Below are positions 1-64,000 of a DNA stretch of 64,000 nucleotides, one piece after another. Under the pieces are notes generated by a model, which was not told the DNA's origin, made no database searches, and worked only from the letters and a program-made list of their open reading frames with translations. Source of the stretch: Candidatus Saccharimonadota bacterium (GTDB taxonomy: Bacteria; Patescibacteriota; Saccharimonadia; Saccharimonadales; Saccharimonadaceae); assembly GCA_024699125.1 (NCBI GenBank), contig JAILQE010000004.1:16573-80572 (forward strand), given 5' to 3'. How positions within the stretch are numbered: position 1 is the stretch's first letter; every line of letters begins with the position of its first letter. The translations under genes were made by a program, and so were the position numbers.

Positions 1-2
1 GC

Positions 3-416
3 ACCAAACTTAGGAAGCACCCACTCCTAGTTTTTGCTGTGGGCGCCGTAGCGGCCGGCCTTCTAGAACTGCTCGCCGGCTGGCTAGTGTTTACGTTTGG
101 TAATGGCACCCGTTATTGGGATTACACCGAGTCCTGGATTGGCGCTGGCAGCATCAACGGCTTCGTTTGCCCAGCTAGCGTTACAGCGTTCGGCCTAGGA
201 GCCTTGGCACTCGTGTATTGCCTATTACCACAGTGCACGAACCTAGTGAAGCGTGTGCCAAAAAAGACAATCCTTACCGTCGCGATTATTCTGTTCTCGG
301 TCATCATCTTAGATGACGTAATCAATCTTACTCTCAAAAATCTCGGCCAGCCTGGCGCACCAGATTTTTATAGTTCACACGGCTGGACAAGGCTCGTGCC
401 TGGACACAAAGACTAG
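3..416 (+). CDS. CmpB-family membrane protein, 5' end outside window
   Basis: The frame is open from the first bases of the window, so the true start lies upstream and about 137 C-terminal residues are visible. Three hydrophobic stretches are clear (around LLELLAGWLVF, FGLGALALVYCLL and ILTVAIILFSVIIL). The pattern of an acidic residue in the first helix, then WDY, then a glycine-rich NGFVCP segment resembles the small 'putative ABC transporter permease' CmpB family (PF06541), which has no firmly established function. An in-frame GTG at position 39 exists but falls inside the first helix and is unlikely to be the start. No terminator is visible behind the stop codon. Confidence 0.6.
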   Translation, partial: TKLRKHPLLVFAVGAVAAGLLELLAGWLVFTFGNGTRYWDYTESWIGAGSINGFVCPASVTAFGLGALALVYCLLPQCTNLVKRVPKKTILTVAIILFSVIILDDVINLTLKNLGQPGAPDFYSSHGWTRLVPGHKD

Positions 417-427
417 CCGCCCCATCA

Positions 428-455
428 TTGACTAAAACTCATTTCGTTATATAAT
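428..455 (+). promoter_or_regulatory. Promoter TTGACT-16-TATAAT
   Basis: -35 TTGACT at 428-433 and -10 TATAAT at 450-455 lie about 50 nt before the gene at 507. The leader between them and the gene carries a strong AAGGAGGTG ribosome site. Confidence 0.7.
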
Positions 456-506
456 TATAGAAGTTCTTTAAAATTTTTCTATGCCAAAAACTAAGGAGGT
501 GGGAAA

Positions 507-1196
507 ATGGAGCAAACTATCCATTCGTTGAGGCAGCTTAACATTGATCGCGAAGCAAAGTCTTTCATTGAAAACAATCGTAATTGGTGGAGTTTTGCTG
601 ATGCGGTGGAAATGGCACGAAATCCACTCATTCGCGTGCAAAAGAGTGATAAGCTCTGGCGCCCTCAGCTGACAAAAGCTTTAAAAGAAGCTGGAATCAT
701 CAAGAAAGATGTGGACAAAAAAGATTTGTCTGTCTTTTATCTTTATGTCGCAGCATATATGGCACGCCGAACCTGGATGACAAATCACGACGAACTTTGG
801 TCTAAGCTCGAAGATGAGTGTTACCAGATTACGTGTGAAGGCTTGCCGGAAGGGACTTTCGAAAAAGTTGTCAAAGCTGTGCGCAGTGGCCTAAAAAATA
901 AGCAAGCCATTGTCATTTTGACACGATACGGATTCATAACTGAACGAATCTACAAGAGTTACAACGGGCTCAAGAGACAGCTTCCGGCAGGATACCAGTA
1001 CAGCAGCGAATATCTTAAGGTTCTTGAGCAAGAAGCCCTGAAGGAACTGCAAGATATTCTTCCGCCCGTGTTTGAAAGAGTAGCCAAAGCCCACGAGCTA
1101 AGAAACAGGCATCATTGGTTTTATAACCGGGATGCAAAAGATATGGAGAATATCAGGCATGAGCTGCTCGAACAATACGGCATAACATTATTTTAA
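507..1196 (+). CDS. Hypothetical protein, 229 aa, soluble
   Basis: I do not recognise this protein. It is soluble, rich in Lys, Glu and Trp/Tyr, without a signal peptide or membrane segment, and looks largely helical. Pairs of aromatic residues (NWWSF, HHWFYN) and the segment KELQDILPPVF are the most distinctive parts. The start is fixed by an AAGGAGGTG ribosome site 8 nt upstream, a -10/-35 pair lies further up, and an intrinsic terminator follows directly, so it is a single-gene transcription unit. It could be a lineage-specific regulatory or structural protein, but nothing visible decides this. Confidence 0.75.
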   Translation: MEQTIHSLRQLNIDREAKSFIENNRNWWSFADAVEMARNPLIRVQKSDKLWRPQLTKALKEAGIIKKDVDKKDLSVFYLYVAAYMARRTWMTNHDELWSKLEDECYQITCEGLPEGTFEKVVKAVRSGLKNKQAIVILTRYGFITERIYKSYNGLKRQLPAGYQYSSEYLKVLEQEALKELQDILPPVFERVAKAHELRNRHHWFYNRDAKDMENIRHELLEQYGITLF

Positions 1197-1203
1197 ACAA
1201 ACT

Positions 1204-1228
1204 CCCCGCTTTTTTAAGCGGGGTTTTT
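1204..1228 (+). terminator. Intrinsic terminator of gene 507
   Basis: CCCCGCTT / AAGCGGGG hairpin followed by five T. Confidence 0.85.
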
Positions 1229-1241
1229 GCTATAAAGAATA

Positions 1242-1263
1242 CCCCGCACCATCTGGTGCGGGG
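1242..1263 (-). terminator. Hairpin behind the minus-strand gene at 1271
   Basis: A perfect 9-bp stem (CCCCGCACC / GGTGCGGGG) with a short loop. Read on the minus strand it follows the stop codon of the next gene and is followed by a weakly T-rich stretch, so it probably ends that transcript. Confidence 0.6.
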
Positions 1264-1270
1264 CGAGGTG

Positions 1271-1573
1271 TTAGGTTTTCTTAGGCGAGAAGAGCCAGCC
1301 TTCCTTCCTGCAATAATCGTACTGCATTTCAAAAATCCCATAATCATCACTATCTGCAGTGCGAAACCTACCCTTAATACGGACCTCATTTTCTTTTAAG
1401 TTCTTTGAGCTTACAACAATTGCAAGAATGAAGCCAAAAATCTTTGTGTCGTTCTTGTGATGCCCACGAACAGTAAATTCAACTTCGTTATTGCTGATGA
1501 GTTCGCCCTTAGCTGGACCGTCTATAATACGACGGTTCTTACTCAAGAAACTAACTATAGTAGCAAGAGCCAT
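1271..1573 (-). CDS. Hypothetical protein, 100 aa
   Basis: The start chosen is MALATIVS, because an AGGAGGTGG ribosome site sits just upstream (minus strand). The longer reading to 1657 would run through the promoter and is rejected. The product is a small soluble protein with alternating hydrophobic strands (FGFILAIVVSS, NEVRIKGRFR) and an internal ISNNEVEFTVRG segment, suggesting a compact beta fold. I do not recognise a family. It has its own near-consensus promoter and terminator, hence is an independent unit divergent from the surface locus that follows. Confidence 0.7.
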   Translation of the reverse strand: MALATIVSFLSKNRRIIDGPAKGELISNNEVEFTVRGHHKNDTKIFGFILAIVVSSKNLKENEVRIKGRFRTADSDDYGIFEMQYDYCRKEGWLFSPKKT

Positions 1574-1628
1574 ATTACCACCTCCGAGCTGTAATGTACT
1601 TGCTAAACCGCAAGTTGGGATACGGTAT

Positions 1629-1657
1629 AATATACAACTAATTTGGCCGGTTGTCAA
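1629..1657 (-). promoter_or_regulatory. Consensus promoter for the gene at 1573
   Basis: On the minus strand: TTGACA (1652-1657), 17-nt spacer, TATATT (1629-1634). Confidence 0.85.
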
Positions 1658-1717
1658 CTCGGGCCATATAAGATAATAAGAAGGGTCAAAAAAACCTAAA
1701 AAAATGCTTAAAAACCC

Positions 1718-1745
1718 TTGACTTTGTTTTACGCTTATGTATAAT
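1718..1745 (+). promoter_or_regulatory. Promoter TTGACT-16-TATAAT of the surface locus
   Basis: -35 at 1718-1723 and -10 at 1740-1745. The A-rich leader that follows (GGTCATAAAAATAAA, then AGAAAGG) is similar to the leader before the sortase substrate at 25171. Confidence 0.8.
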
Positions 1746-1788
1746 TAGGGGTATAAAAGGTCATAAAAATAAAAAAGAAAGGTAAATT

Positions 1789-2376
1789 ATGTCCAAAAAA
1801 TTAATCGCAGGACTTGGCACCGTAGCCGCTCTCGGCATCGCTGCTTTGCCACTCGCTGGTGTTTTTGCCGTTGATGATAGCGCTGAAACTATCGTCCGCG
1901 TCAACGTTCCAGAATCAGTGCAATGTCAATCTGCTGGCACCGATACTGATTTTGTTTGGTTCGGCAACGTTGCTATCGGTGTTGACGCAGACGAAGCTTT
2001 GTCTGTAACTGGCTCAACTAACTCATCTAACGGTTTTACCATTACTGGTACAGCCACTAACATGGTAAGCGGTACTCTCGCTGACAAGACCCAACCAGAC
2101 GTACGCGATAACGTCTTCACCGCTGACACCTCCGATGCTAGCACGATTGGTTACAACAAGAAAACTGCAGGCGATGGTAAATGGTGGCTCACCACTACTG
2201 ATAACAATGTCAGTATCTCAGAGTCAGACAACACCATCACCTTGACCGGTGTTGCTAACAACGAACGTACTTTCAACATGACCGCAAACGTTCGCCCAGC
2301 CTACACAAACAAACCAGGCATTTATCAAGGCGAGATCAACTGGGTCTGCGCAGTCAATCCTGCTCAACAACCATAA
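1789..2376 (+). CDS. Secreted WxL-like surface protein
   Basis: 195 aa with a clear signal peptide (KK, hydrophobic core to about residue 25, then GVFA-VDD). The mature part is a Thr/Asn-rich beta protein without a membrane anchor. Its C-terminus (PGIYQGEINW then VCAVNP) matches the layout of the WxL domain end, G-x-Y-x-(3-5)-W-x-L, except that the final Leu is replaced (W-V-C); two cysteines may form a disulfide. It is followed by two DUF916-like genes and a sortase-anchored repeat protein, the partners WxL proteins have in Firmicutes. By analogy it would attach non-covalently to the cell wall. The WxL assignment is an inference from the C-terminal pattern and the neighbours. Confidence 0.65.
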   Translation: MSKKLIAGLGTVAALGIAALPLAGVFAVDDSAETIVRVNVPESVQCQSAGTDTDFVWFGNVAIGVDADEALSVTGSTNSSNGFTITGTATNMVSGTLADKTQPDVRDNVFTADTSDASTIGYNKKTAGDGKWWLTTTDNNVSISESDNTITLTGVANNERTFNMTANVRPAYTNKPGIYQGEINWVCAVNPAQQP

Positions 2377-2393
2377 GCATGGTTAATTAAAAA

Positions 2394-2420
2394 AATACCA
2401 CCGCAAGGTGGTATTTTTTT
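2394..2420 (+). terminator. Intrinsic terminator
   Basis: AATACCACC / GGTGGTATT hairpin followed by a run of T, between the WxL-like gene and the first DUF916-like gene. Confidence 0.85.
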
Positions 2421-2428
2421 GTCGTCCT

Positions 2429-2437
2429 TGGTATAAT
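2429..2437 (+). promoter_or_regulatory. Extended -10 promoter TGGTATAAT
   Basis: No -35 is recognisable because the position is occupied by the terminator. The transcript would have a short leader with an AAGGAGG ribosome site before the gene at 2458. Confidence 0.65.
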
Positions 2438-2457
2438 AGTAAAAAATAAGGAGGTAA

Positions 2458-3387
2458 ATGAAAAAACTATTCCGGGCACTGGCTGTCGTATTTACATTTG
2501 TGGGTATTGCTACCATTTTTAGCGCAAACGCGAGCGCTATCTCCGACACCGCCCCATACATCGGCATCACACCAGCTAAAGCTGCCATGGAGCTTCTCCC
2601 TGGCCAAACCTACACTGGTAGCTTTCAGGTTACGAACCCTGGCGAGGTGGATTTTAATTACACCATTTCTGTAATGCCATACAAAGTCTATGGCGAAGAA
2701 TACGACAAACAAGATTTTGCCACCTATGATACTCACTCCCTAATCACTGACTGGGTTACTTTCTCTTCGACCAGCGGCCACCTAGAGCCACATACGGCTA
2801 GTGATTATATTTTCTACACTATTACCGTACCAAACGAGATTAAAATTTGTGGCCAATATGCTGCTATTGCCGCTACGGCCGCTCCTAAAGGCAACAGCGA
2901 CTCCGGTATCGTTAACGTCACCAGTGCCGCTATGATTGTCTACGCCGCCATCGACAACTGTGACGCAGGACTCGCCGGTAACGTCCGCATCATCGAAAAT
3001 AAAATCCCAACCTTCCTCCTGGCCCCACCGCTCACCACTACCTCACTCGTCGAAAACAATAGTAATATCCATATCGACGCCACTTATACTTTGCAAGTCT
3101 ACTCATTCTTCACCGGAGAAGAAGTCTACTCCAACGAAGAGCAACCAATGACCTCTATTGTCATGCCAGAAACCAACCGTTTCAAGGCTCAAACTTGGGA
3201 AAACACCCCAATCCTCGGCATTTATAGGGTACGCCAAACCATCAAGGTCTACGACCAGGAATCCGTGGAAGAAAAAATCGTTATCATCTGCCCACTTTGG
3301 CTAATTGTGCTCGTATTGTTCGCTATTATAATGACCATTTTGTGGCTCAGATCCCGCGCCAAAAATCGCGCTAAAAAAACGAGTTAA
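2458..3387 (+). CDS. DUF916-like membrane-anchored surface protein (paralog 1)
   Basis: 309 aa: signal peptide (to about residue 27, SANASA), an Ig-like N-terminal half (ITPAK...LLPGQTYTGSFQVTNPG) as in the DUF916/WxL peptidoglycan-binding domain family, a second beta domain, one C-terminal transmembrane helix (LWLIVLVLFAIIMTILWL) and a short basic tail. The motif of small residues around CGQYAAIAAT corresponds to the GGQYAV segment of the two paralogs in this window. Such proteins bridge WxL partners to the wall in Firmicutes. Start set by AAGGAGG. A further copy follows immediately, so the pair may form a heteromeric surface complex. Confidence 0.75.
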   Translation: MKKLFRALAVVFTFVGIATIFSANASAISDTAPYIGITPAKAAMELLPGQTYTGSFQVTNPGEVDFNYTISVMPYKVYGEEYDKQDFATYDTHSLITDWVTFSSTSGHLEPHTASDYIFYTITVPNEIKICGQYAAIAATAAPKGNSDSGIVNVTSAAMIVYAAIDNCDAGLAGNVRIIENKIPTFLLAPPLTTTSLVENNSNIHIDATYTLQVYSFFTGEEVYSNEEQPMTSIVMPETNRFKAQTWENTPILGIYRVRQTIKVYDQESVEEKIVIICPLWLIVLVLFAIIMTILWLRSRAKNRAKKTS

Positions 3388-3396
3388 TGCTATAAT
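3388..3396 (+). promoter_or_regulatory. Extended -10 promoter abutting a stop codon
   Basis: TGCTATAAT starts at the base after the TAA of the preceding gene. The short leader carries AAAGGAGG for the gene at 3417. Confidence 0.65.
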
Positions 3397-3416
3397 AGAG
3401 TTAATAAAGGAGGCTA

Positions 3417-4427
3417 ATGAAAAAGATTCTAACAAAAGTATTAGGCTTGGCGGCTTTAGTAGCGCTTGGTCTAACCTTCGGCCAAGCTGGAGTTTACGCC
3501 GAAGAGGAAACTACCGGTGTTGATACCTCTGGTACCAGCATCAGCATCACCCCAGTATCAAACGTAATTTCACTCAGTGCTAACAGCACTTATGACTACA
3601 CCTTCAAGGTTACCAACGGTGGCGACACCGATATGCGCTTTGAGGTTTATGCTGCGCCATATTCCTATACCTTCGTAGAAGAAGAAGACGAATATAAACT
3701 TGGCTTTTCAAAGGAAAACAGCTACACTCAAATCACCCGCTGGATTTCCTTCAAGAATGTTGATGGCAACTTCGTAGAACGCCCAGTCTTTAGCGCCGGC
3801 CCAGGCGAAACCGTAGAAGTAGCTTACCGCATTGTTACCCCAGCTGATATGCCAGGTGGTGGCCAATATGCCGTGCTCTTTGCCCACACTCTTTCTAATA
3901 CTACCGGTGGTAGCGGTATCAAAACCGAAGCCAGCCCAGGCCTCGTAGTCTATGGCCGCGCTTCTGGCGAAACCCGCAAAAAAGCCACCATTTCTGATCT
4001 TAAAATCGAAAAAGAATACACCCGCACTAAAGGTGGCAAAGAAGAAAGCGTCAAACACATTAATGCCTCAGCCAAAATCAAAAACGATGGTAACGTAGAT
4101 TTCACCGCCCTTGGCATCCTCAAAGTAGAAAGCATCTTTGGCTTTGGCGGTTCATATGAAACTGAAACCGGCGATGCCGCCATTTCAATTATCCCAGAAA
4201 CCGAGCTCACCCTTAAAGATGAGTGGGAAGGCACCCCATGGTTTGGCTTCTTTAAAGTCACCTGGACCGTGCAAGCAGCCGGCCAAATCGAGACGATCGA
4301 AAGCGTCGTAGTCTTAATCCCAGCCACTGTAATAATTATCGCAATTGTGGTCTTGACAGCATTAGCATTTTGGATTATAATCCTAGTCAGGAAGCGTAAG
4401 GCTCGCCGTTCTAAATACATCGTTTAG
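3417..4427 (+). CDS. DUF916-like membrane-anchored surface protein (paralog 2)
   Basis: 336 aa with the same plan as its upstream neighbour: signal peptide ending near VYA-EEE, an N-terminal beta domain (SISITPVSN, YTFKVTNGG), a YTQITRWISF segment, a PADMPGGGQYAV segment, a second domain with NDGNVDF, then a C-terminal helix (VIIIAIVVLTALAFWIIIL) and basic tail. YTQI(T/S)RWI(S/K)F and GGQYAV are shared with the minus-strand copy ending at 39939. A strong AAAGGAGG site fixes the start. The family is known for surface assembly with WxL proteins; the role here is inferred from that and the gene order. Confidence 0.75.
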   Translation: MKKILTKVLGLAALVALGLTFGQAGVYAEEETTGVDTSGTSISITPVSNVISLSANSTYDYTFKVTNGGDTDMRFEVYAAPYSYTFVEEEDEYKLGFSKENSYTQITRWISFKNVDGNFVERPVFSAGPGETVEVAYRIVTPADMPGGGQYAVLFAHTLSNTTGGSGIKTEASPGLVVYGRASGETRKKATISDLKIEKEYTRTKGGKEESVKHINASAKIKNDGNVDFTALGILKVESIFGFGGSYETETGDAAISIIPETELTLKDEWEGTPWFGFFKVTWTVQAAGQIETIESVVVLIPATVIIIAIVVLTALAFWIIILVRKRKARRSKYIV

Positions 4428-4501
4428 AACGAATAGACCATTGCGAGTGGTCGCCTTACAAAGCCAAAACAAAAACATCAAAATAAACAAGAGTGTAGAG
4501 T

Positions 4502-6043
4502 ATGAAAAAAATACATCGAAGGGTATTTGGCCTACTTGGTCTAGCGATTGTTGTGGCTCTCACAGTATTCGCGGCTATTATGCCAACCCCAAACGCCTCC
4601 GCTGCTGACGGCACCATTCTTAGGGTGCGCGTTATCGGCGATGTACCAAACGTAACCATCACAGATGGACCGACTTCTGTTGTCCCAAGTGCGCCAACCC
4701 CAATTGTCACCACGCCAGACCAGTCGTTTACCTATATCAATGAAAAAGTTGATCACGTGGTTGTCACTCTTCACTACGAAGACCCAGATGGGCATACTTC
4801 AGATTACACCTTGGATGATTATTATATTAACTATGTAGCCGACGGCAAAACCATCGATCTTAATCTTGATAACTATGGCTATGGCACCTACACCGTTACG
4901 GTATCTGGTGATGGCCAATATGGCTACGATGAAGACACGATCTCATTTATCTATGTTCCGGTAAGAATCGACGCTGAGCAGCCAGCTATCGATGAAGACC
5001 CGGTGGCTGATTATTTCTATGACGCCAGCAAAACCGACCACGCCGTTCTAAACGTCTACACTGATGACGGCACTCTTATTTCTACACTCGCAAACATTCC
5101 TGTTACTATCGGCAACTTCACCAGCACCCTGCCATTCGAGGCCAACGGCATGGAAGAAGGCTGGTATAAAGTTGAAATTGTTACCTACGATGACCACAAT
5201 GACGTAATCGCAACCGCCATTGACCGCTTCTACTATGATTTGTCCGGCGGCGTGCCAACCCCAACCGAGGTAGACATTGAAGCCGAGCAACCAGCTATCG
5301 ATGAAGATCCAATCGCCACTTATGACTACGACGCTTCGATCACGGATCACGCAATTTTGAATGTGTATGACGATGACGGCAATTTGATCACTGTACTTTC
5401 GAACATCCCAGTTACAATTGGCGAATACACTACCACCTTGCCATTTGGCGAGAACAACATGGAAGAAGGCTGGTACAGAGTTGAGATTATCACTTATGAC
5501 GATCAGGGCAACGTACTTGGCACCGATATCGACCGCTTCTTCTACGACCTTTCTGGCGGCGAACCAGCCCCAACCAAGGTTGAAATCGACGCTGAACAAC
5601 CGGCAATCGACGAAGACCCAGTCGCTACCTATGAATATAACGCTTCTATCACGGACCACGCAATTTTGAATGTCTACGACGATGACGGTAATTTAATCAC
5701 GGTCCTTTCAAATATCCCAGTTACAATCGGTGAATTCACTACCACCTTACCATTTGGCGAAAACGGCATGGAAAAGGGTTACTACAGAGTAGAAATCATC
5801 ACCTACGACGAAAACGGTAACGAACTCGGCAGAGACATCGATCGCTTCTACTACAATCTATCAAAAGTTACCCCAGAACCAAAACCAGATGACGAAGATG
5901 TTCCAGATGTACCAAATACCGGTCTCTTTACCAATCTCAACATCTCCCGTGCAGACTATGTAACTACTGGCCTTATCGTCTTCTTCGCCTCGGCCGTGTT
6001 TGCCTTAGTCTACATTGCAAGAAAAGGCAGCAAACGCCGCTAA
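4502..6043 (+). CDS. Sortase-anchored surface protein with three 103-aa repeats
   Basis: 513 aa: signal peptide (to about residue 34, ANASAADG), an N-terminal beta domain, three tandem Ig/bacterial-adhesin-like repeats of 103 aa, a Pro/Asp linker, a VPNTG motif, a hydrophobic helix and a KGSKRR tail. The last three parts are a cell-wall sorting signal with V in place of the usual L of LPxTG. Repeats begin at AEQPAIDEDP and each contains TDHA(V/I)LNVY. Probably a stalk that presents or spaces a surface complex. There is no good ribosome site and no clear promoter, so it may be read from the upstream gene. The only sortase in the window is at 26006. Confidence 0.8.
   Translation: MKKIHRRVFGLLGLAIVVALTVFAAIMPTPNASAADGTILRVRVIGDVPNVTITDGPTSVVPSAPTPIVTTPDQSFTYINEKVDHVVVTLHYEDPDGHTSDYTLDDYYINYVADGKTIDLNLDNYGYGTYTVTVSGDGQYGYDEDTISFIYVPVRIDAEQPAIDEDPVADYFYDASKTDHAVLNVYTDDGTLISTLANIPVTIGNFTSTLPFEANGMEEGWYKVEIVTYDDHNDVIATAIDRFYYDLSGGVPTPTEVDIEAEQPAIDEDPIATYDYDASITDHAILNVYDDDGNLITVLSNIPVTIGEYTTTLPFGENNMEEGWYRVEIITYDDQGNVLGTDIDRFFYDLSGGEPAPTKVEIDAEQPAIDEDPVATYEYNASITDHAILNVYDDDGNLITVLSNIPVTIGEFTTTLPFGENGMEKGYYRVEIITYDENGNELGRDIDRFYYNLSKVTPEPKPDDEDVPDVPNTGLFTNLNISRADYVTTGLIVFFASAVFALVYIARKGSKRR
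4973..5281 (+). repeat. Tandem repeat unit 1 of the surface protein
   Basis: 309-bp (103-codon) unit, the most diverged of the three. Confidence 0.85.
5282..5590 (+). repeat. Tandem repeat unit 2 of the surface protein
   Basis: 309-bp unit, nearly identical in protein to unit 3 but with many synonymous differences, so the copies are not recent. Confidence 0.85.
5591..5875 (+). repeat. Tandem repeat unit 3 of the surface protein
   Basis: Same unit, ending at the Pro-rich linker before the sorting signal. Confidence 0.8.
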
Positions 6044-6053
6044 ACTTTGACTT

Positions 6054-6097
6054 AAAACGGGCGCACCAAACTGCGAGGGCGCCCGTTTTTTGTTTTT
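6054..6097 (+). terminator. Intrinsic terminator of the surface locus
   Basis: AAAACGGGCGC / GCGCCCGTTTT hairpin followed by T-rich DNA. Confidence 0.85.
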
Positions 6098-6113
6098 TCT
6101 AGAAGGGAACCAC

Positions 6114-6139
6114 CAAAAAACCGGCTCCCCCGGCCGGTT
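6114..6139 (-). terminator. Intrinsic terminator of rpmE
   Basis: On the minus strand AACCGGC / GCCGGTT followed by a T run. Confidence 0.8.
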
Positions 6140-6151
6140 TGGTGATACAGA

Positions 6152-6481
6152 TTATTCGTTAGCCTTGGCTTTCTTCTCGGCTTCTTTGGCGGCTTTTTTA
6201 GCCTTATTCTCGAGGGCATCCTTGAGAGCTTTGGCTTTTTCGGCACGAGCTTTGAAGCGATCCACACGACCTTCAGTATCGATGATTTTTTCTTCACCGG
6301 TAAAGAATGGGTGGGAAGCTGAGGAAATTTGAACTTTTACCAATGGATATTCTTTGCCATCGGTCCACTTAATGGTATCTTCGCTTTTGGCCGTAGATTT
6401 GGTCAAGAACGAAAAGTTCGCAGTTTCGTCTGAAAAGACGACGTAGCGATAATCTTTAGGTTGTAATTCTTTTTTGCTCAT
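6152..6481 (-). CDS. rpmE: Ribosomal protein bL31
   Basis: 109 aa component of the large ribosomal subunit. The N-terminal 60-70 residues (DYRYVVFSDE, KEYPLVKVQISSASHPFFTG, EGRVDRF) fit the type-B L31 pattern without the zinc cysteines. The remaining 40 residues are a Lys/Ala-rich extension. It lies alone on the minus strand with its own extended -10 box and terminator. The -10 ends 11 nt before the start codon, so the mRNA leader would be only a few nucleotides. Confidence 0.92.
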   Translation of the reverse strand: MSKKELQPKDYRYVVFSDETANFSFLTKSTAKSEDTIKWTDGKEYPLVKVQISSASHPFFTGEEKIIDTEGRVDRFKARAEKAKALKDALENKAKKAAKEAEKKAKANE

Positions 6482-6492
6482 AGCTGCAAAAC

Positions 6493-6501
6493 ATTATACC
6501 A
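6493..6501 (-). promoter_or_regulatory. Extended -10 promoter of rpmE
   Basis: TGGTATAAT on the minus strand, 11 nt before the start codon. Confidence 0.7.
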
Positions 6502-6526
6502 GAGATTGCAGAAAAAGTAAACAATT

Positions 6527-6560
6527 AAAAAGAGGGAGTAACGCTTGGCGTCACTCCCTC
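6527..6560 (-). terminator. Terminator of the structured RNA
   Basis: Minus strand: GAGGGAGTGACGC / GCGTTACTCCCTC hairpin followed by TTTTT. Confidence 0.85.
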
Positions 6561-6848
6561 GAAACGGGGGGAGAAAAAATGAATATCTGATCGGCTGTGG
6601 GGCAGCCGGGGATTGTCGCCCGGGGTTGCCCCCGGGGTTAGAAGGATAAACCTTATGAATAACCAGCCGAAGCTGGGGGCCGACAAGGTCCCGGGAGCGT
6701 TGCCGCTCCCGGATATATTGAAACCGTAACAACGGATAATTCTCGCGGACGGCCAATGAGTGGCCGTCCTAGAGGCATTACCAAATGAAGCGTTACGGAA
6801 AGTCACCGAAAGGAGGGGGAGGACACGCACAGCGTGCGCCTCCCCCGC
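6527..6848 (-). ncRNA. Unassigned structured RNA, about 320 nt
   Basis: No open frame of coding character spans this 390-nt gap between bL31 and a small gene. The minus strand shows a series of very stable hairpins: GGGGGAGG / CCTCCCCC with an inner CGCAC stem (6815-6846), GGACGGCC / GGCCGTCC, CCGGGAGCG with a GCAA loop, CCAGC with a TTCG loop, CCCGGGG with a GCAA loop, and CGGCTG / CAGCCG. A 7-bp long-range pair CCGTAAC / GTTACGG encloses part of it. It ends in a perfect intrinsic terminator (6527-6560). I looked for the invariant motifs of RNase P RNA, tmRNA and SRP RNA on both strands and did not find a convincing set. Its own promoter is not evident; it could be read from the gene at 7112. 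Confidence 0.55.
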
Positions 6849-6869
6849 TATGAAAAAACCTACATGGGC

Positions 6870-7112
6870 TCATTCTACCTGCGCACCGTTATGATACATA
6901 TCAAATGCGGTGCCCATCGCAGGGTCAGTGATGTCTACTTTAGAAACATTCTTATGAGTAGGCATCTCCGTCTTCTCTTCTTCCTTCTTTTCATTTTTTA
7001 CAGGCACGGTCACCGGACCGTAAGCGTAGCTAAGGGGCTGAATCCCCATTTCTACGTCTAATTCATGAATGAATTGAACCTGCTCCTCGTGAAAATTGCG
7101 AACCTTTGCCAT
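6870..7112 (-). CDS. Hypothetical protein, 80 aa
   Basis: The start MAKVRNFHEE is chosen because AAAGGAGG precedes it by 7 nt; a longer in-frame start has no such site. The protein is soluble and charged, with a central Lys/Glu stretch (KNEKKEEEKTE) between two ordered parts (EEQVQFIHELDVEMG and DPAMGTAFDMYHNG). I do not recognise it. A consensus promoter drives it, divergent from rpsB, and no terminator separates it from the structured RNA downstream, so the two may share a transcript. Confidence 0.65.
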   Translation of the reverse strand: MAKVRNFHEEQVQFIHELDVEMGIQPLSYAYGPVTVPVKNEKKEEEKTEMPTHKNVSKVDITDPAMGTAFDMYHNGAQVE

Positions 7113-7162
7113 ATTGTGTCCTCCTTTGAGAATTTGATCTGGCAACAATAGTTACTCTCCTT

Positions 7163-7191
7163 ATTATACACCAAATAAGCATAATTGTCAA
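7163..7191 (-). promoter_or_regulatory. Consensus promoter TTGACA-17-TATAAT
   Basis: -35 at 7186-7191 and -10 at 7163-7168 on the minus strand, for the 80-aa gene (and possibly the structured RNA behind it). Confidence 0.9.
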
Positions 7192-7210
7192 GAGTTGGCA
7201 GGGAAAATCC

Positions 7211-7239
7211 TTGCATTTATAGATAAAGTGTGCTACACT
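7211..7239 (+). promoter_or_regulatory. Promoter of rpsB-tsf, TTGCAT-17-TACACT
   Basis: -35 at 7211-7216, extended -10 (TGC) at 7234-7239; a leader of about 85 nt follows. Confidence 0.8.
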
Positions 7240-7246
7240 ATTAGAG

Positions 7247-7331
7247 TTATTAAATTAATGAAACAGCTATGGGAGGTTTCCTGCTCGCATCGCGAGGCAA
7301 ATGCCCATAGTATAAGGAAAGGAAATCATAT
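7247..7331 (+). promoter_or_regulatory. Structured rpsB leader, candidate S2 autoregulatory site
   Basis: The leader holds a closing stem CTATGGG (7267-7273) with CCCATAG (7304-7310) around an inner TGC-TCGC / GCGA-GGCA stem, ending shortly before the AAGGAAAGG ribosome site. In other bacteria S2 represses its own mRNA through a leader element; placement and size fit, but the match to a known leader class is not shown. Confidence 0.5.
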
Positions 7332-8018
7332 ATGACCGTAAGTGTCGATATGAAGGCTTTGCTCGAAGCTGGTGCCCATTTTGGCCACAAAACGAGCCGC
7401 TGGCATCCAAAAATGGCCCCTTACATCCACAGTAAGCGCCAAGATGCCCATATTATTAACCTCGAGAAAACCGTAGAAGGTCTCGAAAACGCTTTGCCAA
7501 AAATCACCGAAATCGTGAAAAATGGCAAAAAGGTCCTCTTTGTAGGTACCAAAAAACAGATGAAAGACACCGTTAAGGCTGCCGCTGAATCTGTTGATAT
7601 GCCTTACGTTACCGTACGCTGGGTTGGTGGTACTCTCACTAACGTCGAAACCGTTAACCGCCAAATCAAAAAAGTAAAAGACCTCGAGCGCCGTATGGCC
7701 TCTGGCGAACTCGAAAATCGCTATTCTAAGCTCGAAGTTCAACGCTACCAAGAGGAAATCGACCTCTTGAACGAACGCTACGGCGGCATCAAAGAGATGA
7801 ACGAGCAACCAGCCGCTATCATCGTAGTTGACGCCATCGAAGACAAGAACGCTATCAAAGAAGCTAACGGTCTTCACATCCCTGTATTTGCAATCACCGA
7901 CACCAACGTCGATCCAACCAACATCGACTACGTGATTCCAGCAAACGACGATGCTCTTAAGGCTGTTAAACTCATCCTTGACTACTTCGTCGAAGCTATC
8001 AAAGAAGGTAAAAAATAA
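7332..8018 (+). CDS. rpsB: Ribosomal protein uS2
   Basis: 228 aa small-subunit protein. The family signatures AGAHFGHKTSRWHPKM near the N-terminus, FVGTKKQ, RWVGGTLTN and the C-terminal PVFAITDTNVDP...IPANDD are all present, at normal length. It is followed 12 nt later by tsf, the usual bacterial pairing. Start set by the AAGGAAAGG site. Confidence 0.97.
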   Translation: MTVSVDMKALLEAGAHFGHKTSRWHPKMAPYIHSKRQDAHIINLEKTVEGLENALPKITEIVKNGKKVLFVGTKKQMKDTVKAAAESVDMPYVTVRWVGGTLTNVETVNRQIKKVKDLERRMASGELENRYSKLEVQRYQEEIDLLNERYGGIKEMNEQPAAIIVVDAIEDKNAIKEANGLHIPVFAITDTNVDPTNIDYVIPANDDALKAVKLILDYFVEAIKEGKK

Positions 8019-8030
8019 TTAGGAGGCAAA

Positions 8031-8621
8031 ATGGCTGAAATTTCCATTGAACAAATCAAAAAACTTAAAGAGCTCTCTGGTGTTGGCTTGACCGACGCTA
8101 AAAACGCTCTCGTTGAAGCCGATGGCGACTTTGACAAAGCCCTCGACGCCATGCGCAAAAAAGGCTTGACCAAAGCCGAGAAGCGCGGCGATCGCGAAAC
8201 CCGCGAAGGTCTCGTCGAATCTTACATTCACGACGGCCGCCTCGGCGCCATCGTCGAAGTTAACTGCGAAACTTCTTTCGTAGCTAAAACCGATGAATTC
8301 AAAACTTTGGCTCACCAAATCGCTATGCAAATTGCCTCTATGAACCCACTTTACGTGAGCGAAGCAGACATCCCAGAAGATGTTAAAGAAGCCAAAATGA
8401 AAGAGCTCGAAGCCAACTTCAAAGGTCCAGAAAACATGAAAGCTCAAATCCTCGAAGGCCAAGCTAAAAAAGCTTTTGCCGACAAGGTTTTGATGAACCA
8501 ACCATATATCTTGGACGATACCAAAACTGTTGAGCAATTCATCAAGGAAGCTATTGCTAAGACTGGTGAAAACATCACCGTTCGCCAATTCAAGCGCATT
8601 GAGCTTGGTGTTACTGAATAA
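8031..8621 (+). CDS. tsf: Elongation factor Ts, short form
   Basis: 196 aa nucleotide exchange factor for EF-Tu. The N-terminal UBA-like domain (IKKLKELSGVGLTDAKNAL) and the conserved core (GRLGAIVEVNCETSFVAKTDEF, AHQIAMQIAS) are intact, but only one of the two core repeats of the 280-residue E. coli protein is present, as in other short EF-Ts. AGGAGG lies before the start. Its stop codon is followed at once by a 180-bp palindrome that contains the terminator. Confidence 0.95.
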   Translation: MAEISIEQIKKLKELSGVGLTDAKNALVEADGDFDKALDAMRKKGLTKAEKRGDRETREGLVESYIHDGRLGAIVEVNCETSFVAKTDEFKTLAHQIAMQIASMNPLYVSEADIPEDVKEAKMKELEANFKGPENMKAQILEGQAKKAFADKVLMNQPYILDDTKTVEQFIKEAIAKTGENITVRQFKRIELGVTE

Positions 8622-8625
8622 TCTA

Positions 8626-8805
8626 GCAAGCACCAGTAATTAGTTGAACTAGACTTATAAACTTGTTAAAAACACAGCAATAAGCCGAAATTCAAAAAGC
8701 AAAATTGAACCCTCCTCTGGAGGGTTCTTGCTTTTTTCATTCGGTATTGCTGTATTTTTAACGTTTATAAATCTGGTAAAAGTTCAACTAATTACCGGTG
8801 CTTGC
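8626..8805. repeat. Long imperfect palindrome, about 75-nt arms
   Basis: Left arm (from GCAAGCACC, through TAATTAGTTGAAC and ACAGCAATA) is the near-perfect reverse complement of the right arm, with a few small indels. The centre is a GAACCCTCC / GGAGGGTTC terminator. Transcribed, it would be a single 180-nt hairpin behind tsf. It has no open frame. It may be an inserted miniature element or an expanded terminator. Confidence 0.85.
8707..8737 (+). terminator. Terminator of rpsB-tsf
   Basis: GAACCCTCC / GGAGGGTTC stem and a T run, at the tip of the long palindrome. Confidence 0.85.
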
Positions 8806-8860
8806 CATATCTGTCATTTACCCCAAACTCATTGACTTAATTTGATTGCACATTGAAAAA

Positions 8861-8885
8861 GGCACGTCAAAAGCGTGTCCTTTTT
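8861..8885 (+). terminator. Second terminator-like hairpin
   Basis: GGCACG / CGTGTCC followed by TTTTT, between the two long palindromes; no gene is evident between it and the tsf terminator. Confidence 0.6.
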
Positions 8886-8926
8886 CTTGTCTCAAAATAG
8901 GTCCTTGTGAGGGGATTATAACTGAG

Positions 8927-9104
8927 CTCTGGCGGGGAGGGGGTTAACTGGTGAACATTCTGAGCGAACCGGTTTTTTACAGCATTTCCGGACAAAAAAC
9001 TACGCGGCGTCAGCCGCATTTGTAGTTTTTTGTTCCGCGAAATGTTGTGAAAAATAAAACCGCGCGAGCGAAGCGTTCGCAAGCTAACCCCCTCCCCACC
9101 AGAG
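8927..9104. repeat. Second long imperfect palindrome, about 85-nt arms
   Basis: Outer arms CTCTGGCGGGGAGGGGGTTA and the complement of it (9084-9104) match with one difference; the match continues with interruptions through ACAAAAAACTAC to a GCGGC / GCCGC tip. It differs in sequence from the palindrome just upstream and contains no coding frame. The frr promoter begins 4 nt after it. Together with its neighbour it fills the 515-nt gap between tsf and frr. Confidence 0.8.
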
Positions 9105-9136
9105 TTTATGATATAATTAGGTTATAAGGAGTTATT

Positions 9137-9682
9137 ATGTTCGATACTAATGAAGACAAGAAAAAAATGACCGCCGTGGTCGACCGCTTCAAAGAAGAAA
9201 TGAAGAAGGTTCGCACTGGCCGCGCTCATCCTGATATGTTAAGCAGCATCAAGGCCGAGGTTTATGGCCAATTTATGCCACTAAACCAAGTCGCCAACGT
9301 CACCGCTGCCGATGGCACACTTCTCGTGATTACCCCATTTGACCCATCCACTATCCAAGCCATCGCTGCTGCCATCCGTAACGACCAATCACTTGGCCTT
9401 AACCCTGCCGATGATGGCCGCGTAATTCGCGTGCCAATTCCGCCACTCACCGAGGAACGCCGCAAGGAAATCGTTAAAACCGCTTCCTCTAAGGTTGAAG
9501 AGGCCAAAGTTGCTATCCGTAACATCCGTGAAGATGCTCGCAAAGCTATCAAAATCGCTACCGAGCTCTCTGAAGATATCAAGAAGCGCGCCGAAAAAGA
9601 AATCGACGACATTACCAAGGAATTCTCTGATAAAATCGACGCTGAGTTCAAGCTCAAGTCCGATGAAATCATGAAAATTTAG
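9137..9682 (+). CDS. frr: Ribosome recycling factor
   Basis: 181 aa, normal length. With EF-G it splits the post-termination ribosome. The helical-bundle signatures VRTGRAHPDML, ANVTAADGTLLVITPFD and VPIPPLTEERRKEIVK are present. The gene has an extended -10 (TATAAT at 9112-9117) and an AAGGAG site. uppS starts 3 nt after the stop codon, so the two are co-transcribed. Confidence 0.97.
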   Translation: MFDTNEDKKKMTAVVDRFKEEMKKVRTGRAHPDMLSSIKAEVYGQFMPLNQVANVTAADGTLLVITPFDPSTIQAIAAAIRNDQSLGLNPADDGRVIRVPIPPLTEERRKEIVKTASSKVEEAKVAIRNIREDARKAIKIATELSEDIKKRAEKEIDDITKEFSDKIDAEFKLKSDEIMKI

Positions 9683-9685
9683 TTT

Positions 9686-10363
9686 ATGGAAGAAACGATT
9701 AAACACATCGGCATTATCGCCGATGGCAACCGCCGTTGGGCTCGCGAACGCGGGCTGCCAACCCTCGAGGGGCACAAAAAAGGCCTCGATGCCGTCGAGA
9801 ACCTGATTGAGGCTGCTAACGAAAAACAGATTCCTTATCTTTCGTTTTATCTTTTTAGTACCGAAAACTGGAACCGCTCCAAAGAAGAAGTTTCATATCT
9901 CATGAAGCTTTTGTCTGATCGCATTGGCTCACTCGCCAAAAAAATGAAGAAAAACAACATCCGTCTCTTGGTGCTTGGCGCCCGTGAGCCGGTAAAACCA
10001 GCTCTACTTAAAAAACTCGATAACGCCGTGGCTCTTACCAGAGATTGTACCGGCACCACCGTGGGATTTTGTTTCAACTACGGCGGCAAGCAGGAAATTG
10101 CCGACGCCGTGAACGCCGCTATTGCAAGCGGCGAAGAAATCACGCCAGAAACCATCGAAAACCACTTGTACGCCCCAGAAATTCCAGCCTGCGACCTCAT
10201 CGTCCGTACCAGCGGCGAACAGCGTTTGTCCGGCTACATGCTTTGGCGTTCATCTTATGCCGAGCTTCTATTTGAACCAAAATATTTCCCAGCCCTAGAC
10301 GGCTCCGACCTCGACAGATTCATTAATGAATTCAAAAATCGCCAAAGACGCTTTGGTAAATAA
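9686..10363 (+). CDS. uppS: Isoprenyl (undecaprenyl) diphosphate synthase
   Basis: 225 aa cis-prenyltransferase that makes the lipid carrier for wall synthesis from IPP and a short allylic diphosphate. The catalytic ADGNRRWA motif with its Asp is at residues 12-19, FSTENW follows, and the C-terminal DLIVRTSGEQRLSG motif binds the diphosphate. Length is typical. It starts 3 nt after frr and leads to rseP, the frr-uppS-(cdsA)-rseP order seen in many bacteria, here without cdsA and dxr. Confidence 0.95.
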   Translation: MEETIKHIGIIADGNRRWARERGLPTLEGHKKGLDAVENLIEAANEKQIPYLSFYLFSTENWNRSKEEVSYLMKLLSDRIGSLAKKMKKNNIRLLVLGAREPVKPALLKKLDNAVALTRDCTGTTVGFCFNYGGKQEIADAVNAAIASGEEITPETIENHLYAPEIPACDLIVRTSGEQRLSGYMLWRSSYAELLFEPKYFPALDGSDLDRFINEFKNRQRRFGK

Positions 10364-10372
10364 TGCTATAAT
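10364..10372 (+). promoter_or_regulatory. Leaderless-type promoter of rseP (TGCTATAAT)
   Basis: Starts at the base after the uppS stop codon. The -10 ends 6 nt before the ATG, so transcription should begin at the start codon itself. Confidence 0.75.
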
Positions 10373-10378
10373 AAACTT

Positions 10379-11575
10379 ATGGATATTTTTGTTGGAGTTA
10401 TTGTTGGTCTTTTAGTCCTAATGCTCCTCGTGACCGCACACGAGTTTGGTCATTTTATTGCTGCCCGCCGAAACGGCGTCAACGTACTCGAATTTGGTAT
10501 CTGTTTTCCACCACGTCTTGCCGCCTGGGTAAGAGACCCAAAAACCAAAAAATGGCACCGCTTGCCAAAATCTGAGTGGAAAAAGCCACAAAAAGGCCTG
10601 ATTTTTAGCCTTAATCTTTTGCCGGTGGGTGGTTTTTGCCAGATGGATGGCGAATCCGCCAGCGACACGCGCGACCATACTTTTGGCAAAGCCAGTTTTT
10701 GGAAGAAAACCAAAATCCTCTTTGCTGGCGTCGCCATGAACTGGCTAGCTTCCATCGTAATTCTCACGATTTTGGCCTGGACCGGCATGCCAACCTTTAT
10801 CGAAAACCAATTCACAATCGAGCCAGACACGCGCCACAACAACGAACCAGTAGTGATTGAAAGCGTGCTAGACGATTCGCCGGCCGCCAAGGCTGAGCTA
10901 AAAAATGGCGACAAAATTTTACAAATTAACGACACTGTCATCGTCACCCCAACCGACGTCAACACATTTAACCAAGCGCACGCCGGGGAAGAAGTCACCT
11001 ACAAAATTGATCGTGACGGCGAAAAAATTGAGTTCAAAATCACTTTAAATCCTAGCGGACAAACTCCGCTACTTGGCGTAGCAATGTCTGCCAAACAATC
11101 GCTTAGCTACTCTAGCTGGTCCGCGCCAATCGTGGGTGTAGGGCTCACCGCCCAACTCACCGGCGAAACTTTCAAGGGCGTAGGACAGCTCATCGGTAAT
11201 CTGTTTTCGGGCGTTTTTAACCAATTCAGCTTCAGCGACGCAGACCGCGAAGCCGGCCGCGCCGCTTTGTCTGACGCTTCAGACCAAGTCTCCGGCCCAG
11301 TTGGCATCATCGGCCAAATCTTCCCAACCTTCACCTCGGCCGGCGCCACCAACGTCGCCTTCCTGGCTGCCCTCATCTCGATTTCGCTTGCCTGCATGAA
11401 TGTCATTCCTATCCCTGCTCTCGATGGCGGCCGCTGGCTCCTCATCGCCATCTTTAAACTCCGCAAAAAGGAACTTAGCAAGGAAACTGAAGAAAAAATC
11501 GTGGCTCGCGCCTTCCTCTTCCTATTAATTTTGCTCGTCCTTATCACCGTTTTAGATATTAAGAGGTTCTTCTAA
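10379..11575 (+). CDS. rseP: Site-2 membrane zinc metalloprotease (RseP family)
   Basis: 398 aa intramembrane protease. HEFGH (residues 21-25) in the first helix gives the zinc ligands and catalytic Glu; a periplasmic-type PDZ domain (SPAAKAELKNGDKILQIND) lies in the middle, and NVIPIPALDGGRW near the C-terminus supplies the third ligand. It cleaves membrane-embedded regulators or leftover signal peptides; the substrate here is unknown. The start is placed at the ATG 6 nt after a -10 box with no ribosome site. The next gene overlaps its stop codon by one base, pairing two membrane proteases. Confidence 0.93.
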   Translation: MDIFVGVIVGLLVLMLLVTAHEFGHFIAARRNGVNVLEFGICFPPRLAAWVRDPKTKKWHRLPKSEWKKPQKGLIFSLNLLPVGGFCQMDGESASDTRDHTFGKASFWKKTKILFAGVAMNWLASIVILTILAWTGMPTFIENQFTIEPDTRHNNEPVVIESVLDDSPAAKAELKNGDKILQINDTVIVTPTDVNTFNQAHAGEEVTYKIDRDGEKIEFKITLNPSGQTPLLGVAMSAKQSLSYSSWSAPIVGVGLTAQLTGETFKGVGQLIGNLFSGVFNQFSFSDADREAGRAALSDASDQVSGPVGIIGQIFPTFTSAGATNVAFLAALISISLACMNVIPIPALDGGRWLLIAIFKLRKKELSKETEEKIVARAFLFLLILLVLITVLDIKRFF

Positions 11576-12336
11576 TGAAAAAATTGCTAGAAAAATTTGA
11601 GAACTTCCGGAAAAAGCACCCAGTGCCGAAAAAACTCCGCACGCCACTCGCAATTTTGTCGCTGCTTTTGTGGGTAGCCATCGCCTCAATCGGCGCGCAA
11701 TATCTTGTGGGTTACCTCTTGCTTTGGACGATCGGCGTCGACAGGTTAGGTATCAATACGTTCAACGTGCTTTACCAAGTCATATCCTACGCCGTGACGC
11801 TTTTCCTAGTAATTTACGTGCCATACAAAATCTCCAAAAAAGGCAAAACCACGCGCGAGGAAATCGGTCTCAAAGGCTGGCCAACCTGGACAGACATCTG
11901 GCTTTCACCACTCGGCTTTATTGCCGCAACACTAATTGCCATGGCTCTCGCCGCATTATTCAGCCTCTTCCCATGGTTTAATGCTGATGAAGCCCAAAAC
12001 ATCGGCTATACCACCTTGCTTTACGGCAGCGACCGCATCTTCTCGTTTATCGCCACCGCCATCATCGCGCCAATCGTTGAGGAAATCGTGTTCCGCGGCT
12101 GGCTCTACGGCAAAATCCGCTCCCGCCTCAACATGTTCGCCTCGATCTTTATCGTATCGCTACTATTTGGCCTCGTGCACATGCAATGGAACGTAGGCGT
12201 CAACGTGTTTGCTACTTCCATCGTGTTGTGCGCCCTGCGCGAAATGACCGGCACCATCTATTCCGGCATCCTAGTCCATATCATCAAGAACGGTATAGCG
12301 TTTTGTCTAGTTTACATAATGGGCATTGGCTTATAA
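11575..12336 (+). CDS. CPBP-family intramembrane metalloprotease
   Basis: 253 aa with about seven membrane helices. The family (Abi/CaaX, PF02517) signatures are visible: EEIVFRGW (EExxxR), GLVHMQWN (FxxxH-type) and a third His-containing helix SGILVHIIKNG. Members cleave prenylated proteins or peptide precursors inside the membrane; the target is unknown. The TAATG overlap with rseP implies translational coupling. A 116-nt palindrome follows the stop codon. Confidence 0.88.
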   Translation: MKKLLEKFENFRKKHPVPKKLRTPLAILSLLLWVAIASIGAQYLVGYLLLWTIGVDRLGINTFNVLYQVISYAVTLFLVIYVPYKISKKGKTTREEIGLKGWPTWTDIWLSPLGFIAATLIAMALAALFSLFPWFNADEAQNIGYTTLLYGSDRIFSFIATAIIAPIVEEIVFRGWLYGKIRSRLNMFASIFIVSLLFGLVHMQWNVGVNVFATSIVLCALREMTGTIYSGILVHIIKNGIAFCLVYIMGIGL

Positions 12337-12450
12337 GGGCCGCTAAACCACTATTTTTGAGGACCATAAAGACTTGGCCAGAGCGGCCCGCTCGCCGAAG
12401 GCGTAGCGAAGCGCCTGCGTGTCCTCAAGAATAGTGGTTTAGCGGCCCTT
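12335..12450. repeat. Palindrome with 30-nt arms and GGACCATAA loop motif
   Basis: Arms 12335-12364 and 12421-12450 are reverse complements with one mismatch in 30. The 56-nt loop begins CATAAAGACTTGG and ends GCGT, with an inner GC-rich hairpin. The same loop ends (GGACCATAA...CTTGG...GCGTGTCC) occur in the palindrome at 45974. No T run of note follows; the proS promoter starts 2 nt later. Confidence 0.85.
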
Positions 12451-12452
12451 TA

Positions 12453-12461
12453 TGATATAAT
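12453..12461 (+). promoter_or_regulatory. Leaderless-type promoter of proS (TGATATAAT)
   Basis: -10 at 12456-12461, 7 nt before the ATG at 12469. An upstream in-frame ATG at 12460 overlaps the -10 box and cannot be the start. Confidence 0.75.
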
Positions 12462-12468
12462 GTACATT

Positions 12469-13704
12469 ATGAGACTATCTAAATCGTTTATCAAAACCTT
12501 GCGCGATGCGCCAAAAGACGAAACCGCGAGATCTGCCGGTTATTTGATTCGCGCGGGTTATATTTATAAAGAAATGGCTGGCGTTTATGACTATTTGCCA
12601 CTCGGGCTTAAAGTTATCGAAAACATCAAAGCCATCATTCGCGACGAAATCAACAAAATTGGCGGCCAAGAAGTTTTGATGTCCGCTTTGCAAAATCCAG
12701 AACTCTGGCAAAAAACCGATCGTTGGGACGACCAAAAAGTTGATATTTGGTTTAAAACCGAGCTCTCCGCCGGCGGCGAACTAGGCCTCGCCCCAACTCA
12801 CGAAGAGCCAATCACGAACCTCGTTAAAACCTACGTCAAAAGCTACAAAGATTTACCTTTGGCTGTTTACCAGTTCCAAACCAAGTTTAGAAACGAGCTT
12901 CGCGCCAAGTCTGGCATCATGCGCACCCGCGAATTTATCATGAAGGACCTCTATAGCTTCCATACTTCAGAAGAAGATTTGGACCGTTATTACCACGAAG
13001 TTGAAGGCGCCTACGCCCGCATTTATGACCGCCTCGGCCTCGGCGACGACACCTACGAAACCTTTGCCTCTGGTGGCGTTTTCTCCAAATATTCTCACGA
13101 ATATCAAACCTTTATCCCAGTAGGTGAAGACACAGTCTACTACAATGCAGATCGCTCCAAAGTTTTGAATGAAGAAGTTTTGCAAGATGACGTCCTTGCT
13201 GATCTTGGCGTCAAAAGAGAAGAGCTCGAGAGCACCCGCGCCGCCGAAGTGGGCAACATCTTTAAGTTGAAATTCAAATATTCTGAGCCTTTGGGCCTAA
13301 AAATCTCTAGCAAAAACAACGAGATGCAAAACGTCTATATGGGCTGCTACGGTATTGGCGTATCCCGCGTGATGGGCGTGATTGCCGAAAAATTCTGCGA
13401 TGACAAAGGCCTCGTCTGGCCAGCCAGCATCGCTCCATTTAAGTGCTACCTCATCGCCATTGGCGACGAAGGCACCAAACTTGCCGAGCAAATCTATGCC
13501 GCACACGAAAACGACATCATCTTTGACGACCGCGCCGCCCGCCCAGGCGAAAAATTCGCCGACGCCGACCTCATGGGTATCCCATACCGCGTCGTTATCT
13601 CTGATAAAACCCTGAGCGAAAACGCTATCGAAGTCACCAACCGCAAAACTGGCGAATCTAAATTGGTCCCAGCTTCTGAGCTTGAAAAGTTATTGACAGA
13701 TTAG
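12469..13704 (+). CDS. proS: Prolyl-tRNA synthetase without editing domain
   Basis: 411 aa class II synthetase that charges tRNA-Pro. Motif 2 region (FRNELRAKSGIMRTREFIMKDLYSF), TxE loop (THEEP) and motif 3 (GCYGIGVSRVMG) are intact, followed by the anticodon-binding domain. The roughly 180-residue INS editing insert that bacterial-type enzymes carry between motifs 2 and 3 is missing, explaining the short length; mischarged Ala-tRNA-Pro would need another route. The start follows from the promoter position. No ribosome site is present. Confidence 0.93.
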   Translation: MRLSKSFIKTLRDAPKDETARSAGYLIRAGYIYKEMAGVYDYLPLGLKVIENIKAIIRDEINKIGGQEVLMSALQNPELWQKTDRWDDQKVDIWFKTELSAGGELGLAPTHEEPITNLVKTYVKSYKDLPLAVYQFQTKFRNELRAKSGIMRTREFIMKDLYSFHTSEEDLDRYYHEVEGAYARIYDRLGLGDDTYETFASGGVFSKYSHEYQTFIPVGEDTVYYNADRSKVLNEEVLQDDVLADLGVKREELESTRAAEVGNIFKLKFKYSEPLGLKISSKNNEMQNVYMGCYGIGVSRVMGVIAEKFCDDKGLVWPASIAPFKCYLIAIGDEGTKLAEQIYAAHENDIIFDDRAARPGEKFADADLMGIPYRVVISDKTLSENAIEVTNRKTGESKLVPASELEKLLTD

Positions 13705-13721
13705 TCGTTTTCCTTTAAACT
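13693..13721 (+). promoter_or_regulatory. Promoter of greA, TTGACA-17-TAAACT
   Basis: The -35 lies within the last codons of proS. Confidence 0.7.
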
Positions 13722-13746
13722 TTATACTGTTAACTGTGGAGTAACC

Positions 13747-14193
13747 ATGATTAAGAAGAGTATTAATCTTACTGCTGAAGGTAAAAAAGAACTCGAAAAA
13801 GAGCTTGATGATTTAATTAAAGGCCGCCCAGCCATCGCCGAGCGCATTGCTACGGCGCGTGCTTTTGGCGATCTTTCTGAAAATGAAGAGTATAGCTCAG
13901 CCCGTAACGAGCAAAAAATTGCCGAAGGCCGCATTCTTGAGATTCAAGAAATTTTGAAAAATGCCAACATTATCAAGGGCAGCAAAGGCGACAAAGTGAT
14001 GCTTGGTACCACCGTCGTGCTTGATATGGGTGGTCGCAAAACCGAATACACCCTCGTTGGCCCAACCGAAGCTAACCCCCTAGAAGGGAAGATCAGTAAC
14101 GAATCACCAATCGGCAAGGCCGTCTTTGGTCGCAAAGCCAAAGAATCCTTTGATTTCAACGGCAAAACCGTCAAAATCCTCGAAATCAAATAA
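13747..14193 (+). CDS. greA: Transcript cleavage factor GreA
   Basis: 148 aa, normal length. The N-terminal coiled coil carries the acidic tip (FGDLSENEEYSSA) that acts in the RNA polymerase secondary channel to cleave backtracked transcripts; the C-terminal FKBP-like domain (TEYTLVGPTEANP, SPIGKAVFGRK) binds polymerase. It has its own promoter and terminator. Confidence 0.96.
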   Translation: MIKKSINLTAEGKKELEKELDDLIKGRPAIAERIATARAFGDLSENEEYSSARNEQKIAEGRILEIQEILKNANIIKGSKGDKVMLGTTVVLDMGGRKTEYTLVGPTEANPLEGKISNESPIGKAVFGRKAKESFDFNGKTVKILEIK

Positions 14194-14207
14194 TTTTAGA
14201 AAAAATT

Positions 14208-14238
14208 AAAGGCCGCGTAAAATGCACGCGGCCTTTTT
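14208..14238 (+). terminator. Terminator of greA
   Basis: AAAGGCCGCGT / ACGCGGCCTTT hairpin and T run; the symmetrical stem can also serve the convergent gene ending at 14242. Confidence 0.85.
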
Positions 14239-14241
14239 GGG

Positions 14242-14622
14242 CTAAGTTTCTGTTAAAACAAATAAGATTAACCCAAGCAGGAGCAGAACTCCTGTTAACA
14301 TAGCGAAGAGGGCTACCGTCCTGACAAATGTCAGGGCGACAACGACGGGTGAAACGCAGAATACTGGAGCCGCCAGCATTCCCAGGAAAACAACCACAAA
14401 TAAGGTTGCAGCCGTCTTCCAAAGCTTGTCGTCAGTAGATCCGAAGTACATAATCGCCGAAACCAAAGCTTCAACAGCGCTGATTACGTAAATCGTGATC
14501 ATTACTGTGCGATTATTATCCTCCAGGCGCCACCCAAGTTTCGAAGAGCTTGCCACCAGGCAAGCAACAACTGCCACAAATGAAAGTAGAGACAACCCCT
14601 GTCTCTTCACTTTTCCTTTCAT
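14242..14622 (-). CDS. Small membrane protein, 126 aa
   Basis: Start MKGKVKRQG is fixed by an AGGAGGAGG site. A basic N-terminus is followed by about four hydrophobic helices (LSLLSFVAVVACLVA, VMITIYVISAVEALV, AATLFVVVFLGMLAA, ALFAMLTGVLLLLGLILFVL). Family not recognised. It is the first of three similar-sized, unrelated-looking membrane proteins in a row on this strand, each with a separate promoter and a long leader that carries hairpins. Confidence 0.7.
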   Translation of the reverse strand: MKGKVKRQGLSLLSFVAVVACLVASSSKLGWRLEDNNRTVMITIYVISAVEALVSAIMYFGSTDDKLWKTAATLFVVVFLGMLAAPVFCVSPVVVALTFVRTVALFAMLTGVLLLLGLILFVLTET

Positions 14623-14710
14623 AGGATACCTCCTCCTCTCCAAGTGCAAAGCACATCGACCCCTGTAGGGCAACAACATACTACTCTATAAATATAGCAT
14701 AAATTCAATA

Positions 14711-14740
14711 AAAAATCAAGGCCGCGAAACTACGCGGCCT
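14711..14740 (-). terminator. Terminator of the 137-aa membrane protein gene
   Basis: Minus strand GGCCGCG / CGCGGCC followed by TTTTTT. The promoter of the next minus-strand gene (TTGATT-17-TATATT) overlaps its end. Confidence 0.8.
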
Positions 14741-14756
14741 TTATTTGAGAAGGAGG

Positions 14757-15170
14757 TTACACAGAGACAAAAATTACATAAGGAACCCATAGAACTATCG
14801 TCCAAACAATGCAAGCTTTTAAAGTGAAGCTCGCCACCCGATTAAACAGGGCTTTCTCATTTTTCTTATTTTTAGCAAACTTGAGACTAATGAGAAAATA
14901 GACGACGCATAAAACGGTAGGCACAAGTAAAACCCAAAGCAAATCTTTAAAGTTAGCCATCGCAAACGGCAACAATGTCCCAGTCGCGATAAATAACGCC
15001 GCAACAACATAGGCCGGCTTGACTTTGTTGTAGATTTTCTCCGGAGACGGATACTTTCCGTACTTATGCTTTGTGTTGAGCTTCTTGTAGGACCAATGAT
15101 GCAAATACCACAAATACAAAATTACGCAAACCAACCAAACAACAAAAACCACTCTTTCAACAGTATTCAT
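14757..15170 (-). CDS. Small membrane protein, 137 aa
   Basis: Start MNTVERVVF follows AGGAGGTG by 5 nt; a longer reading to 15254 lacks support and is rejected. One N-terminal helix (VVFVVWLVCVILYLWYL), a Lys/Tyr-rich loop (NTKHKYGKYPSPEK), then three helices. No recognised family. An extended -10 (TGCCATAAT) with a TTGTAT box lies upstream. Confidence 0.68.
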   Translation of the reverse strand: MNTVERVVFVVWLVCVILYLWYLHHWSYKKLNTKHKYGKYPSPEKIYNKVKPAYVVAALFIATGTLLPFAMANFKDLLWVLLVPTVLCVVYFLISLKFAKNKKNEKALFNRVASFTLKACIVWTIVLWVPYVIFVSV

Positions 15171-15252
15171 GCTACACCTCCTAAAACAATGTGTTAAACT
15201 ACAGCCCTTCTCCCTGTAATTATGGCACAAAACAGGGATAAATACAACCATC

Positions 15253-15278
15253 AAAAAGCCACGTCCGAAGACGTGGCT
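15253..15278 (-). terminator. Terminator with TTCG tetraloop
   Basis: Minus strand AGCCACGTC-TTCG-GACGTGGCT followed by TTTTT, behind the gene ending at 15285. Confidence 0.85.
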
Positions 15279-15284
15279 CGAGGC

Positions 15285-15785
15285 CTATGCGGTCTCTTTG
15301 GCGGCTTTCACTCCCATCTCTACAAGGATACCAACTGCCGATACCACCATAATCAGTATCAGCCCTTTACCAAGAGAGATGAAGTAAGCATTGGGCATTA
15401 AAAGCCCAATCGCTAATCCCTCCGTAAAAGCCATGATAGCGCCCGCATGGTTCTTTGCATCGTAATGGACATCGCTCAGGATAACGTCGCAAAAGAGCCC
15501 GAAAAACTGGCAAAACGGAATCATGACTAGCACTACCATCGACACGTGGTGCGCCGGGCTAAAGTCCACAACATACTCCGGAAAATAGCCTATACCCATC
15601 GCCGTTACAAGAGGCAGAATGGAAACGGCAATGTCGCAAAGCTTTAGCGCAATGCTTTCACCGATATCGCCGTTCATTCCAGACATTTCAAGCATATCGC
15701 CGATCCTACGCGTACCGATAAGATAAATGCCGAAAAACAGCATACAAACAACAATGACCATAGCAACAGTAATAGCAATATACAT
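15285..15785 (-). CDS. Small membrane protein, 166 aa
   Basis: Start MYIAITVAM is set by AAGGAGG; the longer frame to 15920 would include the promoter. About five helices (ITVAMVIVVCMLFFGIYLI at the N-terminus, then ILPLVTAMGIGYF, MVVLVMIPFCQFFGLF, AFTEGLAIGLLM, GLILIMVVSAVGILV). No family recognised. The 80-nt leader contains a TTGCCCC / GGGGCAG hairpin. Confidence 0.7.
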   Translation of the reverse strand: MYIAITVAMVIVVCMLFFGIYLIGTRRIGDMLEMSGMNGDIGESIALKLCDIAVSILPLVTAMGIGYFPEYVVDFSPAHHVSMVVLVMIPFCQFFGLFCDVILSDVHYDAKNHAGAIMAFTEGLAIGLLMPNAYFISLGKGLILIMVVSAVGILVEMGVKAAKETA

Positions 15786-15864
15786 ACGTCCCTCCTTGCG
15801 GGTCCCCCGCCGTAATATGCTTGCGAACTTGCCCCCCTGTGGGGCAGTCCTACATCTATCTATA

Positions 15865-15893
15865 ATTATAGCACAGATTGCTATTTTTGTCAA
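15865..15893 (-). promoter_or_regulatory. Consensus promoter TTGACA-17-TATAAT
   Basis: Minus strand, extended -10 (TGC), for the 166-aa membrane protein; divergent from lysS. Confidence 0.9.
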
Positions 15894-15913
15894 GGTTAAG
15901 CGTCTTGATGAGA

Positions 15914-15942
15914 TTGCCAATCTGCGCCTTTTATGTTAAAAT
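15914..15942 (+). promoter_or_regulatory. Leaderless-type promoter of lysS
   Basis: TTGCCA-17-TAAAAT with TG one base before the -10; the -10 ends 6 nt before the ATG. Confidence 0.7.
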
Positions 15943-15948
15943 CGCCTT

Positions 15949-17394
15949 ATGTTATTAGAAGACTATCGCAACGAAAGACTCAAAAAACTTGAAGAGATCA
16001 AAGCTCGCGGCATCGATCCGTATCCAGCTAAATCTTTTCGCAACACCAAAATTTCCGACATCATCGACCATTTTGATGAAAAAGCCGGCCAAGAAGTTAT
16101 CGTGGCTGGGCGCATTGTCGCTATCCGTTCTTTCGGCAAACTAGTCTTTCTAAAAATCCGCGATTACTTTGGTGAAGTCCAAATCTTCATGAAGGCTGTC
16201 GACGAGCAGCCAGAAGGCCTCTTTGGCGCAAAAGATGTGCGCCTGCTTGATACTGGCGACTTTATTGAAGCGAAGGGAATCGTAGATAAATCCCAAACTG
16301 GCGAAATCTCCGTTTTTGCAAACTTCGTACGCCTACTGACTAAATCACTTCGTCCACTTCCTGAGCAATTCACCAACAAGGAAGAGCGCTACCGCCGCCG
16401 CTACGTCGACATGAACGTCAACCGCGAGGTACGTGACCGCTTGGTGCGCCGCTCCAAATTCTGGCAAGCCACGCGCGATTTCATGAACGCCCACGGCTTT
16501 ATTGAGGTCAACGTACCAGTGCTCGAGCATACCACCGGTGGTGCCGACGCTACGCCATTCGTCACCCATATCAACGCCTACGACGAAGATTTGTATCTTC
16601 GCATTTCCCACGAGTTGCCATTGAAACGCCTACTTGGTGGTGGCTTTGAAAAAGTCTACGACATTGGCCCACGCTTCCGCAACGAAGGCGTCGACGACGA
16701 GCATTTGCCAGAGCACATCGCCTTTGAATCTTACGCCGCCTACGATAACTACGAAGACGGTATCAAACTTTACGAAGAAATGATCAAATACGTCGCCAAA
16801 GAAACTTGGGGCACGCTCAAATTCCACGTTAGTGGTTTTGATATCGATCTCGAAGGCGAATGGCCACGCGTCAAATATTCCGACCTTTTGAAAGAAAAAT
16901 ATAATGTTGACGTCTTTAATCCAGACCGCGCACAACTGCTCCAAATCCTGAAAGACAACGGCGTAGAAGTAAAAGAAGGTGTTTCAACCAGTCGCCTTAT
17001 CGACGACGTTTGGAAACTCATCCGCAAAACTTCCGCTGGCCCATACTGGCTCGTGGAAGAGCCGTTAGCTTTAAGCCCACTTGCTAAAGTTTCACCAGAA
17101 AACCCACTCGTTACTGAGCGCTTCCATCCAATCATTGCCGGTACCGAAATGGGCAACGGCTATTCAGAGCTTAATGATCCTTTGGATCAACTTAACCGCT
17201 TCAAAGAACAACAAGCCGCGCGCGACGCCGGCGACGACGAAGCTCAAATGCTCGACCAAGACTTTGTCGAGATGCTTGAATATGGTATGCCACCAGCCTG
17301 TGGTTGGGGCAATAGCGAACGTAACTTCTGGTTGCTAGAGGGTGTGCCTGGCCGTGAAGCCGTACCATTCCCGACCATGAAAGAAAAAGAATAA
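15949..17394 (+). CDS. lysS: Lysyl-tRNA synthetase, class II
   Basis: 481 aa. N-terminal OB-fold (VIVAGRIVAIRSFGKLVFLKI) for anticodon binding, then the class II core with motif 1-2 features (FIEVNVPVLEHTTGGADATPF, RISHELPLKRLLGGGFEKVYDIGPRFRNEG) and the C-terminal motif 3 part. Motif 3 appears as ACGWGNSERNFWLL, where most enzymes have G(I/L)GIDRL, a visible deviation. uvrB follows after 3 nt. Start defined by the adjacent promoter; no ribosome site. Confidence 0.93.
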   Translation: MLLEDYRNERLKKLEEIKARGIDPYPAKSFRNTKISDIIDHFDEKAGQEVIVAGRIVAIRSFGKLVFLKIRDYFGEVQIFMKAVDEQPEGLFGAKDVRLLDTGDFIEAKGIVDKSQTGEISVFANFVRLLTKSLRPLPEQFTNKEERYRRRYVDMNVNREVRDRLVRRSKFWQATRDFMNAHGFIEVNVPVLEHTTGGADATPFVTHINAYDEDLYLRISHELPLKRLLGGGFEKVYDIGPRFRNEGVDDEHLPEHIAFESYAAYDNYEDGIKLYEEMIKYVAKETWGTLKFHVSGFDIDLEGEWPRVKYSDLLKEKYNVDVFNPDRAQLLQILKDNGVEVKEGVSTSRLIDDVWKLIRKTSAGPYWLVEEPLALSPLAKVSPENPLVTERFHPIIAGTEMGNGYSELNDPLDQLNRFKEQQAARDAGDDEAQMLDQDFVEMLEYGMPPACGWGNSERNFWLLEGVPGREAVPFPTMKEKE

Positions 17395-17397
17395 TCG

Positions 17398-19392
17398 GTG
17401 GCAAAATTTGAACTAGTTTCTAAGTATAAACCTACCGGCGACCAGCCGGAGGCTATTAAGGCTCTCACAAAGGGCCTAGAAGCTGGTGTCAAAGAACAAA
17501 CCTTGCTTGGTGTTACGGGCTCAGGCAAAACCTTCACCATGGCCAATATTATTAAGAATATCGGCAAACCAACTTTAGTTCTGGCGCACAACAAAACCTT
17601 GGCCGCCCAGCTTTATTCCGAGTTTCGTGAATTCTTTCCAAAAAACGAAGTTCACTACTTTGTGAGCTATTTTGATTACTACCAGCCAGAAGCCTACATT
17701 GCTTCAACCGATACCTACATCGAAAAGGATTCCGCCATCAATGACGAAATCGACCGCTTGCGCCACGCTGCTACCGAGGCTTTGTTAACTAGGGACGACG
17801 TGATTATCGTGGCGTCCGTATCCTGTATTTATGGCATTGGTTCACCGGCTCACTACACCGAAATGTCGCTGCCACTTTGGCAAACCGAATCCGGCTGGAC
17901 TGACGCCGACAAAAAACCGATCACCCAGGATGCCTTCGTACGCCGCTTAATCAACATGCAATATCACCGCAACGATCTCGCCTTTGAACGCGGTAATTTT
18001 CGCGTAATGGGCGACACTATCGACCTTTTCCCGGCCAACGGTGAATTCGCCTACCGCTTTGAATTTGGTTTTGATACGCTCGAAACCGTAAAGATTGTCG
18101 ATCCGTTAACATTTGATGTGCGCGAAACGCCAAATCATATTCACATCTTCCCAAACACCCACTACGCCACGCCAAAAGAACAGCTAGACAATGCTTTAGT
18201 TGCCATTCAAAAAGAATATGAAGAGCGCGTAAAGTTCTTTGAGAAACATCACAAATACCTCGAAGAACAACGCCTCACTCAGCGCACCAAATACGACCTC
18301 GAAATGCTAGAAAGCACCGGTTTTGTAAAGGGAATTGAAAACTATTCGCGCCACCTAGAAGGCCGCAAAGCTGGCGAGCCACCATATACTTTGCTCGACT
18401 TCTTCCCGAAAGACTTCTTACTTATCGTAGACGAATCGCACATGACCTTGCCACAAGTACGCGGCATGTATAATGGCGACCACGCTAGAAAAGAAGTACT
18501 CGTAGAATACGGTTTCCGCTTGCCAAGCGCGCTCGACAACCGCCCACTCACCTACGGCGAATTCCAAAGTAAAATCAACCAAGCAATTTATGTTTCCGCA
18601 ACTCCTGGCGATTACGAACTTGAGCATACGCCGAAGCCAGTTGAGCAAGTGATTCGCCCAACCGGCCTGCTTGATCCAGAAATTGAAGTTCGCGCCACCG
18701 ATGGCCAAATTGATAATTTGATAGAAGAAATCGACCAACGCATCGCCAAAAAGCAACGCGTACTTGTAACCACGCTAACAAAGCGCATGGCCGAAGATTT
18801 AACCGACCACTTTAAGGAACGTGGTCTGAAAGTGGCCTACATTCATTCCGATATCGACACTTTGGAACGTAGCGACATCCTGCGCGACCTCCGCGCTGGC
18901 GTCTACGACGTGCTTGTGGGTATCAACCTACTTCGTGAAGGTCTAGATCTTCCAGAAGTTTCGCTCGTCGCAATTTTGGATGCCGACAAAGAAGGTTTCC
19001 TGCGTTCTGAGTCCGCTCTCATCCAAACCATTGGCCGTGCCGCCCGCCATGTTGAAGGCAAAGTTATCATGTATGCCGACCACATTACCGAAAGTATGGA
19101 GCACGCCATTGAAGAAACCAACCGCCGCCGCGCCATCCAAAAGGAATATAACTTCGTTCATCACATCACCCCAACTTCCGTCGAGAAGGAAATTAGCATG
19201 GGGCTTCGCGCCATCATTCCAGAAAAGATGAAGGAAGATAAACTAGACCTCAAGAAAGTTCCACAAGAAGAATTGCCAAAACTTATTAAAGAGCTCACCA
19301 GCCAAATGCAACTGGCCGCCGCCAACCTCGAATTCGAGAAGGCCGCCACCATCCGTGACGAAATCGAAAAGATTAAAGAATTCCTAAAATAA
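17398..19392 (+). CDS. uvrB: Excinuclease ABC subunit B
   Basis: 664 aa helicase-like damage-verification subunit of nucleotide excision repair. Walker A GVTGSGKT, the beta-hairpin region (FVSYFDYYQPEAYI), DESH box (IVDESHMT), helicase motif VI (QTIGRAARH) and the C-terminal UVR motif (ANLEFEKAATIRDEIEKIK) that meets UvrC are all present. GTG start 3 nt after lysS. Confidence 0.97.
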   Translation: MAKFELVSKYKPTGDQPEAIKALTKGLEAGVKEQTLLGVTGSGKTFTMANIIKNIGKPTLVLAHNKTLAAQLYSEFREFFPKNEVHYFVSYFDYYQPEAYIASTDTYIEKDSAINDEIDRLRHAATEALLTRDDVIIVASVSCIYGIGSPAHYTEMSLPLWQTESGWTDADKKPITQDAFVRRLINMQYHRNDLAFERGNFRVMGDTIDLFPANGEFAYRFEFGFDTLETVKIVDPLTFDVRETPNHIHIFPNTHYATPKEQLDNALVAIQKEYEERVKFFEKHHKYLEEQRLTQRTKYDLEMLESTGFVKGIENYSRHLEGRKAGEPPYTLLDFFPKDFLLIVDESHMTLPQVRGMYNGDHARKEVLVEYGFRLPSALDNRPLTYGEFQSKINQAIYVSATPGDYELEHTPKPVEQVIRPTGLLDPEIEVRATDGQIDNLIEEIDQRIAKKQRVLVTTLTKRMAEDLTDHFKERGLKVAYIHSDIDTLERSDILRDLRAGVYDVLVGINLLREGLDLPEVSLVAILDADKEGFLRSESALIQTIGRAARHVEGKVIMYADHITESMEHAIEETNRRRAIQKEYNFVHHITPTSVEKEISMGLRAIIPEKMKEDKLDLKKVPQEELPKLIKELTSQMQLAAANLEFEKAATIRDEIEKIKEFLK

Positions 19393-19401
19393 TGCTATAA
19401 T
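19393..19401 (+). promoter_or_regulatory. Leaderless-type promoter of the phosphoketolase genes
   Basis: TGCTATAAT directly after the uvrB TAA; -10 ends 7 nt before the ATG. Confidence 0.75.
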
Positions 19402-19408
19402 TATAAGC

Positions 19409-20350
19409 ATGAACGGGATGGGCATCACTGATATCGAAACCTTATCCAAGATTCAGAGGCGCGTGCGTGCATGCGACTATCTTTCTGTTGCCCAACTTTA
19501 TCTAAAAGACAACTTTATATTGGAGCGCCCGCTCACGACGGACGATATCAAACCACGCCTACTTGGCCACTGGGGCACCTGTCACGGCATTAACGTAGCC
19601 TACGCCAACCTCAAAGAAAATTTTAAAAACGATCCGAATTTTTCCTTTATCTTAGGGCCTGGCCATGGCTTTCCAGCACTCCAAGCTAACCTGTTTTATG
19701 ATGGCGACCTCTTAAAAGTCGACGAAAAAGCCACCATAAACTACGACGGCCTAGCCTACATTTGCAAAAACTTTTCTTGGCCAGACGGCTTTCCGTCCCA
19801 CGCTAGCCCATTCACGCCGGGCGTCATCACTGAGGGCGGGGAGCTAGGCTACGCCCTAGCCAACGCCTACGGCGCTGCACTTGGCCACCCAGAAAAAACC
19901 ATCGCCGTGCTGATTGGCGACGGCGAACTTGAGACCGCCACCGCACTTGATTCATTGAACCTCAAAAACATCCTAGGAGGCAGAAACAACGGCAAAATCC
20001 TGCCAATTTTACACCTCAACGGCTACAAAATTTCTGCTCCGACCATTTACGCGCGCAAATCCGAGCGGGAGCTAAACGAACTAATTCGTGGCTTTGGTTT
20101 TGATCCAATCTTGATCTACAAAGACACGCCAGAAGCCTTCCAAAACGCTCTCGCCGTAAATTCCAAAGCTCCATTCTTCATCTTGAAGACCGAAAAAGGC
20201 GCCACCGGCCCAAATCGTTATCACATGGCACATCAAATCCCATTAAAGAAAGTCAAAACCGACGAAACAGAACTAAAATCCCTCGAGGACTGGCTAAAAT
20301 CTTACAATTTTGCCGAGCTTTTCGATAAAGAAAAGGGGTTCTATGAGTAA
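19409..20350 (+). CDS. xfp: Phosphoketolase, N-terminal (PP-domain) subunit
   Basis: 313 aa matching the first ~40% of xylulose-5-/fructose-6-phosphate phosphoketolase (XFP_N). Visible signatures: RLLGHWGTCHG, LGPGHGFPA, EGGELGYALANAYGA, and the thiamine diphosphate/Mg motif GDGELE...N (residues about 170-195), then PILHLNGYKI. It stops where the PP domain ends in the usual ~800-residue enzyme; the domain linker is absent and the rest is encoded by the next gene, which overlaps by 8 nt. The pair would give acetyl phosphate plus a triose or tetrose phosphate from sugar phosphate. Confidence 0.88.
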   Translation: MNGMGITDIETLSKIQRRVRACDYLSVAQLYLKDNFILERPLTTDDIKPRLLGHWGTCHGINVAYANLKENFKNDPNFSFILGPGHGFPALQANLFYDGDLLKVDEKATINYDGLAYICKNFSWPDGFPSHASPFTPGVITEGGELGYALANAYGAALGHPEKTIAVLIGDGELETATALDSLNLKNILGGRNNGKILPILHLNGYKISAPTIYARKSERELNELIRGFGFDPILIYKDTPEAFQNALAVNSKAPFFILKTEKGATGPNRYHMAHQIPLKKVKTDETELKSLEDWLKSYNFAELFDKEKGFYE

Positions 20351-21551
20351 CGTCGTAATGGATTTTTTGAAGTCTCATAACAGGGAAAAATCGGAGAAAA
20401 CCCAGGCGCCTGAATTATTCTCGCCGGCCATCGAACTTGGCAAATTACTCGCCAAAAGAATGCAAGAAGACCCACATTTTTACTTGTTCTCACCAGATGA
20501 AACCACATCCAACAAGCTCGACGCGGTTTTTGACGTAGAAAAACGCGCTTGGAGCCTGCCAATCGCTAAATGGGACCTTCCGGAATCCGACAATGGCCGC
20601 ATTATCGAAATGCTTTCCGAAAACGTCCTGTTCTCGGTGATGACCGGCCACATTCTAAATGGCGAGCAAGCCATGATGACGAGCTACGAGGCTTTCTTCC
20701 CGGTGATTACATCACAACTCTTGCAACAAATGAAATTCTTTAAGCAATGCAACGCCACTAGCTGGCGCAAGAAATATCCAGCTATCAATCTGCTTTCAAC
20801 TTCCACCTGCTGGCGCCAGGATCACAACGGCTTTACGCACCAATCTCCAGCATTAATCTCTACCTTGCTCGCCGTGCCGTCTAATCTCGCCAACTGTCTA
20901 TTTCCAGTAGACGACATTGCCGCGCGCGAAGCCTTTTACTTTATGCTCAATACCAGAAATGTTGTAAATCTTACAACATTTAATAAGATAGACGAGCCAC
21001 GTTTTCTCGATAAAGAAACTGGCGGACTAAACTTCCATACAGGCGGAGCCAGCATCTTCGAATCCGTTTCTGATGACGATCCAGATTTTGTGTTTGTGGG
21101 TGTCGGCGACTTGGTGTCCAAAGAAGCTATCGAAGCTATCAATATTTTGCGTCGCGATTTACCAGAATATAAATATCGCTTCGTGAACGTAAACGCACTT
21201 TCGTATCGCTCCATTGGCACCACTAACGCGAAGCTCACAAAAGAGCAATTCGAAAAACTCTTTACCAAAGACCGGCCAATTATTGCCAACTTCCACGGCT
21301 ATCCAGAAACCTTTGAAACCATTCTCGAAAACTACACCTATCGCGGCCGCGTACGCGTGCATGGCTTCGTAGAAGAAGGTTCCACCACCACGCCATTCGA
21401 AATGTTGCGCCGAAACGTTGCGTCGCGCTACGACCTTGCTATCGACGTAGCCACCGTCCTAAAACGCACTGACCTCGTCGAAAAATACCAAGAGACTTTG
21501 AAGCAAAATCACGAGCACGCTATCCAATTTGGCGAAGATTTGATAAAATAG
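20343..21551 (+). CDS. xfp: Phosphoketolase, C-terminal (Pyr + C domain) subunit
   Basis: 402 aa matching the middle and C-terminal domains of phosphoketolase. FSPDETTSNKLDAVF carries the conserved Glu that activates thiamine diphosphate, WRQDHNGFTHQSP holds the catalytic His, and EEGSTTTPFEMLRRN is in the C-terminal domain. The start at MSNVVMDF is chosen because of the AAGGGG site and because it overlaps the upstream stop region (ATG inside TATGAGTAA); an earlier in-frame start overlapping 40 nt is less likely. Both halves keep their active-site residues, so this looks like a working two-subunit enzyme rather than a frameshifted pseudogene. Confidence 0.88.
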   Translation: MSNVVMDFLKSHNREKSEKTQAPELFSPAIELGKLLAKRMQEDPHFYLFSPDETTSNKLDAVFDVEKRAWSLPIAKWDLPESDNGRIIEMLSENVLFSVMTGHILNGEQAMMTSYEAFFPVITSQLLQQMKFFKQCNATSWRKKYPAINLLSTSTCWRQDHNGFTHQSPALISTLLAVPSNLANCLFPVDDIAAREAFYFMLNTRNVVNLTTFNKIDEPRFLDKETGGLNFHTGGASIFESVSDDDPDFVFVGVGDLVSKEAIEAINILRRDLPEYKYRFVNVNALSYRSIGTTNAKLTKEQFEKLFTKDRPIIANFHGYPETFETILENYTYRGRVRVHGFVEEGSTTTPFEMLRRNVASRYDLAIDVATVLKRTDLVEKYQETLKQNHEHAIQFGEDLIK

Positions 21552-21558
21552 CCCCATT

Positions 21559-22383
21559 ATGGAATTATTTATTTTAATTATCGTTTTGGCGATTTTTGCT
21601 GAAACCACATTTTTAATTATTACCAACAAAAAACCACTCATCGCCGAAGCGCGCCGCAAAATCTATGTCGACACCTCGGCCTTGATCGACGGTCGCATTC
21701 TAAATATTGCCAAGACTGGCTTTATTAGTGACGATCTCATCATTTTAAAAAGCGTTCTAAAAGAATTGCAGCTTCTTGCCGACGGCAAAGACAGCGCTAA
21801 GCGTGCCCGCGCTCGTGCCGGGTTAGACCTCGTGAATGAGCTAGAGCGCATCGTGCATTTTAACGTTGAAATCGTCGATGATGGCGATGCCAACGTCAAA
21901 GTAGACGAGCAACTCTTAAAGTATGCCAAGGCTAATCACGGTGCCATTTTGACGCTTGATTTTAACCTTATCAAAGTTGCTACCGCCGAAAAAATTACCA
22001 CATTAAACGTCAATGATTTAGCACTTTCGCTCCGCAATGAGTTTTTGCCGGGCGAAAAAATCACTCTCAAAATCACCGACAAAGGTGCCAACAAAGGCCA
22101 GGGAATTGGTCACTTACCAGACGGCACCATGGTAGTCGTAGATAACGCCGCCACAAAAATCGGCGAAAGTCTTTTGGTGGAATTTGTTAAGTTCCACGAG
22201 ACTTCCGCCGGTAAAATGATCTTTGCGAAGATTCTAACTACTCAGTCTTCTTCTCGTCCTTCTGCTCGTCTTTATCCTCAGACTCAGAAGACTTCTCAGG
22301 TTCAGTCGGCTTCTCCGGCTCCTCGACAGGCGTCAAGGTCATCGAGGAATCCGCTACGTAACCGTACTCGTCAGAAATCGTAA
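21559..22383 (+). CDS. PIN/TRAM-domain protein (YacL-like)
   Basis: 274 aa. One N-terminal membrane helix (LFILIIVLAIFAETTFLII), a PIN nuclease-like domain with acidic residues (YVDTSALIDGR, ELQLLADGKDSAKRARARAG, LTLDFNL) and a TRAM RNA-binding domain (GANKGQGIGHLPDGTMVVVDNA). The last ~53 residues (SSSRPSARLYPQ onward) are Ser/Arg-rich, unlike the family, and are encoded antisense to the acidic tail of the convergent PBP gene. A TGATAAAAT -10 at the upstream stop ends 9 nt before the ATG. Confidence 0.85.
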   Translation: MELFILIIVLAIFAETTFLIITNKKPLIAEARRKIYVDTSALIDGRILNIAKTGFISDDLIILKSVLKELQLLADGKDSAKRARARAGLDLVNELERIVHFNVEIVDDGDANVKVDEQLLKYAKANHGAILTLDFNLIKVATAEKITTLNVNDLALSLRNEFLPGEKITLKITDKGANKGQGIGHLPDGTMVVVDNAATKIGESLLVEFVKFHETSAGKMIFAKILTTQSSSRPSARLYPQTQKTSQVQSASPAPRQASRSSRNPLRNRTRQKS

Positions 22384-25057
22384 TCTTCACATTCTTTTCT
22401 TTGCCGGTTACCGTATAACCCGTAATCTCACCGTTAGCTGCGATAGAAATTGCAGAATAATCGGTGCCATCAACTGTTAAAGTATAACCCTTAATTGCCT
22501 GGCTACCTTTTACAATCGTGGCATAGAATTTGCCACCAGAACTTGAAATAGATACAGCCGGAGCTACGTAATCACAAGTATCCGATACTTCATGATTATA
22601 AGGCGCATCAACCTTGAAAGTCTCTTTCTTAGATACAGGGTCAACCACCTTTGTCACTTCGATTTCAATCTTAAAAGCGGCCGGAGTACATTCAGCGGCA
22701 AGCAATTTATTGTACTTGTTAAACGTCTTGGTTTCCTTAGAAACGCCAGAGTTTTTATCAGCATTGTACCAGCTTGGCCAAATATCAGTGATACCATTTA
22801 CTGTCAAAGTCTTGATACCGGCTGGAACTGCTGGTTGGTCGCCATAGTGCCACTTACCATCTGGTTCGTAGACTTCCTTATGAACACGTTCCATGTAAGT
22901 ACCAGCTGTCTTAGCTGCAACTTCGTGCGTACTACTCGCGATGCCAGAACCATCGTGGTTACCGTTCCAAACGAAGGTAGAGATGGCAGTAGAGAAGCTC
23001 TCCATCATAGAGTCCTTGGTCACATTGGAGCTAGCAGTAGTGGTAGTACCAGTTTTAGTACCGGTCCATACGCCAGGTACCACGAAACCCGAACCGTTCC
23101 ATGGGCGAGCGCCGCGATCGCCTAAGACATTCATGAGAAGGTAGGCAATTTGTGGGTCGATTACTTGGGTGGCTGGAGCATCTTGCCATGATTCGATAAT
23201 GTCACCAGAAGAGTTTTTAACTTCAAGAACATAGGCAATGTCTTTATAGGCGCCGCCACGTACAAGGGAAGCATAGGCGTTGGCGTGCTCAACCATCTTT
23301 ACGCCACAACCTGAACCAATTGCGATCGAAAGGCCATAGGTGGCTTCAGTGTCTGCACAATAAGCCTTGTCACCAAGAGCATGAGCAATCTCGAGTGAGT
23401 TCCCGATGCCATTAATATATAGAGCTTTTACAGCTGCAATATTGAGGGAATTACCGAGTGAACGACGAATCGTAATATCACCAGCAAAAGTCCTAGAATA
23501 GTTAGCAAGTGAACAAGCGCCTCTATAACCAGCACAATAAATCGAGTCAATGTTTTCATCACGAAGAATTGTACCAGGGCCATAGTTAATACCTTCACGT
23601 TGCATAAAGAGTGGAGCGTAATCAAGAATTGGCTTGATCGTAGAGCCTGGCTCAATTGATGAGTCTACCGTTACGTTTTGCTCACCATAGGTTGGGTTAT
23701 TGAAATCAATCGAACCGACCATCGCAATCACTTGGGCGGTTTCAACATCCAACGAAACGAGAGCGAGGTTATCGCTGCGGTTCATGTAAGTAATACCGGC
23801 GCCAACAGCAATTGCGTCTTCAGCGATCTTTTGAGCACGCGTATCGAGCGTGGTAGTAATTGTCCAACCACCAGCGCGCATCGTTGAGATACCGTATTTT
23901 TCCTCGAGCTGTTTGCGCACTTCAAGCACAAAATGAGGAGCAATCATATCAGAATATTGGCTAGCTTCTGGTTTAATCGTGTCAAGAATTGGCACTTCCT
24001 TAGCCTCATCAGCTTTCTCTTGGCTGATGTAGCCCATTTGAGCCATCACGTCGAGAGTTTTGTGTTGACGCTCAAGCAAGGCTTCGTTACCGTAAGTATT
24101 GTATGGGTTAAGCACACCTGGGTTGTTTGGAATTGAAGCAAGAAGCGCAGATTCAGCCAAAGTCAAATCTTTAGCAGACTTGCCAAAGTAGGTTTGTGCA
24201 GCAGACTCTACACCGTTACGGCGACCACCATAAGGCGACTGGTTGAGATACATAGTAATAATCTGCTCTTTATCATACATACGCTCAAGCTCAATTGAAA
24301 GAATCAACTCTTTGATTTTACGAGCAAGACCACCACGGCTTTCACTTGCGGCTTCATCCGAGAAGTAAACCTGCTTGATAAGCTGCTGAGTCAGTGTAGA
24401 ACCGCCTTGCACGCCGCTACCAGAAAGAGTAGAAAAGGTTGCACGGATTAAGGCGAGAAAATCAACGCCAGCGTGATTATAGAAGTTTCTATCCTCGATA
24501 GCCACAGTTGCCCAGCGCATATAATCGCTAATCTCGGAACCGTCAACCACGAGACGATAATCTTCGCTACCAGTATCTTTCCAGAGCACAACACCGTTGC
24601 GGTCGAGATAAGTGTTAACTGTTTCAGAAATAGTCATCTCATCGAGGCGGATTTCATCAAGATCTTTCTTGTAATACAAGAATAGACCACCGATAAAGAT
24701 AACGAGAAGTAGAAAACAAGCCGCAAAAAACTTTAGAATGGCTTTTTGGCCACGCCAAGAAAACCACCATTTAAATACACGTTTTGGATGGAGTCTAGCA
24801 AAGAAGCGTTTGACCGGTTCTTTAGGGAGAGATGCCAAATCCTCGGCCTTGCGACGTGCCTCGGCGTCTTTCTTTGCTTTGTGTCTATAAACTAGACTAG
24901 AATAAAGACCTTTTTTGCTCCCGGTTTTCTTCTCTTTAGGAGCGCTTGTCTTTTTCTCAGCTTTAACCTTGCTCAGGCTAAGCTTGTCCTGCTTTTTATC
25001 AGTTTTTTTAGCGTCTTTTTTAGACGGCAAAATAACTTCCGACTTTTTTCTACTCAT
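22238..25057 (-). CDS. Class A penicillin-binding protein (PBP1A-like)
   Basis: 939 aa bifunctional peptidoglycan polymerase. A ~110-residue Lys-rich cytoplasmic N-terminus and one membrane helix (ILKFFAACFLLLVIFIGGLF) precede the GT51 glycosyltransferase domain (VAIEDRNFYNHAGVD, GGSTLTQQLIKQ) and the transpeptidase with SxxK (EPGSTIKP), SxN (RRSLGNSLN) and KTGT (WTGTKTGTTTT). An Ig-like C-terminal domain and an acidic Pro/Glu/Lys tail follow. On the minus strand a TGGTATAAT box ends 6 nt before the ATG, a leaderless-type start. The last 146 nt overlap the PIN/TRAM gene tail to tail. Confidence 0.95.
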   Translation of the reverse strand: MSRKKSEVILPSKKDAKKTDKKQDKLSLSKVKAEKKTSAPKEKKTGSKKGLYSSLVYRHKAKKDAEARRKAEDLASLPKEPVKRFFARLHPKRVFKWWFSWRGQKAILKFFAACFLLLVIFIGGLFLYYKKDLDEIRLDEMTISETVNTYLDRNGVVLWKDTGSEDYRLVVDGSEISDYMRWATVAIEDRNFYNHAGVDFLALIRATFSTLSGSGVQGGSTLTQQLIKQVYFSDEAASESRGGLARKIKELILSIELERMYDKEQIITMYLNQSPYGGRRNGVESAAQTYFGKSAKDLTLAESALLASIPNNPGVLNPYNTYGNEALLERQHKTLDVMAQMGYISQEKADEAKEVPILDTIKPEASQYSDMIAPHFVLEVRKQLEEKYGISTMRAGGWTITTTLDTRAQKIAEDAIAVGAGITYMNRSDNLALVSLDVETAQVIAMVGSIDFNNPTYGEQNVTVDSSIEPGSTIKPILDYAPLFMQREGINYGPGTILRDENIDSIYCAGYRGACSLANYSRTFAGDITIRRSLGNSLNIAAVKALYINGIGNSLEIAHALGDKAYCADTEATYGLSIAIGSGCGVKMVEHANAYASLVRGGAYKDIAYVLEVKNSSGDIIESWQDAPATQVIDPQIAYLLMNVLGDRGARPWNGSGFVVPGVWTGTKTGTTTTASSNVTKDSMMESFSTAISTFVWNGNHDGSGIASSTHEVAAKTAGTYMERVHKEVYEPDGKWHYGDQPAVPAGIKTLTVNGITDIWPSWYNADKNSGVSKETKTFNKYNKLLAAECTPAAFKIEIEVTKVVDPVSKKETFKVDAPYNHEVSDTCDYVAPAVSISSSGGKFYATIVKGSQAIKGYTLTVDGTDYSAISIAANGEITGYTVTGKEKNVKITISDEYGYVADSSMTLTPVEEPEKPTEPEKSSESEDKDEQKDEKKTE

Positions 25058-25063
25058 GCACTA

Positions 25064-25072
25064 ATTATACCA
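25064..25072 (-). promoter_or_regulatory. Leaderless-type promoter of the PBP gene
   Basis: TGGTATAAT on the minus strand, 6 nt before the start codon. Confidence 0.75.
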
Positions 25073-25096
25073 TTATTATTATAATAATTAAAACTC

Positions 25097-25125
25097 TTGA
25101 CAATCAAAACCATAAGGGTTATAAT
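25097..25125 (+). promoter_or_regulatory. Consensus promoter TTGACA-17-TATAAT
   Basis: Drives the sortase substrate at 25171. The A-rich leader (GGTCATATACAAAAATAAA) resembles that of the WxL-like gene at 1789. Confidence 0.9.
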
Positions 25126-25170
25126 GCAAAATATACAAGGTCATATACAAAAATAAACAAGGAAATTTTT

Positions 25171-26019
25171 ATGAAAAAGAGTCTTGGCCTCAAAATTTGT
25201 GCCGGCCTTTTGGCGGTACCAATTTTAGGCACATTCTGCCGCGGCGCGTTCGCGACAACTAATAGCATTCTTAAGGTGGGTAACGAGGATATTTACACCG
25301 CAAATGGTAAAGAATCTAACAACGACGAAACCGCAACTTACGATGCTACTACCAAAACCCTCACCCTTAAGAAATATCAGGGTAAAGCAATTGATACCGA
25401 TATTGCTTCTCTCACTATCAAAGTTGCTGAAGCAAGCACCATCACCGATACGGTAAAATCAATCCATTCTACTGGTAACCTTATCGTTACTGGCGAAAAA
25501 CTCACCGTTTCAAATGGTATCGACACAGAAGGTGGTTTCACCCTCGATTCTGGTAATGTTGATCTTGGCGCAACTGATTTGACCGCCAAAGGCACCATCA
25601 AAATCAATGGTACCATCAAGGCCGGTTCCATCAGCCTTACCGCTGAATCCCCAGCCAAAGCCAAAATCATGTTTGACGCAAAAGCTGATGTGACTGTCTC
25701 TAAAGACATCACCGCAAATTACACCACCAAAATCACTACAAAAGGCATCGAGCTCAACAAAGTTTGTGCTAATGCTCAAATCATCAACCTTGAAGAATCT
25801 GGTAAAAGCACCGCTTCTACTACTGTATTCTCAAGCGATGGCAAAGTTGGTGTAACCAAAGGTGTAAAAATTGCAAGCTCAGTTTGCGACACCAAGACCG
25901 ACACCAAAACTAATGACAAAGAAAACCCAGACACTGCTGATAGCATCTACTTCTACGTAGCAGCTTTGGTAGCTTCGTCCGCTATCCTAGTCTACAGGCG
26001 CCGTCTTGCTAAGCATTAA
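25171..26019 (+). CDS. Sortase substrate with NPDTA sorting signal
   Basis: 282 aa: signal peptide (LKICAGLLAVPILGTF, cleavage near AFA-TTN), a Thr/Lys-rich beta-helix-like body with repeating GTIKIN / GTIKAG patterns, then ENPDTADS, a hydrophobic helix (FYVAALVASSAILVY) and RRR. NPDTA fits the class B/D style of sorting motif better than LPxTG, and a class B sortase is encoded directly downstream, so it is probably the dedicated substrate. AAGGAA ribosome site. A strong terminator follows the stop codon, inside the sortase frame. Confidence 0.78.
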   Translation: MKKSLGLKICAGLLAVPILGTFCRGAFATTNSILKVGNEDIYTANGKESNNDETATYDATTKTLTLKKYQGKAIDTDIASLTIKVAEASTITDTVKSIHSTGNLIVTGEKLTVSNGIDTEGGFTLDSGNVDLGATDLTAKGTIKINGTIKAGSISLTAESPAKAKIMFDAKADVTVSKDITANYTTKITTKGIELNKVCANAQIINLEESGKSTASTTVFSSDGKVGVTKGVKIASSVCDTKTDTKTNDKENPDTADSIYFYVAALVASSAILVYRRRLAKH

Positions 26020-26971
26020 TTCCTATAAACCGGATAAAAAAGTCACGAGAGCCACTAGCTCTCGTGGCTTTTTAAAAGCCAATAACAAAAAGAAAACTAC
26101 CTCAAAAAAATTCGACATTAAAAGTGACCCACGCGTTATCATGCGCGGCATCATCTATACCTTGACCTCCGTAGTATTAATCTTTTGTATTTGTTTTTCT
26201 GCCTACAACATTATCAAATGGCGTGCCGAGAACGAACTAGCAGACGAACAAATCCGCGAGATTCAAGCCGAAACCGTAATCGTAGAGGTGGAACCCGAGC
26301 CAGAGCCAGAACCAAAGCCGGAACCAATTGTTAAACCAAAAGAAGGAGCCGATGTAGCAATTTCCAGTACTGATCCATATTGGGAATTATCAAAAATCCC
26401 ACTAATTAGCGTTGATTTAACCAGTTCAATCGCCAAAAACCAAGACGTCGCCGGTTGGGTTCAAGTACCAGGAACCAATATTAATTACCCATTCGTACAT
26501 ACCAACAATAATGAGTACTATTTGCGTCACTCTTTGAATCATACCTGGAATTCTGCTGGCTGGGTTTTTCTTGATGCCAGCAACAACACCAACCTCACAG
26601 ACCAAAACCAAATTCTTTATGCACATGGTAGGCTCGATGGCTCAATGTTTGGCTCACTCGTGAATGTACTGTCAAAAAACTGGCAGGAAAAGACCGAAAA
26701 TCATGTCGTCAAAATCTCCACTCGCGATTCAAACTCACTTTGGCAAGTGTTTAGCGTTTACCGCATCCCAGTAACTAGCGATTACCTTGTCACGCATTTC
26801 GACAGCGACGAAGCCTTTGACGAATTCTTGCAAAAGATCAGCGCCCGCAGCATTTACGACTTTCAAACTAATGTTCACGCCAGCGACAAAGTCATTACAC
26901 TCTCCACGTGTATAGGAACTACTGAGCGCGCCGTGTTGCACGCCAAACTCATTAAAATCGCCCAAAAATAA
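26006..26971 (+). CDS. Class B-type sortase
   Basis: Up to 321 aa. A Lys-rich N-terminus, one membrane helix (GIIYTLTSVVLIFCICFSAYNII), a Glu/Pro spacer (EPEPEPEPKPEP), then the catalytic domain: VPGTNINYPFVH, ILYAHG with the catalytic His, DGSMFGSL, TLSTC with the nucleophile Cys, and TERAVLHAKL with the Arg. It transfers wall-sorted proteins to peptidoglycan. The start is uncertain: the frame opens at a TTG overlapping the substrate gene, and a terminator lies inside the first 25 codons; the first ATG (26141) would begin at the membrane helix and lacks a ribosome site. Confidence 0.85.
   Translation: MLSINSYKPDKKVTRATSSRGFLKANNKKKTTSKKFDIKSDPRVIMRGIIYTLTSVVLIFCICFSAYNIIKWRAENELADEQIREIQAETVIVEVEPEPEPEPKPEPIVKPKEGADVAISSTDPYWELSKIPLISVDLTSSIAKNQDVAGWVQVPGTNINYPFVHTNNNEYYLRHSLNHTWNSAGWVFLDASNNTNLTDQNQILYAHGRLDGSMFGSLVNVLSKNWQEKTENHVVKISTRDSNSLWQVFSVYRIPVTSDYLVTHFDSDEAFDEFLQKISARSIYDFQTNVHASDKVITLSTCIGTTERAVLHAKLIKIAQK
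26041..26073 (+). terminator. Terminator hairpin lying within the 5' part of the sortase frame
   Basis: AGTCACGAGAGC / GCTCTCGTGGCT stem followed by TTTTT. It should reduce sortase transcription from the substrate promoter. Confidence 0.8.
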
Positions 26972-26979
26972 TTTAAGTA

Positions 26980-26987
26980 TGTATAAT
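26980..26987 (+). promoter_or_regulatory. Leaderless-type promoter of murJ
   Basis: TG-TATAAT, -10 at 26982-26987, 7 nt before the ATG. Confidence 0.65.
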
Positions 26988-26994
26988 AATTTAT

Positions 26995-28635
26995 ATGAAA
27001 CGTTTGCGTTTTAAATCTGTTGTGGCTCTGGCCAATTCCAAATTATCGGTAAAATCTGCCGCCATCGTGCTAGCTAGTTCTACTTTGATTTCCGCTCTGC
27101 TCGGGCTCTTTCGCGATCGTCTTCTCAACTCTTACTATCTTGGTACTTATCCAACCGGTATCGATGCCTACACGGCTGCCTTTACTATTCCAGACTTCAT
27201 GTTTTTCATTTTGACATCCGGCGCCCTCGCCGTATCATTTATTCCGGTATTTAACCAGCGTCTGGCTAGTGGCAATAAAAAATCTGCCTGGGAACTTTCA
27301 TCCAGCTTGCTTAATCTACTAGCGCTCGTTACCTTAGTGGCTAGCGTTTTAATTATGATTTTTGCTGATCCTTTGATCCGCTACATTGTAAGCCCTGGTC
27401 TCGATGAATCCGGCATGTCACTTGCCATTAATATGACCCGCGTAATCGCCTTAAACCCATTCTTATTCTCAATTGCAACCGTTTTAACCTCAATTCAGCA
27501 AGCCGTAGGGCGCTTCGTGTTTTATGCCTTCGCGCCGGCTATTTATAATATCGGCATCATGATCGGTATCGTCTGCTTTACGGACGGCATCAATATCTTT
27601 GGAATTCAACTCTTTGAAGGCGGCATCATGGGCGTTGCACTCGGCGTAATCCTAGGTGCCATTCTGCAATTAATCGTGTCGCTGATTGGTCTCTTTGGTC
27701 TTGGGTTTGATTATGAATTCAAAATCCGCTGGAAAAACCAAGGTTTTCGCTCGATTTTAAAACTTTTGCCAGCTCGTTCTTTGGACCAGGGAATTGATTA
27801 CGTCAACTCCATCGTCAACACTAACCTTTCATCACGCATGGGGGCTGGCGCCGTACGTTCATTCAACCAGGCCTCAGCCTTGCATCAAATGCCAGTTAAC
27901 TTGATCGGTGTGGCGATTTCTACCGCCTTCTTCCCGAAGCTCACCGAAGAGCTCGGCCAGGGCGACGAAGAGGAGTTTATGAATACCTTCAGGAAAGCTC
28001 TGCGCACCATCGTGTGGATTTCGCTACCGGTGGCTGTCATCGTGTTCTTTGCGCGTGGCTACGTAGTTAGCTTTGTCAGTAACATCGGCAACAACACTAG
28101 TAATGGCACTATTGCAAGCGTGCTAGGTGCACTCGTGCTCGCGATTTTTGCTCGTTCTGTATTTCATATTGCTTCACGCGGGTTCTATGCCTACCAAGAC
28201 ACCAAAACACCATTCATCGTCTCAATTATCGCTATCGGGCTCACTATGCTACTTTCAGTGCTATTCTTTAAGCTCGGTTATGGCGTAGATGGGCTTGGTT
28301 TTGCCCAAAGTATCGGCGCCATCGTCGAAATTATCATTTTGCTCATAGCTTTGGAACGCCGCTCACGTCGCAAACTATTCAATAAAGCCTTCTGGAAATC
28401 ATTTAGTCGCATGGCAATCGCCACCGCTATCGCCGGCTGCGTCGCCTTCTCGCTTACCAAATTCATTCCTTTGATGGCTACCGATAACTCACTTCTCATC
28501 ACGATTCCAAAATTCCTGCTCATCGCCAGCCTTTCGATTGTTTCTTATGTTATCGCCAGTTTCTTCCTCAATCTTGAAGAAGCCAAACCATTCATCAATT
28601 ACATCAAACGAATCCTCTTTAAAAACCTCAAATAA
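26995..28635 (+). CDS. murJ: Lipid II flippase MurJ
   Basis: 546 aa, polytopic (about 14 helices). The MviN family pattern is clear: N-terminal GLFRDRLLNSYYLGTYPTGIDAYTAAFTIPDF with the conserved Arg-Asp, and later RGFYAYQDTKTPFIVS. It moves lipid-linked peptidoglycan precursor across the membrane for PBP1A. The leaderless-type promoter sets the start. Confidence 0.94.
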   Translation: MKRLRFKSVVALANSKLSVKSAAIVLASSTLISALLGLFRDRLLNSYYLGTYPTGIDAYTAAFTIPDFMFFILTSGALAVSFIPVFNQRLASGNKKSAWELSSSLLNLLALVTLVASVLIMIFADPLIRYIVSPGLDESGMSLAINMTRVIALNPFLFSIATVLTSIQQAVGRFVFYAFAPAIYNIGIMIGIVCFTDGINIFGIQLFEGGIMGVALGVILGAILQLIVSLIGLFGLGFDYEFKIRWKNQGFRSILKLLPARSLDQGIDYVNSIVNTNLSSRMGAGAVRSFNQASALHQMPVNLIGVAISTAFFPKLTEELGQGDEEEFMNTFRKALRTIVWISLPVAVIVFFARGYVVSFVSNIGNNTSNGTIASVLGALVLAIFARSVFHIASRGFYAYQDTKTPFIVSIIAIGLTMLLSVLFFKLGYGVDGLGFAQSIGAIVEIIILLIALERRSRRKLFNKAFWKSFSRMAIATAIAGCVAFSLTKFIPLMATDNSLLITIPKFLLIASLSIVSYVIASFFLNLEEAKPFINYIKRILFKNLK

Positions 28636-28636
28636 A

Positions 28637-28645
28637 TGGTATAAT
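28637..28645 (+). promoter_or_regulatory. Leaderless-type promoter of gatCAB
   Basis: TGGTATAAT begins 2 nt after the murJ stop; -10 ends 7 nt before the gatC ATG. Confidence 0.75.
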
Positions 28646-28652
28646 ATTACGC

Positions 28653-28940
28653 ATGGAAATAACTCGCGAGGACTTAAAACATTTAGCTGACTTGTCTAAT
28701 TTTTCGTTACCAGAAGAAGAAATGGACTCTTTACAGAACGACCTAGACGGCATCGTTAAATATATTTCTGAGCTCAGCGAACTTAATACGGATGGCGTAG
28801 AGCCAACCTATCAAGTTTTTGAGATGGACAACGTTTGGCGTGATGACGAAATTAAAGCTCAGGATGCCAACCGCGAGGAATTACTGGATTTAACCGTAGA
28901 AGAAAAAGAAAATCAAATTAAAGTTCCAAAGGTGCTCTAA
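28653..28940 (+). CDS. gatC: Asp/Glu-tRNA amidotransferase subunit C
   Basis: 95 aa. The small helical subunit that wraps GatA: LKHLADLSNFSLPEEEMDSLQNDLDGI and the C-terminal belt with NVWRDDE. It overlaps gatA by one base, giving the operon gatC-gatA-orf-gatB. With no need for GlnRS or AsnRS, the complex would make Gln- or Asn-tRNA by transamidation. Confidence 0.93.
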   Translation: MEITREDLKHLADLSNFSLPEEEMDSLQNDLDGIVKYISELSELNTDGVEPTYQVFEMDNVWRDDEIKAQDANREELLDLTVEEKENQIKVPKVL

Positions 28941-30310
28941 TGAAAATTGCTAACAAAAACGTTACCGCCACAATGCTTGTAAATGACGCCCTTAAGAAGG
29001 CTGAGTTTTTCAAGGATTACAATATCTTTACTTCGCTCTATAAAGACGCCGCTTTAAAGAAAGCCGCCGAAATCGATGAGAAGATTAAAAACGGTGAACC
29101 AGTTGGCCGCCTAGCTGGTGTACCTTTTGCCGCCAAGGATAACTTCCTCGTAAAAGACACAATCACTACCGCTTCGGCTCACATTTTGGAACCATTTAAA
29201 GCGCCAATTACTTCTACCGTAGTTGAACAACTCGGAAAAGAAGGTGCAATCATGATCGGCAAGGTCAACCTAGACGCTTTTGCCCACGGTTCCTCTACCG
29301 AAAACTCTTACTTTGGTCCAACTCTGAACGCTTTTGATAAAACCCGTGTAGCTGGCGGTTCATCCGGTGGCTCTGCCGTAGCCGTCGCACTTGATGTCGT
29401 AGAATTTGCTACCGGCTCCGATACCGGTGGTTCAATTCGCCAGCCAGCCTCGTTTAACGGCGTTTATGGCCTCAAACCAACCTACGGCGCCACTTCACGC
29501 TATGGCGTAGTTTCGATGGCTAGCTCGCTCGACGTTAACGGTTTCTTCACTAAAACTCCAGAAGATATGGACCTCCTCATGTCTATCTGCGCCCACCGCG
29601 ATGAAAAAGATCTTACCACGTTGCCAGATTTCTATGAAGAAACTTCAGCCAAACCAGTTAAAACCGTCGGCGTCGTCAAAGATTTTGATAATGACGCCGT
29701 AGATCCAGAAATTCGCGCCGCCCTGAAGGCAAAATGTGAAGAATTAAAGAAAAAAGGCATTGATATCATTGAGCTTGATATGCCAACCTTAAAATACGCC
29801 TTGGCCGTGTATTACATTATTCAGCCAGCCGAAGTCGCCAGCAACCTTAGCCGCTACGACGGCATTCGCTATGGCTTCCGTTCTGAGAATTCTACCAATT
29901 TGGACGATCTTTATGGCAACACTAGAAATGAAGGCTTCATGAAAGAGAACAAGCGCCGCATTATGATCGGCAACTTCGTGTTAAGTTCTGGTTTTTATGA
30001 TGCATATTTCTTGAAAGCCGCCAAAGCCCGCACACTTTTGATCGAAGAATATAAAAAAGCCTTCGAAAAATGCGACGTAATTTTGGCACCAGTTTCACCA
30101 AACCCAGCCTTTAAGCTCGGCGAAAAGGTCAACGACCCAGTCGCTATGTACATGGAAGATATTATGTCCGTTTCAATTAACCTCGCCGGCATTCCTGGCC
30201 TTGCTATTCCAGCCGGCAAAACCGAGAGCGGCCTGCCAATCGGCCTCCAGGTACTTGGCCCACGCCGCAGCGACAAAACAATCATTAAATTCGCGGAGGA
30301 GATTAAGTAA
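28940..30310 (+). CDS. gatA: Asp/Glu-tRNA amidotransferase subunit A
   Basis: 456 aa amidase that releases ammonia from glutamine. The Ser-cisSer-Lys triad is visible: Lys in PFAAKDNFLV, Ser in GGSSGGSAVAV and the nucleophile region GSDTGGSIRQPA. The C-terminal GIPGLAIPAG segment is typical. Normal length. Overlaps both neighbours by single bases. Confidence 0.96.
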   Translation: MKIANKNVTATMLVNDALKKAEFFKDYNIFTSLYKDAALKKAAEIDEKIKNGEPVGRLAGVPFAAKDNFLVKDTITTASAHILEPFKAPITSTVVEQLGKEGAIMIGKVNLDAFAHGSSTENSYFGPTLNAFDKTRVAGGSSGGSAVAVALDVVEFATGSDTGGSIRQPASFNGVYGLKPTYGATSRYGVVSMASSLDVNGFFTKTPEDMDLLMSICAHRDEKDLTTLPDFYEETSAKPVKTVGVVKDFDNDAVDPEIRAALKAKCEELKKKGIDIIELDMPTLKYALAVYYIIQPAEVASNLSRYDGIRYGFRSENSTNLDDLYGNTRNEGFMKENKRRIMIGNFVLSSGFYDAYFLKAAKARTLLIEEYKKAFEKCDVILAPVSPNPAFKLGEKVNDPVAMYMEDIMSVSINLAGIPGLAIPAGKTESGLPIGLQVLGPRRSDKTIIKFAEEIK

Positions 30311-30729
30311 TGGACGGTGGCTTAATTACTTTTATCGTGGCAATCATTATTGTGGGTGCTTTGATTTTTGTAGCAATCTTGCTCACCGGCAAGCGCAACT
30401 ATCATCTTAATACTGAATTTTATCAGTCTAAATTCCTCGCGATCGAGAGCCGTTTGCAAAAAGAAAACTCAGCCAGTTACACTCTCTCGATTATTGAAGC
30501 CGACAAGCTGCTCGACAAAGCCTTGATGGAAGTAGGTCTCGCTGGCAAAACTATGGGTGACCGCCTCAAAAAATCCAACGGCCGTTTTTCAGACATTAAT
30601 GCTGTGTGGCGCGTCCACAAACTTCGCAACGCTGTCGCTCATGACGCTGATACCGAAATTACATTCGTACAGGCCAAAAATGCCATCGCGATTTATAAAC
30701 AAGCCTTAAAAGATTTAGGAGCTATCTAA
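30310..30729 (+). CDS. Membrane-anchored HEPN-like protein between gatA and gatB
   Basis: 139 aa of unknown function. An N-terminal membrane helix (ITFIVAIIIVGALIFVAILL) is followed by a helical domain. Near the end, RNAVAHD (Arg106 to His111) gives an R-x4-H motif inside LRNAVAHDADTEITFVQAKNAIAIY, as in HEPN domains, where Arg and His form the RNase site. It is tightly packed between two subunits of the tRNA amidotransferase with one-base overlaps on both sides. The HEPN assignment rests on the motif and the helical pattern only. Confidence 0.6.
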   Translation: MDGGLITFIVAIIIVGALIFVAILLTGKRNYHLNTEFYQSKFLAIESRLQKENSASYTLSIIEADKLLDKALMEVGLAGKTMGDRLKKSNGRFSDINAVWRVHKLRNAVAHDADTEITFVQAKNAIAIYKQALKDLGAI

Positions 30730-32147
30730 TGAAATATATTCCAACTATCGGTATTGAATGCCACGTTCAGCTCTGCACCAAAACTAAGCTCTTTTCTGAG
30801 GTAGATAACGACGCTCGCGGCAAGGAGCCAAACTCCTGCGTTTCGCCAGTTGATTACGCTTTGCCTGGTATGTTGCCACGCTTAAACGGGGAAGCAGTTA
30901 AGTTTGCTGTTCGCGCTGGCCACGCTATGAACTGCGCCATCAACCCAAAATCTCGTTTTGATCGCAAACATTATTTTTACCCAGATTCACCAAAAGGCTA
31001 CCAGATTACTCAGTTCTTCCACCCAATTATTGGTGAAGGCTTTGTTGAACTTCCAAGCGGTACCAAAATCCGCATCGAGCACGCTCACCTTGAAGGCGAC
31101 GCCGGTAAATTGACCCACTTTAGCAATTATTCACTTGTTGATTTAAACCGCGTTGATACGCCGCTTATCGAAATTGTCTCCATGCCAGACATCCACTCGG
31201 CTGCTGACGCTCGCGATTACGCCAAAGAGTTGTGGCGCTTGATGACTTTTGCCAAGGTTACCTACGGCGACCTATATAACGGCAACATGCGCTTTGACGT
31301 AAACGTTTCGATCGCACCAGAAGGCGCCGATAAACTCGGCACCCGCACCGAAACCAAGAACCTGAACTCTTTCCGCTCAATCGAGCGCGCAGTGGAATAC
31401 GAAATCAAACGCCAAACCAAATTACTTGAAGCTGGCGAAACCATCCGCCAAGAAACCCGCGGTTGGAACGACGCCACTGGCGAATCCACCCCGCAGCGCT
31501 CCAAGGAAGAGGCCAAAGACTACCGCTATATGCCAGAGCCAGACTTACCACCGCTTAATCTTTCTGAAGAATTCATCAGTGCTGCGCTCGAAAACTTCCC
31601 AATGATGCCAAGCGACTATCGCAAGATGCTCGGCAGCATTGTTCCAGATGCCACACTCGAAGTTTTGCTCGACTACCCTAAGCTTATGGAAAAACTCAGC
31701 GAACTAAAAGAAAACACCGCAGCTTTGAAGCGCATTTCAAATCTCTTTTCTTCCGTACTTCTAGCCGAAGAGAACTTTAGCTTACTTAACGACGAGCTTC
31801 CATCCAAGCAACAATTGCTTGACCTAGCCGAAATGCTCGACAAAAACGAGCTCAGCTCTACCGGTGGTAAAGAAGTATTTATTAAATTCTTTGATCCAGA
31901 AATGCATTTTAAAGCTACCCGCGAAATTGCCAAAGAACTTGGCGTAGTCCAGGAAAACGACCTCGGCGCACTCGAAGCCATCGTAGATGCGGTCCTTGCA
32001 AAACCAGAAACTCAAAAAGCCCAGGAAGATTATAAAAACGGGGAACAAAAGGTGATCGGCTTCCTCGTTGGTCAAGTTATGAAAGAATCCCACGGCAAAG
32101 CTAACCCATCCGCCGTACAGGAAATCTTAAGAAAGAAACTAGCTTAA
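30729..32147 (+). CDS. gatB: Asp/Glu-tRNA amidotransferase subunit B
   Basis: 472 aa kinase-like subunit that activates the misacylated tRNA. PTIGIECHVQL at the N-terminus, FDRKHYFYPDSPKGYQITQF, and the C-terminal YqeY-like tail (VIGFLVGQVMKESHGKANP) are diagnostic. Ends with TAATG overlap into the next gene. Confidence 0.96.
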   Translation: MKYIPTIGIECHVQLCTKTKLFSEVDNDARGKEPNSCVSPVDYALPGMLPRLNGEAVKFAVRAGHAMNCAINPKSRFDRKHYFYPDSPKGYQITQFFHPIIGEGFVELPSGTKIRIEHAHLEGDAGKLTHFSNYSLVDLNRVDTPLIEIVSMPDIHSAADARDYAKELWRLMTFAKVTYGDLYNGNMRFDVNVSIAPEGADKLGTRTETKNLNSFRSIERAVEYEIKRQTKLLEAGETIRQETRGWNDATGESTPQRSKEEAKDYRYMPEPDLPPLNLSEEFISAALENFPMMPSDYRKMLGSIVPDATLEVLLDYPKLMEKLSELKENTAALKRISNLFSSVLLAEENFSLLNDELPSKQQLLDLAEMLDKNELSSTGGKEVFIKFFDPEMHFKATREIAKELGVVQENDLGALEAIVDAVLAKPETQKAQEDYKNGEQKVIGFLVGQVMKESHGKANPSAVQEILRKKLA

Positions 32148-32599
32148 TGCTCGTATCGATCATCCTCACACTGCTTATCGCCATGGTGCCAGTTATCGAG
32201 CTTCGTGGCGCTATTCCTTTTGGTGTCGCGCACGGTCTTGCGCCTCTGTTATCAGCAGGGCTCGCTATCATCGGCAATCTACTACCAATCCCATTTTTGC
32301 TACTTTTAGTTCCAAAAGTTTTTGACTTTTTGCGCGATAAAAAGCTCACCAAAAAAATGATCACCTGGCTTGAAGCCAAAGCCGATAAAAACAAGAAAAC
32401 CGTCGACAAATACGGCTGGCTCGGGCTCATCATCCTGGTCGCTATTCCACTTCCTGGCACTGGCGCCTGGACTGGCGCGCTCGTTTCAAGCTGTTTCAAG
32501 ATGAAATTCTGGCCATCAGTTCTCGCCATTATCATCGGCGTTTTGATCGCCGGCGCCATCGTGCTTGGCCTCACCTACGGATTCACGGCCGTTCTCTAA
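32147..32599 (+). CDS. Small multidrug export-family membrane protein (COG2426-like)
   Basis: 150 aa with four to five helices. The pair of motifs PVIELRGAIPFGVA and AIPLPGTGAWTGAL is characteristic of the PF06695 family, whose transport role is only presumed. Overlaps gatB by one base, last gene of the gat operon. Confidence 0.8.
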   Translation: MLVSIILTLLIAMVPVIELRGAIPFGVAHGLAPLLSAGLAIIGNLLPIPFLLLLVPKVFDFLRDKKLTKKMITWLEAKADKNKKTVDKYGWLGLIILVAIPLPGTGAWTGALVSSCFKMKFWPSVLAIIIGVLIAGAIVLGLTYGFTAVL

Positions 32600-32627
32600 A
32601 ATACCCCTACACAACTCTAAAAAAATG

Positions 32628-32636
32628 TGCTAAAAT
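32628..32636 (+). promoter_or_regulatory. Extended -10 of fusA (TGCTAAAAT)
   Basis: No clear -35. A 50-nt A-rich leader precedes fusA, with a weak AAGGAAAA ribosome site. Confidence 0.55.
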
Positions 32637-32689
32637 TAAAAGCGTCTATTTTTTAATGTAAAAATCACTAATATTAAATAAGGAAAAAT

Positions 32690-34789
32690 ATGGCCACCGA
32701 AATTAAAGACCTATCCAAATTCCGCAATATTGGTATTATTGCCCATATTGATGCCGGAAAAACCACTACTTCCGAGGCGATTCTTTATCGCACCGGTCTC
32801 AAACACAAAATTGACCTCGTGAAAGGCGACACCGGCGGTGCAACCACCGACTGGATGGAGCAGGAAAAAGAGCGCGGTATTACGATTACCTCCGCTGCTG
32901 TGACTGCTACCTGGAAAGGTCACAAAATTAACATTATCGATACCCCGGGCCACATCGACTTTACCGCAGAGGTGGAACGCTCCCTTCGCGTGCTCGATGG
33001 TGCTGTCGTGGTCTTCGATGGTAAGATGGGCGTAGAAGCTCAGTCTGAAACTGTTTGGCGCCAAGCTACCAAATACGGCGTGCCTCGTATCTGCTTCGTC
33101 AACAAAATTAACCAAATCGGTGGTGATTTTTACAAATCTCTTGATTCTATTCACAAACGTCTTTCCAAAAATGCCGTGGCTATTCATCTTCCAATCGGCT
33201 TCGAAAAAGACATCTGCGGCGTTGTCGACCTTATCGACATGAAAGCTTACACTTACAAAGATTACGCTGACCACGAGCTTACCGTTGGCGAAATTCCAGC
33301 CGACATGGTTGAAAAAGCTAAGAACGCTCGTTCTATCCTCGTTGAAGAAGCCGTCCAAGCCGACGAAGCTTTGATGGAAAAATACTTCAACCAGGGTGAA
33401 GATTCTATCTCTGAAGTTGAACTCAAAGCTGCCCTTAGAAAACGCGTTATCGATGGCGACTTCTACCTAGTTACCGGCGGTGATGGCCGTGGTGTGATCG
33501 TTGAGAAAGTCCTCGACCTTATCACCGACTATCTCCCATCCCCACTTGATCGTGACCAAGGCCAAACCTTTGGTACCGATCCAAAGACTGGCGACCAAAT
33601 CGTTCGCAAAGCTGATGACAAAGAGCCTCTTACCGCTCTCGCCTTCAAGATTGCAACCGATCCATTCGTAGGTAAATTGATCTTCATCCGCGTTTACGCT
33701 GGTAAACTCAAATCTGGCGACACCATCATGAACGCTACTACCGGCAACAAAGAACGCGTCGGTCGTATCGTCCGTATGTTCGCTGATAAACGTGAAGATA
33801 TCTCCGAAATCGCTGCCGGCGATATCGCCGCCGTGGTTGGTCTCAAAGAGTGTACTACTGGTACCACCCTTTGTGATCCAGCTCACCCAATTCACCTTGA
33901 ATCTATCGAATTCCCAGATCCACCAGTATCTATCGCTGTCGAGCCAAAGACCAAAGCCGACCAAGAGAAAATGGGCATCGGTCTCTCTAAGATGGCTGAG
34001 GAAGATCCAACCTTCCGCGTCCACACTGATGAAGAAACCGGCCAAACCATTATTTCCGGTATGGGCGAGCTTCACCTCGAGATTATTATCGACCGCTTGA
34101 AACGTGAACACGGCGTCGAAGCTAACACTGGCGCCCCACAAGTTGCTTACCGTGAAACCATTCGCGGCACTGCCGAAGCACAAGGTAAACACATTAAGCA
34201 ATCTGGTGGTCGTGGTCAATATGGTGACGTTTGGATCAAGTTTGAGCCAAATGAACCAGGCAAAGGCTTCGAATTTATCGATATGATTAAGGGTGGCGTG
34301 GTTCCTCAGGAATACCGCAAACCAGTTCAAAAAGGTGTCGAAGACACCCTCGCTGGTGGTGTTATCGCTGGCTACCCAGTAGTAGACGTCAAAGCTACCC
34401 TCTATGATGGTTCTTACCACGATGTCGACTCCTCCGAGCTCGCCTTCACCTTGGCTGGTGCCCTTGCAACTCGCGAAGGTATTAAGAAAGCTAACCCAGT
34501 GCTCCTCGAGCCTGTGATGAAGATGGAAATTACCACCCCAGAAGAATTCATGGGTGACGTAATTGGCGATATCAACGCTCGCCGTGGTCGCGTCGACGAA
34601 ATGGAAGATTTGAACGGTGGCGCCAAGCTCATCAAAGCCTTCTGCCCACTCGCTAACCTCTTTGGTTACACCGGTGACCTTCGTGGTATGTCCCAAGGCC
34701 GTGCCGCTTCTTCGATGGAGCTCTACGGTTACGAGGAAGTTCCACCAAACGTAGCTCAAGAAATCATCGAGAAGAGAAACTCTAAATAG
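32690..34789 (+). CDS. fusA: Elongation factor G with altered guanine-specificity motifs
   Basis: 699 aa translocation GTPase. G1 (AHIDAGKTT), G2 (RGITITSA) and G3 (DTPGHIDF) are normal, and domains II-V are complete to [14 protein letters not shown]. However G4, normally NKMD/NKxD, reads NKIN (Asn138-Asn141), and the G5 region, normally GSAFKNKG, reads GGDGRG (about 263-268) with no SA pair. Both motifs contact the guanine base. It is the only EF-G in the window and is otherwise well conserved, so it is presumably the housekeeping factor; the change may be a lineage trait. Confidence 0.95.
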
Positions 34790-34800
34790 TCTCTAACAAA

Positions 34801-34826
34801 AATCCGGCTAGATTAGCCGGATTTTT
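34801..34826 (+). terminator. Terminator of fusA
   Basis: AATCCGGCTA / TAGCCGGATT hairpin with T run. Confidence 0.9.
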
Positions 34827-34840
34827 GGTTTAAAAGGGAA

Positions 34841-35920
34841 TTAACCTTGGAATTGTAGACTGCCCTTAGCGATGGCTGCTTTGTGAACTTCTTCGTATTC
34901 TTTCTTGTAGTCACGTGACAAGTCCATAACATCTTTGTAGCCTTTATCTTTTTGCTTCATCTCGGCAACTTTGGCATGAAACTTGTTTGCAAATTCTTCC
35001 GAGCCGACTTCGCAGCCCAAAACCTCGGTTACCTTATCAACCATAACCATCTTGATGGCACTAAGTTTATCGCGATATTCACTCTTTTTGGCTTTCTTAC
35101 CACCAATTGCAGCTATTTGCATATTGATTTCAATCAAGAACTCCGTAGCAATCATAAATTCAAGATCACTATTCGGGTTGCAACCAACGACCTGCCCATC
35201 TCGATCCAAAATGATGTCATTAGTCATCTCCTTGAATGATTCATTAGAGAGCGCAAGCACAAAATGTGGCGCTTTTTTCTCTGTAAAACGCTGCTTGCCT
35301 CGACGGCAGAAAACAATTTCTTGCCGCCATGGCTCAAAATCTTTCATAGAGCTGAAGGCTCCGTTGGCACCGCTTTCGAATTTTTTCACAACGTGCTTAT
35401 TGATCTCATCGTGATTTGCATCGTTTTTCAGAGCAGCTACATCGATTGAACAAGTAATCCAATCTTTCCCACTTTTGATACCATAAATAATATCCGTAGC
35501 GCGCTTTTCGTCATCATAAGTTGAGGCCCAAATTGCATAAGACCCATTGTTTTTAAGAAGACTGGTTGGCCTACCTTCGCCACCGAGAAACATCGTCATA
35601 AGGGGCTCGGATGCCTTTTGAAAAACATCCGTTCTGTCGTTGCTGTAGTCCTGGACAGATTGCTTAGAGGTTACGGCATACTCACACCTCTCAATAAAAT
35701 CATTGCTATATCCATAAGTATTCTTGTATTCTTTTAATTGGATGCGTGGCACGTTTTTGATAACAGTCTTGGCTTTTTCTACGAGGTCATCGCGTCCGCC
35801 CTCGTTGTTTGAGGTATCTTCTTTAAAAGTAGCGTCCATTGACTTTTCAGCCCTGTTTCTAAGAGTATCTGTTTGTTTTGGGGTTTCTGGATTAAGCTTG
35901 CCTGTTAGTTTTTCCTTCAT
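34841..35920 (-). CDS. Hypothetical protein, 359 aa, soluble
   Basis: Not recognised. No signal peptide or membrane helix. The first 60 residues are charged and probably disordered (ETPKQTDTLRNRAEK, EDTSNNEGGRDD). The middle has alternating strands and helices, including FLGGEGRPTSLLKNNGSYAIW and ITCSIDVAALKN; the C-terminal quarter is a Lys/Glu-rich coiled region. AAGGAGA precedes the start and TGCTAAAAT provides an extended -10. The CRRGKQRF segment and several Asp/Glu/Lys pairs might belong to a nuclease-like or ADP-ribosyltransferase-like fold, but no motif is convincing. Confidence 0.7.
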   Translation of the reverse strand: MKEKLTGKLNPETPKQTDTLRNRAEKSMDATFKEDTSNNEGGRDDLVEKAKTVIKNVPRIQLKEYKNTYGYSNDFIERCEYAVTSKQSVQDYSNDRTDVFQKASEPLMTMFLGGEGRPTSLLKNNGSYAIWASTYDDEKRATDIIYGIKSGKDWITCSIDVAALKNDANHDEINKHVVKKFESGANGAFSSMKDFEPWRQEIVFCRRGKQRFTEKKAPHFVLALSNESFKEMTNDIILDRDGQVVGCNPNSDLEFMIATEFLIEINMQIAAIGGKKAKKSEYRDKLSAIKMVMVDKVTEVLGCEVGSEEFANKFHAKVAEMKQKDKGYKDVMDLSRDYKKEYEEVHKAAIAKGSLQFQG

Positions 35921-35950
35921 TCTGGGTCTCCTTACTAGTATTTTAGCACA

Positions 35951-35982
35951 AAAAAATCGAGGCCCTATTGCTAGGACCTCGA
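35951..35982 (-). terminator. Terminator of the 102-aa gene
   Basis: Minus strand TCGAGG-TCCTA, GCAA loop, TAGG-GCCTCGA, then six T. Confidence 0.85.
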
Positions 35983-35994
35983 AAGGTGCTAAGT

Positions 35995-36303
35995 CTAGGA
36001 GAATAACTCCTGGATGTTCTTAATCAGAACGCTTTCCATATATTTTACGCGTTCCTTTTGGAAGACCGGGTTATGGTAGACACGAATTTCTCCCCAGGGG
36101 AGACGACTTAAATCATGTCCCGAGCAAAGACCCAAACGACGATAGTTAATCAGCTCGCTTTCGATTTCACCCTCCTTCTTACTATCGAAAGAACCAAGCT
36201 TAAAATAATAGATCGTCTCCCCGTTATGGGGTCTTTCGACCTGGACCTTCATGAATTTCCGACCCTTCCCAGATCGGCACAACAACCGTTTAAATGCTCC
36301 CAT
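35995..36303 (-). CDS. Hypothetical protein, 102 aa
   Basis: Not recognised. Basic N-terminus (FKRLLCRSGKGRKF), then a small alpha/beta-looking domain (VQVERPHNGETIYYFKLGS, WGEIRVYHNPVF) and a C-terminal helix. AGGAGGTG precedes the ATG. A consensus promoter and a terminator make it a single-gene unit, divergent from the non-coding RNA at 36438. Confidence 0.68.
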   Translation of the reverse strand: MGAFKRLLCRSGKGRKFMKVQVERPHNGETIYYFKLGSFDSKKEGEIESELINYRRLGLCSGHDLSRLPWGEIRVYHNPVFQKERVKYMESVLIKNIQELFS

Positions 36304-36356
36304 GTCACACCTCCTTCCTTTTCGTAAACATGGGTCAAAAAGCTGTTCTGCATGTA

Positions 36357-36385
36357 ATTATAGCATAAATACTTTGAAATGTCAA
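36357..36385 (-). promoter_or_regulatory. Consensus promoter TTGACA-17-TATAAT
   Basis: Minus strand, extended -10 (TGC), for the 102-aa gene. Confidence 0.9.
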
Positions 36386-36403
36386 TAATATAATCTTTTT
36401 CTA

Positions 36404-36431
36404 TTGCATATTTCAAGATAAATGTTATAAT
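36404..36431 (+). promoter_or_regulatory. Promoter of the first ncRNA, TTGCAT-16-TATAAT
   Basis: Extended -10 (TGT). Transcription should start near 36438. Confidence 0.8.
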
Positions 36432-36437
36432 GGTCTC

Positions 36438-36725
36438 GTGATGTAAGTGGGTGTGCGAAAATTACATATTGCGGCGACCTTTAGACGCCAGAGAACGGCT
36501 GTGGACAGTCATCTCGTTTATCTATTGGAGGGGGCGCATTAGTCCTCTAAACCTAATATTTAGGTAAATCTTCTAAAACACCGGGGAGGCAGACCCCACA
36601 ACATTGCAAAATCATTCTGCTAAGCAATACAAAACATCCACTTACATCTAGTACATCGGCGACCATCTGCGTCGCGGTAACATCTATACACCCCTGGCCC
36701 CTGCGGTCAGGGGTAACTTAATGGT
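36438..36725 (+). ncRNA. Unassigned structured RNA with 15-bp closing helix
   Basis: A promoter ends just before this 290-nt stretch, which has no coding frame or ribosome site. A closing helix pairs 36440-36454 with 36634-36648 (14 Watson-Crick pairs and one G-U). Inside are local hairpins: GGCG / CGCC, GAGA...CTG / CAG...TCTC, GAGG / CCTC, ACCTAA / TTAGGT, GGGG / CCCC and ATTGC / GCAAT. Behind the closing helix come GCGAC / GTCGC and CCCCTG / CAGGGG hairpins; no T run follows, so the 3' end is uncertain. I could not match it to RNase P RNA, tmRNA, 6S or SRP RNA. Confidence 0.65.
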
Positions 36726-36741
36726 AAAAACATAAAAGGTA

Positions 36742-36770
36742 TTGCAATTTTTTTGAAATTGTGCTATAAT
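36742..36770 (+). promoter_or_regulatory. Promoter of the second ncRNA, TTGCAA-17-TATAAT
   Basis: Extended -10 (TGC); start expected near 36777. Confidence 0.85.
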
Positions 36771-36776
36771 AATATA

Positions 36777-36927
36777 AGCACCTTATCACAGATATTTTGA
36801 CCCCCGAACAAGCAGCCACCCCCCTTAGAGCTGATACAAAAACTTTTGCTTGTTTGCTTGTTCGGATTTATATAAAACTACTTGGCCAGTAGTCGGGGAG
36901 TCTCTTTGCGGACTCCCCATTTTTTTT
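36777..36927 (+). ncRNA. Small RNA, about 150 nt, upstream of tuf
   Basis: Bounded by a near-consensus promoter and a strong terminator. A perfect 11-bp helix pairs CCGAACAAGCA (36804-36814) with TGCTTGTTCGG (36855-36865), enclosing a 40-nt pyrimidine-rich loop. No ribosome site or frame. It may be a free small RNA, possibly of the 6S or SRP type by size, or an attenuated leader of tuf; tuf has its own promoter after the terminator. I cannot assign a known family. Confidence 0.65.
36895..36927 (+). terminator. Terminator of the small RNA
   Basis: GGGGAGTC / GACTCCCC hairpin followed by eight T. Confidence 0.92.
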
Positions 36928-36951
36928 CCCAGATTTTTTTGCTTTTAGCTC

Positions 36952-36980
36952 TTTACAATCTTTAAAAAATAGTCTAAAAT
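36952..36980 (+). promoter_or_regulatory. Promoter of tuf, TTTACA-17-TAAAAT
   Basis: The 63-nt leader that follows has an 8-bp hairpin (TTTGGAGC / GCTCCAAA, 36994-37023) and an AAAGGAG site. Confidence 0.75.
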
Positions 36981-37049
36981 AATATAGTAGAGTTTTGGAG
37001 CTGGTTTTTATTAGCGCTCCAAACATAATATAAATTAAAAGGAGAAAGA

Positions 37050-38234
37050 ATGGCAAATTTTGACCGTTCCAAGCCACATATCAATGTTGGTACCATGGGT
37101 CACGTCGACCATGGTAAAACCACTTTAACTGCTGCTATCACCACAGTTCTTAGCCGCAGACTTCCATCCGACGTTAACAAACCAGTCGCTTACGACCAAA
37201 TCGATAACGCTCCAGAAGAGAAAGCTCGTGGTATCACCATCGCTACCTCTCACCAAGAGTACGAATCTGAAAAACGCCACTACGCTCACGTCGATATGCC
37301 AGGCCACGCCGATTACATCAAGAACATGATTACCGGTGCCGCCCAAGTCGATGGTGCAATTCTCGTAGTTGCAGCTAACGATGGCCCGTTGCCACAAACT
37401 CGTGAGCACGTACTTCTCGCTCACCAGGTGAACGTGCCAAAAATCATCGTCTTCCTCAACAAAATGGATCTCGCTGACCCAGAACTCGTTGAGCTCGTAG
37501 AGATGGATGTTCGTGACCTTCTTAACAAATACGGTTATGATGGTGACAACGCTCCAATCATCAAAGGTTCTGCAACCAAAGCCCTCGAAGGCGACAAGGA
37601 AGCCGAAGATGCTATCATGGAACTCGTTCACGCTATGGACGAATACTTCGATATCCCAGAACACGATCTCGACAAACCATTCTTGATGCCAGTTGAAGAC
37701 GTCTTCTCAATCAAAGGCCGTGGTACTGTTGCTACCGGTCGTATCGAGCAAGGTGTTGTCAAACTCAACGACGAAGTTGAAATCGTTGGTCTTCGTGACA
37801 CTCAAAAATCCGTTGTTACCGGTATCGAAGCCTTCCACAAGACTCTCGACCAAGGTCAAGCTGGCGATAACGCTGGTCTTCTCCTCCGCGGTATTGAACG
37901 TGAACAAATCGAACGTGGCCAAGTGATCGCCAAACCAGGCACCATCACCCCACACACCGAATTTGAAGCTCAGGTTTACATCCTTAAGAAAGAGGAAGGT
38001 GGCCGCCACACTCCATTCTCAAAGGGTTACAAACCACAATTCTACTTCCGCACCACCGATGTTACCGGTGAAGTTGAGCTCCCAGCTGACAAAGAAATCG
38101 TCATGCCTGGCGACCAAGTCACCTTCAACGTCAAACTTCTTGCCCCAGTCGCTATGAACAACAACGACCGCTTCGCTATCCGCGAAGGTGGCAAGACCGT
38201 TGGTTCTGGTGTTATCACCAAAGTTATCAAATAA
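37050..38234 (+). CDS. tuf: Elongation factor Tu
   Basis: 394 aa GTPase that brings aminoacyl-tRNA to the ribosome. G1 (GHVDHGKTT), G2 (RGITIATSH), G3 (DMPGHAD, with Met where most have Cys), G4 (NKMD) and G5 (GSATKAL) are all in normal form, in contrast to EF-G in this window. Domains 2 and 3 are complete ([21 protein letters not shown]). It lies alone, not next to fusA, rpsJ or rpsG, so the usual str operon is broken up. Confidence 0.98.
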
Positions 38235-38255
38235 TAATTGCTAACTTACAAAAAA

Positions 38256-38279
38256 ATCTCCCTTCGGGGAGATTTTTTG
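38256..38279 (+). terminator. Terminator of tuf
   Basis: AATCTCCC-TTCG-GGGAGATT with T run. Confidence 0.92.
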
Positions 38280-38293
38280 TGCTTTGCACCAAA

Positions 38294-38322
38294 TTGACGA
38301 GAAGGCCAAATTATGCTAAAAT
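38294..38322 (+). promoter_or_regulatory. Promoter TTGACG-17-TAAAAT
   Basis: Extended -10 (TGC), for the gene at 38356. Confidence 0.75.
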
Positions 38323-38355
38323 AATAATACTATACTTAGAAAGGGGGTACTTAGT

Positions 38356-38991
38356 ATGGAGTACCTAGCATATCTAATTCTCGCCTGGCTCTTCTGGCCT
38401 GGTCTTTTTATTATTATCGCGGCCATCTTCGAGTCCCGGATACCACCGCTGTGGACATACCAAGCGAGAGCATTCTTGCCCGGAGAATTCACTATCGCGA
38501 TAATGTTCCTGGCGTTCCTTCAGGATGCCGGCTGGAAATGGTCGAAACTTCTCCCGAAGCTCGACTGGAGCCTAGCTATATCCCTACTCTGTCTCGCCGT
38601 CGCCTTTTGGAGGCAAAGAGACGACTGGAGTTACTACATGGATCCGACGAAGAGCTGTCTGACAAGCAGGCGTTCAGTTATGAGTCCAAGTAAATGGGCC
38701 CATGACATTGTTGGTTACTACCTGACAATCCCGCTCGTTGCGATAAACGGGGTCCGTTTATTCTCCCATTGGAACAAATTGGCCTGGTTATTCCTGGTGG
38801 CACTGTTCTTCTACGGTGTTGTTCTAGCATGGGATATCGTGCACCCAGCGTCAAGCGAGGACGCATATGCCAGACAACCAGATGACTGGCAGCCCATATG
38901 GAAAGCTGACGAGTTCACGTGGACACGTAAGCAGTGGCATCGCCGCATCTGGAACAAAAAGCACATTAAAATAGAAAACACCAGCCCTTAA
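38356..38991 (+). CDS. Membrane protein, 211 aa, Trp-rich
   Basis: Not recognised. Helices at the N-terminus (LAYLILAWLFWPGLFIIIAAIF), around residues 47-58, 72-85, 118-132 and 142-160 (LAWLFLVALFFYGVVLAW), then a soluble tail with six Trp (DDWQPIWKADEFTWTRKQWHRRIW). An AAGGGGG site precedes the start. The stop codon sits in the loop of the terminator. Base composition is somewhat more GC-rich and codon use looks less typical than in neighbouring housekeeping genes. Confidence 0.7.
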   Translation: MEYLAYLILAWLFWPGLFIIIAAIFESRIPPLWTYQARAFLPGEFTIAIMFLAFLQDAGWKWSKLLPKLDWSLAISLLCLAVAFWRQRDDWSYYMDPTKSCLTSRRSVMSPSKWAHDIVGYYLTIPLVAINGVRLFSHWNKLAWLFLVALFFYGVVLAWDIVHPASSEDAYARQPDDWQPIWKADEFTWTRKQWHRRIWNKKHIKIENTSP

Positions 38992-39003
38992 GGCTGGTTT
39001 TTT
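38980..39003 (+). terminator. Terminator enclosing a stop codon
   Basis: ACCAGCC / GGCTGGT hairpin with T run; the TAA of the upstream gene lies in the loop (38989-38991). Confidence 0.85.
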
Positions 39004-39009
39004 CTTGGC

Positions 39010-39939
39010 TTAAAACAATTTTCGATTGCGACGTTTTTTAATAAATGAAACAATACCAACCACCACCACAATCAATGCGAGCACTATCACAACCAATATC
39101 GGTAGAGGCAAAATCAAAATTACTTTAGTCATCACCACCTCCGTTTTACCGTCAACCTCAACCGTATAATCCGCCACAAAAAGGCCAAGATACGGCGTCT
39201 CTTCCCAAATATTTTCAATCGTACGCGACGAACCAGGCAACAGGGAAGCACCAGTAACCTTGTTGTACACTTCGCGCCCCAATAAAGTTTTTATCACCAG
39301 GGTCCCCTTAACATCAGAATCGATATTGCCATTATTTGTTATCTTAATACCGGCATAAATGGCAGTTTTATCATCTCTTACGCCCTTTTCGAGATAAGAC
39401 TCGGCTACATCAAATTCGCGCACCGTTTCGCCACCATTTACATGCGCATAAATCAGCATCCCCACGCGCGAAGACGACGAAATCACAGCGTCACCGCCAG
39501 AATTCTCGCTCTCTGTAAAAATCACCGCATATTGCCCGCCATCCGGGATACTTTCCGGCACCAAAACTCTAAAATTCACTTCGCGTTTAGCGCACGGCGC
39601 CACCCTGATCTCGAGAGTATCCACCACGCCGCCACTGGCGTCTAGAAACTTAATCCAGCGACTAATCTGAGTGTATGTAGTTTCGCTTTCAAAATCTTTT
39701 TTGTTTTCGTCATCAGAATAAGGAGCGGCATAAATCTTGAAGACTGTCTCTTTATTTGCCTGATTTTGCACCGTAAATGAGTCATCAATACGTGAATTTC
39801 CGCCCTCAATTGTAAGATTCTTTGAGATCGGATTGACTAAAACACCAGCGCCGGCACCACATTCTTCGGCCAAGGCCACCTTACCACCACAAAAACCCGC
39901 CACCAAAACAAGAAGCAGACCTGCCAATATCTTTTTCAT
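39010..39939 (-). CDS. DUF916-like membrane-anchored surface protein (paralog 3)
   Basis: 309 aa. Same plan as the two copies at 2458 and 3417: signal peptide (ILAGLLLVLVAGFCGGKVALA), Ig-like domains with YTQISRWIKF and PDGGQYAVIF, NNGNIDSDVKGT, a C-terminal helix (LPILVVIVLALIVVVVGIVSF) and a KKRRNRK tail. Closer in motif detail to paralog 2. The start is the ATG 6 nt after a TATAAT box on the minus strand, not the earlier in-frame codons that overlap the promoter. It stands alone, without a WxL-like or sortase-anchored partner next to it. Confidence 0.75.
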   Translation of the reverse strand: MKKILAGLLLVLVAGFCGGKVALAEECGAGAGVLVNPISKNLTIEGGNSRIDDSFTVQNQANKETVFKIYAAPYSDDENKKDFESETTYTQISRWIKFLDASGGVVDTLEIRVAPCAKREVNFRVLVPESIPDGGQYAVIFTESENSGGDAVISSSSRVGMLIYAHVNGGETVREFDVAESYLEKGVRDDKTAIYAGIKITNNGNIDSDVKGTLVIKTLLGREVYNKVTGASLLPGSSRTIENIWEETPYLGLFVADYTVEVDGKTEVVMTKVILILPLPILVVIVLALIVVVVGIVSFIKKRRNRKLF

Positions 39940-39945
39940 ATCCCT

Positions 39946-39953
39946 ATTATACA
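39946..39953 (-). promoter_or_regulatory. Leaderless-type promoter of DUF916-like paralog 3
   Basis: TG-TATAAT on the minus strand, -10 (39946-39951) ends 6 nt before the ATG. Confidence 0.7.
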
Positions 39954-39964
39954 CGAATCGCATG

Positions 39965-39987
39965 AAAAAGGGGTCCCGTAGGACCCC
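39965..39987 (-). terminator. Terminator of the 121-aa gene
   Basis: Minus strand GGGGTCC / GGACCCC with TTTTT. Confidence 0.85.
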
Positions 39988-39993
39988 GTAGGC

Positions 39994-40359
39994 TTAAAAA
40001 ACACCTAGCTTGCTGAATACCGCACATGCGATTGCGAGAGCAATCACGGCTATGAAGAAGATCTTCCAGCCTAAGCCAAAGTATTCAGACTGCGTATCTT
40101 TTGCGAAGGATTCAAACCCTTCTTGATACTGCTCAGCCTGAATGGCCTTAACTTCGGCCCGATGCTGTTTCTTCTTCTCGCGCGACTCCGTAATCTCCGG
40201 CAATACTTCATCGTCGTTATCCACGACATGGTGGTTACGTGCTGCTTCGCCGTTCGGTAATACCAAGTTACTAGTCCTTCCGGACTCCTTCTTTTCGCCA
40301 GCTATCGTCCAACCAGGGTAGACAAGAATTGACGATTCTTTATTGTTCTCTTTTGCCAT
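39994..40359 (-). CDS. Tail-anchored small protein, 121 aa
   Basis: Not recognised. A charged, largely disordered cytoplasmic part (EKKESGRTS, ESREKKKQHRAEVKAIQAEQYQEGF) precedes a single C-terminal membrane helix (IFFIAVIALAIACAVFSKLGVF). AGGGGGTG lies before the start and a TGGTATAAT box further up. The arrangement suggests a tail-anchored membrane protein. Confidence 0.65.
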   Translation of the reverse strand: MAKENNKESSILVYPGWTIAGEKKESGRTSNLVLPNGEAARNHHVVDNDDEVLPEITESREKKKQHRAEVKAIQAEQYQEGFESFAKDTQSEYFGLGWKIFFIAVIALAIACAVFSKLGVF

Positions 40360-40432
40360 GCTTAGGCACCCCCTTGTTTGTATTTTTGTGAATCATATTA
40401 TACCACAAATTGCATAAAATTTCCACCCCATC

Positions 40433-40461
40433 TTGATTTTTCCGATAAAATTTGCTATAAT
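40433..40461 (+). promoter_or_regulatory. Promoter of rpsJ, TTGATT-17-TATAAT
   Basis: Extended -10 (TGC). The 90-nt leader has TTCTCA / TGAGAA arms that could close a hairpin before the GAAAGGAAA site. Confidence 0.8.
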
Positions 40462-40555
40462 TAGAAGATAAACTAATATTAATCATCTATTCTCAAAAAC
40501 TTATCGACGGATCATCTAAGAATTCATCTGAGGTTATGAGAAAAGAAAGGAAAAC

Positions 40556-40894
40556 ATGGCTGAAGCCAAAAAAGCTGCCCCAAAAGCAGAAGGACTCAAA
40601 ATCCGCATCCGCTTAAAAGCCTATGACCACCGTGTCATCGACCAAAGCACCAAACAAATCGTAGATACCGCTATCCGCACCGGCGCCTCCGTATCTGGCC
40701 CAGTGCCTCTACCAACCAAGCGTTCTACCTTTACCGTAGTTAAATCCCCACATGTCTACAAGACCGGTGGTGAAGCTTTCGAAATGAAAGTCCACAAACG
40801 CTTGATCGACATCAACAACGCCACCCCAAAAACCATCGAGAGCCTTCAAAATCTCTCTTTGCCTGCTGGCGTCGATGCCGAAATCAAAATGTAA
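40556..40894 (+). CDS. rpsJ: Ribosomal protein uS10
   Basis: 112 aa. [43 protein letters not shown] and the C-terminal [10 protein letters not shown] are diagnostic. A 14-residue Lys/Ala extension precedes the core. It is a single-gene unit with its own promoter and terminator; the S10 operon that normally follows (rplC onward) is not here. Confidence 0.96.
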
Positions 40895-40906
40895 TAAAAC
40901 TACATC

Positions 40907-40933
40907 AAAGAGCCCTTAACCGGGCTCTTTTTT
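40907..40933 (+). terminator. Terminator of rpsJ
   Basis: AAAGAGCCC / GGGCTCTTT with T run; the next promoter begins inside it. Confidence 0.9.
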
Positions 40934-40934
40934 G

Positions 40935-40943
40935 TGCTATAAT
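40935..40943 (+). promoter_or_regulatory. Leaderless-type promoter of the cell-wall operon
   Basis: TGCTATAAT, -10 at 40938-40943 ends 6 nt before the ATG at 40950. Overlapping the rpsJ terminator tail. Confidence 0.75.
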
Positions 40944-40949
40944 ATTTTT

Positions 40950-42221
40950 ATGAAATTAATCGCTAAATTAAAGAAGCGTTTTTACTTTGTTGCTGCAAAA
41001 TACTTCCGACACTTCGCAAAACGCTCCCTAAAACGCTGGAATCCCCGCATTATCGCTATTACTGGCTCCGCTGGCAAAACCACCATGCTTCACATCGCCG
41101 AGCACGAACTAAACGGCAAAGCCCACTATTCGCACGACGCAAACTCGGCCTTTGGTGTCTCTTTTGATATCCTAGGCATCAAGGGAATTAAAGGCTCTAA
41201 ATCCCGCTGGATTTATCTAATTCTCGCCGCCCCTATCAAATCGCTCTATTATAAGCATAAAGAGCCATTTTACGTCGTTGAAATCGATGGCGAGCGCCCA
41301 CACGAGACCGAATTTCTCGCCACTTGGCTCAAACCAGAGGTCACCATCTGGGTGTCCATCGGTTTATCTCATGCTGTTCAGTTTGAAAACGAAGTCGAAT
41401 CCGGTCACTTTAAGAACCTCGCTTCTGCCATTACCGCCGAGTTCGCTACTCTCCCTCAAAACACCCAAAAATTAGTCTATATTGACTCCGAGCAACCTCT
41501 AATGCGTGAAGCTACTAAAGATATCAAAGCCAAGGTAGTCGCTTTCAAAAAATCTGACCTCAAGAAGTACGTTGTCTACCCAAATCACACCGATTTTACC
41601 TACGGCAGCACCACCTTCCACTTTAACCACCCACAGCCACGTGAGATCGCTTATCAGTTGTTGGTAGCTCAAGATCTCATGCGCTATCTCAAGATGCCAT
41701 TTAACCCAGATTTCTCCGACCTCGATATGCCACCAGGCCGCAGCAATTATCTCCGTGGTAAAAAGGGAATCAACATTATCGATAGCAGTTATAATGCCCA
41801 CATTATCTCTGTTGCATCCATTCTAGATATGGTCAGGCGCTTGCATGCCGAAGAAAAATGGCTAATTATTGGCGACATTGTTGACCAGGGTTCCATCGAG
41901 GGCGACGAGCACCAAAAACTCGCCGAATTAATTGCCGATGCCAAACCAGACAACATTATTTTGGTTGGTCGCCGCACCAAAAAATACACCGCGCCTCGTC
42001 TTAAAGAGCTTGGCTATTCTGCCCACACCACTCTCGACCCACGTAAAGCCCTCGAATACATCGAGAAACACACCACTGGCAAAGAAACCCTGATTTTTAA
42101 GGGTAGCCAATATCTCGAGTGGATCATCGAGAAACTCCTCGAAGATCCAGCTGATGCCGATAAGCTCTGCCGCCGCGAAAAAGCCGCTGTGGCTCGCCGC
42201 AAGAAATGGGGGCTAGACTAA
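40950..42221 (+). CDS. Mur ligase family protein (MurF-like)
   Basis: 423 aa ATP-dependent peptide ligase. A basic N-terminus precedes the P-loop ITGSAGKTTM, the middle domain (VVEIDGERPHETEFL, ILVGRRTKK) and the C-terminal domain with DSSYNAH and GDIVDQG. The DSYNAN-like and GDM-like motifs point to MurF or a MurF-like ligase adding residues to the muropeptide. It lacks the usual N-terminal UDP-MurNAc domain length, so the acceptor is uncertain. It opens a five-gene operon with hydrolase, DegT-type and two FemX-like genes. Start set by the promoter; no ribosome site. Confidence 0.82.
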   Translation: MKLIAKLKKRFYFVAAKYFRHFAKRSLKRWNPRIIAITGSAGKTTMLHIAEHELNGKAHYSHDANSAFGVSFDILGIKGIKGSKSRWIYLILAAPIKSLYYKHKEPFYVVEIDGERPHETEFLATWLKPEVTIWVSIGLSHAVQFENEVESGHFKNLASAITAEFATLPQNTQKLVYIDSEQPLMREATKDIKAKVVAFKKSDLKKYVVYPNHTDFTYGSTTFHFNHPQPREIAYQLLVAQDLMRYLKMPFNPDFSDLDMPPGRSNYLRGKKGINIIDSSYNAHIISVASILDMVRRLHAEEKWLIIGDIVDQGSIEGDEHQKLAELIADAKPDNIILVGRRTKKYTAPRLKELGYSAHTTLDPRKALEYIEKHTTGKETLIFKGSQYLEWIIEKLLEDPADADKLCRREKAAVARRKKWGLD

Positions 42222-42222
42222 C

Positions 42223-42900
42223 ATGCCAACTCTCTATATCATCCACGGGTGGACTTACACTGTCGAACCATGGGCAAAAACCATCGCCCTGCTCGAAAAG
42301 CACGGTCTTAAGGTTAAAATGTTGCACGTTCCTGGCCTCACCGAGCCTTCCGAAAAGGTCTGGTCCATCGAAGATTACGTCAAATGGGCCAACCAAAGTA
42401 TCCCAGATGGGGCTATCGCACTTGGTCATTCTAATGGCGGCCGCATCCTCTTAAATCTTTGCGCCAAAAACCCGAAAAAACTAAAGAGTTTGATCCTTCT
42501 TAGCGCCGCTGGTATTTACGAGCCATCCAAGAGAAAATCCCTAGTCAAGGCGATGGCCAAAATCGGTCACCCACTTAAAAAAGTACCGTTGATTAGCAAG
42601 GTATTTCACCGCCTTACCGGCTCTACCGACTATGCTCGCGCCCCTAAAAACATGCAAACTACCCTCGAAAACATGCTAAAATCCGACCAAACCCTAAATA
42701 TCGAGGCTGTCACCACTAAAACCCGCATTTTATGGGGCAAAAAAGACACCATCACCCCACCGCGCCACGCCGAAAAAATGGCCAGCCGCTTACCAAATGC
42801 AAATTTGCAACTCTTTGATAACTGGACTCACGCTCCATACATTTCTCATCCAGAAGAGCTCGCCAAAGCCATTTTAACTACCTATAAGGAGCTTATGTAA
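42223..42900 (+). CDS. Alpha/beta hydrolase
   Basis: 225 aa. IIHGWTYTVEPW (oxyanion region), the nucleophile elbow GHSNGG, the acid in ILWGKKDTITPP and the late His in NWTHAPYISHP give a complete catalytic triad in the usual order. The substrate cannot be told from sequence; a place between wall-peptide genes suggests an ester or peptide of a wall precursor. One base separates it from the previous gene and it overlaps the next by one. Confidence 0.85.
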   Translation: MPTLYIIHGWTYTVEPWAKTIALLEKHGLKVKMLHVPGLTEPSEKVWSIEDYVKWANQSIPDGAIALGHSNGGRILLNLCAKNPKKLKSLILLSAAGIYEPSKRKSLVKAMAKIGHPLKKVPLISKVFHRLTGSTDYARAPKNMQTTLENMLKSDQTLNIEAVTTKTRILWGKKDTITPPRHAEKMASRLPNANLQLFDNWTHAPYISHPEELAKAILTTYKELM

Positions 42901-43982
42901 TGGGATATTGCTTCCTTGGCCAAGCCGCTCACTACTCCCGCCGCGAACGCCTGGCTCATACTTTTGCCGTAGGCCGCAAAAAGGATGCTAAAAACCTTAC
43001 CGACTACCTTGAAAAACGTTACTCCGGCACCGCCATTTTAACTAAAAACGGCCGCTCCGCTCTCTGTTTGGCGCTCAAAAACTTTCTACCTAAAGGTTCT
43101 GAAGTGATTGCAAACGGCTTCACTTGCTACGCCGTCTACGAAGCCGTCAAAACTGCCGGCATGACACCTGTTTTTGCCGACATTAATAAGGAAGATCTCA
43201 ACTTCACCATCGAGAGCATCAAAAAGGTGCTCACCAAAAACACTAAAGCCATTATCATTCAAAACACCTTAGGCAACCCGGTCAATATCGTGGCTATCGA
43301 GAAGTTTGCCAAAGACAACGGCCTAATGATTATTGAAGACCTCGCACACTGCGCCGGCCTCAAATATGCCGATGGCCGCGAAGCTGGCACCGTCGGTGCC
43401 GCCACCATATTATCGTTTGGCAAAGATAAATCTATCGATACTATTTCGGGTGGCGCTCTGATTGTCCGCACCCCTGTTGAAACGCCAATTGCAGCGCCTA
43501 GCAAAGCTCCGAAATTTGCCGATACTTTTCGTACCCGTTTTTATCCCTTGATCGCCGGTATCTCCCGCGGCTTGCAACACATTAAGCTCGGCGGCCCATG
43601 GCTAAAAATCATGCTAAAACTCCATTTTATTGAACGATCCGCCGATAACAAGCTCGACCTCACCCGCCATCCAAACCGTTTTGCCGCCAAACTCGCCCTA
43701 AGGCAGTTGCAATCAGCTAACAAAATGCCGCTCCGCAAGTTCGCTCTTGTAAATAACCGTGAAGAACTCTTAAAGAAACTCAAAAAGCAAGGCTTCTTCT
43801 TTGACGGCTTTTGGTACGAACGTCCAATCTCCCCAGAACGCTACTATAAAAAGGTAAAATTCAACGAATCTGCCTGCCCGGTAGCCACCGAGGTCGCCGC
43901 CTCTATTATCAACATCCCAACCCATTACTCTAGCGAAAAACTCCAACCAGCAATTAAACTTATTAAGGAATACACAAGATGA
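42900..43982 (+). CDS. DegT/DnrJ/EryC1-type PLP enzyme
   Basis: 360 aa fold-type I aminotransferase of the DegT family. IIEDLAHCAGL supplies the pyridine-binding Asp, SFGKDKSIDTISGGALIV the PLP-binding Lys, and NTLGNPVNI the substrate loop. Such enzymes usually aminate nucleotide-linked keto sugars; here the neighbours are wall ligases, so it may make an amino sugar or amino acid for the wall. Overlaps its downstream neighbour by 4 nt (ATGA). Confidence 0.85.
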   Translation: MGYCFLGQAAHYSRRERLAHTFAVGRKKDAKNLTDYLEKRYSGTAILTKNGRSALCLALKNFLPKGSEVIANGFTCYAVYEAVKTAGMTPVFADINKEDLNFTIESIKKVLTKNTKAIIIQNTLGNPVNIVAIEKFAKDNGLMIIEDLAHCAGLKYADGREAGTVGAATILSFGKDKSIDTISGGALIVRTPVETPIAAPSKAPKFADTFRTRFYPLIAGISRGLQHIKLGGPWLKIMLKLHFIERSADNKLDLTRHPNRFAAKLALRQLQSANKMPLRKFALVNNREELLKKLKKQGFFFDGFWYERPISPERYYKKVKFNESACPVATEVAASIINIPTHYSSEKLQPAIKLIKEYTR

Positions 43983-44953
43983 ACTGGGCTAAAACTTGCG
44001 CCAAATATCCTGAAGCAAACTTTTATCAATCGCCAAACTGGGCCAAAGTCAACGAACTTATCGGCGACAAAACCATCACGAAAGACCTCATGAATGACGG
44101 CCTAGTACTCGCCATCGTTAGAAACGCCAAACGCGGTCGCTATCTTGAAATCCCTTGCGGCCCAATCATCGACTGGAAAAATAAAGCCGCCATCAAAGAG
44201 GCCTTCGCCGAAATCACCAAGATCGCCAAAGAAAACCGCTGCGTTTTTGTGCGCCTCCGTCCACAACTCCTCGCCACCCCAGAGAATTTGAAACTTCTAA
44301 AGTCTCTCGACCTTCGCCCATCTCCAATGCATCTGGCTGCTGAACACACTGTTATTATTGATCTTACAAAAACCGAAGAAGAACTCCTCGCCGACATGCG
44401 CCGCCAAACCCGCTACGAAGTAAAACAGGCCGCCAAGCAGGGAATCATACTCGAAAAAAGTAACTCCGAAGAATTGTTCAAAGAATTCCACGCCGTGCAG
44501 CTCGAAACCGCCAAGCGCAAAGGCTTTATTCCGCCAAAACTCGAAAACCTACTTGCCGAACGCGAAGCCTTTGGCGACGACGCTTTGATTTATGTCGCTT
44601 ATAGCGCTGAACACGAACCAATCGCCTACGGCCTCATCTTAAAAGACCTCAACGAGGCCGAATATTACGAAGCCGCATCAACCGATCTCAACCGCCGTCT
44701 GCCTGGTGCCTACGCCTTGATTTGGGAAGTCGTAAAAGATCTTAAAAAGACCGACATCAAGCGCTTCAACCTTTACGGCATCGCCCCACCAAACCAGCCA
44801 CACCACCGTTATGCTGGTGTTACTACCTTTAAGACCGGCTTTACCAGCGAAAAAACCGAATACGTTCCGGCTCACGACCTCGTGATTTCCAAAGTTAAAT
44901 ATCTAAAAAACCTGGTGGTCGAAACCGCCCGCCGCAAAAAGAGGCACCTATGA
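43979..44953 (+). CDS. FemX/FemAB-like peptidoglycan bridge transferase 1
   Basis: 324 aa, double GNAT fold. NFYQSPNWAKV at the N-terminus, RGRYLEIPCGPIIDW, the central ADMRRQTRYEVKQAAKQGI and RFNLYGIAPP are FemABX signatures. These enzymes move an amino acid from aminoacyl-tRNA to the third residue of the lipid II stem peptide. 4-nt ATGA overlaps on both sides. Confidence 0.88.
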   Translation: MNWAKTCAKYPEANFYQSPNWAKVNELIGDKTITKDLMNDGLVLAIVRNAKRGRYLEIPCGPIIDWKNKAAIKEAFAEITKIAKENRCVFVRLRPQLLATPENLKLLKSLDLRPSPMHLAAEHTVIIDLTKTEEELLADMRRQTRYEVKQAAKQGIILEKSNSEELFKEFHAVQLETAKRKGFIPPKLENLLAEREAFGDDALIYVAYSAEHEPIAYGLILKDLNEAEYYEAASTDLNRRLPGAYALIWEVVKDLKKTDIKRFNLYGIAPPNQPHHRYAGVTTFKTGFTSEKTEYVPAHDLVISKVKYLKNLVVETARRKKRHL

Positions 44954-45969
44954 ACATAATTGACGCAACCGATCGCAAAACTTGGGATAATTTTATCACC
45001 TCGCACGAAGAGTCTAACTTTTTGCAATCCTGGGACTTTTACGAATTTCATATCGCCCGCGGTAAAAAAGTTGTTCGCCGCCTCGCCGTCGATGATGAGG
45101 GCAAAATCCTCGGTGCCTACGCCGGCGTAGTCGAAACCGCCAAACGCGGCCGCTATTTGGCCATTGCCGGTGGCCCAATTTTGGACTGGACGAACAAAAA
45201 ACTTGTTCAAGCAATTTTTGGCGATATCAAAAAAGCTGGGCAAAATGAAAAATGTGTATTCGTACGTGTCCGCCCACAACTCGAACTCTCTGATAAATCA
45301 TTGAAACTCATGCAAAGCCTCGGCCTTAAGAAGGCCCCAATGTATCTCTCGGTAGAATACGCCGGTATCCTGGATATCTCTAAATCCGAAGAAGAGATTT
45401 TGGCTGGCGCCTCACAAGGTTTCCGTCGCAAACTCCGCAAAGCCGAAAAAGCCGGCATCACCGTCGAAACTTCCACCGATCCAAAAATCGTCAAAACCTT
45501 CTACGAAATCGAAGTTAAGCACGCCAAGCGCCAGAAGTTTGTCGCCTTCTCAGAAAGCTTCCTCACCAAACAATTTACCGCTTTTGCCGAAAACGGCGAA
45601 GCCATTATGTATACCGCCAAACTAGGGAAGGACATCCTGGCCCAGAACTTCATGATCTTCTACGGCGACGAAGCCTCCTATCACTACGGCACTTCTACTG
45701 ATCTTGGTACCAAGTATTCCGCCGCTCCACTTTTGCACTTAAAGGCCATGGAAGAGGCCAGAAACCGCGGCATCAAGCGCTACAACTTGTGGGGAATTGT
45801 CGGCACCGACGAAACCAAACACCGTTTCTACGGCGTCTCCGAATTCAAACGTAGCTTCGGCTGTACAGAACTAAAATACACCCCTGCCCACGACCTTATA
45901 TTAAATAAACCAAAATACCTCTTGAATAAAACGGTTGAGGATATTAGAAAACATCTTCGCCACGTATAG
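44950..45969 (+). CDS. FemX/FemAB-like peptidoglycan bridge transferase 2
   Basis: 339 aa paralog of the previous gene: NFLQSWDFYEF, RGRYLAIAGGPILDW, GASQGFRRKLRKAEKAGI, RYNLWGIVG. Two different FemX-like proteins in tandem suggest a bridge of at least two residues, or one enzyme per residue. Last gene of the operon; the palindrome at 45974 ends the transcript. Confidence 0.88.
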   Translation: MNIIDATDRKTWDNFITSHEESNFLQSWDFYEFHIARGKKVVRRLAVDDEGKILGAYAGVVETAKRGRYLAIAGGPILDWTNKKLVQAIFGDIKKAGQNEKCVFVRVRPQLELSDKSLKLMQSLGLKKAPMYLSVEYAGILDISKSEEEILAGASQGFRRKLRKAEKAGITVETSTDPKIVKTFYEIEVKHAKRQKFVAFSESFLTKQFTAFAENGEAIMYTAKLGKDILAQNFMIFYGDEASYHYGTSTDLGTKYSAAPLLHLKAMEEARNRGIKRYNLWGIVGTDETKHRFYGVSEFKRSFGCTELKYTPAHDLILNKPKYLLNKTVEDIRKHLRHV

Positions 45970-45973
45970 AAGG

Positions 45974-46066
45974 GAAACCATCAAATAGTTTTTTCTCGGA
46001 CCATAAGCTTGGGCGAGCGCCCTGGAGCGTGTCCGAGAAAAAAGCTATTTGATGGTCTCTTTTTTA
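45974..46066 (+). terminator. Long palindrome with GGACCATAA loop motif, acting as terminator
   Basis: 28-nt arms (45974-46001 and 46031-46059) match with one mismatch and one insertion. The loop starts CATAAGCTTGG and ends GAGCGT, like the palindrome at 12335. A T run follows, so it should terminate the wall operon. Confidence 0.85.
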
Positions 46067-46081
46067 TATGTGGTTAAAATG

Positions 46082-46090
46082 TGTTATAAT
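46082..46090 (+). promoter_or_regulatory. Extended -10 promoter TGTTATAAT
   Basis: About 30 nt before the start of the gene at 46121, which has an AAGGAA site. Confidence 0.65.
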
Positions 46091-46120
46091 AACCTTAAGC
46101 ATTTTAATCAAGGAAATATT

Positions 46121-46744
46121 ATGGCTCATATCAATAGAAGATTCATCGACAGGCATTGGCTTGTATTTATATTCAGAGGCGCACTCGCGCTGGTGTTTGG
46201 TTGGTTCGCGCTCTTTAAAGGCGACATGTCCAACCTCCCACTAATTTTCTCGTTCATTAGCGTCTATCTTCTTTCGATTGGTATTATCGATTCTGCCGGC
46301 GCGCTTTACAATTCCAACAAAAAACACGGTTGGGTAAATTCCATTGTTGACGCTGCCATCGATATCATCGCTGCCCTCGTCTTGATTTTCCTTGCTAACA
46401 ACGAACTCGTATTCCAACTTATCGTTATCTCGATTTACACCTGTATCTCGGGCCTCATCGATATCTTCCACGGTTTCATTTCCACCACCGATCCAACCGA
46501 CCGCTTCATCCGCATTCTTGCCGGCTGCTGTGGCTGTATTATGAGCTTCGTAATCCTTAACGCTGGCAACTTTGAATTGCCTACCTTCATCCGCTTCTTC
46601 GGTGTTTATGCTATCATCGTCGGTATCACCAGCATGATTTACGGCGTCCACAACAGAGCTCAAATCACTGAAGATTCTACCGCCAGAAAAGAAGCCATCA
46701 AGAAATCCGCCAAAAAGCGCGTTGCTTCTAAAAAAGCTAAATAA
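46121..46744 (+). CDS. DUF308 (HdeD-like) membrane protein
   Basis: 207 aa with six helices in pairs and a Lys-rich C-terminal tail (KEAIKKSAKKRVASKKAK). The start MAHINRRF is preferred to an earlier in-frame codon at 46049 because that one lies upstream of the promoter. HWLVFIFRGALALVFGWFAL and the repeated GIIDSAGAL / GLIDIFHGF segments fit the DUF308 family, linked to acid stress in enterobacteria but otherwise uncharacterised. Confidence 0.8.
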   Translation: MAHINRRFIDRHWLVFIFRGALALVFGWFALFKGDMSNLPLIFSFISVYLLSIGIIDSAGALYNSNKKHGWVNSIVDAAIDIIAALVLIFLANNELVFQLIVISIYTCISGLIDIFHGFISTTDPTDRFIRILAGCCGCIMSFVILNAGNFELPTFIRFFGVYAIIVGITSMIYGVHNRAQITEDSTARKEAIKKSAKKRVASKKAK

Positions 46745-46776
46745 GTGTTATAATTAAGTCTCAAAGGAGACAAATA

Positions 46777-47658
46777 ATGAATTATAAAGCCCCAAAGAAG
46801 GCTATCATTACCGACGCTGGTTTTGCTAGCCGTTACTTGCCTATCACTAAGACTATCCCAAAGGCTATGATTCCAATTGGCGCCAAACCAGTCATGCAAT
46901 ACTGCGTTGAAGAGTGTGCCAAAGCTGGCATCGAAGAAATTATCATCGTTGCCACACCAAACTCTAAATCTAAAGAAATCTACGAAGATTTCTTCCACAA
47001 CCCAGCCGACAACGTACGTACCTTGCTCGAAAAACAGGGCAAAGCCAAACGCTTTGAGCCAGTTAAAGAAATCTTGGATTTCCCAAAAATCACCGTCATC
47101 GAACAAGATCCAACTTTGCCTTATGGCAACGGTTCACCAGTAGCCTCAGCTCGCAAATTCATTAACGACGACGAAGCCTTCTTTGTGCTTTACTCAGACG
47201 ATATGGTATTTGGCAATTCCGCCATTAAAGATTTGCTTGACGCCTTTAATGAGCACCCAGATGCCACCGCCATCATCGCTGGCCAACTCGTGCCACATGA
47301 AGAAATCAAGAAATATGCTTCTATTGACTACGATAAAGAAACTTCTGTGCTTCGTGGCTTGGTTGAAAAACCAAATCCAGAAGATGCCGCATCGGACCTC
47401 GCTTCCTACGGCCGTTATCTTTTAACTCCAGAAGTCTTTGAATTCTTGAATCCAAATCACACTGGTCTTGATGGCGAGCTCTGGACCGCCGATGCTATTG
47501 CAAGCCTCATCCCAACCGGCAAAGTTTACGTCAAAGAAACCACCGGCAAATGGATGACCACTGGTGATCCAAAGAACTACTTCCTCGCACACCTTGAATA
47601 TGTTCTCAAAAACAGCGACTATGCCGACGACGTTCGCAAATTTGTCGCCGAGAATTAA
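46777..47658 (+). CDS. galU: UTP--glucose-1-phosphate uridylyltransferase
   Basis: 293 aa. Makes UDP-glucose for glycolipids and wall polymers. KKAIITDAGFASRYLPITKTIPKAMIPIGAKPVMQY is the nucleotide-binding start (normally PAAGxGTR; here TDAGFASR), followed by VLYSDDMVFG, GLVEKPNPEDA and TGKWMTTGDPKNY. AAAGGAGA precedes the ATG. The GT4 at 57799 is a possible user of the product. Confidence 0.9.
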   Translation: MNYKAPKKAIITDAGFASRYLPITKTIPKAMIPIGAKPVMQYCVEECAKAGIEEIIIVATPNSKSKEIYEDFFHNPADNVRTLLEKQGKAKRFEPVKEILDFPKITVIEQDPTLPYGNGSPVASARKFINDDEAFFVLYSDDMVFGNSAIKDLLDAFNEHPDATAIIAGQLVPHEEIKKYASIDYDKETSVLRGLVEKPNPEDAASDLASYGRYLLTPEVFEFLNPNHTGLDGELWTADAIASLIPTGKVYVKETTGKWMTTGDPKNYFLAHLEYVLKNSDYADDVRKFVAEN

Positions 47659-47686
47659 TGTGATATAATAAGCATAAGGAGAAAAT

Positions 47687-47974
47687 ATGAACGTAGCAGA
47701 ATGGATCTTAGTAGCATTTCTTAGTGTAGCTTTGCTTGTCTTTCTCATCCTTGGTATCGTTCTACTCGTCAAACTTATTGGCATCACCAAAGAAGCCAAG
47801 AAAATCATCATCAAAGGTCAAGATATCGCCGACAACGCCAACGGTATCGTTGAAAACGTCAAAGATCTCACGTCGGTCGGCGGCGTCGTCAAATCTTTCA
47901 CCGATAAATTCGTTCACAATGAACCTAAAGGAAAGGAGAAAAAGGATGGGCAACGAGAAGAAGAAGGGCGGTAA
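47687..47974 (+). CDS. Small membrane protein, DUF948-like, 95 aa
   Basis: One N-terminal helix (WILVAFLSVALLVFLILGIVLLV) then a helix with a heptad pattern (EAKKIIIKGQDIADNANGIVENVKDL). Preceded by TGATATAAT and AAGGAG. The YtxH/H1-like gene overlaps its last 29 nt. This pairing of DUF948- and YtxH-like genes is common in Firmicutes. Confidence 0.75.
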   Translation: MNVAEWILVAFLSVALLVFLILGIVLLVKLIGITKEAKKIIIKGQDIADNANGIVENVKDLTSVGGVVKSFTDKFVHNEPKGKEKKDGQREEEGR

Positions 47975-48173
47975 AGGAAAGTTTTTCCTTGGCGCTTTGC
48001 TCGGTGGCGTCGCTGGTGTCTTTGCAGGCAAAGCCATAGCAAAGAAATCTAGCACCAAAGCCGCAGCTAAGCCAGCAGCCAAGAAAGCCGCAGCTAAGCC
48101 AGCAGCCAAGAAAGCTGCAGCCAAGCCAGCCGCCAAGAAAGTAGCTTCCAAAAAATCAACCAAGAAGGCTTAA
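47946..48173 (+). CDS. YtxH-like protein with histone H1-like tail, 75 aa
   Basis: Read in a different frame from its neighbour, starting at MGNEKKKGG with AAAGGAG a few bases upstream. A short glycine-rich hydrophobic stretch (FFLGALLGGVAGVFAGKAIA) precedes a Lys/Ala/Pro-rich tail made of AAKPAAKK repeats, as in bacterial H1-like proteins. It could tether to the membrane and bind nucleic acid or wall polymer with the basic tail. Confidence 0.75.
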   Translation: MGNEKKKGGKGKFFLGALLGGVAGVFAGKAIAKKSSTKAAAKPAAKKAAAKPAAKKAAAKPAAKKVASKKSTKKA

Positions 48174-48180
48174 TGAAATA

Positions 48181-48210
48181 AAAGTTACCACAAAAAGTGG
48201 TAACTTTTTT
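48181..48210 (+). terminator. Intrinsic terminator
   Basis: AAAGTTACCAC / GTGGTAACTTT with T run. Confidence 0.92.
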
Positions 48211-48221
48211 GATTCTAGTAC

Positions 48222-48250
48222 TTGCATTTTTAAAAAGTTTATGTTAATCT
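48222..48250 (+). promoter_or_regulatory. Promoter TTGCAT-17-TAATCT
   Basis: Extended -10 (TGT); about 55 nt of leader before the GTG start of the surface protein. Confidence 0.65.
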
Positions 48251-48310
48251 ATCCTTAGAGTGTAATGTTATTTGGCCTATATGTAATTAAAACAAAGGGT
48301 CAAAAACAAA

Positions 48311-50449
48311 GTGTCAAAACAAACCTTCAAAATAGGGAAAAGTTTCATCCCAAATATTTTGGTTTTTTCTTGTAGCTCTCTACTACTACTTTTTGGCGCC
48401 CTAATTATTGCTTCTCCAGTTGCCGATAACTCCAAAGCTGTCGTTGTCCCAGATGTCACAGATGGCCTCAGCCTCGTCACTAGCCAAACTATCGAAGCCA
48501 CCATTCGTCCAGAAGACGAAGGGACTCTAAGCATCATTAAAGACACCATTGTGGGCGCTACAAACTCACAATACGGTTATGAAGTTTACATCTCAACTAA
48601 TTCAGATACGATTAATGATATTCATCTAAATGGTGACCCAGAAAAAGATCAATCTACCCAAAAGATTCTAGCCACTGCCGGCACCTACGACGCTCCAGTT
48701 GCTCTTGATTTAACCAACGGCGCAACTTGGGGTTTTGCTATTGCTGGCCAAGACAATTTTGACGCAAACTATAATACGTATACACCTGCTGCCACCTCGA
48801 AATTTGCTGCCGTGCCAACCATCACCGACAAGCAACTCATCCATTCGAATCCTACCTCTGCTTCCGATGACTCACTCGATATTTATTATGGTATTAACGC
48901 CGACTCAAGCCTTGAGCCAGGTATGTACAAAACCGAAATTCTTTATACTGCGCTCCCAATCCCATCCCCATATGTAGCACAAGCTATCGTGCGCGACAAC
49001 GGCAGCTTAGACTTCCTTTACGAACGAGATATTTATGAAGTTGGCGATTCATTCACGGATAGCCTTGGTGTAACAGCAGAGATCACCAACGCCTATGTAG
49101 TACCAATTACGACATCTAACAAAGCTAGCGTGCCATGGCTCGCAGATAGTACAGTCGCGCAATCAATTATATCGGTCAATTTTGAAGACTCATTCAATAG
49201 CTTTAAACCTCAGACAACTAAGTATTGGTTCGCTGATTTAGAATATGTTGAAGTATTTACGAATATAGAAAAAATCAACCTGAGCGAGACCACATCTACG
49301 AGCTACATGTTCTACTCGCTCGGAGATAATACCACGACAATCGATTTTGGCAATCTTAAACTACTTGATATGAGTAATGTCACCGACCCAAGCTACATGT
49401 TCTCCTGCGCCGCAGAACACGCACAAACCATTAATCTAGACTTGGATAACTGGAATCTAGCAAATGCGTCCAATCTTTCGAACATGTTCGACGACTTTGC
49501 TATGTACTCACCAAATATCACGATGAGCCTAAAAAACTGGAACGTGCCAAATGTTGCGTCACTTTACCACACATTCTGGAACGTAGGCTATATGCTTAAC
49601 GTTACCACTCCAAACAGAACGTTCAGTATGGACGTGAGTGGCTGGACACTAGGTAATCTAAGAACGGCAGAAGAAGCCTTCTTCTATACTGGTGCCGGCG
49701 CTAATACCTTTAGCCTAGTTGGCCTAAGTGACTGGGATGTAAGCACCCTAGCAGTCGCAAAAGGAATGTTCCTCTGTACCGGTATGTGGGTCGACGATTT
49801 CTATTTACAAATCGAAGACTGGAGCCTAACAAGCGGGGGCACTCTAGAAAATATGTTCTATGAAATCGGCGCATATGCCAACACCTGGGAAATGGATTTG
49901 TCTGGCTGGACCTTTGGTAGCGGCATCGGCAAAGTAAACGGTATGTTTGACGATGCTGGACAAAACTCAACCACTTGGGAACTTGATGCCTCAGATTGGA
50001 CTTTCAATAACGCAGTTCTAACCCAAATGTTTAATGATACTGGAAATAATGTAGCTAACACATGGGTGTTAAACGCAACAAACTGGACCTTCGCCGCAAA
50101 TAATACAATTCTGATAGATTTCTTAAAGAATGCCGGTATGGGAGCAAATAGCTGGACAATAGTCGGCGCATCGACTTGGGATGTCAGTAAAGTGTTAGTT
50201 TTTCAGAATACATTCTTCTATGCCGGCTATCATGCTCAGACATGGAGCATCGGCGATATCGGAGGCTGGGATGTCAGCCATGCGTCAACCATGGATAGTA
50301 TGTTCGCTTATGCAGGTTTCGAGGCCGGTTCAAACTTCACTATTGGCGATCTTAGTGGGTGGAATGTTCAAAATCTATCCTCCCATAATGACTTCATTAT
50401 CGAAGATTCGACCAACCCACACGGTGTAATCGAGCCGATCTGGCAATAG
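48311..50449 (+). CDS. Large secreted BspA-like (DUF285) surface protein
   Basis: 712 aa. An N-terminal hydrophobic segment (ILVFSCSSLLLLFGALIIAS) exports or anchors it. Residues ~40-220 form a Thr/Asn-rich beta domain ending PGMYKTEILYTAL, similar in layout to the C-terminus of the WxL-like protein at 1789. Residues ~290-700 are DUF285/BspA-type repeats of ~40-50 aa with W(D/N/T)(V/L) and MF at fixed spacing (GWDVSHASTMDSMFAYAG). Such repeats mediate adhesion in oral and Mycoplasma species. There is no sorting signal or C-terminal helix. GTG start; no clear ribosome site. Confidence 0.8.
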   Translation: MSKQTFKIGKSFIPNILVFSCSSLLLLFGALIIASPVADNSKAVVVPDVTDGLSLVTSQTIEATIRPEDEGTLSIIKDTIVGATNSQYGYEVYISTNSDTINDIHLNGDPEKDQSTQKILATAGTYDAPVALDLTNGATWGFAIAGQDNFDANYNTYTPAATSKFAAVPTITDKQLIHSNPTSASDDSLDIYYGINADSSLEPGMYKTEILYTALPIPSPYVAQAIVRDNGSLDFLYERDIYEVGDSFTDSLGVTAEITNAYVVPITTSNKASVPWLADSTVAQSIISVNFEDSFNSFKPQTTKYWFADLEYVEVFTNIEKINLSETTSTSYMFYSLGDNTTTIDFGNLKLLDMSNVTDPSYMFSCAAEHAQTINLDLDNWNLANASNLSNMFDDFAMYSPNITMSLKNWNVPNVASLYHTFWNVGYMLNVTTPNRTFSMDVSGWTLGNLRTAEEAFFYTGAGANTFSLVGLSDWDVSTLAVAKGMFLCTGMWVDDFYLQIEDWSLTSGGTLENMFYEIGAYANTWEMDLSGWTFGSGIGKVNGMFDDAGQNSTTWELDASDWTFNNAVLTQMFNDTGNNVANTWVLNATNWTFAANNTILIDFLKNAGMGANSWTIVGASTWDVSKVLVFQNTFFYAGYHAQTWSIGDIGGWDVSHASTMDSMFAYAGFEAGSNFTIGDLSGWNVQNLSSHNDFIIEDSTNPHGVIEPIWQ

Positions 50450-50464
50450 CCTTTACTATCTTTG

Positions 50465-50473
50465 TGCTATAAT
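50465..50473 (+). promoter_or_regulatory. Leaderless-type promoter of dnaE (TGCTATAAT)
   Basis: -10 at 50468-50473 ends 6 nt before the ATG at 50480; an earlier in-frame TTG at 50462 overlaps the box. Confidence 0.75.
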
Positions 50474-50479
50474 AAAACT

Positions 50480-53400
50480 ATGTCAAAAGTGGAGTTAAAA
50501 CCGAGTGATTTTGTACACCTACATAATCACACTCATTATTCGCTCTTGGATGGTTTGACCAAAATTCCAGAGCTCGTTGACTATGTCAAAGAGCAGGGAA
50601 TGGAGGCGGTCGCCGTCACTGACCATGGCACGATGAGTGGCTTGGTTGAGCTCTACAAATGCTGTAACGACGCCGGCATCAAACCGATTCTTGGCCTTGA
50701 AGCCTACGTGGCTACCCGCAAAATGACCGACAAAGACCCGGCTCACGATAAGCAGCGCTTCCATATTACTTTGCTTGCAATGAACAATACCGGCTTCGAA
50801 AACCTCTGCCGCATCATGTCTAACGCCGAAATCCACGGCAAATATTACAAACCACGCACTGACCACGACGAGCTCGAGAAATACAACGAAGGTATTATTT
50901 GTCTTTCCGGTTGTATGGGTTCCGAAATTTCTGAAGCGATTCGCGCCGATGATGACAAGCGTGCGCTAGAGCTCATCGATTGGTATCGTAACGTTTTTAA
51001 GGACCGTTTTTATCTCGAGATGCAGGATCACGGCCATCCAAAATCTACTACCCATTCCGCCGAGCAAAAGAAGGTTAACGATTGGCTAATGGCACACGCC
51101 GAAGAGCTCGGTTTGCCGCTCGTGGTCACTTGCGACGCCCACTATTTGAAGCACGAAGACCAAGACGCCCATGAGGTTCTACTTTGTGTGGGTACCGCCG
51201 CCAACCTTTCTGACCCCAACCGCATGACGTTAAAGGATTATGACCTGCACGTAATCTCCGCGCAGGAAATCATCGACCACTGGCAAGACACCTGCCCAGA
51301 AGCCGTGTTAAACACCAAGCGCATTGCCGACCGCTGCAACGTAGACTTGCAACTCGGTCGCATTTTAATTCCAAAATTCCCAGTGCCAGATGGCGAAGAC
51401 GAAAAATCCTACCTTGATAAGCTCGTTTTTCGTGGACTAGTTTTCCGCTATGGTGGTAAAACTGCCGAAGAAGCTGAAAAACTCAGCGTAGAAGAGTGCC
51501 GCAAGATCCTTGAGAAAGTCGACAAAGATCGCGACGAAAAAACTCAGATTCTGCCACGTATCGACTACGAGCTATCAGTCGTAGACAAAATGGGCTATAA
51601 CGGCTACTTCCTCATCGTGCAAGACTTTATTATGTGGGGCAAGAACAAAAATATTGTGTACGGCCCAGGCCGTGGCTCTGCCGCCGGTTCACTCCTCGCT
51701 TACGCCCTCCGTATCACCGAGCTCGACCCACTTAAATACGACTTGCTCTTTGAGCGCTTCCTCAATCCGGACCGTATCTCCATGCCAGATATCGATACCG
51801 ATATCCAGGATACTCGCCGCGACGAGGTGATTGAATACTGTACCGAAAAATACGGCGAAGGCCGCGTGTCTAACATTGCTACCTTTGGTAAAATGATGGC
51901 CAAAAACGCTGTGCGCGACGTAGCGCGCGTACTCGAGGTGCCTTATGCCGAGGCAGACCGCTTGGCTAAAATGGTGCCAGACCCAGTAATGGGCCACCAC
52001 TGCCATCTCGCCGATGCCATTAAAGACGTGCCAGACCTCAAAAACGAGTACGAAACCAACCCGATTTCAAAAGAAGTTCTAGATTTTGCCTCACGACTTG
52101 AAGGAACCATCAGAAACCACGGCGTGCACGCTTGTGGCGTAGTGATTGCACCAGACGACCTCGTAAAATTCTTGCCCCTTGAAGTCTCCGCCAAAGGCCC
52201 AATCGCAGCCCAATTCCCAATGGGCACCGTAGAAGAGCTAGGCCTACTTAAAATGGACTTCCTCGGCCTCTCCAACCTTTCCGTGATCAACAACGCTCTT
52301 CGCATGATTCGCAAGGTCTATCACGAAGACATCGACATGTACTCGGTGCCGCTCGACGACCCCGAAACTTACAAGCTCCTACAACGGGCCGATACCACCG
52401 GCGTCTTCCAGCTTGAATCTGCCGGCATGAAACGCTATCTCAAAGACCTCAAAGCCTCGTCGTTTGAGGATATCATCGCTATGGTGGCGCTTTATCGCCC
52501 GGGCCCAATGCAGTTTATCGATTCGTTTATTCGCCGCAAGCACGGGGAAGAAGCCATCACTTATCTTCACCCAGGCCTTGAGAACGCACTCAAAAGCACC
52601 TATGGCATTATGATCTACCAGGAGCAGTTCATGCAGATTTCCAAGGAATGGTGTGGCTTTACCGGCGGCCAGGCAGATACTTTGCGTAAAGCCGTGGGTA
52701 AGAAAAAAGTGGATTTGATGAAGAAGGTTAAGCCGGAATTCATCAAGGGCGCCGTGGAAATTGGTGGTGCCACCGAAGAAATTGCCGAAACCTTCTGGAG
52801 CCAGCTACTCGACTTTGCTAACTACTGTTTCAACAAGTCCCACGCCGCATGTTACGCACTCGTAGCTTATTGGACCGCGTATTTAAAGGCCCATTATCCA
52901 GACGCCTTCATGGCTGCCCTCATGACCGCCGATATGCGCTGGACCGACCGCCTAGCTATCGAAATCGCCGAATGTAAGCACCTCGGCCTCAAAGTGCTTG
53001 GCCCAGACATCAACCAATCCTACGGCGACTTTGGTATCGTAGGCGGCGAAAAAACCATCCGCTTCGGCCTTTCTGGCGTGAAAAACATGGGTAAATCTTT
53101 AATCGAAGACATCGTAATTCCAGAACGCGACAAAAACGGTCCATTTAAGAGCGTTTGCGACTTTGCCAAGCGCGTAGACTCCACCAAGTTTAATAAGAAA
53201 TCTTGGGAAGCCGCCATCAAGACCGGCGCGTTTGACCGCTTTGGTTATTCGCGCTCCGACTTACTATTTAATCTCGAAGCTATCCAAGCCTACGGCGCCA
53301 AGGTTCAAAAAGACGTGGGCTCCGGCCAGACCGACCTCTTTGGCGCGATGGGAGAAGCCGGTGCCGTGCCAGAAGTCGAAATCAAGAAAGCCCCAACTTC

Positions 53401-54202
53401 CTTCTCCGACAAAGAGCAACTTTTGTGGGAGCGCGATTTGATGGGTCTCTACCTTTCCGCCCACCCACTCGATAAATACGATACTTACTTTAACGAGCAA
53501 ACCCACCCATTAAACTACGTCGCAGCAGAGAACAATAACAAATTGATTTCTGTAGGCGGCATCATCACGGCCGTGCGCACGATTTTAACCAAATCAAACA
53601 CTAAGATGGCCTTCGTAAAAATCGAAAACAAGACCGGCGAATGTGAAGTCATCGTGTTCCCATCACTCTTCGAAACCTGCGGCGCCAAATTGGTAGTAGA
53701 TAACGTGATCAAAGTCACCGGTAAGGTCAACGCCACTGACAAAGACGGCAACCCAACTTCAGAAGTAAAGTTGATGGGCGAAACTATCGATATTATCTCA
53801 GACGAAATGCTCGAAAACTATCAACCTACCGGCGAAAAATTACCAGAGCCAGTGGCTGCCGAACCAAAGAAACGCCGCTATTCCAAATCTTCCGCCGAAA
53901 AAGTTTATTCCGGCACCAAAAAGCCAGCCGAACCAGCCGCTCCAGCCGCTCCGGTCACACCGCCAAAAGATCCGCGCAAAGAACGCCTCTTCCTTTTGAT
54001 TGAAAATCCAAACGACACCGATACTTTAGCCGCCATTCGCCGCCTTTGCGATATCAACCTCGGCTTCCAAGACGTTATCCTAGTTTTGAAAGAGGGTGAG
54101 GATAAACATCCGCTCAAAATGCCATTTAAAGTAGACGCCACGCCAGAGCTCATCGCAAAACTCGAAGAGCTTATCGGCAAAGATAACGTCAAAATGGTAT
54201 AA
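50480..54202 (+). CDS. dnaE: DNA polymerase III alpha subunit
   Basis: 1240 aa replicative polymerase. N-terminal PHP domain (FVHLHNHTHYSLLDGLTKI, AVTDHGTMSG), then the palm with VYGPGRGSAAGSLLAY and the catalytic MPDIDTDIQD, the thumb/fingers, HhH region and an OB-fold (ISVGGIITAVRTI). A Pro/Ala-rich linker (about residue 1120-1160) separates the C-terminal tau-binding-like domain. DnaE1 type rather than PolC. No ribosome site. Confidence 0.97.
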   Translation: MSKVELKPSDFVHLHNHTHYSLLDGLTKIPELVDYVKEQGMEAVAVTDHGTMSGLVELYKCCNDAGIKPILGLEAYVATRKMTDKDPAHDKQRFHITLLAMNNTGFENLCRIMSNAEIHGKYYKPRTDHDELEKYNEGIICLSGCMGSEISEAIRADDDKRALELIDWYRNVFKDRFYLEMQDHGHPKSTTHSAEQKKVNDWLMAHAEELGLPLVVTCDAHYLKHEDQDAHEVLLCVGTAANLSDPNRMTLKDYDLHVISAQEIIDHWQDTCPEAVLNTKRIADRCNVDLQLGRILIPKFPVPDGEDEKSYLDKLVFRGLVFRYGGKTAEEAEKLSVEECRKILEKVDKDRDEKTQILPRIDYELSVVDKMGYNGYFLIVQDFIMWGKNKNIVYGPGRGSAAGSLLAYALRITELDPLKYDLLFERFLNPDRISMPDIDTDIQDTRRDEVIEYCTEKYGEGRVSNIATFGKMMAKNAVRDVARVLEVPYAEADRLAKMVPDPVMGHHCHLADAIKDVPDLKNEYETNPISKEVLDFASRLEGTIRNHGVHACGVVIAPDDLVKFLPLEVSAKGPIAAQFPMGTVEELGLLKMDFLGLSNLSVINNALRMIRKVYHEDIDMYSVPLDDPETYKLLQRADTTGVFQLESAGMKRYLKDLKASSFEDIIAMVALYRPGPMQFIDSFIRRKHGEEAITYLHPGLENALKSTYGIMIYQEQFMQISKEWCGFTGGQADTLRKAVGKKKVDLMKKVKPEFIKGAVEIGGATEEIAETFWSQLLDFANYCFNKSHAACYALVAYWTAYLKAHYPDAFMAALMTADMRWTDRLAIEIAECKHLGLKVLGPDINQSYGDFGIVGGEKTIRFGLSGVKNMGKSLIEDIVIPERDKNGPFKSVCDFAKRVDSTKFNKKSWEAAIKTGAFDRFGYSRSDLLFNLEAIQAYGAKVQKDVGSGQTDLFGAMGEAGAVPEVEIKKAPTSFSDKEQLLWERDLMGLYLSAHPLDKYDTYFNEQTHPLNYVAAENNNKLISVGGIITAVRTILTKSNTKMAFVKIENKTGECEVIVFPSLFETCGAKLVVDNVIKVTGKVNATDKDGNPTSEVKLMGETIDIISDEMLENYQPTGEKLPEPVAAEPKKRRYSKSSAEKVYSGTKKPAEPAAPAAPVTPPKDPRKERLFLLIENPNDTDTLAAIRRLCDINLGFQDVILVLKEGEDKHPLKMPFKVDATPELIAKLEELIGKDNVKMV

Positions 54203-54203
54203 T
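54195..54203 (+). promoter_or_regulatory. Leaderless-type promoter of smpB overlapping the dnaE stop
   Basis: TGGTATAAT includes the last codons and TAA of dnaE; -10 ends 6 nt before the smpB ATG. Confidence 0.75.
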
Positions 54204-54209
54204 TAGGGT

Positions 54210-54623
54210 ATGAAAAAGGCCAAAGCCCCAGATTTGACGACTGTAAACCGTCGCGCCCACTTTGATTACGTGCTCAGCGACGAGCTTTCTGTTGGCATGG
54301 TTTTGACCGGCCCGGAAGTCCGCCTCATTCGCGACCACCACGTGCAGCTTCAGGGCTCTTTTGTGACGATTAGGAACGACGAACTCTGGCTAAATAACCT
54401 AACTCTTGGCGCCGATACAGCACGAAATATTAAGCTACTCGCCACCAAAAAACAGATTGCAGCCTTTGCTAAAGCCAAGGTTGCCGGCTCCACCATTGTA
54501 CCAGTTAAATTACTCGGCGGCAGCCGCCATATCAAACTCGTGATTGCACTTGGCAAAGGTAAGAAAAAATACGACAAACGCGAAACTATCAAGCAGCGCG
54601 ACCTAGACCGCGGGAGATTCTGA
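54210..54623 (+). CDS. smpB: SsrA-binding protein SmpB
   Basis: 137 aa partner of tmRNA in rescue of stalled ribosomes. NRRAHFDYVLSDELSVGMVLTGPEV, VTIRNDELWLNNL and the basic C-terminal GKGKKKYDKRETIKQRDLDR tail are diagnostic. Ends in TGA overlapping the next ATG (TGATGG), which also shows TGA is a stop here. The tmRNA gene is not in this window. Confidence 0.96.
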   Translation: MKKAKAPDLTTVNRRAHFDYVLSDELSVGMVLTGPEVRLIRDHHVQLQGSFVTIRNDELWLNNLTLGADTARNIKLLATKKQIAAFAKAKVAGSTIVPVKLLGGSRHIKLVIALGKGKKKYDKRETIKQRDLDRGRF

Positions 54624-55597
54624 TGGAAAAAGCCGAATTTGAAAGTATCCGCCGCGAAGCCGCTGAGCAATCCAAAAAGCGCACGCGCTTTATTGTCTGT
54701 GGCAGCGTTATTATCTTAGTTTTGGCTATCATTTTTTCGGTTATCGCCTCGGCTGGCTTCCCACGCTTTGGCCGCATCGGCTCAATCCTGCCTTTTATGT
54801 TCACCTTCTGTATTGCAATGTTTTTCATCATGCTATTTATCGTCCTAACAATTCTTATCCATCCGGCCAGAAAATCCATGGCTAAGTATCAAGGCGCCTA
54901 TAAACAATATTTTGTAAAGAAAAGCTTGGAAAAGATTTTTACCAATTTGGTTTACCAACCGGAAGCCGGCTTACCAAGAGTCGTCGTGCAAACCGTGATG
55001 ACCGGCGGCGATCGTTACCGTTCCAACGATTACGTCACCGGAACCTATAATAAGATTCATTTTACCGGCGCCGACGTTCACACTGAGCGCGAACACCGTC
55101 ATACCGACAGTGATGGCCACACAACCACTACCTACACTACAATTTTTAAGGGAAGATTTTTGATTTTTGACTTTAACCGCGACTTTAGTTTTCGTCTGCA
55201 ACTTGCTGGGAAAAACTTTATTGGTGACCGCCTACCAAAATTCGCTGGCGAAAAAAAGAAATTCGAACGCATGGAAACCGAATCTACTGAATTCAACAAG
55301 CACTTCAATATCTACGCCCAGGACGGCTTTGAAATGTTTTATATTCTTGACCCGTCGTTCATCGAGAAGCTGCAATCCATCGCCGAAACCTACAAAGATC
55401 GCGTTTTATTCTCATTCATAGACAAAAAACTCTTTGTCGCCCTAAACGACAACGGCGATTCATTTGAACCACCGCGTCCCGATAAACTAGAGAGCGAAGC
55501 CGTCGAAATCAAGCGAATTAACGGAGATATTAATGAAATTATCCAGTTTGTCGACAAACTAACACTAAATCGCTATGCGTTTGAAAGGAAAGCATGA
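54623..55597 (+). CDS. DUF3137 membrane protein
   Basis: 324 aa. Two close N-terminal helices (VCGSVIILVLAIIFSVIASAG and MFTFCIAMFFIMLFIVLTILI), then a cytoplasmic domain with YRSNDYVTGTYNKIHFTGADVHTE and TIFKGRFLIFDFN, the DUF3137 pattern. Function unknown in all members. Overlaps smpB by one base and xth by four. Confidence 0.8.
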   Translation: MEKAEFESIRREAAEQSKKRTRFIVCGSVIILVLAIIFSVIASAGFPRFGRIGSILPFMFTFCIAMFFIMLFIVLTILIHPARKSMAKYQGAYKQYFVKKSLEKIFTNLVYQPEAGLPRVVVQTVMTGGDRYRSNDYVTGTYNKIHFTGADVHTEREHRHTDSDGHTTTTYTTIFKGRFLIFDFNRDFSFRLQLAGKNFIGDRLPKFAGEKKKFERMETESTEFNKHFNIYAQDGFEMFYILDPSFIEKLQSIAETYKDRVLFSFIDKKLFVALNDNGDSFEPPRPDKLESEAVEIKRINGDINEIIQFVDKLTLNRYAFERKA

Positions 55598-56379
55598 AAA
55601 TCTACTCGTGGAACGTAAACGGTCTGCGCGCCGTCATCAATAAAGGCGCTTTTGAAGAGTTTATCAAGACCGCTAATCCGGACATTTTGTGTATCCAGGA
55701 AACCAAAGCTAAACAAGGCCAAGCCGAGATTGATTTGCCTGAATACGAAGAACTTTGGAACTCTGCCGAGCGCCCTGGCTACTCTGGAACTGCGATTTTT
55801 ACTAAGGTAAAACCACTAGCCGTGTTTAATAACTTACCAACCCTAACTGCCGCTGCCGATGAATTTGGCGACCCAGCCAAAGAGGGCCGCGTACTTACTG
55901 CCGAATTCGAAAAGTTTTACCTAGTTAATGTATATACCCCTAATTCCAAGCACGGTTTGGAGCGTTTGAAGCTCCGCGAGAAAACTTGGGATCCCGAGTT
56001 TTTGAATTATCTAAAACAACTTGAAGCCAAAAAGCTAGTGGTGGTTTGTGGTGATTTTAATGCCGCCCACACCGCCATCGACCTCGCTCGCCCAGAGGAC
56101 AACGAGGAAAACGCTGGCTATACGAAAGAGGAACGCCGCGGCATCGACAATATCATAAATGCTGGATTTGTAGATACATTCCGCGCTTTGCACCCAGAGG
56201 AAACCGGCCGCTACACCTGGTGGACTTTCCGCGCCGGCGCCCGCATTCGCAACATCGGTTGGCGTATCGACTACTTCTTTGTATCAAAAAATTTATTCAA
56301 CAAAGTTAAGTCGGCAGAAATTCATGAACAAATTTTGGGTTCAGATCACTGCCCGGTTAGCATCGAATTGGAGGACTAA
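55594..56379 (+). CDS. xth: Exodeoxyribonuclease III (AP endonuclease)
   Basis: 261 aa. Base-excision repair enzyme of the exonuclease III family. SWNVNGLRAV, CIQETKA with the metal-binding Glu, NVYTPNS, CGDFNAAHTAIDLARP, GRYTWW and GSDHCPVSIEL are all present. 4-nt overlap with the preceding gene. Confidence 0.96.
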   Translation: MKIYSWNVNGLRAVINKGAFEEFIKTANPDILCIQETKAKQGQAEIDLPEYEELWNSAERPGYSGTAIFTKVKPLAVFNNLPTLTAAADEFGDPAKEGRVLTAEFEKFYLVNVYTPNSKHGLERLKLREKTWDPEFLNYLKQLEAKKLVVVCGDFNAAHTAIDLARPEDNEENAGYTKEERRGIDNIINAGFVDTFRALHPEETGRYTWWTFRAGARIRNIGWRIDYFFVSKNLFNKVKSAEIHEQILGSDHCPVSIELED

Positions 56380-57155
56380 TGGACTACTGGCAAAAATTCA
56401 CCAAAAACCCGCACGAAAATCTGCTTTGGAATCTGCCAGAACAGAAGCAGGGAAGTGTATGTCTTTTTGGTGGCAACGACAAATCATTTAATAATGAAAT
56501 CCGTTTTGCCGAAAAAATTCTTGGCACCAGCCCGCTTAAAGAACTAAAAATTGTGCTGCCAGAAACCCTCAAAAACAAACTCCCACCAATGGACAATTTT
56601 CTGTTTTTAAAGGCCACCGATTCTGGCTCGCTCGACGCCTCAGCCGAGCTCACTGCCGCCGCCAACATGTCTGATTTTAATCTGTTTTTTGGCGATTTTT
56701 CCAAGAATTCCATCACTAGCCGCGCGATTTCTAGCGCGTGCGTTTCTGCCGAAAAACCGCTGCTTATTACCCGCGACGCAGTGGATTTAATCGCCGAATC
56801 AAACCCAGAAAAAATCCTCGAAAAAGAGTCTGTAATTATCCTGGCTTCCATGGCACAACTCCAAAAACTTTTGCACGCCGCGCTCTACCCAAAAATGATT
56901 TTACTATCGATGCCGCTAATGCAAATTGTCGAAATTTTACATAAGTTTACACTCAGCTATCCACTTACCGTGGTGACTTTTCATGGCGGAAATATCATCG
57001 TGGCAAAAGACGGTATCGTAAATTCGGTCTCGCTTGAACAAACTTCTTATTCAACTTTAACGCTTTGGACCGGCGATTTGGCCGCCAAAATCGCACTACT
57101 TAATTTGTATAATCCAAACAATTACTTAGCCGCGACCACGGCCGCACTGTTTTAG
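56379..57155 (+). CDS. Probable YjeF C-terminal-like (NAD(P)H-hydrate dehydratase) protein, degenerate
   Basis: 258 aa. The layout resembles the ribokinase-like CARKD family: LFGGNDKSF near the start, PLLITRDAVDLI in the middle, VVTFHGGNIIVAKDG and a late TGDLAAKIALLNL. The family's catalytic GTGDVL/GAGD stretch is reduced to WTGDLA and the TPHxGE motif is not visible, so activity is doubtful. Overlaps xth by one base and the convergent CDP-alcohol transferase gene by 4 nt. Confidence 0.5.
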   Translation: MDYWQKFTKNPHENLLWNLPEQKQGSVCLFGGNDKSFNNEIRFAEKILGTSPLKELKIVLPETLKNKLPPMDNFLFLKATDSGSLDASAELTAAANMSDFNLFFGDFSKNSITSRAISSACVSAEKPLLITRDAVDLIAESNPEKILEKESVIILASMAQLQKLLHAALYPKMILLSMPLMQIVEILHKFTLSYPLTVVTFHGGNIIVAKDGIVNSVSLEQTSYSTLTLWTGDLAAKIALLNLYNPNNYLAATTAALF

Positions 57156-57787
57156 TCGCGCGCAACTTTTTTGCGGCGCGTTCTTAAGAAAAACCAGAGG
57201 AAAATTCCAATTACGGCAGCCACGCCCAAGATTATGCCGCGTACTGGCCAAGACCAGCTAGTAGCAAGCAGTGTCAAAATAATACCGGTAATAATGCTTG
57301 GAATATAAGCAATCTTACGCCTAAAGAGCAGTAACTTTTCGGTAAATTCTGGATTTTTAACGTACAAAGATTTTGGCGAGCAATCGTTTGGATGACCCAT
57401 GATACGATGATAGGCAATTAACTCCACAACTGTGCAAAAAACCACCACAATGCCAATCATAAACCACATCCAAACATTCACGCGAATCACCACGTAAAGT
57501 GCCATCATTGAAAGCAAAAACACATCAGTGAAGATGTCGTACTTTTCGGCATATTTGCGATATTTTGGCGCCTTGCCTTTTTCAAATGGCCATTTTTTGG
57601 AACAGGCACCATCAAAAGCATCCGTGAGCTCACCGAGCGAAAACACGATGAGCGCCCACTCTGGCTTGCCATCGATAATAATGAGAACCATTAAAAAAAC
57701 CGCTAATAAAAAGCGGATCAAAGTCAAAATATCAGCAAAGTAACTTGCTGCTCTTCTCATTATACCACGTTTTGCCATTTTTGTCAA
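57152..57787 (-). CDS. CDP-alcohol phosphatidyltransferase family protein
   Basis: Up to 211 aa with five to six helices. The signature appears as LTDAFDGACSKKWPFEKGKAPKYRKYAEKYD...D, a stretched form of DGx2ARx8Gx3Dx3D. It would transfer a phosphoalcohol to make a phospholipid such as a phosphatidylglycerol precursor. The start is uncertain: the first in-frame codons (TTG 57787, ATG 57778, ATG 57760) lie within a perfect TTGACA-17-TATAAT promoter, so translation likely begins further in, perhaps at a TTG just before TLIRF. Confidence 0.8.
   Translation of the reverse strand: MTKMAKRGIMRRAASYFADILTLIRFLLAVFLMVLIIIDGKPEWALIVFSLGELTDAFDGACSKKWPFEKGKAPKYRKYAEKYDIFTDVFLLSMMALYVVIRVNVWMWFMIGIVVVFCTVVELIAYHRIMGHPNDCSPKSLYVKNPEFTEKLLLFRRKIAYIPSIITGIILTLLATSWSWPVRGIILGVAAVIGIFLWFFLRTRRKKVARD
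57759..57787 (-). promoter_or_regulatory. Perfect promoter inside the annotated 5' end of the CDP-alcohol transferase frame
   Basis: Minus strand TTGACA (57782-57787), 17-nt spacer, TATAAT (57759-57764), extended by TGG. Confidence 0.88.
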
Positions 57788-57798
57788 TTTTGCCCCTG

Positions 57799-59028
57799 TT
57801 ATTTTTTACTGCCACTATAAACTTTTAACAACTTTTCGACCTGAATTGATTGCTTTTTCTCGCCACGATGTTTAATCATAGTTTCGCTCATTTTAGCGAT
57901 TTTTTCTGGATGCTCATAGAGCTCGTCAATTGCCTTAGCAAGATCTGCCGGCTCCGGACCATCAGCTAGCACATAACCACCGCTCGGCATGATTTCTTTC
58001 ATATCAGGATCACAAATCAAAACTGGCATACCGCGCACCACGGCTTCCACAATCGTCATTGGCTGGTTGTCGAAATGATACGAGGCGAGCACCGATAGCT
58101 GGCAATTATTCATCTTTTCAAGAATCAAATCACGTTCAATGTGACCATAAAACTTCACATTCAAATTATGTTTCTTGGCATAACGCTTGGCCTTTTTCTC
58201 CTCCAAGCCATCACCAAAAGCCGAGAGAGAATAAGGACACTTGACCATCGTGAGGGCCTCGAGGAATTGCATAATATGTTTGTTCTTATCAAGGCGGCTA
58301 TTCCAAATAATATTAAACTTGTTTCCAGGCTTTAGCTCGCGCACCGGCACTTTTTCGAGCACAAAATCATCCTCGACGCCGTTTGAAACTACATCCATCG
58401 GGCGCTTCACGCCATATTCTTTGAGCTTAGCGCCAAAATGATGCGACGGCGTCAAAACTACGTCGGCCTGGTTGGCATGATTTACCATCAACGTCCACAT
58501 CTTTGCGCTGGCACGGCTACGCGCCAAATTATTGTCTTTTTTGACTTTAGATTCATGTGGCAAATACCACGAATGGAACCAATTTAAAAGCGTAGCGACG
58601 ATTAAACGAAACGGCGCTGGTACCATATCATGCACACCTTCGTCCTCGCGTCCATGCATAGTTTGAACCAAACGAATCTTATACTTTTTGGCCAAACGAA
58701 TACCAGCAATCGAACAGCCACCTTCATAATGCACGTGCACAACATCAAAATTTGGAAATTCTGGGAAGTTTTTTAACACCCATTTTTCAATCTTAGCCGG
58801 GCGACGCGCAATCGGCACTAGTGGTTTAAAGAAAACTTTACAAGTTGGCACAATAAAAATATTCTTGTCGGCCAACTTCCTAATTTCAGCTTCGCTGCGT
58901 TTAAAACCCGAAGTAAAAAGATAAACTTCGTGGCCCAATTTTTCGAGCTGATTTTTTTGGGCGCGAATTGAGGTTACAATACCCCCAGTAATATCCAGAA
59001 AAACATCCGTAAAAATCGCAATTTTCAT
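57799..59028 (-). CDS. GT4-family glycosyltransferase
   Basis: 409 aa, two Rossmann-like domains. IAIFTDVFLDITGGIVTSI at the N-terminus, VHVHYEGGCSIAG, SNGVEDDF, IIWNSRLDKNK, and the donor-site EAVVRGMPVLICD near the C-terminus (E-x7-E region). The closest general type is the diacylglycerol glucosyltransferase group, so it may make a glycolipid, fitting the neighbouring phospholipid enzyme and galU. A TGATAAAAT box on the minus strand ends 8 nt before the ATG. Confidence 0.88.
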   Translation of the reverse strand: MKIAIFTDVFLDITGGIVTSIRAQKNQLEKLGHEVYLFTSGFKRSEAEIRKLADKNIFIVPTCKVFFKPLVPIARRPAKIEKWVLKNFPEFPNFDVVHVHYEGGCSIAGIRLAKKYKIRLVQTMHGREDEGVHDMVPAPFRLIVATLLNWFHSWYLPHESKVKKDNNLARSRASAKMWTLMVNHANQADVVLTPSHHFGAKLKEYGVKRPMDVVSNGVEDDFVLEKVPVRELKPGNKFNIIWNSRLDKNKHIMQFLEALTMVKCPYSLSAFGDGLEEKKAKRYAKKHNLNVKFYGHIERDLILEKMNNCQLSVLASYHFDNQPMTIVEAVVRGMPVLICDPDMKEIMPSGGYVLADGPEPADLAKAIDELYEHPEKIAKMSETMIKHRGEKKQSIQVEKLLKVYSGSKK

Positions 59029-59045
59029 ACTCTTTTATTTTATCA

Positions 59046-59054
59046 TGTTACAAT
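59046..59054 (+). promoter_or_regulatory. Extended -10 of metK (TGTTACAAT)
   Basis: Start expected near 59061, giving a ~100-nt leader that contains the SAM riboswitch. Confidence 0.6.
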
Positions 59055-59072
59055 AGATACATTAACAATTTA

Positions 59073-59162
59073 ATATCAAGAAGGGGCGAGGGAGCGGCCC
59101 GGCGACCCCCTACCAACCTACATCTGCAAGGTGGTAATTCCGACCAAAGAAAGGAAAGATAT
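59073..59162 (+). promoter_or_regulatory. SAM-I (S-box)-like riboswitch of metK
   Basis: The leader contains the S-box core in order: ATCAAGA, GAGGGA (59088-59093), GGCCC (59096-59100), a GA-containing turn, CCAACC (59113-59118), and GGTGGTAATTCC (59130-59141) then ACC. The outer stem P1 can form between ATATC (59073-59077) and GATAT (59158-59162), the latter running into the start codon. SAM binding would then hide the AAAGG site and ATG, i.e. translational control. No terminator is present. Placement before the SAM synthetase gene is strong support. Confidence 0.82.
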
Positions 59163-60126
59163 GTTCTATCGAACCGCGGAGAGCGTTTCTCCGAAACACC
59201 CAGACAAACTTTGTGACCAAATTAGCGATGCTATTTTGGATGCGTATCTCGCTCAGGATCCAGATGCGCGCGTAGCTGCCGAAACCTGTGGCGGCCATGG
59301 CGTCGTTTTTGTGACTGGCGAAATTACTTCAACTGCCGAAGATGTCGACATCGAAAAAATCGTCAAACGCATCGCCGGTAATGACCTCGAAGTTCACACT
59401 AAAATCGTTAAACAATCTCCAGAAATCGCCCAGGGTGTTGATACTGGTGGTGCTGGCGACCAGGGAATTATGATCGGCTACGCTTGCGATGAAACCCCAG
59501 AACTTCTCCCACGCGAAGTCGTGCTTTCACGCCGCCTCAACCAATTTATTTACGAAAAATTCCCATTTGACGGCAAAACCCAAGTTACGATCGCCCCAGA
59601 TGACTCGATTGATTCTATCGTGGCTAGCTTCCAAAATGCGCCAAAGGCTGAGCTCGAACAATTAGTGCGCAATTTTATCGCCAAAGAAGGCCTTACCGGC
59701 AAATTAGAGCTTCATATCAACCCAGCTGGCGACTGGAACCAAGGTGGTTTCGATGCCGATACTGGCCTTACCGGCCGCAAACTTATCGTCGACAACTACG
59801 GCCCACGCGTTGCGATCGGTGGTGGTTGTTACTCCGGTAAAGACCCGTCCAAAGTAGACCGCTCTGCCGCCTACATGGCTCGCCGTATCGCCGTAGATTA
59901 TTTGCGCAAACGCGGCGCCCACGAAGTCTTGGTGCGCCTTGCCTACGCCATTGGCTACGCTGAACCACTTGAAAAAACCGTAATTATCGACGGCAAACCA
60001 GAAGAAATCGAAGGCTACGATCTTACCCCACGCGGCATCATCAAGTTCCTTGATTTGAAACGCCCAATTTACGAAGCATCCGCTCGCTACGGACATTACG
60101 GCGAAGGTTTCGACTGGGATAAATAA
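59161..60126 (+). CDS. metK: S-adenosylmethionine synthetase, compact form
   Basis: 321 aa, against 380-400 in most bacteria. Condenses Met and ATP to SAM. SVSPKHPDKLCDQISDAILDA, GGHGVVFVTGE, the ATP loop GGAGDQGIMIGYA, DTGLTGRKLIVDNYG and GGGCYSGKDPSKVDRSAAYMAR are conserved; loops between them are shortened. The ATG at MFYRTAES follows GAAAGGAAAG; an in-frame codon at 59131 lies inside the riboswitch and is rejected. Confidence 0.95.
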   Translation: MFYRTAESVSPKHPDKLCDQISDAILDAYLAQDPDARVAAETCGGHGVVFVTGEITSTAEDVDIEKIVKRIAGNDLEVHTKIVKQSPEIAQGVDTGGAGDQGIMIGYACDETPELLPREVVLSRRLNQFIYEKFPFDGKTQVTIAPDDSIDSIVASFQNAPKAELEQLVRNFIAKEGLTGKLELHINPAGDWNQGGFDADTGLTGRKLIVDNYGPRVAIGGGCYSGKDPSKVDRSAAYMARRIAVDYLRKRGAHEVLVRLAYAIGYAEPLEKTVIIDGKPEEIEGYDLTPRGIIKFLDLKRPIYEASARYGHYGEGFDWDK

Positions 60127-60135
60127 TTTGTACAA

Positions 60136-60164
60136 AAATAGCTCCCGCGCGGGAGCTATTTTTT
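60136..60164 (+). terminator. Terminator of metK
   Basis: AAATAGCTCCCGC / GCGGGAGCTATTT palindrome with T run, usable in both directions. Confidence 0.9.
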
Positions 60165-60176
60165 AGACTCAAACTA

Positions 60177-61277
60177 TTATTCTTCCTCTTTAGGTTCTTC
60201 TACTTTCGTTTTTTGTGCAACTTTTTTGTCAAAAATCGAAGTGAGGATAATACCAAAACCAATCAAAGTGCATACAGAATTTATCATCCAACCAACCACT
60301 GGGATATACCCAACCACTGCCATTAGAATCAGTACAATCGTTGAGCTAAGAATCGTACTTTGTTTTGGCATAATTTTGCCACCAATAAACGCCGCGAATA
60401 CCGTAGCAGAAAGCACGATAGCGATAATAAACGCAAAGAGCAAAAGTAGTGCTGCCGGAATACCAACAACCGTAACCGTAAGTAGGGCTACGATTAGCGG
60501 GATTATAATCACACCAAGAAGACCGACGCCAAGATTTACTAACACATATTTCGTGTCAGCTGCCTCAGCTTTTTCTTTGAGGCCATTAAAGAATCTCCTA
60601 GCAATCAGGATAAATACTACCGCAATGACGATAGATGATGCCAAACAGAGTACCGCAAAGATAATTTTGAGATTGTTGTTCCAACGGAAGCTTAGGAGAA
60701 TCGGGCGATAAGTTTCAATCTCGCCAGCCACCATAGTATCTTTGCCAACGACATTCAAATCCTCGTTATAGACAAAGGTTCCACCAATCTTAACGTCGCC
60801 AATAATTTCAACTTCGGCCGCCGCCACTCTCAAATCGCCACCAACCGTGACATTGTTTAATACAATCTTGCTTGCTGTGGCAAACACAGAACCTGGAATA
60901 TTGCTATTGATTTCGATTTTGCTACCAGCGGCATAAAAATCTCTTGCAATCTTAGCCTCCTTGGCTACGACAATTTCGTTACCAAAAGCAAACAAGTCTT
61001 TTTCATAATTACCACTAGTGACTAGTTTATTGCCAGCGTGAAAACCATATTCGTAACTACCTTTGTTCTCAACCTTGTCACCAAAAGCAAAGTCGATACC
61101 GTGCACCACGGCGCCATCTTCAACTTCGTTACCAGCAAAAAACGCGCTAGAATTATACTCACCCTCCGCCTTGAATTCATAATCACCATTAAATCTAAGG
61201 TCCGATTGCGCGGCCAACACAGTAGTTGGAGTCAACGCAAACATGGCACTTAGCAAAATACCAATTAGTTTTTTCAT
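60177..61277 (-). CDS. Bactofilin-like polymer domain with C-terminal membrane helices
   Basis: 366 aa. Signal peptide (LIGILLSAMFALTPTTVLAA), then ~180 residues of short regular strands (DYEFKAEGEYNSSAFFAGNEV, GDLRVAAAEVEIIGDVKIGG) typical of the bactofilin-like beta-solenoid, then four helices (from IIFAVLCLASSIVIAVVFILIA) and an acidic/basic tail. Outward-facing bactofilin-like membrane proteins of this plan are common and poorly understood. AAAGGAGG precedes the ATG and TATAAT lies at 61295-61300 (minus strand). Confidence 0.8.
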   Translation of the reverse strand: MKKLIGILLSAMFALTPTTVLAAQSDLRFNGDYEFKAEGEYNSSAFFAGNEVEDGAVVHGIDFAFGDKVENKGSYEYGFHAGNKLVTSGNYEKDLFAFGNEIVVAKEAKIARDFYAAGSKIEINSNIPGSVFATASKIVLNNVTVGGDLRVAAAEVEIIGDVKIGGTFVYNEDLNVVGKDTMVAGEIETYRPILLSFRWNNNLKIIFAVLCLASSIVIAVVFILIARRFFNGLKEKAEAADTKYVLVNLGVGLLGVIIIPLIVALLTVTVVGIPAALLLLFAFIIAIVLSATVFAAFIGGKIMPKQSTILSSTIVLILMAVVGYIPVVGWMINSVCTLIGFGIILTSIFDKKVAQKTKVEEPKEEE

Positions 61278-61325
61278 TAAACCTCCTTTTCTTAATTATA
61301 TAAGTCTTTATGCTTAAAGTCTAGT

Positions 61326-61359
61326 GGGCGGGAAGGGAAGACGCTCGCGGGAAGGGAAA
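61326..61359. repeat. Two copies of GCGGGAAGGGAA
   Basis: Short direct repeats in the GC-rich start of the 444-nt gap after the bactofilin-like gene. The next ~50 nt are CTCGCT-rich and include GATTCGAACC, which looks like a tRNA T-arm on the minus strand but does not pair as one. Confidence 0.5.
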
Positions 61360-61412
61360 GGGATCTCGCTCGCTAAAGCTCGCTCGATTCGAACCCTGCG
61401 GACTCATCCTAA

Positions 61413-61458
61413 CCAAAGATAAAAAAATAAGCCTAAAGGCTTGTTTTTTTATCTTTGG
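61413..61458. terminator. Near-perfect 21-bp hairpin, bidirectional terminator
   Basis: CCAAAGATAAAAAAATAAGCC and GGCTTGTTTTTTTATCTTTGG pair around TAAA with one G-U. Either strand has AAGCC / GGCTT followed by seven T. Confidence 0.85.
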
Positions 61459-61497
61459 TGGACGTCCGGTGACAATGTTTACACCCAGGACGACCAT
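61421..61497 (-). ncRNA. Candidate short RNA, about 75 nt
   Basis: On the minus strand, TGCTATAAT (61504-61512) is followed by a hairpin CGTCC-TGGGTG / CACC-GGACG and then the terminator at 61413-61458. No ribosome site. A promoter and terminator 75 nt apart suggest a small RNA; the -35 is poor. Confidence 0.45.
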
Positions 61498-61614
61498 AAA
61501 ACCATTATAGCATACTCTGATTTTATCTATGAAAACTTATCTGAAATCAACAAAGAAACCGAGCGCTGGATAGGTATTTTGTGGAACAACTATCAGGAGT
61601 GGCTTTTGAAATAA
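61423..61614 (+). pseudogene. 3' fragment of a gene, no start
   Basis: A 64-codon open frame without a usable ATG. Its last ~35 codons look coding (SDFIYENLSEINKETERWIG, then ILWNNYQEWLLK) and end in TAA. The upstream part runs into the hairpin at 61413-61458. It is probably the remaining C-terminus of a lost gene; the family is not recognised. Confidence 0.45.
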
Positions 61615-61668
61615 ACACGGTAAGAGAATTACATTATAATATTAAACATAGTGTTATAGGACTGAAAG

Positions 61669-61714
61669 CAAGGGCTGGTCGCGGCTTTCCACAAAGCAAG
61701 CGACCAAGCCCTTG
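61669..61714 (-). terminator. Hairpin behind the Cas2-like gene
   Basis: CAAGGGCTGGTCGC / GCGACCAAGCCCTTG (one bulge), just after the stop codon on the minus strand; only weakly T-rich afterwards. Confidence 0.6.
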
Positions 61715-61721
61715 TATTACG

Positions 61722-61997
61722 TTAATGATTATTCATCCAATCAGTAACGTCTCGTGGTAAGTTATATGCAGCCCAAGCATTGAGCGGGATTGTCGCTACA
61801 AATAATCTATCATTAGAATCTAAGTAGGGCTTCAAAGATTCGCGAATGTCGACGCACGACTTCTCGCAACTTACTAGCCAGAATGATTCTAACGGCTTTG
61901 CCCATCCACCCAATCCCTTAATTGCCTCTATGAGTTGGGCATAGGATTGCGATGTTTCTGGTTTGCCTAGGTCATAAGAAATAACTTTTACGGACAT
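61722..61997 (-). CDS. Cas2/VapD-like small protein ('SinR family')
   Basis: 91 aa ferredoxin-like fold. VKVISYDLGKPETSQSYAQLIEAIKGLGGW, LESFWLV, and LDSNDRLFVATI follow the strand-helix-strand pattern of the Cas2/VapD superfamily, in the branch often labelled SinR-like, with Asp9 after the first strand as the putative metal ligand. No cas1 or CRISPR repeats are in the window, so a CRISPR role is unlikely; VapD-like members are RNases in some toxin-antitoxin pairs. Only a weak GAGAAG ribosome site. Confidence 0.65.
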   Translation of the reverse strand: MSVKVISYDLGKPETSQSYAQLIEAIKGLGGWAKPLESFWLVSCEKSCVDIRESLKPYLDSNDRLFVATIPLNAWAAYNLPRDVTDWMNNH

Positions 61998-62057
61998 CTT
62001 GCTTCTCTATTCTTTCCGCCAGTTATCTCTTCGTTCGTGGACATTAAATTATGCTTA

Positions 62058-62066
62058 TGGTAAAAT
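62058..62066 (+). promoter_or_regulatory. Extended -10 (TGGTAAAAT) of a short RNA
   Basis: Lies in the 286-nt gap between the Cas2-like gene and the antitoxin; no clear -35. Confidence 0.4.
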
Positions 62067-62072
62067 AAGAAT

Positions 62073-62128
62073 GTAAAGCTTAACGGGCTTTTTACAGAAG
62101 AGACACTTTTCGAAGGTGTCTTCTTTTT
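62073..62128 (+). ncRNA. Candidate short RNA, about 55 nt, next to the toxin-antitoxin pair
   Basis: GTAAAG / CTTTTTAC stem, then GAAGAGACAC / GTGTCTTC terminator with five T, starting 7 nt after a -10 box. No coding frame. Confidence 0.4.
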
Positions 62129-62230
62129 ACCTCCCAAGCCCCGTCGAGCTTGGTTAATATTATCGTAGCATACCCATAAGCACATGTCAATAATCAATCA
62201 TAAAATTGTAAATATTTTTAACATAAACAG

Positions 62231-62259
62231 TTGCATTTTAATACAACGTGCGTTATAAT
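62231..62259 (+). promoter_or_regulatory. Promoter of the toxin-antitoxin operon, TTGCAT-17-TATAAT
   Basis: About 25 nt before the antitoxin start; the protein's own HTH domain is the likely repressor. Confidence 0.8.
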
Positions 62260-62283
62260 ATACTTAACATAAGCGAAAGGAAT

Positions 62284-63012
62284 ATGGTTATGAGTGGGCA
62301 AATATCAAATAATATTACCAAGGCACGACAAGCTCGGGGATACTCTCAAGAGCAAGTTGCGCACATCATTGGTGTTAGTCGCCCTACATATATCAATATT
62401 GAAGCTGGCAAAAAAGAATTGACCGTCAGTCAAGCAGAGGCACTATCCTCTGTGTTGCGTGTAGGAATTGACGATATACTCGGTATTTCCGACGGCTCTT
62501 CTGTTTTCTCTGACGTAATGGCATCTACTGACAAATATAAACAGATTATTCTTAATGCTATCCGATATGGCGCTGATAAAAGCGATGGCAAAATCACGAA
62601 AACCAAACTTGCTAAACTTGTCTATCTTGCGGACTTTATTTGGTATTACGAAAACTCGAAACCAATGTCCGGAATGACTTATCGTAAACTTCCGCGCGGT
62701 CCAGTATCTGACGTTTATTTCCGCGCCCTAGACGAAATGGAAGAAGACGGGACAATCAAACGCGAACCAAGCGGTAAAGCTGTTATGTTTTCATTGGTCG
62801 AAAAAGAAGCCCCCACTGGCAAATTGTCAAAGGAAGAAGCCGATTTAATCAAAAGAATAGGTGAAGCGTGGCAGGGAAAATCCACAGACGATATAGTTAA
62901 TTTTACGCACGAACAATTGCCGTGGCAAATTTGTTTAGATGGCGAGGCGATTCCATATAGTTTAATTTTCCAAGAAGAACCGGAGAAAATATATGGACCA
63001 GCACAAGTATAA
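62284..63012 (+). CDS. Panacea-type antitoxin with XRE DNA-binding domain
   Basis: 242 aa. An N-terminal XRE helix-turn-helix (KARQARGYSQEQVAHIIGVSRPTYINIEAGK) is joined to a Panacea/DUF4065 domain (KITKTKLAKLVYLADFIWYYE, MTYRKLPRGPVSDVYFRALDEM, PWQICLDGEAIPYSLIF). Panacea proteins are antitoxins that neutralise many unrelated toxins (panAT systems). The start MVMSGQ follows AGCGAAAGGA; an earlier codon at 62248 lies inside the promoter. It overlaps the toxin gene by 20 nt. Confidence 0.85.
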   Translation: MVMSGQISNNITKARQARGYSQEQVAHIIGVSRPTYINIEAGKKELTVSQAEALSSVLRVGIDDILGISDGSSVFSDVMASTDKYKQIILNAIRYGADKSDGKITKTKLAKLVYLADFIWYYENSKPMSGMTYRKLPRGPVSDVYFRALDEMEEDGTIKREPSGKAVMFSLVEKEAPTGKLSKEEADLIKRIGEAWQGKSTDDIVNFTHEQLPWQICLDGEAIPYSLIFQEEPEKIYGPAQV

Positions 63013-63394
63013 AGTTGTTTTTGAGGATTTTACAAAGCGACATTTTATTAAGAATTTCGAGAAGAAATACAAGTCGCAATGGAATAAAACTCAAGATGAC
63101 ATTATATTTGTGTGTGAACACATTGAAAATATGCTCTTAACTAAGCGCGCTGATTTAATATCAGTCGCGGACAATTATCGTTTAGTAAAATTAGACTTTG
63201 CAATTTTTGGACTAAAAATCTCCCCTAAGTCTTCTGGGAATAGATGCATTTTATTGTTGGACGACGATATGAGAATTGTCAAAGTGCTATTGGTTTATTC
63301 TAAAAATGACATTCCTACCCGCAACGAAACGCAAGAATGGAAGAATATTATAAAAGACCAGTATCCAAATATAAGAGAGATATTCAACTTATAG
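62993..63394 (+). CDS. RelE/ParE-like toxin of the panAT pair
   Basis: 133 aa. A basic N-terminal helix pair (FTKRHFIKNFEKKYKSQW), then a four-strand sheet with SVADNYRLVKLDFAIFGLKISPK, NRCILLLDDDMRIVKVLLVYSKNDI, in the pattern of RelE/HigB-type mRNA interferases. The GGAG site lies within the end of the antitoxin gene. Assignment comes from the fold pattern and position. Confidence 0.7.
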   Translation: MDQHKYKVVFEDFTKRHFIKNFEKKYKSQWNKTQDDIIFVCEHIENMLLTKRADLISVADNYRLVKLDFAIFGLKISPKSSGNRCILLLDDDMRIVKVLLVYSKNDIPTRNETQEWKNIIKDQYPNIREIFNL

Positions 63395-63633
63395 GAAGGT
63401 AAAAAATAAAAGCTAAAACTGGTACGAATGAAGAAAATACCAGATTTTGCGATTAAACGTGAGATTTCATCAAAAGCACCTCTTATTTCCGGTATTCGTG
63501 AAGTGATATTTATTATTATAGTACTAATTTCTGGCAAATCTGCCACAATTGGCAGTAGAAGCCTATTCCCCAAAAACAAAAAAAATTCAATTTTGGGGAA
63601 TACATGTTAATAATTAAATTATTATGAAAATAA
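63395..63633. other. Gap without a convincing gene
   Basis: Open frames of about 60 and 94 codons exist on opposite strands but lack ribosome sites and coding character. A TTCCCCAAAA / TTTTGGGGAA inverted repeat (about 63563-63600) is present. I see nothing else. Confidence 0.5.
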
Positions 63634-63637
63634 ACAT

Positions 63638-63661
63638 CCACCAGCCTAGCTGGTGGTTTTT
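63638..63661 (+). terminator. Intrinsic terminator
   Basis: CCACCAGC / GCTGGTGG hairpin with TTTTT, about 240 nt after the toxin gene. Confidence 0.85.
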
Positions 63662-63715
63662 CTTGTGCGGGCGTAGCCCTTTCGTTCCTCGCTGACGCGT
63701 GGAACGCGTGAGCAG

Positions 63716-64000
63716 CCTGTCAGCTGCGTAACTTACGCTATTTCTTAGAAAATATCCCGCTGTTATCCAGTGTCAATTGTCGACCAAGCTTGTCTACTTT
63801 GAGTTGGTTTTGAATATACTCCGCTATCCTCGCCGTATTCTTGCCAACAGTATCTACATAGTATCCTCGACGCCAGAATAGGCGCCGATATTTCGGCGCA
63901 AAAACTAGGTGATATTTACAATTCCACTTCGTATGACTTAAACTATTTATATCGTTAACGGACATAAAACTCCTTTTTGTATATTTATCTAGCTGACAGG
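63716..64000 (-). mobile_element. Remnant of an IS200-type element
   Basis: Encloses an internally deleted IS200 transposase. CCTGTCAGCT (63716-63725) and AGCTGACAGG (63991-64000) form a perfect 10-bp inverted pair at its borders, the second ending at the window edge. GCGTAACTTACGC (63725-63737) is a subterminal hairpin like those at IS200 ends. Confidence 0.65.
63738..63965 (-). pseudogene. tnpA: IS200/IS605-family TnpA with internal deletion
   Basis: 75 aa, against about 150 for intact TnpA. The N-terminus (SLSHTKWNCKYHLVFAPKYRR) joins directly to the C-terminal part (FWRRGYYVDTVGKNTARI, then AEYIQNQL). The missing ~75 residues include the HUH (HxH) metal site, so it cannot act alone, although the helix with the Tyr of AEYIQ is kept. 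The junction is in frame and the frame is otherwise open. SD-like AGGAG precedes the start on the minus strand. Confidence 0.85.

Follow-up and report, generated by a model that had tools for sequence, protein, structure and literature searches.

Extended -10 boxes next to start codons predict leaderless mRNAs in a Saccharibacteria genome

In Deinococcus-Thermus, a -10 motif located a few base pairs before the start codon drives leaderless genes, and experiments have established that its spacing is required; such genes account for about 30% of ORFs on average and coexist with genes that carry ribosome-binding sites (PMC12340547). Computational work has described a TA-like signal next to the start, with a strong TG extension in Lactococcus, and has placed TA-like leaderless signals at 46.1% in D. 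radiodurans (Zheng et al., 2011; PMC3160421). Further, the lambda cI mRNA, which begins with 5'-AUG, is bound by 70S ribosomes and translated (PMC11514452). Neither Patescibacteria nor Saccharibacteria is named in the main text of PMC12340547, and the word 'candidate' is absent from the main text of PMC3160421. The leaderless mechanism is not new in itself, being already known in other bacteria; our literature search found no report of leaderless initiation for Saccharibacteria or Patescibacteria.

Saccharibacteria are epibionts with tiny genomes. The window considered here is the whole 64-kb stretch of DNA that was analysed, from a genome whose source habitat is likely the ruminant gut. A sequence-only reading of this window had listed 13 genes with an extended -10 box, described as mostly TGnTATAAT, ending 6–9 nt before the start codon. 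Checked letter by letter, all 13 carry the box at the gap given; TGnTATAAT is exact in eight of them, three have TGnTAAAAT, and in two TG abuts TATAAT without the intervening base. On the forward strand, a 6-nt spacer separates TGCTATAAT from the ATG of rseP (10364..10381, ATG at 10379; RseP, TIGR00054), of the MurF-like gene (40935..40952, ATG at 40950; Mur_ligase_C) and of dnaE (50465..50482, ATG at 50480), TGGTATAAT from that of smpB (54195..54212, ATG at 54210), and TGTTAAAAT, a TGnTAAAAT form, from that of lysS (15934..15951, ATG at 15949; lysine--tRNA ligase). The spacer is 7 nt after TGATATAAT at proS (12453..12471, ATG at 12469; proline--tRNA ligase), after TGCTATAAT at the N-terminal part of a phosphoketolase (19393..19411, ATG at 19409; a match below curated cut-offs), after TGGTATAAT at gatC (28637..28655, ATG at 28653) and after the abutting TG-TATAAT form at murJ (26980..26997, ATG at 26995; MurJ, TIGR01695). 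At the gene previously named PIN/TRAM (21541..21561, ATG at 21559), TGATAAAAT (TGnTAAAAT) with its 9-nt spacer was confirmed; for the encoded protein the only matches, to PIN-type ATPases, are weak and under their cut-offs.

On the reverse strand, TGGTATAAT lies 6 nt from the ATG of PBP1A (25055..25072, ATG at 25057; PBP_1a_fam), and the abutting TG-TATAAT form lies 6 nt from the ATG of gene 39939-39010 (39937..39953); the label 'DUF916-like' for the latter could not be confirmed, as the gene is without a Pfam match at E 0.001. The GT4 glycosyltransferase (59026..59045, ATG at 59028; Glyco_transf_4), with TGATAAAAT (TGnTAAAAT) and an 8-nt spacer, falls outside the interval that had been given for the set. 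A further box gene, absent from the earlier list, is bL31 (rpmE; 6479..6501, reverse strand, gene at 6481), an outlier in which TGGTATAAT is followed by an 11-nt spacer and ATG. Other genes of the window belong to a Shine-Dalgarno class, all on the forward strand: frr (9109..9139), which has the same box at gap 19, and rpsB (7332..8018), both of which had been credited with ribosome sites, as well as fusA (EF-G; 32690..34789), tuf (EF-Tu; 37050..38234) and rpsJ (S10; 40556..40894). Exact TGnTATAAT occurs 23 times in the window, eight times at gap 6–7, once at gap 11 and seven times at gap 17–37, in the last case always before a Shine-Dalgarno-class gene; for the other seven boxes, no ATG opening at least 60 codons lies within 45 nt.

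The dnaE stop codon TAA (54200-54202) falls inside the TATAAT of the smpB box, an arrangement seen in 10 of 50 relatives. As a general rule it was rejected: it applies to one of 24 close same-strand pairs in our sample of this genome, and is therefore a local detail.

The same spacing dominates beyond the window. Across the genome, the pattern TGNTATAATN{3,12}ATG has 163 matches vs 6 for the reversed pattern, and a scan of 379 genomes of the phylum counted, in this one, 125 TATAAT...ATG pairs at gap 6 vs 10 at gap 11. Gene-level analysis used a sample of 371 kb (45% GC), i.e. 48% of the 0.77-Mb genome, with gene and start calls from an in-house script. Its 161 boxes precede ORF starts (at least 80 codons) 48 times at gap 6 and 11 times at gap 7; permuted boxes (n=19), themselves about 8.5 times rarer than the real box, precede on average 0.16 ORF starts at gap 6. 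The box counts by distance that had been proposed as a check thus give a peak near 6–7 nt, the absence of which had been named as grounds for dropping the idea, and the shuffled and permuted controls are without it.

A model of upstream signals assigned 170 of 312 genes (54%) to a Shine-Dalgarno class and 117 (37.5%) to a box-adjacent class, leaving 25 (8.6%) in neither. Within the box-adjacent class, 60% of genes have gap 6 and 17.5% have gap 7; 104 genes, about a third of those sampled, have the box at gap 6–9, and the 13 of 117 calls outside this range are doubtful. Motif information reached 11.4 bits in the real upstreams vs 2.7–3.6 bits in six shuffles, from which the same modelling did not recover TGnTATAAT. 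When starts were set by coding score only, the excess of -10 boxes ending at gap 6–9 over other gaps amounted to 23% of 290 genes; for 87 genes of an E. coli K-12 control it was -1%. This control covers 100 kb, and none of its starts has an exact box closer than 50 nt.

An extended -10 element has TG one base upstream of the -10 hexamer, preceded by T and R, and the box matches this definition (TRTGnTATAAT). Base frequencies among gap-6 genes are 0.59 for T at -17, 0.88 for R at -16, 0.90 for T at -15 and 0.85 for G at -14. Between -35 and -30, the commonest base at each position has a frequency of 0.44 or less. A pyrimidine occupies -1 in 71/73 gap-6 genes vs 88/170 Shine-Dalgarno genes (Fisher 5e-14). 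This initiator signal is weaker at gap 7 (14/21) and gap 8–9 (6/10), and some of these genes may therefore have leaders of 1–3 nt. The start codon is ATG in 102/104 genes at gap 6–9 vs 150/170 Shine-Dalgarno genes (p 0.003), and a Shine-Dalgarno-like 4-mer is found in 1/104 vs 138/170. With a box 6–9 nt upstream and almost no ribosome-binding site, these genes are therefore predicted to have mRNAs whose first codon is the start codon. The box would act as a promoter with transcription starting about 7 nt downstream, and ribosomes would likely start directly on the 5'-AUG. Leaderless expression, as the sequence-only reading had proposed, is thus upheld as a prediction by the spacing peak, the -1 pyrimidine, the use of ATG, the scarcity of Shine-Dalgarno sites, and the placement and conservation described below. 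It is a strong prediction for box-adjacent genes, and genes with the box at 6–9 nt very probably give leaderless mRNAs, with transcription beginning on the A of the start codon or 1–3 nt earlier.

Box-adjacent genes are concentrated at the heads of transcription units, making up 109 of 222 promoter-proximal vs 5 of 73 operon-internal genes (p 5e-12). However, 24 of the 117 lie no more than 30 nt behind a same-strand gene, which lends some weight to an alternative that overlaps with the main explanation: the promoters fire at the ATG, yet most protein comes from read-through mRNAs of upstream genes, and the leaderless form is minor. We consider this unlikely. The upstream neighbour is divergent in 57 of the 114 box-adjacent genes with a known neighbour, and a hairpin and T-run seem, by eye, to adjoin the dnaE box in several relatives. 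Also, because Shine-Dalgarno-like 4-mers are nearly absent (1/104), read-through RNAs would initiate poorly.

The same box stands at least 16 nt ahead of 54 of 99 unit-head Shine-Dalgarno genes (best box within 150 nt), and therefore does not look special to leaderless genes. Gaps of 10–15 nt are nearly empty, so that the box-to-ATG distance splits genes into two groups. Non-Shine-Dalgarno, AT-rich ribosome sites have been proposed for Bacteroidetes; by definition, their signal extends to operon-internal genes and lacks the hallmarks of a promoter. On such a proposal, the AT-rich box would be a non-Shine-Dalgarno ribosome or S1-protein site, and the true transcription start would lie further upstream; an S1-like protein is indeed present (357 aa, C2:18396-19412), and published work has interpreted upstream AT bias in both ways (PMC5397173). 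The motif here, however, is TRTGnTATAAT at a fixed 6–7 nt with a -1 pyrimidine, a promoter-like box with an initiator; it is nearly absent from operon-internal genes, where a ribosome site would be most needed, and it recurs at least 16 nt before Shine-Dalgarno genes. A ribosome site of this type is accordingly very improbable.

Among relatives, the smpB box is present in 50 of 52, with a -1 pyrimidine in 50/50 and ATG in 49/50, and the 40 relatives with gap 6 have 34 distinct spacers. Their smpB proteins (50 relatives) are alike from this ATG and mostly begin MKK, as judged by listing and not by formal alignment. Start codons here are predicted, which leaves room for real promoters whose mRNA begins inside the called ORF, or whose true start lies downstream, i.e. 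leadered genes with mis-set starts, but this is highly implausible given that smpB begins alike across relatives and that an in-frame start with a Shine-Dalgarno-like site in codons 6–31 occurs in 2/117 box-adjacent genes (0/170 in the Shine-Dalgarno class). The dnaE box lies at 6–9 nt in 37 of 80 relatives, with a -1 pyrimidine in 36/37, and is absent from 43/80. Before 908 genes of relatives, exact boxes number 116, 16, 3 and 9 at gaps 6, 7, 8 and 9, one at gaps 10–16, 93 at 17–22 and 28 at 23–26; 108 of the 116 at gap 6 have a -1 pyrimidine. Relatives share loci and ancestry, and their counts are not independent. Exact gap-6 matches vs the reversed pattern in five genomes are 84 v 0, 70 v 0, 81 v 0 (Ca. 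Nanosyncoccus alces), 72 v 1 and 38 v 1. The four genomes of the same genus hold 480 pairs at gap 6 vs 55 at gap 11 in the 379-genome scan.

Further from the genus, an exact-box excess at gap 6 is not clear in eight genomes that belong to the same order but to different families (142 v 128). Degenerate boxes with coding-only starts nevertheless give an excess in the three of these eight that were sampled, of 9–15% with a stricter core and 17–21% with TAnnnT. Exact-box counts therefore partly measure box strictness, and their use as a gauge of how leaderless a lineage is was rejected, since they are near background in the eight genomes while degenerate boxes are in excess. For weak motifs, the model overstates the box-adjacent share (0.5–0.8 at 4.6–5.4 bits); because shuffles alone reach 0.63–0.74 at 2.7–3.6 bits, model shares of weak-motif lineages are not quoted. 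Of 342 genomes sampled from the remaining classes of the phylum, 122 have an excess of gap 6 over gap 11 at p<0.01, a result relevant to the question of how ancient leaderless initiation is among bacteria.

Codon bias was set aside as a general difference between the classes, whose medians are alike (p 0.13); only the top decile differs. Its 21 genes comprise 18 Shine-Dalgarno, 2 box-adjacent and 1 neither vs 75, 107 and 13 among the remaining genes (Shine-Dalgarno vs box-adjacent, p 2.5e-5). High-demand genes may thus be kept in the Shine-Dalgarno group while many other units are leaderless, and leaderless units might also let intergenic regions shrink. No 16S was found in the assembly of this genome; it is present in one of 30 genus genomes (own included), as binned, and the anti-Shine-Dalgarno tail there is intact. 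IF3 is present. One ribosome with an intact anti-Shine-Dalgarno, taking the tail of that single same-genus genome as a guide, would probably translate both kinds of gene. NAD capping of A-start mRNAs is a speculation prompted by PMC11514452.

A broader proposal is that Saccharibacteria, and perhaps much of Patescibacteria, have a two-track system. One promoter type would be used in two ways, with the mode of translation set by ATG distance alone: leaderless at 6–9 nt, with a Shine-Dalgarno leader at 16 nt or beyond, and hardly any genes in the gap. The leader track would be reserved for high-demand genes, while roughly half of all units would by default be leaderless, which would allow terminators, stops and promoters to fuse in a reduced genome. 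We hold this broader proposal tentatively, at a little under even chances. Should leaderless initiation hold for roughly half of all units, the box could be used to correct annotated gene starts, and constructs for expression in tractable strains might do without a ribosome site. A single small genome would then also suffice to test whether leaderless and Shine-Dalgarno genes divide by apparent expression level. For the transformable strain, promoters of tuf and rpsJ have been reported (PMC10633639), and transcriptome data exist for Nanosynbacter lyticus TM7x (PMC10768705).

Mycobacteria also use GTG starts, in contrast to the ATG of 102/104 genes here. As is predicted for this genome, they have many leaderless genes beside leadered ones, although mycobacterial starts are mapped and those described here are predicted (PMC4633059, PMC3898074). 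The lambda cI example concerns one model mRNA studied in E. coli (PMC11514452). The leaderless genomes of GeneMarkS-2 (Lomsadze et al., 2018, cited in PMC9581028) are among the closest known systems. In Deinococcus-Thermus the box is TANNNT (PMC12340547), whereas in the sequence of this genome it is mostly TRTGnTATAAT. Compared with Zheng et al. (2011; PMC3160421), the -1 pyrimidine, the codon-bias split and the empty zone at 10–15 nt come from the present analysis.

The arrangement, an extended -10-like box shortly before the start codon, is real, genome-wide and conserved. The window (C7:16573-80572, where C7 is contig JAILQE010000004.1) belongs to a genome of 765,546 bases on 13 contigs (98.82% complete), of which a sample of 370,572 bases (48%), consisting of the window and 16 further stretches, was analysed. 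The sequence-only reading had listed thirteen genes with such boxes, mostly TGnTATAAT, and a letter check found a -10-like box at the claimed gap, counted in nucleotides between the last base of the box and the start codon, in 13/13. TGnTATAAT is indeed the main form (8/13 exact), accompanied by TGnTAAAAT (3/13) and TG abutting TATAAT (2/13), and rpsB (S2), frr (RRF) and metK, which that reading had given as contrast genes, do fall in the Shine-Dalgarno (SD) class. Exact boxes occur 23 times in the window, beyond the listed genes too: eight at gap 6-7, one at gap 11 (bL31), seven at gap 17-37, all before SD-class genes, and seven without any ATG opening at least 60 codons within 45 nt.

A genome-wide count of gaps, which the same reading had proposed as a check, yielded a peak at 6. 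At gap 6, 48 ORF starts follow the 161 boxes of the sample, and at gap 7 there are 11; the counts at gaps 10-15 are 0, 2, 0, 0, 0 and 0, and from 16 upward a second, broad cluster appears. Permuted boxes (n = 19; 19 occurrences each versus 161 real) gave a mean of 0.16 starts at gap 6. In the whole genome, the pattern TGNTATAATN{3,12}ATG matched 163 times versus 6 when read backwards, and TATAAT...ATG dropped from 125 matches at spacing 6 to 10 at spacing 11 when only the spacing was altered (480 versus 55 over four genomes of the genus, including this one).

A mixture model that left the SD and box motifs, their spacings and the choice of start free was fitted to 312 called genes. It estimated shares of 54% for SD, 37.5% for box-adjacent and 8.6% for neither, and its best assignments placed 170, 117 and 25 genes in these classes. 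The 117 box-adjacent genes comprise 73 at gap 6, 21 at gap 7, 10 at gap 8-9 and 13 doubtful calls outside these gaps. Six dinucleotide-shuffled upstream sets produced A-rich motifs of low information (2.7-3.6 bits versus 11.4 real), with a gap-6 share of 0.005-0.092 versus 0.594. With starts chosen by coding score alone, the TATAAT-like excess at gap 6-9 was 23% of 290 genes of this genome, and the identical script found no gap 6-9 excess in E. coli K-12 (-1%; 87 genes, 100 kb). Read from sequence, the arrangement strongly predicts leaderless mRNAs for about one-quarter to one-third of genes, and for about half of promoter-proximal genes.

Because bacterial polymerases favour a purine at +1 preceded by a pyrimidine at -1, transcription beginning on the A of ATG should come with a pyrimidine as the base before the start codon. 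This base is T or C in 71/73 gap-6 genes versus 88/170 SD genes (Fisher 5e-14), and the remainder of the gap-6 spacer is freer, except for an A-rich beginning just after the box. The bias is weaker at gap 7 (14/21) and gap 8-9 (6/10), and leaders of 1-3 nt would therefore be possible there. Genes at gap 6-9 start with ATG in 102/104 cases and carry an SD-like 4-mer in 1/104, compared with 150/170 and 138/170 of SD genes. Of 222 genes that either diverge from the preceding gene or lie more than 10 nt after it, 109 are box-adjacent, versus 5 of 73 that follow a same-strand gene at a distance of at most 10 nt (p 5e-12). Ahead of the TG, positions -17 (T, 0.59) and -16 (purine, 0.88) give a TRTG form, and a -35 signal before the box is almost absent.

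Conservation was followed at two loci. In 50 of the 52 relatives whose fetched contig has an smpB match, the box lies 6-9 nt ahead of an in-frame start codon. Of these, 40 are at gap 6, with 34 different spacer sequences; the 50 have a -1 pyrimidine without exception, and 49 start with ATG. The box precedes dnaE in 37 of 80 relatives; 29 of the 37 are at gap 6, and 36 have the pyrimidine. The nearest of these 80 kept relatives is a 'Candidatus Saccharibacteria' genome from water-buffalo omasum (98% identical), and the sole named species is Ca. Nanosyncoccus alces (83%). In many box-less relatives dnaE seems, from an unscored reading of the listing, to lie close behind another coding sequence, and a hairpin and T-run seem, on visual inspection, to adjoin the dnaE box in several of the relatives. 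At 54195-54212 of the window, smpB's TATAAT incorporates the TAA with which dnaE ends, a fusion shared by 10/50 relatives. In front of 908 genes from the 80 relatives, exact boxes number 116, 16, 3 and 9 at gaps 6-9, one in total at 10-16, 93 at 17-22 and, lastly, 28 at 23-26; at gap 6, 108/116 have a pyrimidine. These counts are not independent, as orthologues recur. Five genomes reached via these loci gave exact gap-6 versus reversed counts of 84/0, 70/0, 81/0 (Ca. Nanosyncoccus alces), 72/1 and 38/1.

The same box is the best-scoring site within 150 nt of 54/99 unit-heading SD genes, in all 54 cases at a distance of at least 16 nt; the most distant sites, which reach 146 nt, may be chance. 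Taken together, the SD-gene, ORF-start and relatives' counts show that gaps 10-15 are almost unused. Three exact boxes (36365-, 36423+ and 36762+) lie in a stretch of about 1.1 kb between 35920- and 37050+ (tuf): 36365- is 53 nt before a 102-aa ORF (36303-35995), and the other two, without an ORF of at least 60 aa within 45 nt, could serve tuf or untranslated RNAs. Exact boxes at 61512-, 57767-, 15873- and 40453+, also without such an ATG-initiated ORF within 45 nt, may be long-leader promoters, because rpsJ begins 94 nt after 40453+ and the called start 57691- comes 67 nt after 57767-.

Both translation modes on one ribosome are plausible because the anti-Shine-Dalgarno is intact in a same-genus genome (16S 3' end GGATTACCTCCTTTC; no 16S is assembled in the genome studied), and IF3 and a 357-aa S1-like protein, scoring below the rpsA cut-off, are present. 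The SD class in the window includes S2, RRF, GreA, EF-G, EF-Tu, S10 and MetK. Codon usage was referred to EF-G, EF-Tu, S2, the gene after S2 (tsf in the sequence-only reading) and S10, all five excluded from the test. Among 216 first-of-unit genes, the top codon-bias decile holds 18 SD, 2 box-adjacent (proS and a doubtful gap-0 call) and 1 neither, versus 75, 107 and 13 in the remainder (p 2.5e-5), while the medians of the classes do not differ (p 0.13). Box-adjacent genes are thus nearly excluded from the extreme of codon bias without an overall shift; if codon bias is read as expression level, they would be nearly excluded from the highest expression. Ten of the 21 top-decile genes were scanned for identity: NusA, MscL, IF3 (the 'neither' call), pyrophosphatase, trigger factor, a KGG-repeat protein, DnaK, SecA, the S1-like protein and acetate kinase. 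A SAM riboswitch (59070-59165) directly precedes metK, whose called start (59161) lies within its last bases. ProS (12469-13704) is short (411 aa) and matches its family in two stretches. Within 19409-21551, the ORF that matches phosphoketolase (313 aa) covers only the early part of the family model, and a 402-aa ORF overlaps its end; the gene may be split or frameshifted.

Beyond the genus, gap-6 versus gap-11 matches sum to 783 versus 261 in the family (20 genomes), 142 versus 128 in the order (8), 145 versus 35 in the class (5) and 8,599 versus 4,464 in the phylum's other classes (342 genomes; 122 with p<0.01), and the four own-genus genomes rank 1-4 of 379. In ten other genomes, a degenerate TAnnnT with coding-only starts gave gap 6-9 excesses of 7-37% (55-97 genes each). 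From these counts the trait would seem to be widespread, and the genomes richest in the box to be those of this genus. In one genome of another class the box-adjacent excess amounts to 31-37% (86 genes) and the SD signal is weak; its lineage possibly makes even heavier use of leaderless starts.

Among the matches listed, judged by title, abstract start or term count and with supplements and subscription papers outside the scope, no report of leaderless mRNAs was found for Saccharibacteria, Patescibacteria, the candidate phyla radiation or TM7, nor in matches on Saccharibacteria transcription start sites. Of three listed papers that contain the word leaderless, two carry it only among their references and one (PMC12641178) uses it with regard to YchF. 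In Deinococcus-Thermus, leaderless genes driven by a -10 box next to the start are well established (PMC12340547), and wide occurrence is predicted by Zheng et al. (PMC3160421) and by GeneMarkS-2 (as cited in PMC9581028). The mechanism, from adjacent -10 box to leaderless gene, is known elsewhere; the present analysis adds this lineage, a sharp spacing in two modes and a split by codon bias.
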